Positions 1-64,000 of a stretch of 64,000 nucleotides of DNA are shown piece by piece; the first letter of the stretch is position 1, and every line of letters begins with the position of its first letter. Made by a program: the position numbers and the translations under genes. The notes below the pieces were generated by a model. The model did not search any database. It had not been told where the DNA came from and was given only the letters and a program-made list of their open reading frames with translations. Source of the stretch: Clavelina lepadiformis (taxonomy: Eukaryota; Chordata; Ascidiacea; Aplousobranchia; Clavelinidae); contig NC_135244.1 in assembly GCF_947623445.1 (NCBI RefSeq), positions 2,356,001 through 2,420,000 of the forward strand, given 5' to 3'.

Positions 1-263
1 ACCATGCAAGCATAACACAAAAAGTAAGCTGGTTAAATACACGAAAACTTCATGGTTAAAAAAGCATAGGATTACTAATGTACATGCAGTAATCACAGTA
101 GCTATTTAAAAACGGATTTTATATATAGGCTAATATATAAGCTAGGTACATGGAGGGCATTGGCTTTACAGTCATGAATCATGATATGTATGGTGGCCTT
201 TACACGCTACGCGCTCTAAAACTTGCGTATAACATGTACTGTAAATCAATATATGCTGTCGCT

Positions 264-474
264 TTATGCCTGGTTCAAAGGGGATAAATTAAAACCGGGA
301 TTCGGATTCCCTTCCCGATGAGACGCCTCTTCGATTAGGCCAAATTCCATCTTCACTTCTTCAATCTTCTTCAGATCTCCGATCAATGTAAAAACATAGA
401 GGATGGCAAGATAGATCATGACCCATTCAGAGATAGTCGTCAAATTGCTATTAGGGTTGATGTTATTCTTCTGC
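264..474 (-). CDS. Possible 3'-terminal exon of an unidentified membrane protein
   Basis: On the minus strand an open stretch of about 69 codons follows a plausible acceptor (ttccgttgcag, ending near 474) and runs to a TAA at 264-266. The N-terminal half contains one hydrophobic stretch (WVMIYLAILYVFTLIG) that could be a membrane segment. The C-terminal half is charged and ends in an Asn/Pro-rich tail. I do not recognise the family. No upstream exon could be joined with confidence in the first 2 kb, so this may be a chance ORF. Confidence 0.3.
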
Positions 475-476
475 AA

Positions 477-1294
477 CGGAAACCTTTTTGCTTACAATGA
501 CGGAAGAACAAAGGAGGGCTTTTTAAAATAAGATGATTAAACAACATTCAACTTAACATAGAAACTCTCTTACCCTATCAAGCCCAATTCCCATTACAAC
601 TGTTTATGACGTCACACCATCATCTGCTAAGGCTTTGGTAACTTGGTGAGCAAATTGTTCAGTCTAGACTCGGTTACTTCTAATTCGTTATTTTATATTA
701 GCTCATACGTCTTATATTACTGTGAAGCATTTTCCATTGAAATCTAAAAGATTGATACGAATATTTTTATAATATTTTATAGAATGTTTTACTGTTTTAT
801 AGCATATTGTCCATTGAATTTGAAAAGTCTAATACGAAGGAAGTGATCATTTCAGAAAACCTACATTTCACGGATTCAGGATATACAGGTAATGACAGGA
901 CAAAGGATACAGGTAATGAACGAAAAGGTCACCAGAACAGCTAACACGGCCCTTGTAGTCGCCCAAAACTTGTCGCAGCAGCTGTGTCTTTTCAGTGAAA
1001 AAGAGACAAACGCGACCAGCCAAGCATAAACAGTTAACGAAATAAAAGCAATCATAGCTCCTGCATAGTGGTTGGTCGTTGTTAGTTTGTCGCAGTTTGT
1101 CTGTAAAACAATTATGCTGCAGTCAAAAATAGGTTTTTTTGGATAGGCTACTAATAAAATTGAATGAATAAAAACAAAAAGTAATGTTACTAATATTACT
1201 AAATAAAAAGTAATGTTCTTAACTCAATGCAATAAATAAATAATTAGGCGTAATAGCAAAAGAACCATTAAACGCAAAGAGTATAAATCTAAAG
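477..1294. other. Non-coding stretch, nothing recognised
   Basis: AT-rich sequence with no open frame resembling a known protein and no terminal-repeat element that I could delimit. Confidence 0.5.
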
Positions 1295-1632
1295 CAGGGG
1301 TTCTCAAACTATGGGTCGTGAGCCCAGACGGGGTCGCAAAATGTAACTTTGGGGTCTTGAAACAAAATTTTACTTTTATTGATAGAATTTTTTGTTAATT
1401 TCTTATTCCCTTTACTGTTTCAATCACTCGGTTATTTTATTACTGCACAATTACTTTTGTGGATTGTGTGCATTTGTATGATTTTGCTATAGACAAAAAT
1501 ACCAGTTGAGATTTGTGATGGGTGGTTGATTGTTTTAATATCGATAATGTGTATGGGCTAGGGCCACCCATCAAGGGGTCGAATATCTTTTCTAAAATGG
1601 AGTCGCAGAACAAAAAAGTTAGAGAAGCTCTG
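1295..1632. mobile_element. Non-autonomous hAT-like element (gggtcgc type)
   Basis: The ends are inverted: CAGGGGTTCTCAAACT at the left and the reverse complement of CAGAGCTTCTCTAACT at the right. Subterminal gggtcg/ggggtc motifs lie inside both ends. The flanking 8-mers (atctaaag and atataaga) match only partly, as expected of an old target-site duplication. There is no coding capacity. A better-preserved relative with the same end motif sits at 27861-28184. Confidence 0.7.
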
Positions 1633-4225
1633 ATATAAGAGCAACTATTTTTAAGTCGTTTTTCTTCCCATCAATCCTGAATTAAGAAAGATTCCTAAAC
1701 ATTGGAAATAAAACATATTTTATTAATAAGTGGTTAATCGGAAGTTACCACTGTGATATTTTACGTTTATTAACCTGAAAGGAACTGACTACTGTCACTC
1801 CCTGGGATCCAAAAACGCCAAAAACCAGAGCGGCACAATTACAACGCTTCACACTTTCCAATGAACGACAACAACGTGTATTAGGACTATATCCAGCGAC
1901 AAGTCCCTTATCGATGCGTCTAAAAGGTGGCAGTGAAACTCGAATATAATCCAAAGTACAGAAGCAGAATATACTTGTGTAAATGATAAATACTTGTATA
2001 CTTGTATACTTGACACTTATAGATGGCATATACTTGTAAGCAAACTGCCTATAGCTAACTCTGCTCTCACTTGTAGTAACAGTATACCGAAGCAAGAAAG
2101 AGCCCCAGGTCAAAAACATTGTAAACCACCCTCTTGCGGGGGTACGGACCCCTGTTTCACTGACAGTTGGCCAAATTGGGGGTCTTTGAACGGCTCCAGT
2201 GGTCACTGCTATGCCATAGCTGTCAAAAATTTAATAATAGACTACACAAGTTTTGTCAAAAAAATCAATGATTTTATTAAATCCTTGCACCCATACCAGT
2301 ATTGAACAACAAACATCGACAACAAACCGTTGAAGAACAAACTGTTGTTTTTTCAAAATCTTACCAGATAGCTATTCCACCTCCCATGAGAAATAAAACA
2401 AAAATCGGGTAAAAAATCCAAACTTTCATCATTTCGGTCAAACAACGAATTTATGCCTCAGCTTGCTCGTAACTTTTCAACTGTCGACTTCAAAAACTTC
2501 TCTGCAATCTGAGGACATTTTTTTAGCATTCGCCCTCCTGGAACAAGCGATAAAAAAAAAACAAAGACAGATATCTGACCTTCTGTTTTACGACATCCGA
2601 TACCTTCACTAGTACCTGGAATAATACCAGCTGACGTTTTCATTAACGTTCGTTCTGTACACGCAGAACCTCGGCAAACATTGCTTTATAAGCAGCAAAA
2701 ACAAGTGAACAATGCGAATAAAGTTTATATTAGAGTCAATTTTACAAAGTGACAAAAGCAATGTAAACAAAATATAAAAACCACTTGAAATTTATGGCCT
2801 TCTTGGGAATTTTGCAAATTTGCGTTCTGTAGACAAACGCAGTAACTTGATTTCAATGAAAATCATCCAGCGCCGGAGTTGCTCACCTAGGCCAAGCGTA
2901 AGACAAAGGCAAGACCATTATCATATCGCTTATCTCAAAACGGTATAGAAGTGTGCAACGTGCAGGACAACAAATGTTTGAGTTTAAGTATAAATGGACA
3001 AACCACACCGGTTTAATTGTCAACTACGTGGCCTTGAGGGGAGGGACTTGGTATGGCTGCTATGATGGTCAACAAGCCACCTTCAACGTCCTGAAAGTTC
3101 CGATGCAATAATTAAAATTTTCATGATGTCCTTGATATGGGAATCAAATAAGCAATTGTTTAAATTCTTCTCGCTTCTTATGATCCCAAATCATGAAAAA
3201 CGAATTTTGGTTTGTAGAAGTATCGTAAGCAAAATGATAGAACCCCATCTTCTAAATAATGGAAGAAAAGGACCAAAATAGAATTTAGACATGTTTAAGA
3301 TTTTGATTAAAGTTGTTCGAATTAGATCAAAGTATGTTTAAACAGTCACTCGCGAAAAATTAACGATATGAAAAGGTTGCTATGAAGTAGACAATAGACT
3401 AAAGTCTTTATGAATGTCACATAAGCATGAGCAGCCCAATAAAAACAGGTTTAAATTTTTTTTAAGACATTTTCGTTTGATTTTTACTAAAAACCTATTT
3501 TCTTCATTAAAAAATACTTTAATTATCATTCACACGTAGTCCACTTTCTCGTTTGTCATGTTTCAGTATTCAAAAAATTGGCAAGAAAGTTTACCAATTG
3601 TTGCTTTGTCGAATTTGAAGCTCTTAATGAACAAATTACAATTTGTGCACAGATGAAAACCTGGTCTGCTATTTCTTCGTCACAAATGCCATAAGTGTGT
3701 GAGTAACCGCTGGAACAGAACACAATAACTCGATCCCGGTATGTTCTCACGCTGCCATCAATAAATTACCAAAATATGATGTCAGTCGCATTAACTAAAA
3801 TGAAAATAACTATGGTAAGCGAGGTTTCAACTTTGGGCATTCCCCAAACATCTTACCAAGAAATTGTATTGCATTATTTATTTTTCGCCGTTAACTGTGC
3901 GGAGCGAAAGTTACGATGCTAACCATTGTAGTTAACAGTTATAGCATAATAAGACACATGCTCTCGAACAGTTAACGAGCAGGAAAAAGTAGCAAAGCCC
4001 AAAGGCTTAAAACATGCAAGGTAGCAATAACAGAATTGTGCTATAAGAAAGTAGGTTAGCATGGCCACCCAAATCCTTCAACGCCGGTCAAATTTTTGGT
4101 GTTAACTGCCGGGAAACAAAGAATGATTATAGCCATAAAACAGTAAAAAGACATAATCTTTATGCGAATTTAGCCGGTAAACATGATGACTTTCGCGAAA
4201 TGTCAACTACTATGACGATCCTAGG
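1633..4225. other. Gene-poor stretch with weak exon candidates
   Basis: Two minus-strand stretches look slightly exon-like but are unassigned. At 2459-2643 a Met-initiated reading has an internal ttgttccag acceptor. At 3556-3757 an open frame of about 66 codons follows a tgatggcag acceptor and ends in TGA. Neither resembles a family I know. A short imperfect TATACTTG tandem lies at 1993-2012. Nothing else is supported. Confidence 0.3.
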
Positions 4226-4233
4226 ATCTATAA

Positions 4234-4755
4234 CAGACATGTGCAACCAGTGGCCCGCGGGCCGCAGTGCGGGTTGTTCCGTGCGGCCCGCGTGGTGCTC
4301 AGCAAAATGTTAGAACTTCATACTAGCCATCACTATTTCATGCAGTTTACATCAAAGCAATGGAAATTTTCGCACGCTGTCTATAGAAATATTGCCCTTT
4401 GTGATGCAACAATGCTGCGTTGCATAATTTCGCAATGCGAGATTAGCACTTTGAAAAAGCTGTGTGGCATTGTACAGTACCGCAGTTCATACTTGATGGA
4501 GTTGTTGGTGCTACATAGATGTGACTACATTGACTGAATTTAGTTTCCTCATCTTCCATCGACAATTATTCACAGTTTTTCAATAAATTGTCGCACAAGT
4601 GTGTCGTGGACTGCATTAAATCTATTTCTTAACTACATAAACTGCATAGGAAAGTCGTTTTACGATACTAATTTTTTCTGAAAAAATCATGTGGCCCGCG
4701 TTGTCATTCAAAATTTTGTATTTGGCCCTCCAGTGAAAAAGGTTGCACATGCCTG
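4234..4755. mobile_element. Non-autonomous hAT-like MITE, GGCCCGC-rich ends
   Basis: The element begins CAGACATGTGCAACC and ends with the inverse of CAGGCATGTGCAACC. It is flanked by a perfect 8-bp target-site duplication, ATCTATAA, at 4226-4233 and 4756-4763. Subterminal GGCCCGC/GCGGCCCGC motifs are repeated near both ends. The 98-codon open frame inside (4241-4537) matches no transposase and overlaps the terminal repeat, so I treat it as chance. Confidence 0.9.
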
Positions 4756-4900
4756 ATCTATAACAACGATCTAGTTCGGCAAAATGCAAGCTTGTGGTTT
4801 CCAGATCAGACGTTGTCGTCGTATCGTGTGTTTTGCTTAAAAATCGCTCTTTTTCTTCCAAGTATTTTGTTTGAATTACCGTGGTAAAGACCAAATATAC

Positions 4901-6572
4901 GGGGATGCACAATACAGAATACCTGGCTATTCTAGAATATTCTAGAATACTTAATTTCGAATCCAGAATTTCGAATCTATTCTGAAATTACGCGGCAATT
5001 TTTTCTAGGCAATTTTTTCCAAATAATAACGAACAAAAAGCAAAAATATTTGTACATTATTTTGAATTGTATTAGTATCACATGACAAACAGTATAACAT
5101 ATGCTAAATCAAGCATCATACGATTCATATTAAAGCATAGAGCCGTGTAGTTCTTGCCACCTGCACTAACAACAGTCTTAATACCATACTTTTCGGAGGT
5201 AACACATTTACACATCGAATCATAGAATTAATCAAGAAACTACTTGTTGCAATGTAAGATATTCAGTGCTTCTAAGTGACTTTCGGTAAGTCGAGATCTC
5301 AGGACGGTTGCAGTTAGCCCTGCGCTGGAGAAGCACCTTTCTGATGCTGCAGATGATGCTGGCAGCGAAAGGTATTTCTGGCAAATATTGTACAACATAG
5401 GGAATTCTTTTTTTAAGTTCCAACTTTTTACTCCAACACGTCTGTTTTATTGGAGTTATCTTTTAGGTAGGCTGAAACCTCATCAGTTACAATAGTGTCA
5501 ATGTCAGCTCCTTTATCATCTGCATCTTCTTGGTTGCTTTGTTGCACCTCCATTCCTAAATTAAACAAATTTTTCTATCATGGAAACAGAACTGGTGGTG
5601 CTGTCGCCAACAGGAATGGGATTATGGGGGGGTCTATCACTGCTATGGTTGTGTCAGAAATCATTTCTGATTTTAAATGCAGCCGAAACCCTTGTGGCAT
5701 GATGCGGTTTAAAATACTTTTCTTTGTATGCTGGGTGAAGCCATGTTGCCATATCAATTAAAGATGGAAATGGAACATCATCAGATGCAACAGCAGCAGC
5801 AGACTGTTGTAATTTCTACTGGTGTTGTTCCTACTTCCTACTGTTATTTGCGCTTGCAGAGAGACTGCCTTCAATTCCGCTGATATTTAAGAACACATGC
5901 TTTTTCTTCAAGTGCTTCAACAGACTGCCAGTACTGTTGCAATATGATAAAATTGCCTTGCAATGGCGACAAACCACGCTATTCTTTTCATCTGGCTTAC
6001 AAAAATGTTCCCACACGCTGGAACTTTTTTTTCGCCCACGACCAGTCGACATGACGCAGTGATAATACATTACCTTATTCCTCTACACGTACGTACTGTC
6101 TACTGCTTGGTACTTGTTTACGAATCTCAAGCGCATGGTTGGTGAGTGAATCAATGCGCGCGCGACTGCACTGCACAGCACACGTAATGAATCATTCGCC
6201 CGCACACACATGCAGCACGTGCAACTTCAGCTTTTTGTTGGCTTTATTGTTTTTCGTTACGGATGATTAAACTAAAATCTAGGCAGGACAAATTATTTAC
6301 TCGTACGGGAACGCACTGCGTGTCTGCCGTTCTGATAACTGCGTGAACCCTATGAAGGAAGACAATAGGCGCTTAATTGGAACAAACAGTCTATAAGAAA
6401 AAAGGCGGCGCGCAAGACGGAAAATATCAACTTTACATTTGTTTAACGTCGCACACTGTTCATTTAACAGATTTATTTTCGAATCCTGATATCCGAAAAT
6501 AAACTGCAAATAAGATTCGAATACATTGAGATTCGAATCTCTAAGATTCGATATTCTGTATTGTGCATCCCT
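4901..6572 (-). mobile_element. hAT DNA transposon with degenerate transposase
   Basis: The ends read GGGATGCACAATACAGAATA in inverted orientation, flanked by a perfect 8-bp target-site duplication AAATATAC (4893-4900 and 6573-6580). The minus strand carries parts of one hAT transposase, in order. First is a BED zinc finger at 5831-6070, with paired Cys and His residues (VCRHC ... HLKKKH). Next is a central piece around 5640-5760 with IDMATWLHPAYKEKYF. Last is the C-terminal dimerisation region at about 5240-5420, with LPASSAASERCFSSAG before a TAG at 5240-5242. The frame changes between the acidic linker and the dimerisation region, and the catalytic middle is too short. It is therefore an internally deleted, non-functional copy. 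Confidence 0.92.
5240..6070 (-). pseudogene. hAT transposase remnant (BED finger plus dimerisation domain)
   Basis: A hAT transposase normally has an N-terminal BED finger, an RNase H-like core with an inserted helical domain, and a C-terminal dimerisation region of about 60 residues. Here the finger (about 79 residues from the Met at 6070) and the C-terminal region are readable, but most of the core is missing. A frame change near 5425 separates VSAYLKDNSNKTDVLE from NLKKEFPMLYNICQKYLSLP. It cannot encode an active enzyme. Confidence 0.85.
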
Positions 6573-6580
6573 AAATATAC

Positions 6581-6960
6581 TACACGCCACAGCGACGCTG
6601 CCTTAAAACCCCGGGCGGCAAAGTTCAGAAATTTGAATGCTTATTGCATTGCTTAATATTGGTGGTTGGTCAATTCATCCCCTAACGATTACATCCAGGA
6701 CAATTCAGATTCAATCCACGTACGTTGCTTGTATCGTCCTGGGTGTAATTAATTATCCATGGCTGGCATATGCAAGAGAACCCTAAATGCTAAATGTTTG
6801 GCCTGCTCTTTCAAGATACCAAATTTGACAAACAATTTCAGCTGAAGAAATGTTTAATTGCACTTGAAATTATAACTATTAATTTAGCTTCCACAGTTTG
6901 AGGTCAACCGTTCTTGGATTGAAACACAACTGACAAATATTTGTCAAATTTTCTGCACAT
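6581..6960. other. Intergenic, downstream of the aldo-keto reductase
   Basis: This is the 3' flank of the minus-strand reductase gene. No other feature was recognised. Confidence 0.5.
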
Positions 6961-9450
6961 TCACTCGCTGTAGTTCTCCTTGAATGGATAGTGTTTGTGG
7001 TCCGACACCCTGCAAGCAAAACAAGCAGGATTAAGCTTAAGACAAAATCTTTTTTCCACGTTCAAGTCGACAAGTGCTGACACAGCATACAGTAATCGAT
7101 CCATCAAACTCACCATTCCAGAGCACATCCTCTGAAGTTTCGATCAAAACCGTCCACCACATCCATATCTTCTTTGGACAAAGTAAAATCGAACAGCTAC
7201 AAATATAAAACACGTGTACAGTGTGCTTTCGCAATGTGTACGTAGAACTATGTTTCATGAAATAGATACAATAACTGACTTTACGAGAAATAAAAAAAAT
7301 ACATAGGTAATAATAATCAAAGTAGTTTTAAAGCATCTGAAAATTTCAAGAAGTTTCAAGCAAAGTAACCAAATCAAACACATTAAGATAAATTTCTTCC
7401 TATATATAAACAATTAAACATGCATCTTAATCAAGATGGTGATTTATATAAGTCAACTAATGCTTCCTACCCGTAAGTTTGATTTTATCCTAGATGGTGT
7501 GACACTTTTTGGAATTACGATGATGCCCCGTTGCAGTAGATACTTCATCACAACCTGGGCAACTGTTTTGTTCAACCTCCCAGCAATTGCAACAAGTTTT
7601 GGGTCTTCAAGCAAAATAGGTTCACCATCCTTTGCCCTATTGTATTTACATTTCTATGAATATTTAGGCACGCTAAACTAAACAAATTTGGGCTAGAACA
7701 GCATCATTTCAAAATGGCAACCGAGCTATCAACCGATGCCCGACTAATGAGACATTATCACCGTGTTTAAACTATGCAAAGACTATCCTCAGCCCAAAAA
7801 TAAAGATTCTGATAACATAATATGAAGAAAAATATTCAACAAACCAAGGCCTATCTGGAGAGCCCAAAGGGCTGTAAGCCGTCACTGTGATGCCTTTTTC
7901 CTGGCAAAAGTCAACGATTTCCTTCTGTTTCAGGTAGGGATTGATTTCAATTTGAAGCATGGCAGGCGGTACGCTGCATTCGTTTAAAACACGATTTATT
8001 TGATAGATGTTGAAATTGGACAATCCGATACTACGAACCAAACCTTCCTTCCGCACCTCTTCAAATGCCTGTAAATGCCGTCTGGTAGTTTTTTGTGAGA
8101 ATAAGAAACAAGAAAAGAATCTACATTAATGCGCTGATGAATTGTAGAGGAGCCAAAGTGAACTCTGGGAATCAATTCTATTCAAATCTCAAAATAATCG
8201 ATCTGTTGACTCCTGAAATGCGGAATCGATTGACACATAAACTCACACCCACTTTCACCAATCATTTCTCTCACCAACATCGCACCAATTCGACACTTTC
8301 AAGAAAATTATGCACTAAGTTCCGCTTTCAATCACCACATCAACACCAACGTCACCACCATGATTTTCGATTTTCTTGCTTACTAAGATGGATTTCTTGG
8401 AATACTGAGCTACACAGTCATATTTGGCGTCTTCAACCACCGCCTTACCTTCCAAGTATCCACGTAATCTGTGTCATCATAAATAAATTTCCCATCTTTG
8501 TCTTTTGGAAAGGTTTCTCCGTTATTCTGAAAACAGTTATGCCATTTAAAGCCAAAGTATCAAGTCTGTATCATTCAAACAAGAATTTTACGTACAATGT
8601 AAGCCTGGGGCCAGTGTATAAGGTATAGATCAAGGTAGTCTAGCTGAAGATTTTTCAGAGTTTGCACTACAGTTGGTCTGACATCTTTGGGACTGTGGAA
8701 AACATTCCAAAGCTAAAAAGAAAGATCTCGTAAAACTGTTTGCCGGGAGCGATGTTTACATTGCTGAAGCGTAAGCTGTAAATTTAGGCAATGTGTGCAA
8801 TAAGAGTATGAACACTATGTTGTTTAGTTCATACACACACGTTATAACCTTGTCTGTGATGAACAAATCTTCCCTCTTCACCACATTTTCTTTAATCTTT
8901 GTCTGAATTCCATTCCCCACTTCATCCTGATTGCCATAGCAGTAAGCACAGTCTATGTGGCGGTAACCACAGTCGATTGCGAATTCCACTGCCTTTTGCA
9001 CTTCGCCCTTTGGTGACTGCAAGAAAAAAGACTTCATTAGCTTTCTTGCCAATGATTGGCAAAATAAATAATTACTCCACTAGAAAAGTAAATGAAAATT
9101 TTACAAACATTATGCTCTATACCTACCATACGTAAAATACGGCAACGCGCGTTTTATCTATATTTTTTTAATTGTTACATAATGTGTTTGAAAGTAGCGG
9201 GATATACTATCAGAAAACAAAAAAATTGTGATACCCTATGAAGAGTAGTGAAAGAATAGAATGTAAGTAGTATGCCTGTATATAAAGCAGTGACATGGAT
9301 TAGGAAGACAAACCTTTGTTGAAGGCAAAGTTTTCTAGACGATGTTATGAACAATTAACTATGCAACAAAGTTCTCACCTTCCACGTTCCCAAACCTGCC
9401 ATTGGGATCTTTTTCCCGTCGTTCATTGTTACGATATCCACGTTTGCCAT
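6961..9450 (-). CDS. Aldo-keto reductase (AKR1 type), eight exons
   Basis: A cytosolic NADPH-dependent carbonyl reductase, complete at 318 residues, the usual family length. Exons: 9379-9450, 8849-9016, 8596-8712, 8449-8526, 7845-8068, 7471-7636, 7114-7196 and 6961-7009. All junctions are GT-AG and in phase. It starts [19 protein letters not shown]. The catalytic tetrad is visible: Asp and Tyr in [11 protein letters not shown], Lys in FITDKLW and His in LIHWP. Later motifs are [28 protein letters not shown] and the cofactor-binding [10 protein letters not shown], then a short C-terminal tail. The ATG at 9448-9450 was chosen because the family's conserved N-terminal strand follows directly. 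Substrate preference cannot be read from sequence. Intron 5 carries a SINE tail. Confidence 0.93.
7690..7812 (+). repeat. 3' portion of a tRNA-derived SINE, in an AKR intron
   Basis: The segment around gctatcaaccgatgcccgac and caccgtgtttaaactatgca matches the tails of the copies at 47205-47470 and 58208-58530. Only the 3' part is present. It lies antisense in intron 5 of the reductase gene (7637-7844). Confidence 0.6.
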
Positions 9451-12408
9451 ACTGTAGTCCAGTGTTTGCCACACACAAATTTGTCTAATCTACAACTATA
9501 TACTAAACTAAAAAATTAGTTATGACCGAAACAACAAAAAGATTTGTGGTTCTATACGGAATAGAAGAATTGGTAATATAAAGCCTTCAGAAAACACTGC
9601 TTAAAAGTACAACACTACTTCAATTATAGTAAGTTTAATATATAGCTATCCACAAAAGCTGCTGCATCAGCAAACACACACATACATTGACAAACACTGT
9701 ACTAGAAACGAGTGCTTTGCAAACATTGACACTTGCTCGCCTACTTGCATTTAAACAAACAAACTTAGCTCAAACTTACAGCACATTGATATTTCCTAAC
9801 AGGCCTTGTCAGAGTAGAACGATTAGCATCCATTTTGACTGGCATGCAAAAGTGAAAAAAAAGAAAAATAAGCAGACTGATCAAATTTTCAATTTGCTTC
9901 ATCTTTGCTTGAGATTAACAAAGTTTTGTAAACTTCACATCATCACAGTATTAAAGCCTTTTACTTCCTAGATGCTCTAAATTTATTTGAAAAAAGTATG
10001 CAATGTTGTGACACTGCTTTAAAAATTAAAACAAAAATGTTGAGTTGTTTTTTGCAATAAGATTACGAAAGAGTTTTTTTAATTTTTAATTTTTAAATCA
10101 CCACGAAAATTTTTAAATCACCAATTTATGTTAAAATCTTTCCATTTAACTACAAAATCAACCAAAATGGTGCATTTTGCATAAAACAATTATTAAGAAT
10201 GTTTTATTTATATGATACCAGCAATTTTCAGCGTAAGTTACTTGACTTGGATCACTAAAAGATGAATTTAAATGGTTAGTGGAGGAATGTTACAATTGAC
10301 AAAGTTTGGTATTTCGCAACCTGTACTTGCAAAGATAAATACATGAAACATGAGTTTATGATGAAACGGAAAATTGTGTCATGACGTTACTTATTTTAAA
10401 CAAATTTTAAACATTTATAAAACAGAAGGTTCCAGGACTATAATTACGTAGACAATAATAATGCAAAGATTACAAAAATCTGCTGACCCAAACATCCAAA
10501 CTCTAAAAAAGCCATTCCATAACCATCCTTAGGGTCGGGTAGACAGTGTACCAAAAACATGTTCTGCTGCTTTCAAACCTAAATAAAACAAAATTATACT
10601 CAATATACAACAACAACATTTATATCATGCTATGCAGAATTTCATCTTATATCACACACTTCCAAACTTCGTCGTTTAGCTAAAAGTTTTTTTTAAAGTA
10701 ATTGTAACGTTTTTTGCGGTGGACTTAATTTTTCTTAGATTGGAGCCGGTCTACGCATTTCTCGCCAATTTTTTGGTTTCACATGTATTCGTGTTGGTTT
10801 TACTGTTTTTTGATTGGTGGGTTCAGGAGGTAAATATGCTCTAAAACATTTTATTTTGAAATAGTCAATTTAAATCGGCATGTAAATACTTTTTTAAAAT
10901 ATATCTTATACCACAGCCTACTTTTCCATAAACATAAAGTAACGTAACTTGCTATTGATAACAATGCATTTTACCATAGCAAATTTTTTCATACACTGGC
11001 TCTGTCCACTGTCAAAGACGGCAGACAAAAGCAAAGAAAAGTGGTTAAAAAAAATTTCAATAAAAGGTAGCTCCGCCACAATTTCACAAAAATGTAGAGA
11101 AGGAAATAAAAAGCAATTATGTGAAAAAAGTCCTCTCTAGCTTGTTTGTTTGTGGGATGTTTAGCCAACGGTTTCTGTGCTGGACATCGAAATTTCAGTT
11201 TAGGCTTGAAAATCAGGTTTTTCGGATGTGCATGACCTCGATCTGACAAAACTTGAAAAATATTGTATGTGGAGCTTTGAAATTTGGTATATAGTTAGAA
11301 GAGTCATGCTTACTACCTGCGAAAACTCCATGACATTGGATCAACAATTAATATATTAAAACAACAACCCTTGGCTAGCACTGCATCAAAATCACAACAC
11401 TCCAAAGAGTGATCTTATGCAAAATAATTGTAAAGCTCGCAATCTTTCAGTTCGTATAAAGAAATATGGTCTAGCGGTCTAGCCTATATATGTGCTTAAC
11501 CATGTGATGCATTTCTATACTACACTTTTGCTATCATGCTATCCAAATTTTGGCGTCATTTTGTTATAGCCAATGCATTTTTCTACTGACCTAAAAATTA
11601 ACCAGCACTGTCTACAAAGAGTGAAGCAACTGACACAGATAAGCACCTACAAGATCCTGGCACAGGAAATGAAATTTACAACTCAATTTCGGTTTCTGCA
11701 GCTACCGTATGTTTGGCGAGCTACAGCTTGCTGAATAACTAGGTTATATATAAAAGTACTACAGTACGATCTGGTCCACTATTGCCACCTCACTATAAGT
11801 ACAACAATATCCTACACTCTACAGAAAGGTGACCACAGCATTGCAAACATGAGATTGCACCCACATGCAATCAGAGGCGTACCTAGGATTACTTATTACA
11901 TCAGCGCTTGCATGGGGACTGGTATTTGTTCCTCCACTTGTCAAGGTCAAACGAACATCGAAAGAGCGAACCACAATTGAACTTCCTTAACTCTGCGTTC
12001 GACCGTCCAAAATGCACGAAGCACAAATTGTTTTTTATGTCTTACAAATTGCTTTAAATGAAATGTATTCTAATGTTTTTACTTACAATAATAGCTGGAA
12101 ATTCATGGTAAGGAGTATAATGTGGGTCTTGTTAGTTTGTTAGAGTGCGACTAATCATACTTACATCATCTTAATAACACTTATGTTATTATACTGTACA
12201 CAAATAAAAAGTGTGTATGTTTGTACAGTGTTTTTATATAAAATCTACCAAGTAGGCTACCGACAAATGTGTGGGCAACCAAAATGATACTGGAGACTAA
12301 CTATGCTCTAATCATTCCGCTTGTATTTAACATAACATCGTGATTTTATCGCCAATCGTTAATTATGTTGATCTCGAGATATAACCATCAAAATCCTAAT
12401 GTATAGGC
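9451..12408. other. Long gene-poor stretch
   Basis: AT-rich. A minus-strand frame near 10440-10560 is open for about 40 codons, but its splice signals are poor and it matches no family I know. The two overlapping ORFs at 10949-11249 are on opposite strands of low-complexity sequence. Upstream regulatory sequence for the reductase probably lies near 9450-9600, but no clear motif was seen. Confidence 0.45.
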
Positions 12409-12584
12409 CAGGGATGTCCAACCTGCGGCCCGCCTGAGATTTTTGTGCGGCCCGCTAGTCATTTTCACTCCAAAAGTATGTACTTTATGTACCCATTTTT
12501 CTTGAAATTTAATAGCTTCTGCGGCCCATTGAATTATTTCAAGTGACAATGCGGCCCACTATAATAAAAGGTTGGACATCCCTG
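12409..12584. mobile_element. Short hAT MITE (CAGGGATGTCCAACCT), internally deleted
   Basis: The 16-bp terminal inverted repeats, CAGGGATGTCCAACCT, are perfect. The flanking 8-bp target-site duplication GTATAGGC (12401-12408 and 12585-12592) is also perfect. Four GCGGCCC motifs occur inside. It is the same family as 61799-62113, in opposite orientation, and lacks about 140 bp of that copy's centre. Confidence 0.95.
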
Positions 12585-12855
12585 GTATAGGCTAATAGAA
12601 GATTTTACCTTTCGGTTATTCTGAATTGAAAAAACATTATCTGAATATAATCATGTAAATAAACGAAGTGAAAAATGCTGTATGACGCCTGTGACGTAAA
12701 TCCGAACTTTTGTACCAACAGCAAACATTTAATTGATTTGATATTTGATTTGATAATTGATATTCCAGGTTTTCATGGGTATATTTCAGGATGCGTAGAT
12801 GTTTCATAATGGATTTTATGGAATAGTTTGATAATATGTTCATAGATTCATCATT

Positions 12856-13372
12856 AAACGAAAAGCGCAGTTCCCACCGATGTCGGGACACCTGAAGTTG
12901 AGAGGTTGACCCACTTCCCTACAATAAGTACTTGTTGAAATGTTTATTGAGAGTGATGATATATGAGTCTCATGAGGTCGTTGTCTACTTTCTCAACCAC
13001 AGATTTATTTGTTCACCTTGAAGGCTTATTGTCTGATGACTAGCTTCAATTAGCACCGATCAATATTATAATGACTTCTTTTCCACTGCTATTTTAAAGG
13101 ACCAAACTCCTTGTTAACATATTCAAATAGAATTCAACAATAATTGCATAGAAATGACAGCTGTATATACTGATTTTTTGAAGTTTCTTTGAACATTTAA
13201 ACAAAACATTAGCACAGCAACAGCATAAGGACGTCCATGTTATAACTAAGGTTGATCTTAGTAGAATGAATGCATTGAACAACAGTGCATAACTCATGCA
13301 AGTTAGACAGGCGCGATATTTATGTCACGACTTAAAACGGAAAGCAGAAAGTTATTGGTACGCAATGTCATA
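12856..13372 (+). repeat. Dispersed ~450-bp repeat, copy A
   Basis: It shares long similarity with 16880-17343 (copy B) and 29470-29818 (copy C), all in the same orientation. Landmarks are gatatatgagtctcatgagg, an attcaacaat block, and the closing tacgcaatgt. No terminal inverted repeat, tRNA-like box or protein was found, so the class is unknown. Copies A and B closely flank block copy 1. Confidence 0.75.
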
Positions 13373-13572
13373 TATCATTGACGTCATGTTTCGAAAAGCA
13401 AACGTCTGAAAATAAGAATCCTGTATTCTATTTTATTTGTAGCCTATATAATAATATCCCTTTATTATCACAGTACTTAATACAGGAAGTGCATACAGAT
13501 TGCAACATTCAGCATTTACGAAATAGTTTATCTAAGGTAATGGGTAACTATTTATGAAGTATATAATGCTTT

Positions 13573-15032
13573 CTAGCTTTCGTCAAAATACGTAACACAT
13601 TCTAAGTACGATGAAAGCCTTCCAACATCAAACCTCCCAGATATTTTGTGCGTGAAGACTGGTAACCTGTTGGCAGAAATTTAACAAAAATTTGGCCAAT
13701 TGCACTGTTCAGCAAAAATATACAATGGAGTATTGTACAGTACATTAGTTGTTATGTATAAACTCCACACAGAGAGATGTTTTATTTCATTCGATCTGTG
13801 ATTGTTTACCTTTTATAAAGGTGATTAAGAAAGTTGCCGGTTGCATCTTTTTCAAGAAATGGAGAATTCTTTTTGTCTTCAAGAAATATTGATACTTCTT
13901 TCAAGGCGGCCGGAGAAAGAATGTAGAAACACGGACACTGCGAATAAGACACTGTGAAAACGAAATTGTGCACGCATTTGGCCACAATAAACGATCATGT
14001 AACTTACAGCAGATCTAGATTGTGTCTCATCAGGTTGGGGCTTTTCCAGGAACCTAGTCACTCGATTTTGTGAGTTAGTTTCTAAAATTCCATGTTTAAC
14101 GACATCTGTGAAAGATGAGCGAGGTGATGCTTTGTTTAATACTTAAACCACACACAAAAGTTAAAGGTGGAATTATTGTATTGTAAAAGTTACCATCTCT
14201 AGCACAATCATATACAGTCACCAAGCTACATGTAGGAATCTCCAATTTAAGTTTTCTAAATTGATCTATCATTTTGGAGAGATCAAAGTCGCTGTAAAAC
14301 AGGGTGTCTCTAAACACAAAAGATAAGGTCATCATTGCTCGAATATAGTACAAAACCATCATTACGTAATATTTCCTATGACGTCAAGATTACCAGTGCA
14401 GTAGCGATATTTTAAGAAACATTCTGTAGACAGCCAACAGAAACATAATTGCCATGTTTTCAAAACCAATTTAACGGCAGCAGAGACATTAACTTTACCC
14501 AGCAACAATTATTAAATCGGATTGTTCGACTCCAAATGAGCTAACTGCGAAAGCCAGTGCAGCCACTGCTCCAAGTTTAATATTGTTTGTGCTTGTTTTG
14601 TCATTTACAACTGAAATAAAATCCGGCCATTCTTGAGACCATTTCATAAATTGTTCATAAAAGTGGTCATTTGTCTAAACAGAAAATAATAATTCCAACT
14701 TTTAACTGTATGTAGGAACATTAAAAGTATATTTAAAAATTTTCTAAAAAGATGGGTATATACTTACTTAGTCCATAAATATATGGCGTTTTATCATGGG
14801 GTTTAATCTATGTAAGTCATGTAAAAAACACTAATCTCACTTGTATATGGACATGCTCAATATCATCAGACTCCTGAAATAGCTTCATCCAGTGTGATAA
14901 CAGTGGTTTAGGCCCAATTGGCAAAAGAGATTTTGGTAAATGGAGCAATTCCTTATACTTACCGCTTGCGTCATTGCGAATATCGCGAGCCAGCCGGGTT
15001 CCAAAACCACCCGCCAAAATAACCACCTTCAT
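13573..15032 (-). CDS. Sugar-1-phosphate nucleotidyltransferase family, copy 1
   Basis: A six-exon gene that parallels copy 2 exon for exon (copy 2 at 43813-45269), with every frame open. Exon 1 is about 14841-15032, exon 3 lies within 14180-14310, and the stop is at 13573-13575. The signature LAGGFGTRL at residues 6-14 is the nucleotide-binding loop of the NTP_transferase family, followed by the PKSLLPIG substrate lysine region. VAGDTLFYSDFDL supplies the metal-binding Asp, and FLEKP is the second conserved lysine motif. It differs from copy 2 at scattered residues, including Arg for Gly in FDVGR near the C-terminus. The sugar and nucleotide cannot be read from sequence. It looks functional, unlike its MMAB neighbour. 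Confidence 0.85.
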
Positions 15033-15346
15033 ATTTACAAATCAACCAGTAACCATCAAGAAACCTTTAAAGCACAATCATTAACATAGAAGTAGATTTG
15101 TATATACCACTCATATGTAGGACATAATGCAACCTTGATTAATGTCTCCCTTTGTGTCATAGACTGTTTATAATGGACTATTACATATACTCTTATTGTC
15201 ACAGCCAGGAAAATATAAATCAAGTCCATTTCTCAATACACTTTAAACAGCAATAGGTCATCACACACAAGTGCATGTAAATAGGTAATTGAAAATTACT
15301 GTGTATCATGATGCACTGATTTGTGCGCAAAAGATCAGAAAATGGT

Positions 15347-15965
15347 TTAGTCCTTTGTCCCTTTATCATTGTCAGAATCTGTTGTTGTTAATTTCGCATC
15401 TACAAGTTTTTTCTTTCTCCTTGGCTTTTTGTAAATAACTTCCGGATGTCCTTCCATAGAAGCAACATATCTTGCGAGGGTGAAGAGAAAATCACTCAGC
15501 CTGTTTATGTATTTTGCAACAGGTTCGTCGACATCATTTTGAATAAAACGTGACGCCACTTTTCTCTCAGCTCGTCGGCAAATGCTGCGTGTGACATGAA
15601 GTGAGCAACTACCCCTGCCTCCAGAAAGCAAAATAAAGTTCTTCAGCTCTGGAAGATCTTTTGTAAACTTGTCAATCCATTCCTCCATCTCCACTACGAG
15701 ATCTTTGTCAAATTCAGTGCGTGCGATCTGCTTTTCTGATGCGCTTGTTAAAGGTGTCGCCACACAAGAAGCTACATCTTGCAACGTGCACTGAACCTTT
15801 TGAAGCATTTCGTTTAACTCTTTAAAGTTTTCTTGCTGCCTATACTCCATTAAAACTTGAGAATGAAGACACGCTAAGTACAATTAAATTTGAAAAATGC
15901 GACTTTTCTTTCAGGTTGTGAAAAAAGAGCCTTATAAAGCAAGGCGGACTGCTAAGCAATTTCAT
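15347..15965 (-). pseudogene. MMAB: MMAB copy 1, broken by internal deletion
   Basis: Copy of cob(I)yrinic acid a,c-diamide adenosyltransferase. The start corresponding to Met8 of copy 2 is kept at 15965, and the first 34 or so codons are readable. A 179-bp segment present in copy 2 (42808-42986) is missing. The lost part includes the ATP-binding KTGDGGTSSLFTGER motif and shifts the frame, so a stop follows within a few codons. The downstream frame (15347-15883) remains open but is disconnected. Its conserved FILPSGG motif reads FILLSGG, consistent with relaxed selection. About ten of 165 shared residues differ from copy 2. Confidence 0.9.
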
Positions 15966-16618
15966 ATTGAAACACTTTAAAATCTTGATTGAATAGTATG
16001 TATATTAACCTTCCTACAATACAAAATACCAAAGTTTTATGAAAACAATGACCCACATTTTAAAAAAATACCTGAGCATCATTGCTTTTCAATAACAATT
16101 TACTCAGCTTTACACATTTCACAATAAAACCATTTAAATTTAATATTTTGAAAGTTTGTTTTTAATTAGGCTATACTTCATCCCTACTGGAAAGTTTGCT
16201 TTCAGTGCGTCAATAACTATAATGCCAAAATTTGCTCCACGCCAATGTAATACTGTACTTCTAATCTAGAATATAGGGCAAACGACAATTGCGCCAGAAA
16301 AATGGCATCAAACAAACTTTCCAGTAGTGCAGTTTATTCCTGATATTGACAAAAGCAAACAACATTACCGAGTTGGAAGTACATTTATATTCCAGGTAAT
16401 AATCATTTAAATATGAACAAGGAGTCTTGGCCTCTTACTGTCTTAACTTTAGTGTAACATATAAGCCTAGTCTAATTTCTGCTGAAATGTTTGTGATTTT
16501 GTGGGCGTGGTTGGTTGGACGCGGTTATCCACATAGTTATCTAGGTAGTATCATAAAACCATGAAAATTAACAAACTGAAAACTTTATCTTGAATAAACA
16601 TGTTTATAACCTTAAGCT

Positions 16619-16856
16619 CTAACTTGCTCTTATGTTGGCTATCAACTTCCAAAACATCGACTTTTGCACCTCAAGTGACACTGCAAGTTGTTCTTTTGTC
16701 GTTCCTTCCTTTGGGGAAAGCCCGTTCTTGATATTGTTGAACAGGATTGCACAAGCCACAAAGAGCGGATTACGCAAAGATGAGTTTTCGCTGTGCTCGA
16801 CAAGTCTCGCAATAAAGCTTGATGTAATTGAAACAACGATTTTAACCAGAATTTTT
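16619..16856 (-). CDS. Unidentified terminal exon, copy 1 (up to about 79 codons)
   Basis: The minus-strand frame runs to a TAG at 16619-16621 and includes FVACAILFNNIKNG and KEQLAVSLEVQKSMFWKLI. It looks protein-like (amphipathic helices, few rare residues) and its C-terminal part is shared with 41868-42039 in block copy 2. There is no Met near its beginning; a weak acceptor (ttacatcaag) could open it. It could be the last exon of a gene whose 5' part was left outside the duplicated block. I do not recognise it. The plus-strand ORF over the same bases (16632-16859) is a shadow. Confidence 0.35.
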
Positions 16857-16879
16857 TAGTTAAAATTAAAATTATATAT

Positions 16880-17343
16880 GTAACGAAAAGTGGCTATATG
16901 GCACCTGAACTTGAGAGTTTGACCTGCTCCGTTACAATATTTACTTAATGAAATGTTTATTGTGGATGATGATATATGAGTCTCATGAGGTCGTTGTCTG
17001 CTTATCTCACTCTCAGATTTTATTTTTCACCTTGACGGCTTATTGTCTTGTGAAGATTGCAACAAAGTTGTCTATCTTAACACTGAACTTCTTCAAATAG
17101 AATTCAACAATGGTTATACAGGAATGAAAACTGTATATACTGACTATGTTGAAATTGCTTTGAACAAATAAATTTAGACAGAGCATTGGCACGGCAGCAT
17201 AAAAATGTCCATGTTTCAGCGATTATCTTAGTACTCTTAATGCATTGAACAACTATGAATAATACACGCATTATAGGCAGGCAGGATATTCATGTCACGA
17301 ATTAAAAGGGAAAACAGGAAGTTATCGATACGCAATGTTATCT
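16880..17343 (+). repeat. Dispersed ~450-bp repeat, copy B
   Basis: Starts at taacgaaaagtggctatatg, directly at the end of block copy 1, and closes at gatacgcaatgttat. It has the same orientation as copy A (12856-13372) and copy C (29470-29818). The shared segment gatatatgagtctcatgagg is nearly identical in A and B. Confidence 0.78.
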
Positions 17344-17355
17344 ATAATTAACAAC

Positions 17356-18160
17356 AAGAAATGACAAGAGTTCTGAGAAAACATTTTGTTATCTGCTGGG
17401 TATGAAATATCAGTTTATTATAAAGATTTGCCGACATTTAGAAATTGCAAAAAAGAATAAATGTTTCTGATATTTGGCTCGGCTCGTGAGACTTAACCCA
17501 CAAAGATGCATAAAAGTTTGGTACGTTTTGTATTTCAGAAAGATGGTGAGTCGGTGATTCCACTTAGGTCATGATCCATTGTATCGTAACAACAGATGAA
17601 TTTGTTCACTTAGAAAATGAGAGAGAGAATGAGACGCCTGCAATGCACGAGGTTGTCTGCACGTGATGTACTACTAAAAACAGAACTTTTGATGATTCGC
17701 ATGATTCGATTGTATGAGTACATGATATGCAACTTTGTAAAGGTTAGACGCTCAGCTACAAGTCATCGTTGCAATTAGTCTGTACTCTGTATATTACATT
17801 GCGGATGCATGTATTTACTTAATAATTTTTTTTCTTATTGCGTTTTACAACAGGTGAAACCGAAATTTCATCAACTAATTTTTGCATCTAAATTGCAAAT
17901 ATATATCTTGTCTGGCTAATATCACCGTGTTTCAGATATGGCCCGATTGATTTTTTAAATGTTTTTAGAAAGCACGCAAAAAGGTATTTTTTTGATATAT
18001 TATATCAAAATATTATTTTTGAAGTATTATTTTGATGCTATATTCATACTAGGCAAAAATGTATGATGTTGGTGACGTTGATATATTTTCAAATGGTTTA
18101 CTGCTTCATGTACATATTTGAAAGTGGTTGGCTGTCTTCAATAAACATTCGTCCAACACA
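17356..18160. other. Intergenic, downstream of the CUB/EGF gene
   Basis: AT-rich 3' flank of the minus-strand CUB/EGF gene, with runs of ttttttga and tatatcaaaatatt around 17985-18040. No gene was seen. Confidence 0.45.
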
Positions 18161-18892
18161 TTATTTTTCTTCTGCACAAGTGACGCCATTTCCGTTGAAA
18201 CCAGCGTTACACAGACATCCAAATTTTCCGGGGATATTAAGGCAAGTTGCGTTGGCATGGCAATTATTTGCATCACTCTGGCATTCATCGATGTCTGTTG
18301 TATGAAAAATTCGTTACATTGAGGAGCAAATTTTTCGGTATTTTGACTCATACCCAGAGGGAACATTGAAAATAAACACTTCGATAAAAATCATTCACAA
18401 AAAATAGTAAATCATTATACATCATTATTGCACCTGCACACGTTGTACCGTTCCCAGTGAAGCCAGAATTGCAAACACAGGTGTAACTGCCGACAGTGTT
18501 GACGCAAACTGCTTCGGTGTGACAAGTTTGGACAATGGTGTCATTAGCACATTCATCGACATCTTACAACAAATTTGGAAATATTAAAATTAGGCAAGTT
18601 TCGCTGCACATTTTGGTGTTGTTGTGAGTTTGTGGTTGGATTTCACAGGTCTTACTTAATTTGTACGCTTGCGTAACAAAGTTTTCCAATGATTTATTCT
18701 AAGCTATTTGATGTCCTTTTTGCAGCTCGCAAAGGTATAAATAACTTTTTTTGCTTACCGTGACATGAAAATCCATCTCCAGAAAAGCCAAGATTGCAGG
18801 AACATTGATAACTTCCCATTGTATTTGTACAAAAAGCGTTGAAATGGCACCGATGTTCATTCGTACTGCTGTTGCATTCGTTTAAATCTAAA
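18161..18892 (-). other. cbEGF tail of the CUB protein (three one-exon domains)
   Basis: Three successive exons each encode one EGF domain with six cysteines. The Asp-x-Asx-Glu-Cys entry and the Asn hydroxylation-type motifs CTNTMGSYQC, CVNTVGSYTC and CLNIPGKFGC predict calcium binding. The third ends in CAEEK and a TAA. Confidence 0.85.
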
Positions 18893-21800
18893 TAAGAAAA
18901 AATTATTTGCATTAAAACTGCAACTCAAAAGTTGGAATACAGTAACAAAAACAGAGCATAATTTAGGTGGAGAGATGCCCAAACTTTCAAACCTTGAGAT
19001 GTCCAGGCGACTTGGAATCCCAGGCTTGTTAGAACTTCATCCGTATGTAATTGCAAAGTTATGGTGTTGCTCTGGGAAATTAATTCATTTGGTATCTGGT
19101 CTCCGCAAAAAACGTTTTCCTGTCAAACAGAAAGATGAAATTTATTGCTTTTTCCTTAGGTAAATACTATTTTCTATGACCCAATTTATACGTTAGAAGC
19201 TAAACGATTAAAAGCAAAGTTCCAAACCTGCTTATCGCCCTCTATTATCGTTAAAGTGTCGTTTCGGCAACTTCCATCCTTCGCACCTTCACTTCGGAGT
19301 GAGAAGTTTGTAAAATGCAAATTTAACACCTGAAATGAATATCAGAGTGGAATTGCATGAATTTCGAAGTCGTGGCACGAACGACTTTGTCAGTTGTCAC
19401 AATGCAAGTGTACCTGTCCAATCTCGGTCGAAATCCTCCATTCACAATCTGTTTTATCTTTATAGTTGTCTGGAAAACCCGGTGACTTTAGAGATCCATT
19501 CGGTGAGTTATAAACAGTGTTTCCACATGGATTTTCTACAAAGGTAATCTTTATGAGTGATAATAGCATTGACGCATAAACAGAAAGTAACTAAGCGCGC
19601 ACCTTTCGATGACCAAGTTAGTCTAAAACCATCGTATGTTCTGCTCGCATCAGTATCAAATAACAGTCGAACAGAGTTGCTTCTTGAAGTATAAATGCCA
19701 GGAGAGGAGTTACCGCAAAATCTTTCCTATGTAGGTAGAATGTAAGTTAATATTGGCAATCCTTATGCGGTAACATTTACAAAAGCTACCCGCATAACCA
19801 TAAAACTCAGAGCTTTGCTAATGCTGGTGCATCAAAACTGGTACTGCTAATGCTAATGCTGGTACTTTTACTTACGAAGTGGCGTTAGCCTATATATTTC
19901 ACCTTGTAACTTCCATCAACGACTGTGAAACTGTCAAAACCGCAATCCTTGTTGGGCTCGAGAAGAAACTTTGTGAAGTTTAAGATCAACATCTACCGAC
20001 AAACCAAATCATATCACAGAGTTTACTCTAATTTTCCACCCGTTCACTTGGTGATGATATTGTTTATATCAAATCAGGTTGATATCGAAGACAGCGAGGT
20101 GTTTATTAACTTATATAAAAAAGATAGATTTCCTAGATGTCTAGATGGCTTGAAATTCTATAACTTACAACGGAAAAGAGAGAAGAAAGAAAGAGAGAAA
20201 AGAGAGAAGAAAGAGAAAACAAAACTTGAATAGCTTAAGTAGGTTAAAACAAAAGCTTTTTAACTACCTGACCAATAGGCACGTGAATTGTCCAGGTACA
20301 CGTCATGTCATTAAAATACTTTCCTGGATAACCCGGTGACGCCAAACCACCTGACGGTAAATTGTAGATCGTATCCCCGCATGATGGAGCTACGAAATAC
20401 CAAATTGTAATTTAAACGAGAAACAAAATATTTTGAATGAATGAAGTGTGAGAAGAATTTCAGCTTAGCCTAAACGATCATTGCTACTGTAAAACAGATC
20501 TCACTTACCTGCAGACCAGAGTAGTAGAAAACCTTTATCGGTTATATCCTTGTTTGTCTGAAAGCGAATTACGACGCTTTTGCTGCGAGAAATATAATTG
20601 GGTGGGGAGTTTGTTCCACAAAACTTTCTCTGTCAAACAAAATTTTTCATGCATTCACAACTGATTGACTTACATTATAGTAACTTTATTATCGATCCAC
20701 CGATATCAGTTAAACAAACATTTACTTACCTGTCTATTTCCATCAAATATTATTAAGTTATCTAAAGTGCATTTTCGGCCGTTTCCCAACGCAAAATCGA
20801 CGAACGTGAAATTTAGCACCTAAAAATAATTGTCGCATGTTTAGCCTATATCGCAAACTGCACAGTTTAAAACTGAAGCACTAGAAGCTGAAAAAAGTAA
20901 AAACGTAATTATTTTAAACTAAATCTACTGTTGATAAAGATGCTGTTGTTATGATTGATTTCTGCATTGTTGAAAATAAAGACACCAGACATTTTAGCAG
21001 CGATTTTAAAAACCTGCCTTTCCGACTTTACTAGAAATGGTCCAGTTACAGTTGATGTTATTGAAGTAACCGTCTGGATAACCTGGCGACGCCAACGAGC
21101 CAGTATCCGAATTGATCAAAGCACCACAAGGCCAAGCTTTTTGAAGTATATCCATTCATAATATAAAAACATTATACATATATATAGACATTCATTTATA
21201 TGGCAATCAAGTTAAAACAAGTAAACTATAATTTTATCATAGCTTGTATACTTATGTTATTTATGCTTTGCTTATGCTTGTATGTTATAACTTGTATAAC
21301 TTATCATAACTTGTAAAACTTGGGAAGAGTTGAAATAGGTATACCAAACTGTTGCAAATAATGTAACAAGGGCATAATATGGCCATGCTTTGTTAACAAA
21401 ACCGACATGTTTCTAACTAAATGAATGACTGGCTCTTTAATATACTAAATATCTTAGAACTAGTTGTCGCAGACACAGTTTCAAACGTTCTTACCTGAGG
21501 ACCATTCCAGTCTATAACCTCCTTTTCTGATGTTATGGTCGGTTTGAAATTCAACAATAATCGAATTACTCTTAGAAAGGAATGCGTTGGGAAGCTGGTT
21601 GCCACAATATGTCTTCTGTTGGGTAAAACACGAGCATGTGGTATATGTGTTATATTGTTTACACTTTTCAAATTCACAAACCAATTGTTTGCGTTTAGAA
21701 TTTGTTTGCATGGCAGAAAAGAAAAGAAATTTATCATAGTCTTACGCGATTGCCACCGTCGTATATTGTCAGGCTGTCACGAGAACAGTTCGCTGAATCT

Positions 21801-24800
21801 TCCACCGAAAAATCAGTGAATCTCACATTCATCACCTAACAAATTGGAGTTTCAATAAAACAATTAGCCTAATACTTAAAAATTTAAAATGAAATACTTT
21901 ATGATGCAATATTTTGTTTGACTCACTCAGCCAATATGACAATGTAACTTTTGTTTGGTGAGTAGTATACCAGCTCTACCAAATCATTTTATTCTTACCC
22001 TGGATTTGCTAACAGTTATGGTCCAGTTGCAATGAAAATTATTGTAATACTTTCGTGGGAATCCCGGCGTAGTCAAAATTCCAGAAGGAGATGTCAAAAT
22101 CGAATTTCCGCAAAAGTTCACTATAAGAAGAAGAATATAGTTCGTTAAGTATGGAAGCTAAACATGTTTTCAGCAAAGTGAGTATTTCATTGCAGTTTTG
22201 CTCGCGTATGAAGTCTTTACAGTTTACAGCAAAGACATACACTTTTTATGAAAGAAACACATCAGATTTTTATACGACTTTTTACCTGAAGTCCACGCGA
22301 GCGCAAAACCAGTGTCCCTAATGGCGCTGTTTGTCCGAAAGCGAACAGAAACTGATTGCGTTTCAGCGAGAAACGAATCTGGTATTGACTTTCCGCAGAA
22401 TTTCCACTGCAAAAATAAAGTAAGCCTATTGTGTATTGTTTACAATACATGAAATCACATTTGTTTTTTTGTTTATTTGTTTATTTACCTGTTTATTGTT
22501 GTTTATCACTTGCACACTGTCCATTGCACATTTCTCATGACTTTCCAATGCAAAGGCTGTAAAGTTGATATTCAACGCCTAAAAAGGTTCATTTTGACTT
22601 TATTGCATACCATAGATAGCCTACATGCTTTCCCTGTTTTTGTCATTGCAATTTTAAGCCGGATCCACAAAATACTTCTGAGAAGCGATCGTTTTACGTT
22701 TGTTCAACCTATTCTGCTCTTGTCTCACTTGTTTCCCGTTAAAATAAGTTAAGTAAAGGTAAAATTTGTCCCGAGAAATCTCTGGGTGGATCCAGTATTG
22801 GAAAGACTTGAGTTTTATGACGTTGACTTAAAAAATTCTTCTGTACCATCCACCTTCCACAACTGAATTTTACAAAAAAGAAATAAAAAAAACAGAAAAC
22901 TATATCTGTTATAGTCTGCTTTACCTTTCCTTCAACCGTTGAGATATTCCACTGGCAATTAGCATCATTAAAATAAGATTCGGGATAACCTGGTGACGTC
23001 AGAAGCCCGGATTGTGCGATCACAGAAGCTCCACACGGCCAAGCTGCAAACATTGGAGAATTTAAAAACAAAGTGAGAACTGTAAAATGAAAGGCATAAC
23101 TCATGAACCTACTGGACGACCATTCAAGTCTGAAGCCTTTGCCGTTGATGTAATGATCAGTGACGAACTCAATCACGATTGAGTTTTTTACAGATATGAA
23201 AGTCGTCGGGACTTCATTTCCGCAAAATGTTTTCTATTTCACAAAAAAACACCCGAATAAATACAAAATGAGGTCAGCAAAATAAAGCTAAAAGTCTAAG
23301 CTGTTACTTGGATTTTTCCATCGCTGATAGTCAAGTTGTCATAGATGCAAACTTCTTCTTCTTCGAGCGAAAACTCTGTAAATCTGATGCTTAAGACCTA
23401 AAATAAAACGATGTATTTTTGCGGGAATACGTTTCACGTAACGCTTAGGCTAAACTATGACATGCACTTAAACCACAGCAGTTTTCCCGACACGTTTGGA
23501 CATTTGCTTATAACTACAGCTATGACATCACTAAAAATGTCATCTCATTAATTAAAGACGAGCAGGACTTTGACAGGAATTTATAAGAGTTTTGCCAATT
23601 TAAATAAATGGTTCTTATCCTGATATTTAGCTTCTGAAATGTTTCTCTCTTACTTTCGTTTCGCTAAAAGCGGTTAACTTCCGCCATGTTTTGTGACATG
23701 TTTTAAACAAGCATACAAACGAACACAGAAATTCTACCAATTCTACCTGATCTCTGGATGTAGATATCGTCCATTGACATCTTAAATCATGAAAGTATCT
23801 TCCTGGATAACCTGGTGACGCCAGTGTTCCCGACGACTGAAACAAACTTGTTTCGCCGCAAGATGGCTCTGTAAGCAAACGTCCAAAATAGGGCGTAATT
23901 TAAAACAACATCCAGTACTTGATATTTTAAGCCGGCAATACATACTTGCGAACCAATCAATTTTGAAACCTCTCTGTGTGTTGAAACCATCAGTTTGAAA
24001 ATGAAGCTTTACCGAGTTACCCTGAGTTAAAATTGGGCTTGGAGTTATGTCTCCACACAGCGTGACCTGAAATATAACAAAAATCGTCCTAAATTTAAAA
24101 ACTTTTTACCTTTTTACAGCATCTAACCTATTAAACTTGTTTGTTTTTTTGGTAAATAATTAATAGCTGAAAAGTTGGTTAAGCGTTTCGAAAATAAATT
24201 CAGAATTGTGGCTCGCGGCAAAGTACGATACTCCTTTCTGGACTAAAAATATTAAATTTTTTAATGAGGGTCGCAGAAAACAAAACACAAATCTCGCGCG
24301 AACAAATTTAACATAACTTTTATGAGAAAAATTAAGAAAGGCAATTTTTATACCGTGGGGCACATTGTGTCAGTTTAAAATGTTTAATTCGTAAGGTCTT
24401 GATGTCAGTGCTAATAACACCACAATAAAAACCTTTAATAAACATAAAGGAAAAAGTAGTCAACATTATAGTTAAACATAACCGTCCTAATTGTTTCGGC
24501 GCGAACATTTTGTAAGTTGAAAACTGTGTGTAGAGCGTTGAATAGAAATACCGAAGCAAAGAACAGTAAAAAGCACTTCACCGTGTTTGTCCCGTCGAAA
24601 ACGGTTAAATTATCTCTGGCACATTTTTCATCATGCTCTAACGAAAAATCAGCAAAACTGATGTGCAAGACCTAAAAAAGAAAGAAGGCATTTTTCAGTT
24701 TTAAATTTTAGCCATCAGTACCCGGTACAATGACAACTCACATTTCCAACTCGAACCGTAATCGTCCAATTGCAGTTCATATCTGCAAAGTAGGTTTGGG

Positions 24801-27800
24801 GATATCCCAGTGACGTCAGAGTACCAGAATCCGCGTCGATACTTGAATTACAAGGCCAAGCTGTTTTGAAACAAAGATATGAGGTTCTACGTTAGACGTG
24901 TAATAAAAGAAGACAAGCCAACTAAATGCAGGACGTTGACGTACTAGATGACCATTCCAATGTGAAGCCTTTGTCAACGACGCTGCGGTCGGTGCGAAAA
25001 AATACCAGCATGGAGTTGTTTTGTGAATAGAAATTGCCAGGAATTTCGCTTCCACAAAATGTCCTCTGCAGAAAAAAAACTTGAAAATGTCTCAAAAAAG
25101 GTCTATTTCAAATTTTTTTTTACCAGCTGAGAGGTAACGAGGTACAAACAATCGTACTATTTTTAATTATGATTTGTGCTTTTTGGGGTAAAAATAGCTG
25201 TTAGAACGGTTCAAATAAAACGATCACCTGGTGATTGGACTCTACAATGGTCACGTTGTCGTAGGAGCAACTTTTTTCATATTCCAGGAAGAGTTCTGTA
25301 AATCTCACGTTCAAAATCTAAAATTTGGAAAAAAACTTGATTATATTTTTTTCGATACAGCTTTTAGTACGAACTTTTAATGACTTTTTACAGATTTCAG
25401 TAGGGAAAACGCTTTTAATGCTTACTTCTTTGATTACGTAAGTTCTCTCAATTAAACCAAATTTCGTCGTTATTTTTACTTTGATAGTTATTATACCTTA
25501 TCAGAATCGGTAACAACGGTCCAATTGCAGTTGATATCATTAAAATACCGGCCAAGATTGCCCTGGGATTTCAGTGTGCCAGACGGAAGACCTAAATATA
25601 TTTCGCCGCACGGTGTCTCTGTAAACATAATTATTGTAGAAAAATAATTATTAAGACTTGCTTTGGACTCACCACCAAAAAAGTGGAAAATCAACAGAGC
25701 GATGGAAATGGAAAACCACAAATGCTGTCAATCAACCGATCGTGTATGGCACGTATTACGTGACTGAGTTTGTTTTGTTGAGTTTCGTAATAGGATTTGT
25801 ATACAACATATTAGTATTTTTATATATATAAGGCAATAAGTTATAAGTATTGTTGACCGAAAACAGATAATAATAAAACAGAGGTTGTGTTTGTTTGTTC
25901 GCTAAAAAGCGTTATTTTGATGTTTGGTTATATAAAACAAGCAAACTTAGACAGAAAATTTAATTTCTTGAAATATTATTTTAGTTTGTACCTACCTGAT
26001 GACCAGCTTAGTTTAAAACTCCCACCAGGATCGTTATTATCGACTTGGAACTTAATCACGACAGAATTGCTTTGAGACGTGTACTTGCCTGGGATTTCTT
26101 TTCCACAAAAGGTGTGCTGAATGATAAAGTATAAGCAAAAAATGTAAATTGACATTTCAAATCTTTCTAAGGACAGGAGCAAAACAAGATTAAAATCTTT
26201 AGTTTAAGTAGAAAGCGACAACGTCACGTCACGTCACAACAACGACAACGTCACGATCATGCGTAAAGATTTCATTTCATTAATTACAAAAAATGACATA
26301 CCCGGTTACCACCGTCAACTATTGTGACGTATTCATGGCGACATTTTTGATCTTCTTTCAAGGAAATCGAGTCAAAATTTATTTTAAGAACCTGAAAAAA
26401 TTGAAACAACTTTTTAACTGATGACCACATCGACAACTTACTACAAATAACTAAACATCGTTTTATTCAGTTCCTTACCTGTCCCCGCACGGTGGCGATA
26501 GTCCAACTGCAGTTGATGTTGTTTAGGTTGTTGTGAGGAAATCCCGGCGAGACCAGTGTTCCCGTGTCGTTGTGGTAAGACAATTGACCGCAACTGATTT
26601 CTATTTTTTAAGTTAACCATTTTATATTGAAATTTTATGATTTCAGTTGATTTGACTTGGTTTGATTTAATACAATTTCATAAACAGGGTTATGACGCTT
26701 GTGGACACCTATAGCAAGAGAGGATCGTGTTTTTTCTTGGTTTCACAAGTCACGAAATTTAATCTCCGACAAAGCACTGCAGAGACGTAAAAACGTTAAA
26801 GTTGCCGTTTAACTCGTATAAAAGTTTAGCAAGTCAATTTGCAAGGAAGAGGACAAACGCCTTTTTTCCTCTTTGGTCGCCATGACATGTTGCTGTACTT
26901 GGTGTAAAGTTGTATAAGGTGTAATCGGAATTTTCTATTTATTTGTACATAGTTTTTCGAGCAACAGCAAAATGCGGTATGCTTCACAATAACTTGTTTA
27001 GGTTATATCATTACTTCAAGCAAAACAATCACAAAATCGTGATAGCAAGTGTTAATAGATAAAAGCTAACCTTTTAAATGCAAATACTTTTTCTTAATTT
27101 AACTATGTTTCAGAAAAAAGTTTCAGTTCACCTGACGACCACGTCATTCGGAACCCGCTTCTTTGGCTTGAACCATCGGTGACCATATGAATAACTACGT
27201 TGTTGCCTTGGGAACGAATAGTGCCTGGAGAGTTGTTTGAACAATGCTTGCTCTACCAAACAAAAAAACTTGCGTTAATCGTGTGGACGATGTTTTGAAA
27301 TTGAATGTTTCCTCAGGTTTTTGGTTACGTGAATGGTTGTTTATCAATCATGCTTATAGAATTTTTCCATGAAACATGCATTTGTGTCAATACCTGTTTT
27401 CCACCGTTGTATATCATAATATAGTCGTAACAACCGGACGAATAGAAGTCAAAATTCGTAAATTTGATGATCAGAACCTGTCAACAACATAGTTTTAAAC
27501 AAGTGGAATCTCGACATATGAGAAGATTTTTTTACTTGTGTGTCCAACAGAGCTATATGACTTAACTTAACTAGCATTAAGTTGAAGGTGACGAAGCAAT
27601 TTTGCACACTTTTAGTGGAAGCGTAAAAGTTGCTGTTGAAAAGAATTAGCCAAAAGCCGCACATTCAGCCACGACATGTGTAGTTATTGTAAATTTAAAC
27701 AAAAGTGTGATTATGATTCTCTGAATAATATGTAAGGTCATGTACAACAACATATGACGTTGCATACTTTCTTTCTTATTAGTTTCTTTTAGTCAACTTC

Positions 27801-28847
27801 AAATCTTCAAATATGTAACAAAAACAATGGCATGAGCCATCTCAAACAAATAAGTTAAATCAGTGCTTCTCAAACCGATCAAACCGGGTCGCGATCCAAA
27901 AGTGAGTTTCCGTTTGATTTGGTTGGGTCGCCACCTATAGTATAGTTCACGAAGCCTTTCATAACTGTACCGTTATCAATTTCATGTTCGTTTGACGTTT
28001 ATGAATTCGAATTTCCCTAGCAAGAAATTGATAATTGGCGAATGTATCTGTGGCATTACAACAGTGGTTGCTAGTATAGTGATTAGGGTTGGTGATTAGT
28101 ATGGTGTAGTATAGGGTCGCCAGAGTTTGCTGTTAACTTACGCTTAAAATTTGGGTCGCCGCATAAAAAGGTTGAGAAGCACTGAGTTAAATAAACAAAC
28201 GAACAGACAAACAAACTAGACAGAAAAAGATCAACGTTGTAGTACTCTGTTATATACGCTAAGAGTAATGTTTTGCTTACTGATTTTTTCTTTTGTTAGC
28301 TTACTGTCACCTGGCCAACTGAAGTTGAAATCGTCCACCTGCAGTTTATTCGGTTGGGATAAAGACTAGGAAAATTTGGCGATTTCAAAAGTCCTACCGT
28401 GGAGGTGTAACTTGTCTGTCCACACGAACTGTGGACTGCAAAAATGCGTAAGTAGTTGTTTCATAATAGAAATAAGTGCCAGCAACAATACATTTTGTTC
28501 CAGTATAAATTTTTGAACCGAATTTTAAGTTTGAACAAAATGTTTAGTTTTTAAACATTTTGAATACAAACAAATATCCAAAACTTCACAAAAGCATTTA
28601 TGACCTAAGGCAAGACACAATTCAAAAAGAAGCGTTTTACTTAAACAGAAACATCATGCACATGACGTCATAAAGCTTATCAATGAAAAAAGAAAACTTA
28701 GAAATAAAAGTATAAACTTCTTTCACCATTAAGTTTATTTTTACCAGGAAAAAAACGAAGCGAGAAATTACCTTGTCGGACCAGGGTCAGCACGACAACG
28801 AAAACCAGAGCGAGGCTCACAGCTAAGTGTCCACTTCCAGGCAACAT
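18161..28847 (-). CDS. Secreted multi-CUB protein with three cbEGF domains
   Basis: A large secreted, adhesive or matrix-type protein of about 1,280 residues, with a signal peptide, ten CUB domains and three calcium-binding EGF domains. Exon 1 (28772-28847) encodes MLPGSGHLAVSLALVFVVV plus a few residues. Each CUB uses three exons: an N-terminal CG...SPGYP..Y..N..C.W.I part, a middle C..D.L.I.DG part, and a final FCG...G..L.WSSG part. Approximate first-exon positions of CUB1-10 are 28310-28434, 26483-26601, 25499-25619, 24741-24859, 23747-23871, 22924-23042, 22000-22119, 21021-21141, 20270-20391 and 19416-19543. The EGF exons at about 18888, 18562 and 18287 open with DLNEC, DVDEC and DIDEC and carry C.N..G.Y/F.C.C, so they are calcium-binding type. 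The stop is at 18161-18163. No transmembrane segment follows, so it should be secreted. The ATG at 28847 was chosen over an upstream in-frame TTG because a signal peptide starts there. Confidence 0.88.
20168..20222 (+). repeat. Purine-rich GA/AAG low-complexity tract
   Basis: About 55 bp of gagagaagaaag-type sequence in a CUB-gene intron. It makes a spurious Glu/Lys ORF on the plus strand. Confidence 0.8.
21240..21325 (+). repeat. Imperfect short tandem repeat (tataacttgtat type)
   Basis: Repeated cttgtat/cttatgc/ataacttgta units lie in the intron of the CUB gene between the first exon of CUB8 and the last exon of CUB7. There is no coding role. Confidence 0.5.
26221..26260 (+). repeat. Short cgtcacgtcacaac tandem
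   Basis: Five cgtcac motifs within 40 bp, in the intron between the last two CUB2 exons. Confidence 0.55.
27861..28184. mobile_element. Non-autonomous hAT element in a CUB-gene intron
   Basis: Inverted ends CAGTGCTTCTCAAACC and GGTTGAGAAGCACTG, with a perfect 8-bp target-site duplication AGTTAAAT at 27853-27860 and 28185-28192. gggtcgc motifs occur several times near each end. The element is 324 bp with no coding capacity. It lies in the first intron of CUB1. It is related by end motif to 1295-1632. Confidence 0.95.
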
Positions 28848-28964
28848 TTCCAAGTCTTTTACTTTAATCAAATCGACAACTTCACCTCCAAGTAGCAAGT
28901 GCAGCCTTCACATTTACACAGCAGTCCGCCTTTTCAGAAAGGTAGTTCGACTGTTGCAAATTAT

Positions 28965-28973
28965 CTTTATATA
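28965..28973 (-). promoter_or_regulatory. TATA box of the CUB/EGF gene
   Basis: TATATAAAG on the minus strand lies about 118 bp upstream of the chosen ATG. This would place transcription start near 28940 with a 5' leader of roughly 90 nt. It is a good match to the consensus; the start itself is inferred. Confidence 0.55.
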
Positions 28974-28974
28974 G

Positions 28975-29469
28975 CGACATGGCCAAACGTTTTTGGTAAG
29001 AAAATAAGGCGTTAGGTAAAAGGTTAAAAGGTACTGGCAAGGAAACCGAAAAGCATACTCAAGTCACGCGTTGTATTCATACAAAATGCCAGTTTCGAAA
29101 ACATTAAAAATCGAGAGAGTAAAAATAATGTTTTTGGCGCGGTGCCCGCGTCTAGAGACTGATGTTTGGTAAACAAACGCGTTTGAGAGCTAATTTGCTG
29201 CTAAACTGGACAAACTAAACTCGGTGGGAAAGATCAATCCCTGAAGTGGATGGTACAACCATAGAAATCTATTAACATTATTCGTTTTATGATAAAACAT
29301 GGTAAAAGTAGGATTCGTTTTTATAAACACTTGCAATATATGTTTTTGGGAAAGTGAATGTGTATACAATTAGTTTTCATATAATACCAAACATTTCCAA
29401 TAAATACGATATTTTGGTATAAATGTTAAAAGAACTGAATTCTTATCAATGTTTGAAGCGTTAAACTTG
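28975..29469. other. Upstream region of the CUB gene
   Basis: Non-coding, with no clear element other than the TATA box just downstream on the minus strand. Confidence 0.4.
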
Positions 29470-29818
29470 TAATGAAAAGTGGTGTATGGTACCTTAACCT
29501 GTAAGGTTTGCCCACTTCACTACAAAGTCTGTTTACTTGTGTATATCTCAACAGTGAGCTTTGATAGACTTCAGCAATAATAACACAGGAATGACAACTG
29601 CATAAGCTGATTATATTGAAGCTTCTTTGAACGATTACATTTTAAATAAAAACATTGTGACAGCTACATAATAAAGTCGACCACTTTCTAGGGTTAACTT
29701 CGTAGACTGTGACGCATTGAAAAACTATGAATAACAACACACGCAAAGCAGGCATGCACGACATTTTTGTCACGACTTAGTACGATAAGCAGAGAGTAAT
29801 CGATTACGCAACGTTATG
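29470..29818 (+). repeat. Dispersed ~450-bp repeat, copy C (shortened)
   Basis: Opens aatgaaaagtggtgtatggt and closes at gattacgcaacgttatgc, matching copies A and B at both ends. The gatatatgagtctcatgagg segment of A and B is missing here, so this copy has an internal deletion. Confidence 0.7.
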
Positions 29819-30401
29819 CTTTGCTTTGCCGATTTCCGTAAACAAAACAGTGGCATGCAAACAGTCTATGCGGCATTCTATTTGCAGGCAATCTTATCAT
29901 ATCATCACAAACTTAATACCAGCGCTGCAATTATACAGCATTCTACCTAGCACCGTGCATTTGTTGAGTTTTAAAGAAAACCAAGTTTTGAATTAAACAC
30001 AAAATGCAGATCGTCATTTCTTCTCTTTTTTATTCAAATAAAGTTAATACCAAAATATAATAAGTTTTTGATGTTTTACAAAAACAGAGAGTATGGACCA
30101 TGATTAAGTTCAATTAGAAATTAACAACCAGTTAATTTCCTGAACAAAGCCTCATGGGTTGGGCCAAGGCGAACTCAGAAGAACCGTGACAGCAACGTCA
30201 CGAGACAGAAGCGAGTTTACTTCCCAATCAGATTAAATTTGTTGTCGGCAAGATAACCTTTAAAATTGTTGGCACGGATGTGTGGTCTTACAGTTAACCC
30301 GAAGCGTGGTTTGCAATTAATCGAAAATGCTGGCTGCAGTGCTTGCCGCGTTGTCTGCGTTTTCCTGTTTTGTGATTGCCTTCTTTGTGCAAACGTTAGA
30401 T

Positions 30402-30718
30402 CAGCGTGGTCCAACTGCAGGCCCGCGGGCCAAAGTTGGCCCGCGAGCACCGATTTTTTGGCCCGCGAACTGATAGTCAGCTTTGATTCAATCTGGCAAC
30501 ATAACTTCAATTTTTGTTTCTTTGTTATTGTAATTGACAAAAAACTTTGTGAATGATCCTTTGTAATGCGTAACAATTTTTTCAGTTCTAATATCAGTGT
30601 CACATTGTTCTTCAGTTCTAATTTCACATTTCTTCAGTTCTAATTTAAAAACATTGGCCCGCAAGATAAAAAAATTTTCTGATTTTGGCCCGCGATGAAA
30701 AGAAGTTGGACCACGCTG
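30402..30718. mobile_element. Non-autonomous hAT MITE, GGCCCGC-rich
   Basis: Begins CAGCGTGGTCCAACT and ends AGTTGGACCACGCTG, flanked by a perfect 8-bp target-site duplication CGTTAGAT (30394-30401 and 30719-30726). GGCCCGCG motifs recur close to both ends. It is 317 bp. The two ORFs overlapping it (30217-30627 minus, 30266-30556 plus) span the element boundary and are not genes. Confidence 0.95.
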
Positions 30719-30726
30719 CGTTAGAT

Positions 30727-32753
30727 GAAGAAACGTTAACTTTAGGTGTTGTTGTCATTCCCAAACCAAACTGTTCGTCGTTATAAAGAGGAGAAAAACT
30801 AAACAAAAGGTCGGCATCTTTAGAACTATGTTTTGAATTCAAATCGTGAGGATATACTATCATGTGATCATGATAATACTATACGTAATCAACTAATCAT
30901 GTGATTTCTGAAATCATGATCATTGTAGCATTTCACTTATGGAGATTTCTGGACAATAGCCTACATCACCTACAACCATAAGTTTGGACATATGCTACAT
31001 GCAATTTACCAGGAAATTTGAAAGCCACTTTGTGCTTGATTTCTCAGTTCATGTACCCATGTTTGACCTTTAGTAACCTCAATTCAATCGCAAAAGGCGA
31101 TTCACTTTTGTAAAAAAAAACCAACGCAAATACAACAAACTTCTTTTATGTGGCTTTGATTTTCTCTGCGTTGTAAGTCATATAGCTTCAGATTAACCAG
31201 AAAGTTGTAAACTTGGCTTTAAATTGTTCTGATTAATTTTGATATTCGTCGCAGTGCTGGTGTACAACATATGACTTACACTATGTTTGCTTTAGTGTAA
31301 TATCAAATATAGAAAAAATTGATCCTGTTACTTTGTTGGGTTGTTAGCTGATGACTTTACTGCTGATGCAAGATGCACTTATGTTAATTCTTAAAATATG
31401 CTTCTTGTTCCATATAATTTTCGTCTTAATGTTCTACATACTAAAAATTATTATTGCTTGCTTTTAACAACTAGAAAAGTTCAAAGTTTTCAAGGTAAAT
31501 AAACTCGCGTGACCTGCACGTATACGTGACGTAAAGATAGCAGAGCATGTGTGTCATTCCAGCCTTGATCTGAAACTAGTCACAGAAAATGCTTCCTGGA
31601 TAACTTCAACAATAGCAAGAAAGTTAGATTTCTTCTGGCGATCTTACTCCTCGAAAGTATTAAAGACACTCTGTTATTTATTTAGAGTACACATAAGGGG
31701 AACAACCGTCTTTACTGCGCTCTAATTTTCCGAGCCTTTTTTGCCGTTGCGAATGCTACACGAGTGCTCCTTTAAAAGTGGTAGCGATCGTTCTTTTGGA
31801 AATTATTTTTCTACGGTACAATATTGTAAGGTCTGTACATGTTAGTTCAATTTTCTACTCTTGTAATGTTAAAAATAAGCATCAGCCTTTGCGACATTTA
31901 ATACTGGGTTGATCAATAGACATCTCGCCTTTTCTTGACTTACAGTTCCCCAGCACTGGACCACGCAACTACGACTAAAACTACACAAATCAATAACTTG
32001 GTAAAAGACCTCTGTTTCCGAGTCTTCGCTCCCTCTGCATAGTTTTAGGAGTAAGTGGTGGGTGGTTGGGAACAATGTCCAACGGTAATTTATTTCAATT
32101 GATTTCTACAGACGTTTTTCATGTGGAAAAAGACGAAACACGTTGTCTGCTTTCAATTCTTTAAAAAGTAGTGAAACGCGATGTTTAAAATATTAATGCA
32201 AGCTTTTTAGACAAGGACTTAAAAAGCAGCGATGAAGAATGCAAAAACGCATTTAATTTTTCGTTGATTGTAGTTGATTTTGTTGGTCTTCTGTTGCTGC
32301 TTCAATAGAAGGCGATGGTTTGTAAAGTAAGATTTTTACATTCCTTTAAAATCTTGGTGTGATACCTGACACTGCCGGATGCATACGTAATTGACCCGAC
32401 GGTGCGTAGCTGAATTTTCCACGAAAACAAAATTGTCGCCTATCGGCAAATTTTCATTGCTGAAAGAGGAAAGGCGACCCCCAATTTAAGGCTTTGTTTA
32501 TAAGTTAATAACACATTGGATCAATATCGTCTAAGCTTAGAAGAAAAAAGCTATATCATTAGGTCAGATATCTTGACTTAATTGTGACCTCTATTTGTCG
32601 TGACAGAATCGAGCGCCGATTTTTAGAAGGCGAGCTAGAATAGAAGGTAATTATATATATCACTGCCCGCTAAGTGATAATGCCCATAGTTACGTAATTA
32701 TTTTGCGGTGTCATTTCGAACGTAAATTTAAAGAAAGTTCGCCACATTTTTAT
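30727..32753. other. Intergenic between the CUB gene and the first GPCR
   Basis: No gene recognised. A minus-strand frame at 31869-32075 is open for 68 codons and Cys-rich, but it has no convincing splice signals or family match. The last part probably holds the first GPCR's promoter. Confidence 0.45.
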
Positions 32754-32760
32754 TATAAAA
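32754..32760 (+). promoter_or_regulatory. TATA box of GPCR 1
   Basis: TATAAAA lies 51 bp before the predicted initiator Met at 32811, leaving room for a short leader. Inferred from motif and spacing only. Confidence 0.45.
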
Positions 32761-32810
32761 AGATCGCTCTTGTCATTGACGATAAAACCATTCTGCAAGG
32801 GAAGACAAAG

Positions 32811-34663
32811 ATGGAAAGAAAAGTGTACCTCCTACTTCTAATAATTGTTCACCTGAAAGGTAAGTGAAAGCGGATTGTACAAAATGCATGTTTTAGATAC
32901 TATTCCACAAGAAATTTATTGATGTGGTGACAGGAGTTTACATGTTCTTATTTATCGTCGTTTGTAAAACGCATAATGTGACATTAATGAATACGATATG
33001 TTTATATTATGTTTAAAAAACATTCTGCTAAAGGATCTGACAAAATCACAAAAATTTTTATGTTTACGTTATAGTTTTTCAAGCTGTGGAAAACTGCCTT
33101 GAAATTTCCTGCGTTGGAGGAATTAAAAAACCTGTTGTTGCTGCTTCCGATTCCTATCGCGTTTGCTCCAGAAGTGTTAAAAGCGGTGAATTCCAATCTT
33201 GCCATTACTTGAACAAAGCAATATTTGAAAGTTTGGATTCCACCAACTTGACAATCGAACGCGTCTTGGAACACAACACAACAAGAGCTTTGGGAACGAC
33301 ATCTTCTCCAAATGGAACTAATTGCACTTCTGAAGCCGAGAATCACAACCGAGCTCGGTTGCTGGTTGATACAGAATGTGTTGGACTTTCCGAATGCGAT
33401 TTGCCTTATGAGGACGAAAATATTGAAAACTGTGACGACTACAAAACCGTTGAGTATTTTGTGAAGTTTTCAATAATATTACTGCTCACCGGCGTAATAT
33501 TAACAGCAAACCTGGCCACATTCGTTCACGCGATTTTAGAGCTCCGCAAACCTGCTTTGTCAAATGTGACGAAAGTCCATTCCATCACGATTCTTAACCT
33601 GTCTTCCGCCGATTTCGTCACTGGATTGTATTTGACCGGTGTCGTCATTTCCTCGCACGTGACTCATTCCGCTTGTGATGAAAACGCCCGACACGCTTGG
33701 CTGCACAGCCTTCCCTGCTCCCTATTGGCTGCGGCGAGTCTCGCCTCCAGTAACATATCGACAACCGCTCTTATCCTTATCACGTCAGTCCGGATGTTGA
33801 GTGTGCTTAGACCGTACAAGAGGATCAGCGTTAAACCTATCGCCTGGATTGCGTTCATCTCCTGGATTATCTGGTTCGTTTGGGCCGCCGTGCCTTTGTT
33901 TGATCTGGACGTCATAAAGTCGATCTTTGTAAAAGCGGTCCGGATAAAGTGGGAAGGTGCAACTAAAACATTAACTTACGATTCTATCCTCGGAACGGTC
34001 AATTATGTGCTGGATGGTTTGAACAAGACATGCAATGGGAGTTTGTACGGGCTTGCCCATATTTCAGACGAACTGACCTGGCCAGATTTGATATCATTGT
34101 CTCGAAAAATTGATCTACATTCAGCCGACGATGGGATCTATTATTACGGCTATTACGTTCACGATCAGCTTTGCTTCGCCGAGTATTTTCCGAGCTTCAG
34201 AGACAAGTCTGCGTTTTTCACTTTATTCAACGCCACTTTCAACATTCTGTCTTTCCTGTATATTGTAATAGCTTACATTGTAATCGTCCGCAAATCATCC
34301 TTAGGTTTATGCTGCTCCAAGCAACAAGTCCGCCTTGGCTGCTGCGTCGGTCCCAGCGATGAGGCCAATCGCATTAGGAGCCGAAGAGACGAAGAAAACA
34401 GAAAAGCAAATTGCAAAATTTTCCTCATCACTTTGACAAATATGATGTGCATCTTACCCATGTCCATTGCCTCCGTTTTGCACTTTTTTTGGACCTCCAA
34501 TAGCGACGCATGCGCAGTAAGAGATTACGAAAGAAGTATTAACAACTGGGTAGGGGTCTTGGCGCCATTTGCAATTCTTATCAACAGCTTTTTGAATCCT
34601 TTTATTTACTCCGCTGGAATGTGGAGAGTCCCCTGTAAAGGATGCCGCGACAGAGCGCCATGA
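32811..34663 (+). CDS. LGR-like class A GPCR with short Cys-containing ectodomain, paralogue 1
   Basis: A 545-residue cell-surface receptor in two exons (32811-32859 and 33075-34663). Exon 1 encodes the signal peptide MERKVYLLLLIIVHLK, and exon 2 continues in phase as VFQAVENC. Starting at 33086 would lose the signal peptide, and that codon is GTG. The ectodomain (about residues 21-140) has roughly nine Cys and several Asn-glycosylation sites but no leucine-rich repeats. Seven helices follow. TM2 has ILNLSSADFVTG, close to the NLSxADxxxG of LGR and relaxin receptors. The E/DRY position reads SVRM and keeps the Arg. TM7 has LNSFLNPFIYSAGMWR. The TM4-TM5 loop is about 100 residues, ending in the conserved LCFAEYFPSF that should pair with the TM3 Cys. 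The ligand is unknown. Polyadenylation signals aataaa follow near 34927 and 35043. Confidence 0.85.
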
Positions 34664-34687
34664 AATCATTTCGTGGGTTGCGTGTTT

Positions 34688-34785
34688 TTACCTTTTCATT
34701 GAAAAAAAGTCTTTACTCGTTTTTAGAGTTTTTTGAGTTGGAGTTTTTACTCGTTTTTGGAGTTTCTACTACTCGTTTTCTAATT
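34688..34785 (+). repeat. Imperfect tandem of a TTTTTACTCGTTTTTGGAGT unit
   Basis: About three degenerate copies of a 20-30 bp unit lie in the 3' flank of GPCR 1. Probably a small minisatellite. Confidence 0.5.
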
Positions 34786-36156
34786 TTATTATTTGTAGCA
34801 TTTAAATTTATATATCTTGTGGTGAAGGTGATAACATTCCGACATTGTGCGTTAGTTTTCAACGTTTTCTGGCTTAAACAAAAGATATCAATATTTGCGC
34901 AATGCAGGGATTAAACAATGTATACAATAAAATACGTTGCCAAAATATTGCTTTAATTCACTTTTACACTATTGTGAACTATTGGGGAAAATATAGTGAA
35001 ATGCAGTTGGCGTCATTTGAAACCGGTTTTGTGATCGTTGAATAAACCGCATTTAAATTTAAACAAATTGTGTCGTTTTCTTCTACGAATACAAGAAATC
35101 TATTGCCAGCAGCAAGAGGGAAGCAAAAGTTCAGAGAAAAGCAAGTTTGTCACCCGATGAAGCGCGCGTTCGCAAAAAAAATTTAGTTGTCGTTTTGCGT
35201 TTTTAGCATAATTATAGATCGCATCTTTACCCTTGAGGCTTATAAAAGTGGTAATTTTTATTTTCTCGTTCAGAGGACACTATTCGATAATTTATGGCTG
35301 TGGTGAAAATGTTTAAAACTTTAAAAAACACAAAGAGTAATTAAACATCACCACACCTTCAAATTTTCTTCAGCACGTCTTTGGGTCGAAAGGTTTTGGA
35401 CTTTGATTTTTTCCGCATATTGAAGCGACTGGGTTACGTCCATACCTAGGGTGTCCCGCGCCGGACACTGTAATATATTTGGTCTATAAATGAAGGTAAT
35501 GTGGCTGCCTCGTAATTCGCTTGGAACATCTATCTATTTGGTATAAGTACCGCAGCACAAAAAGACGTTACGCTTAAAAACATGCATTCATATTGACGCT
35601 TTATGTGCGTGTCAGGTTTGGCTTGCGGCGACTGATTGTGATCAAGATACTTTCTTGTAATGATATGAACGAGTAAACACATCGATGAGGCATACGACCA
35701 TGTCTTTGTTGTTGAGTTTGCTTCGTCTAATTTGGCAAAATAGAAGATTAATCTACATTGAGTGATTCGATCCCTTGCAGATATTTGCTGATTAACCGGG
35801 GGTAGGAAAAAGACTTGGAAAGTTACAATATCTATATAATTAGCCAAAATTGCGCGCCTGTAATCTATTCAAATTGTCGTTTTCACAACTCGTTAAATGC
35901 CAGCGAACGTAAACGAACGAAGGTGATAATTTTCCGAAGCGTAAGAATAATTAAATGAAATGTTTAGCGGTGTATCCTTTCCCGCAAGAGTGACCCTTTG
36001 AAGCAATTTTTTTTCCCAACGCACTTTGAAACCGATAATGTTATTGCTTAGCTATAATTGTCAATTTTTTCTTGAGACCGTTTGAATTGAGTACAGGCGC
36101 TGTGTTTGACCAGGATAAGTGGAAGAAATTTTCAGATTGACAAACGCGGGTTTGTC
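34786..36156. other. Spacer between the two GPCR genes
   Basis: Contains the 3' flank of GPCR 1 and the presumed promoter of GPCR 2. The minus ORF at 35530-35847 has no recognisable features and is probably chance. Confidence 0.45.
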
Positions 36157-37982
36157 ATGCAGTTTGGATGGATTGTATTTTCTGTAGTTACCCTCTTGTT
36201 TAAAGGTAAGGTTTTTACGTAAGCTTAAGCAGAAATGCATCTCCTGGTTTTTAAATTAAAAGAACCAAACGAAAAAGGAAAAAGAGATTTCAAATTTTTC
36301 AAAAAATGAGTTTTACGCTTTTCATTGTATTAGGTGTTCAGTGTGCCCAAATCGACAAAGATATCAGAGATGGAACGTGTATAAAAGTGCCATGCTTAGC
36401 GGAGGGGAAGATAAACAACAGAAGCTTCTATTATATCTGCAGTCTTTGTGATATGCCAATATGTTCAGCAGACCCTTTCCTTGGTAGCAAAAGTAACTTA
36501 TCGCTCGCGAAAAGTGAAGGTTTAAGTGAAAATCTTCATTCAACATTGGATAGAAACACAATGTCGTCGAGGAATAACTTAAATACCACGCTTACAAATG
36601 TCAGCAGCATGAACTTGTTTAGTGACGTGGAATGTACGGGATATTCTAGTTGTGCGTTGTCGGGCGAAGCGACGTTACAGCCATCTGCTTGCGAAGCCTC
36701 CTCTCAACCGGTTTATTTGTCCGCCCGCTTCCATATTTGCTGGATAATAACAGCGGCCATTTTAAGCGCTAATCTCGCCGTGGTCGTTCGGAATATTTTG
36801 ATATTACGCAGAAAAAATTCTCTCCTGGGCAACGTTGCAAAACTTCAAGCCATCACGATACTGAACTTGGCGGCAGCAGACCTTCTAACTGGAATAAACC
36901 TTCTCGGAATTACCATATCAACCGTCGTAAACCCTTTTGACTGCACCGATAGTTCTACAGCGGCCTGGCTGCACAGCACACCGTGTTCTTTGTTGGGCGC
37001 GGCTAGTTTTGCATCCACTAACGTTTCCACGACGGCTTTAATACTAATTACCTCTGTCCGGATGCACAGCATTCTCAAACCGTACGAGAGTGCCGGAATC
37101 AAAAAGATTACTTGGATTGCGATTGTGTCGTGGATATTTTGGACAATTGTTGCAGTGACGCCTCTTTTGAAGTTTGAAGTCATTCGGTCTGTTTTCATAA
37201 AGAGTGTCAAAATAACAAATGACCATAGAACGCAAAAGCTCTCTCACCAACATATTCTCCACACACTTAATTTTCTAACTAAAGCAGCAAGCGAAGCATG
37301 TGGTCTGAACTATCAAGATTTTTTAGTTCCAAGCAACGTCTCGTGGTCTGCATTAATTTCTATGTCAAGGAAGCTGAACTTGCTTTCTCCCACAGACCAA
37401 GTTTATTTCTACGACTACTACGTCCATGAACGAATCTGTTACGCAGAATACTTATCTTCTTTCCATGATAATTCCATGTTTTTCACCTTGGCTATGGCTG
37501 GTTTCAATGCGTTATCATTTCTTTACATAGCATCAGCTTACGTCGTGATATGCCGCAAAACTACTATAATGCCCAGTTGCATTTGTCAGAGAAACGAACT
37601 ATGTTGTGTTACTGAACACAGCAACGACAGGCCAGCTTTTCAAGATAACAGAGACATGGAAAATAAAAATGCATACAGCAAAATTTTTATCATAACGTTA
37701 TCTAATATGTTCTGCACGCTTCCGTTATCATTGCTATCAATTATTTTCATCGCGCAGACCGCTACTGATGACCTTTGCGCTGTCAATGAACACGAAAAAA
37801 TGATTCAAACTTGGGTTAGTGTTTTTGCAACTGCGTTTGTTCCTCTTAACAGTTTACTAAATCCTTTTATTTATTCCGCTGGTATGTGGAGAATTTTGTA
37901 CAAGAAATTATGTCGTAAAAAGCAAGAAATGTCTAAATCTAGCACAGCTTCAAGTGATTTACATATTCGTGTTTCCGCCTGA
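36157..37982 (+). CDS. LGR-like class A GPCR, paralogue 2
   Basis: A tandem sister of the preceding gene: 565 residues, two exons (36157-36205 and 36334-37982). Exon 1 is exactly the same length (49 nt) and ends in the same phase. The signal peptide is MQFGWIVFSVVTLLFKGVQC. The Met at 36306 is intronic and was rejected. The ectodomain again has several Cys and Asn-glycosylation sites and no leucine-rich repeats. TM2 reads ILNLAAADLLTGINL, TM3 ends LILITSVRMHSILKPY, and TM7 has LNSLLNPFIYSAGMWR. The long second extracellular loop is conserved, with VYFYDYYVHERICYAEY aligning with its sister. The C-terminal tail is longer, Lys- and Ser-rich, and could be phosphorylated. Function unknown. Confidence 0.86.
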
Positions 37983-38299
37983 AACTTTAACTTATATTAT
38001 CTGATGTTTTTATTCTTTTAGTAAGGCTTGCTTTTATCTAATTTTAAATTTCTTGTTGCAAATACCAGTGTCTATTAATTACTTTTACGTTTATTTATGC
38101 AAATTAAAGTCGAAACACAATGGATCTTTATTTATAACAAGGGTGCGCTAACATTTCAAGAGCATTGGCTACATTACATTATTCTTGAGCATTGGGGAGC
38201 TAAAAACAATTATATATAAATTTTTAATTATAAATAATTTTATTTATAACTAAAAATTTTTGGTTAAAATCATTAGTTCAATAACATCAAGCTTTATTG

Positions 38300-38988
38300 T
38301 GTGGCGTTCGGACAATTTCATAATTGCAATAATTATATATATTGGCATTGCATAAAGTTTGATTTTTCTCCAGTCTAGATAATGTAATAATGTGCAAAGC
38401 TTGTAGCGTGCTGACATAGATTGAAGTGTTTCAAGTACCTTGTTTTCGTGGTGTAATATGCGACACGTGGTTTATGGTAGCAGGTATTGTTCTAGTATCT
38501 TTAATCACAAGCGTAGTTTCAAACCAATATGTGATATAGTAAGTGTGTCAAGTGGTTTTTTTGTACTGGTGTAAAGCGGTTTGAATGCTTTGTGAGAAAA
38601 AGGCTTAAATTGGAACTGACACGTGATTATGGGCTGATTGGCTAAAAGCTGATTGGTCAATACTTTAGTATAAAAAGAAATGTTTTGTTTAAATCGCTCT
38701 CTTCTCTGACTCGTACGAATTGAATTCTTTTCTGAGTTATTCTATTTTGAATAAGTAATTGCTAACAAATTGGGAATTGGAATCATGGTGTAAATATCCT
38801 AATTCGGACAAGTTATTCGGACAATATAGCAAATTTGAACTTATGAAGTTGGTGTTGATTTAAGAAGCAATATAGAGACAGTAAACGCAACGGAGTCAAA
38901 GACAATCATAGGAGTCAGACAATAAAACTGAAAGACTGGGTTTGGCTTAGGCCATCCCAAAACCATTACCACACCACCCAATCCCATA
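38300..38988 (+). repeat. 5' long terminal repeat
   Basis: The first copy of the direct terminal repeat. Its partner is at a constant offset of 2285 bp. A shared short antisense ORF in both repeats is a by-product of the repetition, not a gene. Confidence 0.9.
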
Positions 38989-40584
38989 AATGGTAACCCC
39001 GTCTTTCTTCTGCAAACGAAGAAGAACACATGCACTTCTGAAAGATTCGATTTATGAAAGGTGAAAATTGGAGTCAGATTAGGATCGAGAGACAAACTGC
39101 ATTCAACGGTCTGTTAGCGAGAAAATTGCGGCAGACATTTTAAAAATTCTCGAAGTAACCAGTTGAAAGAAATCTCGCTAACGAACAATGACTATCATGC
39201 TACTGGCATTATGGATTACGATGATGACGACGCTAGCCAACACTAGCCAAATCCAGCAACCAACACAGACCAGCGTCAAGCATCGCTTAAAAGAAAAATG
39301 GAAGAAAAATCATCAAGAAGAACGAAGTTATCAATCTGTTGTGGACACTTCTACATTTGATTCTGCACCCGATTAATTCTTAGCCGGTAAAGTACATTAC
39401 TCATTTCTGAATAAATCGTAGCATGTTATTGGTGTTATTAGATATTAGCTAGCGCACATATATCATGATTATTAATAACAAAAATATTAAATACGTTTCT
39501 TACTCTGATTTTACCTCATAAATTTATGTCCCCAAGGACAACGCGCATATAAATTCATACTGTAGTTATATCTTATATTTGTTCTGCGTAAACCGCGCAT
39601 CATAATCATACTCAAGAAATTCAATTTGAACTAAAAGTTAATATATTCCTTATCCCCTGTCGACTTCTATCTATACTTATTTTTCAATATCATGTTTTAT
39701 GGTAGATGATTTTTTTATTTTATTTTATTGCATGGACACAGGCTAACTAAGCCAAATACTTATCAACGGTCACTTTCACCCCATTGTCTACCTACAAAGC
39801 ATTCTTTTCATCTTTTCTTACGCTAAGCACTTTTAGCTACGTTTTATATTAACCCACCTTTATTGCTTCATAAATGACTTACATAAGTACAAGCGTTAAC
39901 AAAAACGCCGTACGATTATTTTGCCTGTTTGTCATAATATACCAGGTTGCAAACTGCCAGCCTGTATAAGTCAGAATCTGTTGATTTGTACTATCCCGAT
40001 ATAACCTCGATTCACAAGTGGTACCGCATAACTTGCATACAACAAAATGCAAGCAGAAAACGAGTTGGGGCGAATCGCGATATTAAGCATATTACTCAGA
40101 CTGATCGAACTTTTATTTTCTTCTCCTGCATTATGCAAACCCTCTTAACCCTTACCCACCCTTGTACTTACATTATCTTGCTATAACAATTCGGTAAACC
40201 AAACGCGTTGTCCGATATCCTTTGTGTCAAAATATTGCAATGCATTAGTTATAATGGCAATCATTTTATTCAAACTGTTTGTGTTAGGTTTTGTGTGCAA
40301 TTACATTTACCATACTTTTATATTACTTCGGTTGTGGTAAAAACGTATAAAAAAATAATATCAAAATATTTAAAAACCCTTCTATACAACATAGTATTAG
40401 CGAAGAATATTTACTGCTATTTTTTCTATTGCATGTATCAATTCGTGTGACCTGTGATGACTGCACAAATATGACTGGAGGGAAAACAAATTCTGCATTC
40501 ACATTGCAAGCTGCCAACAACAATCTTGCAACCTGCCAACGCCAGTATCCCTACCTCGAAGCTTTTTGGGTTGGGGGAGTTAAT

Positions 40585-41273
40585 TGTGGCGTTCGGACAA
40601 TTTCATAATTGCAATAATTATATATATTGGCATTGCATAAAGTTTGATTTTTCTCCAGTCTAGATAATGTAATAATGTGCAAAGCTTGTAGCGTGCTGAC
40701 ATAGATTGAAGTGTTTCAAGTACCTTGTTTTCGTGGTGTAATATGCGACACGTGGTTTATGGTAGCAGGTATTGTTCTAGTATCTTTAATCACAAGCGTA
40801 GTTTCAAACCAATATGTGATATAGTAAGTGTGTCAAGTGGTTTTTTTGTACTGGTGTAAAGCGGTTTGAATGCTTTGTGAGAAAAAGGCTTAAATTGGAA
40901 CTGACACGTGATTATGGGCTGATTGGCTAAAAGCTGATTGGTCAATACTTTAGTATAAAAAGAAATGTTTTGTTTAAATCGCTCTTTTCTCTGACTCGTA
41001 CGAATTGAATTCTTTTCTGAGTTATTCTATTTTGAATAAGTAATTGCTAACAAATTGGGAATTGGAATCATGGTGTAAATATCCTAATTCGGACAAGTTA
41101 TTCGGACAATATAGCAAATTTGAACTTATGAAGTTGGTGTTGATTTAAGAAGCAATATAGAGACAGTAAACGCAACGGAGTCAAAGACAATCATAGGAGT
41201 CAGACAATAAAACTGAAAGACTGGGTTTGGCTTAGGCCATCCCAAAACCATTACCACACCACCCAATCCCATA
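40585..41273 (+). repeat. 3' long terminal repeat
   Basis: The second copy of the direct terminal repeat, followed immediately by attgcgagag, which resumes the duplicated block sequence. Confidence 0.9.
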
Positions 41274-41306
41274 ATTGCGAGAGTTGTCGAGCACAGCGAA
41301 AACTCA

Positions 41307-41866
41307 TGCACCCGCTTCGTCAAGGATTAGCCCATAGGAAAGGAAAAAAGGAATGCACGGATTAGCCATTCGTATGGGCTGAAAGGAATAATTCCATCTT
41401 TTAAAGTAATTGTTGAAAGGCTAATCGTGTTCGAATGAGTAATCCATTTTATGTGAAACTATGGCTGGTCATTGTACGGTGAAGGCTACTGCTGTACATT
41501 ATTGAGATCTATAGGCTGTTGTGTTGATACGAACTACAGCATAGTACAGTGTGATTACTGGTTAGTTTAGCATATAGCATAGGTTTATCTGTGCAAATGG
41601 CATTGGTACTGCAGTTACAACCGTTGGAATGGCCTTGCACAAAGTATTAACGGATACTGCGTCATACACTGCTTACAGGCTATCTATATAAGGCTTGTAG
41701 ATATTAGAATAGCCGTATGCGACAAAATGGATTACTCATTCGAACACGATTAGCCTTACAACAATTACTTTAAAAGATGGAATTATTCCTTTCCGCCCAT
41801 ACGAATTGCTAAATCCGTGCATTCCTTTTTCCCTTTCCTATGGGCTAATCCTTGACGAATGGGCTG
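41307..41866. mobile_element. Fold-back element with ~135-bp inverted arms
   Basis: The arms at about 41311-41448 and 41727-41862 are inverted copies sharing cgtcaaggattagcccatag and ttcgaatgagtaatccattt, differing at only a few bases. The ~280 bp between them is non-coding. Block copy 1 reads straight across the site (aaaactcat then ctttgcg), so this is an insertion of about 560 bp. A target duplication of at most 3-4 bp (tcat/tgat) is uncertain. Superfamily unknown. Confidence 0.8.
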
Positions 41867-41867
41867 A

Positions 41868-42039
41868 TCTTTGCGTAATCCGCTCTTTGTGCCAGTTTGT
41901 GGCTTGTGCAATCCTGTTTAACAATATCAAGAACGGGCCTTCCCCAAAGGAAGGAACGACAAAAGAACAACTTGCAGTGTCACTTGAGGTGCAAAAGTTG
42001 ATGTTTGGAAAGTTGATAGCCAACATAAGAGCAAATTAG
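41868..42039 (+). pseudogene. Unidentified terminal exon, copy 2 (interrupted)
   Basis: Carries the same C-terminal part as the copy 1 exon (FVACAILFNNIKNG, KEQLAVSLEVQK) to a TAG at 42037-42039. Its upstream part is cut off by the fold-back and LTR insertions. A 10-bp duplication (ccagtttgtg) further alters the frame. If this was ever a host exon, this copy is broken. Confidence 0.45.
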
Positions 42040-42700
42040 AACTTAAGGTTATATACGAGTTTATTCAAGATAAATTTGTCAGTTTGTTAATTTACATGGT
42101 TCTATGATACTACCTAGATAACTATGTGGATAACCGCGTCCAACCAACCACGCCCACAAAATCACAAACATTTCAGCAGAAATTAGACTAGGCCTATATG
42201 TTACACTAAAGTTAAGACAGTAAGAAGCCAAGAATCCTTGTTCATATTTAGATGATAATTACTTGAAATTTTAATGAACTTCCAACTCGGTAATGTTGTT
42301 TTTTTTTGTTGTCAATATCAGGAATAAACTGCACTAATGGAAAGTTTGTATGATGCCAATTTTCTGGCACAATTGTCGTTTTCCCTATATTCTAGATTAG
42401 AAGTATTACAGTGGCGTGGAGCAAATATTGGCATTATAATTATTGGCGCATTTATCTGGCGGACTGAAAGCAAACTTTCCAGTAGGGATAAAGTATAATT
42501 ATAAAGAAACTTTCAAAATATTAAATTTAAATGATTTTATTGTGAAATGTGTAAAGCTGAGTAAATTGTTACTGAAAAGCAACGACGCTCAGGTATTTGT
42601 TTTTAGAATGTGGGTAATTGTCTTCATAAAACTTTGGTATTTTGTATTGCAGGGAGGTTAATATACATAGTATTCAACCATGATTTTAAAGCATCTCAAT

Positions 42701-43498
42701 ATGAAATTGCTTAGCAGTCCGCCTTGCTTTATAAGGCTGTTTTTTTCACAGTTGCAACAAAAATCGCATTTTTCAACTTTAATTGTACCTTGCGTGTCTT
42801 CATTCTCAGGTTTACGCATTTTCCCAACAGTCCTCACTCATGGGCGGGCTTTAAAAATTTACACCAAAACTGGAGATGGAGGTACTTCCAGCTTATTTAC
42901 AGGTGAGCGAAGACCGAAATTTGATGCTGTTTTTGAAACACTCGGAGATATTGATGAACTTAATTGCAATATCGGACTTGCCAGAGAGGTTTTAATGGAG
43001 TCTATGCAGCAAGAAAACTTTAAAGAGTTAAACGAAATGCTTCAAAAGGTTCAATGCGCGTTGCAAGATGTAGCTTCATGTGTGGCGACACCTTTAACAA
43101 GTGCAACAGAAAAGCAGATCGCACGCACTGAATTTGACAAAGATCTCGTAGTTGAGATGGAGGAATGGATTGACAAGTTTACAAAAGATCTTCCAGAGCT
43201 GAAGAACTTTATTCTTCCTTCTGGAGGCAGGGGTAGTTGCTCACTTCATGTCACACGCAGCATTTGCCGAAGAGCTGAGAGAAAACTGGCGTCACGCTTT
43301 ATTCAAAATGATGTCGATGAACCTGTTGCAAAATACATAAACAGGCTGAGTGATTTTCTCTTCACTCTCGCAAGATATGTTGCTTTTATGGAAGGACATC
43401 CGGAAGTTATTTACAAAAAGCCAAGGAGAAATAACAAACTTGTAGATGCAAAATTAACAACAACAGACTCTGACAATGATAAAGAGACAAAGGACTAA
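42701..43498 (+). CDS. MMAB: Cob(I)alamin adenosyltransferase, mitochondrial (intact copy)
   Basis: Transfers the adenosyl group of ATP to cob(I)alamin, making adenosylcobalamin for methylmalonyl-CoA mutase in mitochondria. It is single-exon. The frame is open from a Met at 42680, giving 272 residues. The Met at 42701 is the likelier start because only it is conserved in the duplicate, giving 265 residues. The N-terminal ~50 residues are rich in Ser, Phe, Lys and Arg with few acids, as in a mitochondrial presequence. The ATP loop is KTGDGGTSSLFTGER, followed by LGDIDELNCNIGLA. The FILPSGG and RSICRRAER motifs and the helical NRLSDFLFTLAR complete the family pattern. A Lys/Asp-rich tail ends the protein. 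A cag acceptor at 42653-42655 suggests a spliced 5' leader. Confidence 0.93.
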   Translation: MKLLSSPPCFIRLFFSQLQQKSHFSTLIVPCVSSFSGLRIFPTVLTHGRALKIYTKTGDGGTSSLFTGERRPKFDAVFETLGDIDELNCNIGLAREVLMESMQQENFKELNEMLQKVQCALQDVASCVATPLTSATEKQIARTEFDKDLVVEMEEWIDKFTKDLPELKNFILPSGGRGSCSLHVTRSICRRAERKLASRFIQNDVDEPVAKYINRLSDFLFTLARYVAFMEGHPEVIYKKPRRNNKLVDAKLTTTDSDNDKETKD

Positions 43499-43812
43499 AC
43501 CATTTTCTGTTTTTTTGCGCACAAATCAGTGCATCATTATACACAGTAGTTTTCAATTACCTACTTAAATGCACTTGTGTGTGATGACCTATTGCTGTTT
43601 AAAGTGTATTGAGAAATGGAGTTGATATATATTTTCCTGGCTGTGACAATAAGAGTATATGTAATAGTCCATTATAAACAGTCTATGAGACAAAGGGAGA
43701 CATTAATCAAGGTTGCGTTATGTCCTACATATGAGTGGTATATACAAATCTACTTCTATGTTAACGATTGTGCTTTAAAGGTTTCTTGATGGTTACTGGT
43801 TGATTTGTAAAT

Positions 43813-45269
43813 ATGAAGGTGGTTATTTTGGCGGGTGGTTTTGGAACCCGGCTGGCTCGCGATATTCGCAATGACGCAAGCGGTAAGTATAAGGAATTGC
43901 TCCATTTACCAAAAGCTCTTTTGCCAATTGGGCAAAAACCACTGTTATCACACTGGATGAAGCTATTTCAGGAGTCTGATGATATTGAGCATGTCTATAT
44001 AGAAGTGAGATTAGTGTTTTTTACATGACTTACATAGATTAAAACCCCATGATAAAACGCCATATATTTATGGACCATTTATATACCCATCGTTTTAGAA
44101 AATTTTTAAATATACTTTTAATGTTCCTACATACAGTTAAAACTTTGAATTATTATTTTCTGTTTAGACAAATGACTGCTTTTATGACCAATTTATGAAA
44201 TGGTCTCAAGAATGGCCGGATTTTATTTCAGTTGTAAATGACAAAACAAGCACAAACAAAACTAGACTTGGAGCAGTGGCTGCACTGGCTTTCGCAGTTA
44301 GCTCATTTGGAGTCGAACAATCCGATTTAATAATTGTTGCTGGGTAAAGTTAATGACTCTGCTGCCGTTAAATTGATTATGAAAACATGGCGATTATGTT
44401 TCTGTTGGCTGTCTACAGAATGTTTCTTAAAATATCGCTACTGCACTGGTAACCTTGACGTCATAGGAAATATTACGTAATGATGGTTTTGTACTATATT
44501 CGAGCAATGATGACCTTATCTTTTGTGTTTAGAGACACTCTGTTTTACAGCGACTTTGATCTCTCCAAAATGATAGATCAATTTAGAAAACTTAAATTGG
44601 AGATTCCTACATGTAGCTTGGTGACTGTATATGATTGTGCTAAAGATGGTAACTTTTACTACACAATAATTCCACCTTTAACTTTTGTGTGTGGTTTAAG
44701 TATTAAACAAAGCATTACCTCGCTCATCTTTCACAGATGTCATTAAACATGGAATTTTAGAAACTAACTCACAAAATCGGGTGACTATGTTCCTGGAAAA
44801 GCCTCAGCCTGATGAGACACAATCTAGATCTGCTGTAAGTTACATGATCGCTTATTGTGGCCAAATGCGTGCACAATATAGTTTTCACAGTGTCTTATTC
44901 GCAGTGTCCGTGTTTCTACATTCTTTCTCCGGCCGCATTGAAAGAAGTATCAATATTTCTTGAAGACAAAAAGAATTCTCCGCTTACTGAGAAAGATGCA
45001 ACCGGCAATTTTCTTAATCACCTTTATAAAAGGTAAACAATCACAGATGGAATGAAATAAAACATCTCTCTGTGTGGAGTTTATACATAACAACTAATGT
45101 ACTGTACAATACTCCATTGCATACTTTTGCTTAACAATGCAATTAGCCAAAATTTTGTTAAATTTTTACCAACAGGTTACCAGTCTTCACGCACAAAATA
45201 TCTGGGAGGTTTGATGTTGGAGGGCTTTCATCGTACTTAGAATGTGTTGCGTATTTTGATGAAAGTTAG
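43813..45269 (+). CDS. Sugar-1-phosphate nucleotidyltransferase family, copy 2
   Basis: Six exons: 43813-44004, 44168-44343, 44533-44648, 44737-44834, 44905-45032 and 45176-45269. All are GT-AG and in phase, giving 267 residues. The enzyme family joins a sugar 1-phosphate to an NTP with release of pyrophosphate. The N-terminal LAGGFGTRL loop, PKALLPIG, the VAGDTLFYSDFDL metal-site Asp, FLEKPQPDE and a C-terminal FDVGGLSSY are the expected landmarks in order. The length fits a single-domain RfbA/GlmU-N-like enzyme without a beta-helix domain. No signal peptide is seen, so it should be cytosolic. It begins 314 bp after MMAB on the same strand. The donor sugar is not predictable, and the gene is not clearly an eIF2B or GMPP subunit. 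Confidence 0.87.
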
Positions 45270-45357
45270 AAAGCATTATATACCTCATAAATAGTTACCC
45301 ATCACCTTAGATGAAATAATTCGTAAATGCTGAATGTTGCAATCTTTACGCACTTCC

Positions 45358-46196
45358 CTTAGTTTCACTTTAGTACTTTTCCTTTTCTAATCGCACTTTA
45401 GTTTCTAATCACGACACATTGTCTTGGTGCTATTGTTTTAATTAGTTATGGATGAACTTACGTTAGGTGATAGTGAACTGAATTTTTCATTTCACAATTC
45501 AACTGTTTTTCTAGCCCTTAGTTTGTCAGAGTGCTATGTGGGTTTAGACATAATTGTTTTGTTGCATGTTGTACTTGTTATGTTCATAGTTCATCCAAGT
45601 TCACCTCATAGTTTGTTATATGACGGCAAGTATATCGCAGCCAACTGGTGCATATAGCTGTCACCCTTGAATGAATTTATTAATAAATTGCACTCTAATG
45701 TACAAGAGCATATCCCTTCAACACAAACAGAAAATTTAAAACGTGATCTTCAAACAAAATGCAGGTGCCAATAAATAATACATTATTAAGAAGACCGCTA
45801 AAATACAATAAATATTACCTGTATCAATAAGGTACAGATGTGATAAGCTAGGCCAATTGCCTAATTAATCTGCAACTAAACAATGTTGAAAACATTTTCC
45901 CAAGTTTTTAAAAGGAGTAATGTGCCTGCATACGCCATAAATAAGTACTGTTGCAATTGTAATAATGAAAGACTTCGTATATGTAAGTGTGGCTGATGAT
46001 TTCCACTTTTTACACCATTGCGGACATTACGTCAATATTCTACCGGCTTCCAACATGCCATAAAAACCAATTGAACAGTGTGAAAAAAACCTTGTGGCAT
46101 TTGGCCTTTCTCGCAATAGATGACTTGATGAAGACTTTTTCAACTGATGTTTGCCATCGCAAAATACCGAGATTTTTTACAAACAATTTACTTTGG
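45358..46196. other. Intergenic between the nucleotidyltransferase and EAF
   Basis: Unduplicated sequence. The 45448-45657 plus-strand ORF is hydrophobic but lacks any support from splice signals or family match. Confidence 0.45.
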
Positions 46197-48225
46197 TCAG
46201 TCTGTGTCCGACCCTGACTCACTCAACTGAAGATCAGCGGCAAGCACATCTGAGCAATTGTTTTCTGTAAACATAGACATCACACAATGTGCCATATTTA
46301 TATCGATAGAGTTGAAAAATATCAACAGCCAAAGTCATTCATAGTTTAAGTTTATTCAGAGTCAGCAAAGCTATTTATTGAATGTGCTTAATACCTGAAA
46401 ATTTAACGTCTAAACTACTGCTACTTGATGAGTCATCATCTTCATCAGAAGAACCGCTGCTGGAACTTGATGAGTCATCTTCAGAACTACTCAATGTCTC
46501 TGCTAAGTTCCCTATAAAAGATCCCATAAATCAGTCAAAATACGAGGTAAATAGATTATTTGTTATGATACGACCACCTCACTAACAAACTACATTGCCC
46601 AAGATATAAGTAACAGAAATGTATAATTTACAATAAGTTAATAAAAAAACACAAAAATGTAATCATCTTCAGCAGCAAGGTGGTGAGAGTTACGACTCAT
46701 ACACAGAACGAACACAAGAGCCAAGACAGAAGAAACAACATGCATTATTTAGCCAAATCAATTGTTTTGGTTATAAATCTCGCTGTATAGTTTATGCATT
46801 GATAATGATAATTAAAACGATATCAAAGAAATACGTTGTCAACCGTCTGCGAATGTAAACACTTTGTTTGTAAACATTGAATTAAGATTTGACTTGAAAT
46901 GGAGTCAAGTTGAAATCAGAATAGTAGAGCCTTCAAAAAAGGTAATACTCAATATTAAACAAAAAGTTTAGAGAAAACATCCTAACTGCAGAAGCTTTGC
47001 CAGTAAAGTAATCGCAGTGCCATTTGTTATCACCTTTATGTACACATTCGTTATACCTGGAGATGTATGTCGTTGCGTTGATTCATGTGTTTCAGGTGGT
47101 CTGGTTGTTGGCATGGTGATAGATGGCATTATAACATCTTGTTTATCTTCCTAAACGTGTATTAGCATAAATAATAATTAATCCATAAAGTAAATGTCAA
47201 CAAAAAGAAGTTTTGATTCCCAGGGCATTTTGTAATGAAACACCGTTGTAATGCCCTTGGGCAAGGCATTAATGACACTTGCTCCTTTTCAGTGGACCTG
47301 GTGAACAGTTCTAAACTGGGGCAACATAATACTGTAAAAAAACTCTGTGACAATCGAAACTTTCACAAAGGCTAGCTAAGTAACCGGGGTCCGAATGACG
47401 AGAAATCACCGCTGGGTTTAAATTATGCAAAGACTTTTCTCAGGATAAGGATCATCATACCATACCAAATATGTGCAAAATATCAGTTGAACTTCTGCTG
47501 CAGAAGCTGATGTAAGTGTAAATTAATCAATCAATAAATGCTACATGATGAAAACAGTAGTCGGTTACCACAATACTATCAACTTTTCTTGTATCCTGTG
47601 CTGATGGTTTGTGTGATTTCTGTGAAATTGGCTTTTTGCCAATCTTCTTTGGCAATTTTGTTGCACTTGACACTAAAACAGGAGGTTGTGGATTAATATT
47701 GCCCGATGACCTTTAAAAATACAAAAATAGTTCATTATTACATTTCGCAATAAAATGGCTGAATGATAAAAGAATACATTATACTAGAAAAACCAAACAA
47801 TATACCTAGTCTTCTTCACTTGAATTTGAGACGTAACACGCTCAAGGGTAAAGTCCCCGGTGGCTGGATCGTATATTAAAATGCATTCCTTTTGAGCGGG
47901 CTTCTTTGAGCCTTTATACACAATGTTTGAGTTTCCTTGAGTGTGAGGTAAGGTAATTGTGACGTCATTGTTTTCTCCAACATCAACTTGACCTTGTTGT
48001 GTTAAATCTGCCGACGCTGGCTTGAAATCGTCTGCGCACATACAAAATCGTGATGCTGTACTACGTAATAAATTTATTTGCATATTGTGTACGCCTACGT
48101 TAAAACTCTGAGTAGCACATACAGCGGACTGTGTGAAATGCTGTGTCTTTTCGTTTGCGAAACGTATTTCCCAGTTCGATGTTATGTACTTTTCCTTCCC
48201 TTATAAAAGATAAATTGGAATCCAT
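46197..48225 (-). CDS. EAF: ELL-associated factor (EAF1/EAF2 homologue)
   Basis: Nuclear partner of the ELL elongation factors in the super/little elongation complexes. Exons: 48123-48225, 47806-48031, 47569-47710, 47057-47150, 46395-46511 and 46197-46264, in phase, giving 249 residues. The N-terminal EAF domain runs to about residue 110: ELGNTFRKRKDTAFHTVR, then YDFKPAS across the exon 1-2 junction, VTITLPH, VYKGSKKPAQKECILIYD and IQVKKTR. A basic/Pro linker follows, then a Ser- and Asp-rich acidic segment (SSSEDDSSSSSSGSSDEDDD) typical of the transactivating region. The end, DLQLSESGSDTD, matches the conserved EAF C-terminus. It is head-to-head with the DDHD1-like gene, 617 bp apart. Confidence 0.92.
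47205..47470 (+). repeat. 5'-truncated SINE copy, in an EAF intron
   Basis: Matches 58272-58530 from the B-box-like gttttgattcccag through cattaatgacacttgct and gactttctcagg-type tail sequence. The A-box region is absent. It lies antisense to EAF in the intron between exons 3 and 4 (47151-47568). Confidence 0.65.
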
Positions 48226-48842
48226 GATGACTAAAATAGAAGTGCACGTACAAAATGTTATAATTATTCTAACGCTTTTGATCCATTCCTTACTAGTAGT
48301 TCTCAAGCTATTGAATATCTTAACAGCCTTTTCCTAGCTCTCACTTGTCAAAATGGCAATTGAGAAGTTTCTTGTTGGGGAAATACCAGATTTCTTTTTC
48401 ATAGTAAGTCATGCTAGGTGTTATCTCAAATAAAAGATTTTTCGAATTGTAATGAGGCGGAGATTTACAAATCACAGAAACTGAAAACATCTAGAAAATA
48501 TGCTTAAATTACCATCTTTCTCTACAATTTAAAAAGTAAACATAGCAAAGATTTGGAAATTTAGGCAAACTTAATCACAAATTTAGTACCAAACAAGGAA
48601 ACATAGTGGATCCAAATAAACTTGTACCAGATGTACCGAACAGCTGACTTTGTTGATTAGTTGGACCCGAAATCGTGATTTTTGAATGATGAAGTGGCAA
48701 AGTGGGGGAATGAAAATTACTTGATTTCGTTGCTTGTCTGGGATATCAGTTTATTGCTTTTTAGTTTTGTGTTGAGTGCCGACGCATCGGACACACTTCT
48801 TAGTTTAGTCTGATTTATCTAACGAAGCTGTAAAGTCATAAA
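48226..48842. promoter_or_regulatory. Shared upstream region of EAF (-) and the DDHD1-like gene (+)
   Basis: 617 bp separate two divergent initiator codons, so both promoters must lie here or extend into leaders. No clear TATA box was identified for either gene. Confidence 0.45.
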
Positions 48843-51800
48843 ATGGAAGCTAGTTCAAGTAGTCATATAAGTTTCTCTGGAAGTGGATTGTCCTCAGATG
48901 ATTTCAATGACGATGGGCCATTTTGTGATATTACTGATTTTGATGACAATTACCAGCAGAACTCTAACGATAATTTAATTTTTAATGAACCTGGACCAGA
49001 AGTTTCTGAAGAATCTTTACGTGAAGATATTGAGAAAGTATGATGGTTTTCAAATATCTGTTGGATTTTGTTTTGCAACACGGGCTAGGCTAACTAACTA
49101 ACTAGGCTAGGCTAACTGTTGGCTAGGCTAACTGTAGTGGAAAATGTGCATTTATTAGACTTATCACTTTGTGCGCTAAATTGTTTTAGTTTCATAATGA
49201 TTTTTAGAAAACAAGCATTGAAACTAAGATAGAATTTGTTGTTTAAATACCTATATCTATATATATATGTACCTATTTATATATTGAATACCATAACAAT
49301 TAATTGAGTTGCTAACTGTGCCTGTATTCGCTCGTAAATTTCTCTCTCTTCTAGCTCAATTTCATATCAAATTATAATTACTTTCCGGTCTAGACTATGG
49401 GCTAGAGTGCATTTTATATCCTGCTTAGACGTAGTTGTTTAATTAAACACTGCGCCAATAAATAATGTAATATTATGTTTACCATAATAGCACAAAAAAT
49501 CAAAACACGGCGACTGACAATTATTGAGCAGGAAAAATAAAACGTTACAAAAACTATGTGCACAACAGTGCAAGCTATTGTTTAGGTCGAAAAACTCAGA
49601 GTGGATGAAGTGCGATGGTTTTATTGTACAAAGAAGAAAAAGAAATGGAAACCCTTGCTCGGTTTTGACTCCATCCGAGTTGAAAAAGAGTGGCGTCGTT
49701 ACGCTTCCAAGAAGTGCCAGGAGGAAGATGTGAAACGCATTTGTGTTCGAGGCGGGATGTATGAGGTGTGTACATGTGTTAGCCAACCGGTGTTTGCATG
49801 CGAGTGAAATATTCTGTGAAAATGCTCTCGGGCTATCCGCACCATCCTAACAATCGCATATGTGATTTCCAGTAACATATTTTACTCCATGACATAAAAT
49901 TATGAATAATTCCATATTTTTGTGTTATGTGTTTCAGATAGATGTTATTGAAAGAAAATGTTACCCAGTTTACTGGTCTTTTGTTGAACTAACAAAATCA
50001 GACTCTGTGGATTGGATCCCAGTTCATCGGGGAACGTGGTTCTTTGAGGTAAACTGGCAGCCATTAGATGAAGATCTTGCCGTTCGTGTCGAGGAACAAC
50101 ATTACGAACGATGGAAAGGTTACGACATTCAGCAAATAAAGGTAGAGATATTGAGATAACATCCGTTACTGGTTTGTAATAATCTCCCACGTGTAATATC
50201 GGTATTAATCGATATTATTGCATGCGTTTGGCCGCATTCTATTTTGCGGTTTGAGGAAGGTTTATTGGAGTCTTTTTGATATATCTTTTTTATAAGTTTG
50301 TTTTGTTTCTTGCAGCAACTGATGAGTAACAAAATAATGCACAGTGTGCACCTTGACGGGTGCCACGTTGAATGGAACAGTGTGACAGATGTTTTGTTTT
50401 ACAAAGACGCCACCACACACCGTGCATTTAGGAACATTATAACAAAATTTGGGGTTTCAAAGGCATGTGTAGTGAAACGGAACGTTAAATTAACATATGT
50501 TTCCCAAATGTTCATTTCATTTGCTACGATTTTGCACTTCGCAAAGTTGTCATGTTTCATTTGTCACAATTTGTCTAGGCCACAAGCAGTGGTTATCGCT
50601 TGCATCGGGGCTACAAGGAAGACGCAATGGAGGAAGATAGACAACCTTCGATAAAACACCTTGTCTTTGTCATCCACGGCATTGGAGCAAAGGGTGATAG
50701 GTATAACTTGTTGTGTATTTTCTCAGTAGCATAAAATGCCTTTTAATTATTTAAAAGTGACACTACAAAGATCATGGGCATTTCGTAATAGTGTTGTACT
50801 TAATGACTTTATCACACTTTGTGGCATTTCTTTTGATGAAGCTAGATCCTAGATGAAGCAAATTGTACAGTAATCTTTTTATCAAAAAGGATAATCAGGG
50901 AAGCCTATTTGATCACTAAAATTGCATGTAATATGCCCCAGTCACAGTATCGTGGCTGTTTGCCACCAATATTTCATTTTATTCCAACCTCAGATTACAA
51001 GTAGTTTAAGTAACCTCTTCAACTTTGCATCAACGATCTTCCACTAGTATTTGTAGTTATTTATTAAGATGTATTTCAATGTGTAAACAACGTTGTGTAC
51101 TCTTATATTAGTGCCTTACATGGTGTCCAAATCTTACTTTTGATATACGTTTTTCCATAAAACATTTCAGCGAACAATCATGCTTTACACTAACATTTGA
51201 TTAATTTTATTGTTTGAACATTCAGAAGAAAAATTGTGAGAAATACCGCAGACTTTCGTAGCTTGTGTCGCCGCCTGCAGCTGAAAAATATCGAAGGTCG
51301 CTCGGAGTTCATTCCTGTTGAGTGGAGATCGAGATTAAAACTTGACGAAGATATCATTGAGTCTATCACACCCACCAAGGTTGGGAATTTGTACATTTTC
51401 ATCCAGGGGTCTCAAACACGCAAGTTGCCTTTTAAAAAGTTCAAGATGAACTCGTGTAAAAAAACTCATCTGCAACTTATCATTGAAAGGCTGACACTTA
51501 TCTTTAAAAACTGATCAAACCCAACGATCTCGGTTGTCCAAGATAAAAAAATATTCCTGACAGAGGGTTTTCCTGGCACAGCCACTAAAATAAAGTTCTG
51601 TGACGGTATCTCATATTATTACCAGTTTGTTGCATAATTGTGCTGTCTATGAACAAGTCGATATTATAGTTGTTGGATGTGTCGAGCATTGACTTTCCTT
51701 ACCCCAACACAACTCATTATTTTCAGCTCCAATATAAAGTGAAAAGTATGTTTCAATCTCTGTTGAAATCCCCATCAGACTTCATTGTTTTCAAAGTGTA

Positions 51801-54358
51801 CGAAAGCAAGTGCTAAGATGAATAATGACATAATTATAAACAGGGCCAGGGAGTCAGGCGTTTTGTGAACAATACTGCCATGGACATCATGTATTATGCA
51901 AGCCCTTTATACCGCAATGAAATAGTCTGCGCTTTAAGAGATGAACTCAACCGCATTCATAAACTATTCAGGGACAGAAATCCAAATTTCAATGGAAAGG
52001 TGAAGTGCAAATTATGAGATCTTGAGCAGACCAGGAAATAATCTATCAAACATCTCTCAATATATTTTGGTAGATTAGTGTTCTTTGCCATTCACTCGGA
52101 AATGTGATATTTCACGATATTTTAAACAACTGGAATGGAGCCATGTATGAAGAAGATCCTTTCTCACCACGCCCAAGGTTTTACGTGAATGTAAGAGCAG
52201 ATAATCTAATGTACATTTAGTTTGATTACTTTTCTGTAGTAGACAAATTAATCACCTAGAAGTCACAAACCATACAAAATTACAAATGCGTGTAACTTAT
52301 TGTAGTTTACTGGCAGGGTTCAAGAGTGCCTGGTGAATAGTGTAAAAACAATACTCCAGACATACAACAAAATTTCTCTCATTTACAGGACTTCGTTCGC
52401 GCTCCCAGATTGAATTTTAGCATTGACACAATGTTTAGTATTGGTTCTCCCTTGGGTGTATTCCTGTGTTTGAGAGGTTATAGGCCAGAAAATGGTTCAG
52501 GGGCTCACAATGATATCATTCCAGTTTCGAGTTGCAGGTTGCAAACTTGTAATAATAATAATTCATTCGTTAAACTGTGTTCACAAATATGTTTACTAAC
52601 TAATTATTTTTTATGCTGTGTTGAAAGACGAATTTTTAACGTCTTCCATCCTGCTGACCCAGTTGCATATCGACTCGAGCCACTAATCCTACCTCATTAT
52701 TCTAAGATTCTACCCGAGCAGGTGAGTTTTCGGCAAAGTTGCAAATTTTAACACAGTTTATTGTAGTTTTATCTTCACCTATTGTTGTACATTTTAAAGC
52801 GGTTACTGTGTAATTGTTTATTATGCACAAATACAATGCAATTTAAAAAAATATGGAATTAATTGCGAATCATTATCTAAAAAACTTGCTAAACTATTTC
52901 TCATTAGATCAAAACGTACGCATCAATAATCAGAGAAAAAAATGAACAGACTTCACCAAAAACTACGGAAAATGACGAAAGTCAAACGGAAGTTGACGAC
53001 ACTAGTAGCGACTTGAGAGAAGATCAAGATGAGAGAACTTATAGCTCGGCACCAGAGGGCTCACCATCACAATCACCAAGCCTCCCAAGACAACCTTCTT
53101 ATTTGAGGTGAGCAAGAAATGTTTATAATTGAGTGTGATTTGCAACTGATTTTATCGAGGTATTATTGTCCTATGGTTTGCTTGATTATTAATTAGTAAT
53201 AATAATAATTATTTTTAATTATGTTAAGGAATGCAGACAAGCTCTTGTTGGTTTCATTTTCCCACATTTCTTATTTGAAAATTGTGGCTATTTTTGGAAA
53301 CAAAATATTATTAATTTTGTGTGACATGTTTTGTTGAATTATATCCTCTTATTATAAAGTAAAAATATTGCATAATGCAGATATGAAAGAATGTAAACAA
53401 AACATTCTACTGTAAGCTACATTCAAATGTGTTTAACTGTTTAACTAAATAAACTGTACAGCAAATCACGACATTTTTTTCACATAATGGCTTTGTGATT
53501 CATAAATGTTTCATGTTCAGTGAGTCACAGTCGGTAACGAATATTAATTCATAAATCTGTTCACGAGCTAATCTACAACTTGTAACATCTGCAATAAACT
53601 TACAATACTTTGTTGGCTGGGGCGTGTGCGTCTTGACATATTAGCTTAGCATGGTTAAATTGTAATAGCACTGTTTTTAACTGCACGAAATGGACATCCA
53701 TGCTCATTCGAAACAGTTTTACTGTGATGGCAAATAATAACCCCCCTTGTAAGGTGATAAAAACAATTAAACCTTAAAAAGACAAATGAGTTAATGCATT
53801 AAAAAACGAGTTACCACAAAGCAGATTATACTCAGGGAGGACGGACATATTAGTTTCTATAGGTCTCAAACTCAAATTGCTACAGGGTGAAATGAAATGA
53901 ACACTTTTAATTAAACCTGAGGTCCGCATTAGACACAAAAATTTTCAGATACATCGTGGGTAACACAAAATGTTCTTGCAGGCCACGTGTTCGAAACCCT
54001 TGCTCAAAGTGGTATGTCATATGCAACCTTAGTGTTATAAGATTTCCATTAATTCAGGTCAATGGCCGGAGGAGCGGTCAGGATTGGACGAGGGGTGTGG
54101 AGCAGAGTTCGAGGAGGATCAATGAACCAAGTCCTACCACAGGATGAAGATCAAATTGAAGTGGACACCGCCACCGCTCCTCTTATTGAGAGGAGGGAAG
54201 ATGAAGAAGACGCTGCTCAGCTTGAAGATCGTATCGACTATGAGCTCCCTGAAGGTTTTACAGAGCGCAAACTCGGTTACGCGTCGCTGACTTCACACAC
54301 GTCATATTGGAACAATCAAGACTTGGCGATGTTCGTGATGACTAAGCTTTATTCCTAG
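48843..54358 (+). CDS. DDHD1: DDHD1-like phosphatidic-acid-preferring phospholipase A1
   Basis: Cytosolic lipase that hydrolyses phosphatidic acid and phosphatidylinositol, tied to mitochondrial and membrane dynamics. Twelve exons: 48843-49037, 49586-49765, 49938-50141, 50316-50462, 50579-50700, 51226-51379, 51844-51999, 52074-52190, 52389-52537, 52628-52721, 52908-53107 and 54058-54358, giving 672 residues. Order: acidic Ser-rich N-terminus; WWE-like region (EVRWFYC, RICVRGGMYE, CYPVYW, RGTWFF); VFVIHGIG; FIPVEWRSRL; AMDIMYYASPLYR; the lipase nucleophile motif CHSLGN (Ser, in place of the usual SHSLG); and the DDHD domain, with FHPADPVAYRLEPLI and the final RIDYEL ... LTSHTSYWNNQD. The DDHD insert before FSIGSPL is shorter than in vertebrates. 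Intron 4 is GC-AG (AAG then gcatgt), required to keep FGVSK-ATSSGYRLHRGY in frame. Confidence 0.92.
49083..49140 (+). repeat. GGCTAGGCTAACT short tandem
   Basis: Imperfect repeats of ggctaggctaact in intron 1 of the DDHD1-like gene. Confidence 0.7.
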
Positions 54359-55527
54359 TAAGACGACACGATTATTGGTGCTTAGCTAAGGTATTGATAA
54401 ACTGCACAAATTTAGTGTCTTCTTCGCTGCTTGTATTGTACTCGATTCCTTACCTTCTGTTTAAGTTAAATATTTTTTTCGACTGCTGTGCCATTAACAT
54501 GTGCAACATTTTTTCATACTGTGATGCAATTTCTGTACAAAAATGAGTAGTATCTGTCCATTTAAAACAACATTTTGCGTATTTTTCATATAAATTGCAA
54601 GTACTTAGTGCACAAGATATAATGGGAAGACGTGTAAATATGATGTCATATTTAAGTGTTCTTTACTCCACACTATTAAGCAAAAACTTGTTCATCCATC
54701 TCCAGATGGAGTTACCTGTATCAGTTAATTGCTAAAGTCAGTCTTGGCAATACTGGTAGAGAATAAGCCATTGTCACTGTGCTTGTCTTGCCCATTTACA
54801 GGTACTAGAGTATTTGCCTTTCGTTTACTTAGTAAATTGATTTCTTATTAACCAATAGTTCTTCTGTGTTTTTCATTAAAAATCTATGTTACGTTCTTGG
54901 TGCAAATCAGTTGTAGTTAGTGTTGTCGTGAAATTGATGGTTCTGAAAGCAAGCAGACATGTTGCGTAGGTAGACACCTTCAGAGCAAACTTGAGGGAAA
55001 GAAATGACTTGCTATCTGAGCACTACTTTGGAAGAAAATAGTAGTTTCTCTTTGCTTTTATTAGAGATGATGATATAAATGATTAAACACAGTAGCCCAT
55101 ACAGTAGCCATTAAGATTATAAAGCATAATGTACATTATTATAGTATGTGTAGTTTAAATGGGGTCAAGGCAACACCCATATTTGAAAGAAAACTTTCAT
55201 TTCATGGCAAATTAACTTCATCTTTAAATATTTTTGTAGTCAATGTTTTAATACATTACATAGTGTCGTAAACATGTTCCACGCGGCATTGGGAAATACT
55301 TGAAAGAAATTGTGCAAATTGCACTATTGTATTGGAAGTTTCCTACACCAGCGCAAACCTACTCTGTTAAGACGGCTGGAAAAAATGAAAAGCGACAATC
55401 TTGAATAGTATACATAGCAGTGTTTAAGTGCTGGAATATGAGCAAACAATCTATAATCGAAAAGAAACCTGCCAGATACAATCAGTATAATCACTATTTT
55501 GTTTTTGTTAAGTAAAATTTCAAAGAA
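54359..55527. other. Convergent 3' flanks of DDHD1-like and ARPC3
   Basis: Non-coding between two convergent stop codons. It probably contains both 3' UTRs. Nothing else was seen. Confidence 0.5.
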
Positions 55528-57049
55528 CTATTGGCCAGGTTGAGAGAGACTCTTCTCCATAAACTTCCTCTTGGCAAAGCACAGCCACCACTTGCTTGCT
55601 CTTCCTGCATCGTTGTCCCAGACACGCTCGAGAAGACGCTCTCCTGTTTCGTGACGAAGCTGCTGGATGTAGGCCTTCATTAAATCTGCAAATGTTTATG
55701 ATAGATTTTACTTTTGGTAAATTTAAACCAAGGGTTAGGTTTATGTGATCAACAAAAACTTTTGTGGGTCAAAAAGATTTTTCAGTTGAAATTAGTCATT
55801 ACATTACAGTATAATTAATCAAGGTAAATATATGTGGAGTAAAAAGTAAATTGAGTAACTATCAGCAAACAGAAAAAAAAACTTGAGGCAAAATGGTTAC
55901 ATATAAATATAACTGTGTATCTCAACCAGTTTGAACTTAGTTACCGGCATCACTTCTGGATTGAGGTTTCGCATACATTGCATTCAGAGGGAAGCCGGGA
56001 TCTCCAGGAATATCAAATGATGAAACGGCCAATGTGTATAACTCCTTTCTTCCAGACTCTTTGCTCATACACTGCATAAAATATAAACCAACACGGTAGC
56101 TTGCATGTTCTTGGGAGTAAAGTGATGTATAAATGGAACAAACAAGAGAGATATAATGATGAAAGATATATTTATTAGCATTTCATACTACAGTTGTTGT
56201 TCTCTAATCTCGATTGTCTATAAAATGCTTGCCTTCTGAAACAAATCTATATTGCATAATGCTCTATAGCATGTGGCTAATTTAAGGCATATTTGTTTGT
56301 AAAAAGTCATGCTTACTTTCACTAATTTCTTCAAGCACTCCTGGATGTACAGTGTGACATAGATGAGCGTCCTGTCGGAATCGGACTTAATCTCATAATT
56401 TCGAAAGAAAATATTCGCTCTGGAAAACATGATTTTACTTTTACTTTGACATTCAACAATTTGATTAAAAGAGAATTTAATTAAGAAGCAAAGCGGTAAA
56501 GCGACTTAACCAAACCTCAGTATAACATATACTTTATCAAGATTCAAAACTAAATCGCTCCACACCTAAAGAAGCCGATCGTTTCATCAATTATATCCGA
56601 TTGATCTGGGGGAATTCTCGGAGCTGGTCCTTTGTACTTGGAGAGACACTTTAATGGAAGTACAGCGATATTTCCAACTGATCGAGGAGCAGTTTGAGTG
56701 GAATGATATGCCTGAAAAGTAATATCAACTTCACGAATTAACGAACAGAAGAATGTGGCCGAGATAATACCGATTCTGTTTTCACTGTCAGACGTATATG
56801 CACTAAAACATGGCATTACGCATCAGTGAGCACGGATGCCATGTCTGCACTTGATGGCTAGTGTATTCCGCCGAGGTTTTATAGATATGAATTTAAGCTG
56901 TTTAAATGCACAACAAGATCCCACACTAGGTAAACATGTACTGCCAATAAATTGCGAATAAATCCGTCAAAGTTGTCTCGGAAAAGTCAATTAAATTCTC
57001 AAGATGAGGTGGAAAGTTTCAATGTGCAAATCATTATACTTACAGGCAT
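55528..57049 (-). CDS. ARPC3: Arp2/3 complex subunit 3 (p21-Arc)
   Basis: A core subunit of the actin-nucleating Arp2/3 complex. Five exons: 57044-57049, 56566-56711, 56317-56419, 55945-56071 and 55528-55685, giving 179 residues, essentially the length of the human protein. Exon 1 codes only Met-Pro and then splices to AYHS, matching the family start MPAYHS. The order then follows the family: [95 protein letters not shown] and SLSQPGQ. Only 1.67 kb separates its start from the divergent ABHD4-like gene. Confidence 0.96.
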
Positions 57050-58207
57050 TGTGCTAGATAATTTCCACCCAAAACAGATTTCGATACAGTGATCTACAGA
57101 CAACTGTCAAACTAACTCTATAAATACAATCTATTAAGCACTACCAACAGTTATTGGCTTCTAAAACGAGTATAAAATTTTTTCTGATATGTATAAATAA
57201 AGTTTAGTATGCACGTTGATGAATCTCATGTATGCAGTTGAACATTTTCCACTATCTGACTATAGCTTATGGTCGGCAAGCAGCGCAAAGCCTAACCTAA
57301 CCTCACAAACAATTTATGTAGGCCTATATATTTTAATTCACAGCCTAGCCTGGTCCAGTAATTTGCTTATAAGAAGCGATAGTTTGGGTCATGACTCATG
57401 AAGGGTTGAGAGGTTTAGTTTAAGATTAATCTAAACTTTGGAAAAATTAGCCTAGTCTGTCAGTTTAAGTTAAAAATTAGGATATATAATTCACGAACGA
57501 CTAAGAAATATGACGGTTTTTAACAAAAAATTACAAGGGTAAAAGCTAATTTTAGGCTTGAGAACGTGCACTGGCAACTGGCAAAATAAGAGTCTATTTC
57601 ACCGGAAGCGGGTTTCCGAAGTTAAAAACATCAAGTGGCCTAACATGCTAGGCTAGGCGTACACTTGAGTAACTTTTTCTAATTTCGGTTGGTGAAAAAG
57701 ATGCATTCATATAAATTTAACTGCAAAACTTACGGTACCAGTACGCCACGTCAAGTCGCCAAAATAAAGTTCAGGCCATATTATATAGGCTAGGCTAATG
57801 TAAGGCAAAACGGCAATTCATCGCATAGGCCTAGATTATAACCTATGTATACCCTTCTTCATGTGATAGACCAATCCAATCTTAATGTTTACTATCCTAC
57901 TCGCACAACACTAAACTATGTACGAAAAAGTGCGAAAGCATGAAAGACAGGTAGACTATATACTACGGTACCAAACGATGACGGAAGGCCTGCACTACAG
58001 TTACTCGCACAACGCCTGCCGGAAGCTGACATATACTGGCTTCAAATAAACCTGCCACATGCCTCGTAATGCCACGTTTTGCCAACAAAAAGTGGTAAAA
58101 AGACCTACGCTTTTACAGGCCATATTCATGGCAAACAAATATTTAAAAATTAAACTTGAACAAGGTTTTTGAAAATTTGTGGTCAATCTTGTTAACTTGT
58201 CCAAATA
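57050..58207. promoter_or_regulatory. Divergent upstream region, ARPC3 and ABHD4-like
   Basis: Non-coding. It contains several ggctaggct and cctaacctaacct motifs (57285-57305, 57648-57656, 57789-57796) like those in DDHD1 intron 1. The ORFs at 57216-57401 and 58001-58204 are unsupported. No TATA box was convincing. Confidence 0.4.
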
Positions 58208-58530
58208 CAGTCAGCTCGGTAGCAAAGTGGCTCGAACTAAGGCGGCACAATAAATGCGGTTCCTATTCCACGTTCGATACGAAGTGGAGCTATGCCTTTG
58301 ATATGGCCTTGAACAATGCGTTAGTGACACTTGCTGCTCTTCAGTGAACCTGAGTAACAGTTATAAATTTGGGTAATACTGTATAAAAAATTAAAAACCG
58401 AAATAAAAACTGTGTGACAATGGGAACTTTCACAAAGGATATCTCGGTAATCTATAGCTCGTGTGTTGAGGATTTATTGACGGGTTTAAGTCGTGCCAAG
58501 AATTTTTTAAGTCTGAGGATAAAATTACCA
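58208..58530 (+). mobile_element. tRNA-derived SINE with A and B boxes
   Basis: The head holds an A box, TAGCAAAGTGG (58220-58230), and 42 bp further on a B box-like CGTTCGATACG (58271-58281). This spacing fits an RNA polymerase III internal promoter. A body shared with 47205-47470 and 7690-7812 follows. The head does not fold into an obvious mature tRNA and there is no clear acceptor-stem partner, so it is not a tRNA gene. Confidence 0.65.
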
Positions 58531-58721
58531 TAAAGTACCATATTCTTATCAATTTTTACCAAGCTTTTGCACTACAAAGTGATTAGTGATAACACCGCAT
58601 TTCTTCATAATCAAAACGGAAACACAGTGTCATGCTCTGATAAACACAGTTTGTTTACGTTAAGAGAAAATTTCTTGCCATCGTCGCAAGTGTGTCAGCT
58701 GACTATTACATATTGTATCGG

Positions 58722-61700
58722 ATGAAATTTTGGACTTTATTAGCAAGAGTTTCGTCAGCCAGGATTTGTTTCTTGCGCTCGTAAGTATCATATTTGTGTA
58801 TTACATGTTAGAAATATCTACCCTAACTTAGCTATAAAGCTTCAAGTATACGTTATAACCTAGTTGAATTGCTCTTAGCCTAAGTTTAGTTGATGGCTCA
58901 AGTAAAAAATGCTTAATCATCGTGATGAGGGGGTTTAGAAGTGCTACAATAAAACAAAGCGTGAACTCCCGACCAGCATGTGACTTTGCGTCAAAAAATT
59001 TATTAACTATGACTTAGCATTTGTCTTATTTTCTTGTCCTTATATCAACTGGACTTCATTTGTAAGATATGCACAGTAAAATTTTTATCTTGCGTAGCTT
59101 ATAACATAGACCTGTCTGAAAGGCAATACTAATATCGTGTACTTAGCGTCATCTCTTCTGTTTGCTAAGAGAACTGTCTTTTGTTGATCAAATAAATTTG
59201 TTATGGCTGCAACTTGCATGCGAAATTTAAGCAATAACAGGTGATATATATAAATGTATTTACAGCACTGTTTTTTATCTGGAAAGTGTTCTGGAATATA
59301 TTGGCTATGTGGATAGAAAGGTAGAGCAATTAAATTTTAGCTTTCAAACTTATATTCAGATCATCACACAAAGCGGTGCGAAGCATGGCATCGGAAACAA
59401 ATGGCATGATAGAAGAAGCAGTTGAAAGCCCAATGGAAAGGTATTCTTTAAATTTAAAGCTTGACCCCATTTTCCTTGCGCTGATGTTCCACAGCAGTCA
59501 TTCTAAATTTGGGTCTTTTGTGTAATCCAACTTAAAAGTCTGAATGGGAAGGAGTTATCAAGTATTAGAAAAGAAATTATGAGGAAATAATTCTGGAATT
59601 TTCGATCGTGATCTAGAAATGTAAAAGTAGACTTGCAAAATTTTGTCCGCTGTACATTATAAACATGGTGAATCAAGGATGCCAACTCTCCACTAATGGA
59701 ATCAAAACTTTATACTTAGAAAGTTATCGCAATGAGTTAGAATTATTGTTCCCTTGGTTGCGCGCGACTTCTTTAAAGTTTTAACCCAATTTATTGTCAC
59801 AGCACCAGCAATGGTGGGTGGTTTGATTTTAGTGGTTGGTGCAAGTGGCGACCAACATCAGTCAATCACCTGGTTCAAGCAGAAAGCAAGATGCTTCAAT
59901 GTAAGCCACATTTACAATGGATACTTTACATGGCCAAACTGTAATGTATTCTTACTCATCAACACCTTTACTTGTTTTGAACTAAAACCCACATAAAAAT
60001 AAAATTTCATTGTGTTCTGGTTGATGTTATAGATTAATCAATTAAAGCCATTATATAATTGTAGCAGACACTTTTCTCATCATACTATATTTTGCAGTTG
60101 TAAAGACAAAACTTGAAAGAACATATATAAAACTAGCAAGTGGCAACGAGCTGTGGACAATTATTGCAAATAGAGATGTTCCTGGTAAGACACCACTGGT
60201 CATGGTTCACGGTTTTGGGGGCGGAATTGGGCTGTGGGTAAGAATATTAACCACAGTGCTACTTGTACTCCAGTACTTGTACCAGTATTTGGTAATACTG
60301 TACTGCTTATTGTTTTAAGTAAACTGATTGCCTTAAAGAAAATGAATGTCGGTTATCGTTTTGTTGTGTTTGCTCGAATGTTAACCATAGACACCTACAC
60401 CTGGTTGGGTTGCTTGCAATATATGTAACAAGTATGCTTTCATTTTAAATATGTATATATATCTAAGATGGCACAGTAGCAGTATTGTACCACTGTTACT
60501 CTGTGGGTGATGTATTTTTCTCTGTTCCAATATATACAGGACTCAATCATTTCTATCTTTAAAGGCATCAAATCTGGATGAATTAAGCAGCAGAAGACCC
60601 CTGTATGCATTTGACTTGCTTGGGTTTGGACGAAGCAGTCGACCAAACTTTAAAAAAGTTCCTGAGGAAGCAGAGGAGATGTTTGTTGAGTCAATTGAAG
60701 AATTTCGACAAGCCACGAACCTTGATAAGATTGTTCTGCTTGGTCATAGCTTTGGTGGATATCTAGCAAGCAGCTATGCACTTAAATACCCAGATAGGTA
60801 TAATTTATTCGTTTGTTTTACAGTATTACAGATTTGAGCTAGTAAATTTAAAGTGGGATACTTGGTGCAATACGGACATGTTTTTCATGCTTCTGTTTTG
60901 TTTTCAGAGTTAAGAATTTAATATTAGTTGACCCATGGGGGTTTCCAGCTCGTGACCCCAATGCTGAAAATGCAAGACAAATCCCCATTTGGGTTAGAGC
61001 ACTTGTACATATTCTGAGTCCGTTCAATCCACTTTCAGCAGTTAGAGCAGCAGGACCTTGGGGTAATCCTTAAACTATTTACATCATATGATTTTACTGA
61101 AAGATTTGTGGTTTTTCTCTGTTGATATTGTTTCACTTGTCATGCTCGTTAGTGTTGCCGTGATTTGTTGCAACAGTTTGCTCTTTTCAGGGCTCAACCT
61201 GATCAAAAGATTTCGGGCTGATTTCAAGAACCGATTTCCAGAAGTCACCGAAAATGACGAGAACACAGTATTTGAATATATTTATCATTGCAACGCTGGT
61301 TCACCCAGGTGAGTAGTCGTAGTAAAAACTGACAAAGTGCTGATTGAGTGGAATATCTTTGTTGCGGTTAACGTCATGAACTTAGTGCTGGTGGTAATAA
61401 TGTTAAAAACTTTTTTGTTAGTGGGGAATCTGCTTTCAAGCGCATGACTGAGCATATAGGTTATTCATACAAGCCTATGCTGTTGAGGATTGGTGAGAAA
61501 AGTTCAACATATTGTTGTTGATTTTATTTGAGATGCTTTTTAAACAAGCTATTTCATAGGTGGCTTAAGAAGGGATGTTCCCGTCACTTTCATATACGGT
61601 GCTAGGACTTGGATGGACATAAACTGTGGTCATGAAACGCAAACGTTACTGCCTCAAAATCATGTGGAAGTTTATGTAAGTTACACTACTCTGAAAGATT

Positions 61701-62265
61701 GGTCATTTATGAAGACAAAACGTTTTGGATTCTTTTAAATTGGTTTATTTAAATTAATCTTGCATTTGTTTATAATACCATATGTGCACAGATTAAAACA
61801 AGGATGCCCAACCTTTTATTATAGTTGGCCGCATTGTCACTTGAAATAATTCAATGGGCCGCAGAACCTATTAAATTTCAAGAAAAATGGGTACATAAAG
61901 AAACTATTAAAAACCATTAATTTTATAAATCTTCGAGTCTTATAGTTATATATAATCCTGTTGCTCCCATACTATACTATTACTGCACCCCTAAAAGCTG
62001 ACTGGAACATTTTAATTAGGCTAAGATTCAAAGCTCAAAATATTACTTTTGGAGTGAAAATGACTAGCGGGCTGCACAAAAATCTCAGGCGGGCCGCAGG
62101 TTGGACATCCCTGGATTAAAGTATAAAATATTTTCGATACGAAAATAAAATAACTCCGTTGTGCTTGTTGTTTAGTCGGTGAAGGGCGCCGGGCATCACG
62201 TGTACGCTGACAGACCCGAACTTTTCCACGAAATAGTGAACACTGTCTTGGACAATGTTGACTGA
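58722..62265 (+). CDS. ABHD4: ABHD4-type alpha/beta hydrolase (ABHD4/ABHD5 family)
   Basis: A lipid hydrolase of the family that deacylates N-acyl phospholipids (ABHD4) or co-activates lipase (ABHD5). Ten exons: 58722-58780, 59360-59440, 59833-59900, 60098-60237, 60565-60797, 60908-61062, 61191-61308, 61422-61492, 61560-61675 and 62176-62265, all in phase, giving 376 residues. Motifs in order: [36 protein letters not shown], the nucleophile [37 protein letters not shown] (catalytic Asp) and GAGHHVYAD (catalytic His). The Ser nucleophile is kept, as in ABHD4; vertebrate ABHD5 has Asn there. An N-terminal Arg/Ser extension ([17 protein letters not shown]) precedes a second in-frame Met (MASETNG), so a shorter cytosolic form is possible. 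Intron 9 holds a hAT MITE. Confidence 0.93.
61799..62113. mobile_element. hAT MITE, longer copy of the 12409 family
   Basis: Ends CAAGGATGCCCAACC and AGGTTGGACATCCCTG in inverted orientation. The target-site duplication GATTAAAA/GATTAAAG (61791-61798 and 62114-62121) has one mismatch. It carries GGCCGC/GGGCCGC motifs at both ends. It is inverted relative to 12409-12584 and holds the central part that copy lacks. Confidence 0.93.
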
Positions 62266-63190
62266 TCTGTAATAGTTACATTGTAAATTTTAGTTGTTTT
62301 TTCGTACTTGAAGTATGATGTGTTCTTTCACTTCTTTTCGTAGACTAATTTTAAAATGCCTCTATTTGCTGAGTTGTTATTGATCTTAAGAGAGGCTTAT
62401 TTTTTCTTGGTATTTTCTTCATACTCTCTAGTAAATAGTCGCGGTATAGTTTTTCTTAACATTTTTCTTTTATCAGTTTTTTATTGTTTGGTGATCACTG
62501 GCTACTTACACCCTCAAAATTCTGTTTAATTCAAGTTTTACCTCTTAGAATTTTAATTAAAAGAGACTATTTGCCATGAAAATGCCTTTCAAAAAGTTAC
62601 GATGTTTTTTACAATTAAATTAGCAAAAATTCATCGCTGCATTTCAGTATTTTCGCTTAATAAATACAGCTTTGTCACTTTGCAAAGAAAGTTTTTATTG
62701 GAACAATTTTCTAAAAGTTTTCACTTTAGAAGAGTTCTTATTTTATCTCTCTGAAATGTCTCCCCACTTGCTTTGTTCTTATAATTTGTCTTCAGTTTGT
62801 TCCTGATTTGTGAGTTTTACAAATTCATTAATTTAATAAATAATTTATCCATTATCGTATTACTTTATGTGTGGCTGAGGAGATTTTATACCAACAACGT
62901 ATTGTAATACTCAAGTTAAGTGCACTTAGCTGGCTTTTAGGTAAGCACTTGTATTCTATGTGTTGGATATTAATTATTATCTTTGTTGAAGGTTGTTCAG
63001 ATACTATGTGCATTTCTGTTTGTTCAATTGATTTAAGTGGAGTGTGTGGCAATAAAATTAACATACTTTTCACTTGAGTTTCACTGCAAAATTGATCGAA
63101 CACATTTCATTATTTCAAATTTATCAGTAAAAAATTCTGTTGAACATGTTGCATGGGTCCCAGTTTTCTTTGTAATATTGCCGCTTCTCT
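62266..63190. other. 3' flank of the ABHD4-like gene, no gene seen
   Basis: AT-rich. The facing ORFs near 62852-63103 lie on opposite strands of the same low-complexity sequence and lack support. Confidence 0.45.
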
Positions 63191-63194
63191 ACAG

Positions 63195-63590
63195 TGATGG
63201 AAACAATTAGTCTTAATGGTCACAAGTCAACAGCGCAAGTCCAAGTCGAGTCAGCAACGTTTACTTTTACTAAATCAAGTTCAAGTTTTAAAACATGCTA
63301 AGTCACCAACTACCATTTATTCGATAACAAACGACTTTTTGGATACTCGTAACATAAGTATAAGCATAAAGTCTCATTTTATCCATTTCTGACGCTTTTA
63401 CACATTCAATGAAATGTATTGCATAGTGATTTTTTAAATAAATTCTTAAACAGTTATAAAAAAACGATTTGAAATAATTGTTTTGTGACTCGAGTCAAGT
63501 CAACCGAAATTCCCACGGTAACTCGAATCAAGTCTAATCTTTTAAGCACTAAAGCACAACTCAAGTCTTTCCATAAACCTGACTCCAACC
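63195..63590. repeat. Possible degenerate MITE with (gagtcaagtc) motifs
   Basis: A cagtgatggaaac left end and a tttccataaacctg right end are loosely inverted. Several aagtc/gagtc motifs (gtccaagtcgagtcag, gactcgagtcaagtcaacc, actcgaatcaagtc) lie inside. No target duplication was found. Confidence 0.3.
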
Positions 63591-64000
63591 TTCTCATCTT
63601 TGCGTGTATTCTCGGCTCTCCAGTCTAGTTTCTTCCCCAGCCCCAAACTTTTGCAAATTGAAAGTTTAAGATGTTTATAAAATAAGTTTTGTTTTAGGGA
63701 GTTTACCGGTAACTAAAATTTTTTAAAAGAAACCAAAAAATATTTTCAGAAAATGAAATAAGACTTCCTAGTGAATTACAGGTTTTATTATCTAATAATG
63801 CCGGTCGTCAAATTAAAGCATATTGTTTCCTTTAGTAGTGAAGATAAGGTAAGCAATAAGCATGCCGTAACGTTGTATTTTTAACAAAACAGGCCTATAT
63901 ACTATACCATCTGACAGTCTGGAAAGTGTGGCAGATGTACGCAGGCGATTCATCAACATGCGCAACAAATTTTTTATCTTCACGCCAATTTATTATAAAC
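63591..64000. other. Window end, nothing recognised
   Basis: AT-rich non-coding sequence. Confidence 0.4.

Follow-up and report, generated by a model that had tools for sequence, protein, structure and literature searches.

How did the same block of genes come to stand twice, in opposite orientations, on chromosome 5 of Clavelina lepadiformis, and what has become of the genes in either copy? We addressed this question in a window of 64 kb (C5:2356001-2420000) on a chromosome of 24,617,235 bases in a 209-Mb genome, for which an inverted duplication of a multi-gene block had been predicted.

A gene block is repeated in inverted orientation

Self-BLAST of the window confirmed the predicted duplication, which appeared as three collinear, inverted pieces with scores far above the chance level: positions 13485-15856 against 45357-42989 (2373 columns, 95.8% identity, 3825 bits), 15853-16784 against 42813-41864 (961 columns including 40 gaps, 89.2%, 1265 bits), and 16810-16879 against 38299-38230 (70 columns, 87.1%, 87 bits). 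Together with alignment, these matches place copy A at 13485-16878, with its genes on the minus strand, and copy B, the reverse complement of A, at 38230-45357, with its genes on the plus strand. The predicted edges were correct within about 20 bp, the one given as 38210 lying in fact at 38230. The inner edges of the two copies are separated by 21.4 kb. With the two elements inserted in B excluded, A and B differ at 172 of 3381 aligned sites (5.1%) and by 10 gaps, one of which sits at the edge of an insert. The alignment also bears out the claim that introns and spacers were duplicated along with the genes. The first piece alone, with its 2373 columns at 95.8%, exceeds the size and identity of an inverted segmental duplication (≥1 kb, ≥90%), and the arms are oppositely oriented with genes between them. 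All 64 kb are free of N.

The interval between the copies had been said to hold a CUB gene and two G protein-coupled receptor genes, and Pfam indeed returned EGF/CUB exons and two receptor frames there, the first 7tm_1 match falling just below the cutoff. A tRNA search of the window found none, and no Rfam family reached its gathering score in 12000-46000.

Copy B extends over 7.1 kb rather than the 3.4 kb of copy A because an LTR element and an inverted-repeat element lie inside it. The LTR element (38300-41273) has two 689-bp LTRs (38300-38988 and 40585-41273) that differ at 1 of 689 sites, is bordered by the 4-bp target duplication ATTG, and is a very young insertion. No stop-to-stop frame longer than 90 amino acids was found in its interior. 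The genome contains dispersed close relatives of this element (41 match rows including its own copy, with 40 of 99 candidates scored). The second insert is a MITE-like, fold-back element (41308-41866, ends placed within a few bases) whose terminal repeats, at 41316-41450 and 41724-41859, are 96% alike; its relatives are likewise dispersed (40 of 144 candidates scored).

A genome-wide DNA search with copy A listed 51 matches (40 of 134 candidates scored). Four of these represent the pair itself (A in full, B as three pieces), and the remaining 47 fell without exception on a single dispersed repeat embedded in the block (16169-16336; query positions 2685-2852). Because this repeat is present in both copies, it predates the duplication. 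At this depth of scoring, the block as such is low in copy number and is not a transposable element.

One complete and one broken copy of MMAB

One gene of the block is MMAB, encoding ATP:cob(I)alamin adenosyltransferase. In copy B, it is an intact single-exon frame of 265 amino acids (42701-43498, plus strand) that matches Pfam Cob_adeno_trans (PF01923) over profile positions 1-171 of 171 (E = 3e-53; 180.8 bits, cutoff 24) and TIGR00636 (142.9 bits, above the cutoff of 108.45). Its best solved relative is human MMAB (2idx; E = 1.5e-57). Of the two genes, only the second, a nucleotidyltransferase, contains introns.

The adenosyltransferase domain is complete in B and incomplete in A. In A (15347-15965, minus strand), a stretch of 179 bp is missing after position 15852 that is kept in B at 42814-42992 on the plus strand. 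The motif AAAC occurs at the start of this stretch and again directly after it, forming a 4-base direct repeat at the junction. Because this stretch codes for the conserved beginning of the domain (KIYTKTGDxG.., common to MMAB B and human MMAB, with which it aligns), it was lost in A and not gained in B. The deletion removed the first quarter of the domain, profile positions 1-42, and shifted the frame, such that the leader frame of A ends after 41 codons and the frame that is left, which still scores above the cutoff (117.4 bits), enters the profile only at position 43 of 171. In addition, Leu in A replaces the Pro of an ILPSGG stretch common to B and human. By its sequence, then, the MMAB copy in A is a pseudogene.

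When the 209 Mb were searched for MMAB, each of the three matches lay within A or B (3 of 3 candidates scored). The genome thus yielded a single complete MMAB, that of B, from which we infer B to be the sole source of the enzyme. According to PMC9262797, this enzyme produces the B12 cofactor used by methylmalonyl-CoA mutase. Downstream of the deletion, A and B differ with dN = 0.028 and dS = 0.114, a ratio of 0.25 (bootstrap interval 0.09 to 0.64; 400 draws, as for the other ratio below). This value fits constraint on B throughout and on A for part of the time; it implies either that A did not evolve neutrally throughout or that the deletion came late.

The nucleotidyltransferase is open in both copies

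In both copies, the nucleotidyltransferase gene has five exons, four GT-AG introns, and an open frame of 237 codons. The copy in A (13806-15032, minus strand) has its exons at 15032-14841, 14674-14499, 14309-14194, 14105-14008, and 13937-13806, and the copy in B (43813-45036, plus strand) at 43813-44004, 44168-44343, 44533-44648, 44737-44834, and 44905-45036. Pfam assigned the product to NTP_transferase (E = 2e-15) from a hand-spliced 195-amino-acid piece with one residue too many at a junction. Among the 25 NCBIfam models listed (of 29), none exceeded its cutoff, and the matches to solved enzymes were two and weak, the best with E = 1.8e-4. A genome search yielded 11 matches, of which 10 are exon pieces belonging to A or B and the remaining one is a distant relative on C8 (32% identity). 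The two copies differ with dN = 0.030 and dS = 0.058; the ratio, 0.52 (bootstrap interval 0.22 to 1.50), says little about selection.

The predicted gene content was therefore right as to the presence of MMAB and the nucleotidyltransferase; it took no account of the MMAB copy in A being a pseudogene, and it included an "unknown exon" for which we found no coding support. This exon corresponds to a 78-amino-acid open frame in A (16619-16855, minus strand), and the matching stretch in B is broken by both inserted elements. Among 61 codons compared between A and B, five changes are replacing and one is silent. Pfam gave only a subthreshold match to PorB (E = 0.03), NCBIfam gave nothing at E = 1, and a genome search listed only the places in A and B, with no third copy. 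A COMM-domain exon, considered on the grounds of resemblance, received no support from any search.

Divergence between the copies is uneven

Differences between A and B range from 0.7% to 12.7% per 150-bp window. Noncoding sites differ at 23 of 825 positions in 13725-15267 and at 88 of 1223 elsewhere, and a segment as distinct as this one, which was picked from the data, arose in 1 of 500 permutations. At silent sites (noncoding plus fourfold), the differences from left to right are 19/240, 28/916, 11/137, 54/820, and 10/95, such that silent divergence is 3.1% in the middle of the block and 6.6 to 10.5% outside it, with the highest value beyond the inserts of B. The dispersion of silent differences in 100-site bins was matched by 14 of 2000 shuffles; for the longest stretch of identical silent sites, the number was 72 of 2000. 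Both counts assume that sites are independent. A step also occurs at the MMAB deletion, with 95 of 2360 sites differing to its left and 77 of 1021 to its right (P = 4e-5, coding sites included). Fourfold sites considered by themselves differ little (nucleotidyltransferase, 5 of 91; MMAB, 6 of 69), and intron constraint could be another source of the divergence step.

The gene conversion that had been suggested for this pair thus has moderate statistical support, with little difference at fourfold sites. The pattern suggests, without proving it, that conversion between the arms has probably held down divergence in the middle of the block relative to its ends. In yeast reporters, inverted repeats give rise to both conversions and inversions (as described in PMC8748988), so the suggestion of conversion or inversion is sound in principle for this locus, which is represented here by one haplotype.

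Apparently old LTR-like elements lie at both edges of copy A

Copy A is bordered on each side by a member of a dispersed repeat family, here called R. R1 (12889-13472, plus strand) is an old element resembling a solo LTR, with the 3' end ..TTATTATCACA and about 23 bp absent at its 5' end; its 3' end (13472) is 12 bp away from the edge of A. R2 (16879-17356, plus strand) begins with TGTAACG.., is about 80 bp short at its 3' end, and abuts the other edge of A with its 5' end (16879). The two elements run in the same direction, and the sides facing the block are whole while the outer sides are shortened. A third element, R3, lies at 29467-29817. The family resembles the solo LTRs of LTR retrotransposons in its length of about 650 bp, its TG..CA ends, and its exact 4-bp target duplications, present at 13 of 19 other loci examined and absent at 6; R1 and R2 depart from such LTRs in that each is without one end, and the family is known here from LTR-like parts alone, with the evidence of target duplication coming from those other loci.

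The coincidence of the edges of A with R ends is the one real puzzle of this locus. Given that the 64 kb contain six R ends, both edges of A would fall within 12 bp of one with a probability of about (6 x 25 / 64000) squared, or approximately 5 in a million, which as post hoc arithmetic that ignores other repeat families is only a guide.

R1 and R2 are 78.5% alike over 447 shared ungapped sites (71% counting gaps). The best full-length relative of R1 is 86% alike, and partial relatives reach 88 to 91% over 160 to 270 bp, with 40 of 554 candidates scored. R1 and R2 therefore look older than 5% divergence, which makes their insertion after a recent duplication unlikely. On this view, either the R elements were involved in the duplication, or its true age exceeds its apparent one and conversion halted at R. 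We rejected one candidate outright, namely that block A was carried as the interior of a single LTR element (R1-block-R2), because the LTRs of one insertion start out identical and R1 and R2 are 78.5% alike compared with 95% for A and B.

Origin of the inverted pair

The best explanation, and in our judgment a very likely one, is a local inverted segmental duplication made at the DNA level, perhaps partly homogenized by gene conversion and decaying unevenly. A 3.4-kb segment with MMAB and the nucleotidyltransferase would have been copied, inverted, to another site of the chromosome at a distance of about 21 kb; copying of DNA is indicated because introns were retained. Copy A would then have lost 179 bp of MMAB by deletion at the 4-base direct repeat, and copy B would have received the MITE-like element and the very recent LTR element upstream of MMAB, with both nucleotidyltransferase copies remaining open and exchange between the arms probably acting on the middle of the block. 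Either copy may be the older one, as both keep something intact that is missing from the other.

Divergence of about 5% is at the allelic level in some ascidians, which counts for an assembly artifact, with an alternative haplotype contig joined in inverted orientation and only one real locus. Nine haplotypic duplications were also removed manually from this assembly, according to its published description (PMC10884593). That same description gives 117-fold HiFi coverage, a contig N50 of 8.3 Mb, and a QV of 67.4. A haplotype copy would be expected to bring its own flanks, yet low-threshold nucleotide and translated searches for homology between the flanks of A and B beyond the R elements gave only short, noncollinear matches. 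The best nucleotide match (38 columns, E = 0.013) has the fitting orientation but is set back from the edges of the copies, by about 3 kb at A and 0.4 kb at B; the best match of a second search was 17 bp long (E = 0.051). A tblastn match obtained with 198 short frames from the A flanks (E = 4e-4, 34 columns, 32%) was discounted because it connects the right flanks of both copies, which is the wrong pairing, and because several unrelated queries matched the same stretch with the low-complexity filter off. As arguments from sequence, differing flanks, opposite orientation, lesions private to each copy, and a window free of N together make an assembly duplicate unlikely. A retro-copy, in which one block was made via reverse transcription, might be suspected from the single exon of MMAB in B compared with at least seven exons described for human MMAB (PMC9262797). 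Both copies, however, retain the four nucleotidyltransferase introns and the spacers, and the divergence of R1 from R2 speaks against a variant by antisense capture; we regard this origin as exceedingly improbable.

The remaining readings concern the age of the duplication and the part played by the R elements. The pair could be an older, larger inverted duplication whose arms are alike only where gene conversion runs, with R1 and R2, the MMAB deletion, and the inserts of B acting as stops. The edges of A at the R ends, the apparent age of R1 and R2, the step at the deletion, and the divergence peak beyond the B inserts would all fit. We nevertheless consider it rather improbable: no collinear trace of homology extends beyond R1 and R2, although a flank so old might escape detection; the age of R1 is uncertain in view of its closer partial relatives; and the step includes coding sites, while the edges were noticed post hoc. 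In its most specific form, which we likewise regard as rather improbable, the exchanging tract would have been bounded left and right by the LTRs R1 and R2, the sequence outside would have diverged until it was no longer recognizable, and the MMAB deletion would now be splitting the tract anew. Alternatively, the R elements might be traces of the duplication event, in which a break or a switch of strands at LTR ends copied the R1-R2 interval to B or filled it in A from B. The coincidence of both A edges with R ends again favors this proposal, but self-BLAST of the window found no R sequence at the edges of B, no target duplication was seen by eye at either copy, and R1 and R2 are too different to be the LTR pair of one recent block-carrying insertion, all of which leave it unlikely. 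A local segmental duplication at the DNA level remains our preferred account, and the locus is confirmed as mostly an ordinary duplication of this kind with a broken MMAB copy, to which the LTR-bounded edges add a little interest.

Relation to known systems

A limited literature search recognized no work on this locus, which is not proof of absence. Like the local inverted segmental duplications described at, for example, inversion breakpoints (PMC1952172, PMC3961182), the pair is longer than 1 kb, more than 90% alike, low in copy number, and inverted, with its arms tens of kilobases apart and genes between them. It differs from the examples described there in its short arms and large heterologies, and in that its interval is seen here in one orientation, in a single assembly. 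With gene-converting inverted repeats, as described for human Y palindromes (PMC4233959) and yeast reporters (PMC8748988), it shares inverted arms and the uneven divergence expected from partial homogenization; by comparison with those systems, its arms are 5% apart and not highly similar, and conversion is deduced from divergence.

If conversion does stop at the R elements, divergence would be a misleading guide to the dates and edges of segmental duplications whenever the arms border on repeats, and apparent breakpoints at transposon ends would be conversion limits. Otherwise, the locus is a routine duplication, an instance of ordinary genome change with a few informative details. In either case, MMAB, a metabolic gene, is apparently down to one complete copy within an inverted-repeat pair that could invert the CUB/EGF exons and the two receptor genes. 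The copy of MMAB in A is like an unprocessed (duplicated) pseudogene, with no notable difference: its genomic surroundings are duplicated along with it, and a deletion and loss of frame have disrupted it.

Genes within and beside the inverted duplication

Between the two inverted arms (copy A, 13485-16878, minus strand; copy B, 38230-45357, plus strand), two single-exon 7tm_1 receptor frames matched by Pfam lie in tandem, one of 540 aa at 33041-34663, whose score fell slightly below the cut-off, and one of 575 aa at 36255-37982. Both have extended N-terminal portions, and by eye their sequences look like those of paralogs. Pfam searches also placed two aldo/keto reductase exons at 7772-9079 (minus strand) and, with three frames searched, EGF_CA and CUB exons at 18348-24105 (minus strand). 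Additional CUB-like pieces, seen by eye, reach approximately 27 kb.

A remote relative of the duplicated nucleotidyltransferase (32% identity) was found on C8 (positions 773-2401 of L042, the stretch C8:7472000-7474400), in a frame of >540 aa without introns. To the eye, the second half of this frame resembles a GHMP kinase; with its putative kinase half read in this way, the frame is perhaps a fused sugar kinase/nucleotidyltransferase.

Other repeats in the window

A third R element, R3 (29467-29817), runs in the same direction as R1 and R2, the solo-LTR-like elements flanking copy A, and is more decayed than either, being 63-64% alike to each. Self-BLAST of the window also paired short, inverted pieces at 12408-12584 and 61799-62114 (96-99% alike), probably a dispersed repeat, and direct repeats at 47243-47383 and 58295-58450 (70.5% across 156 columns).
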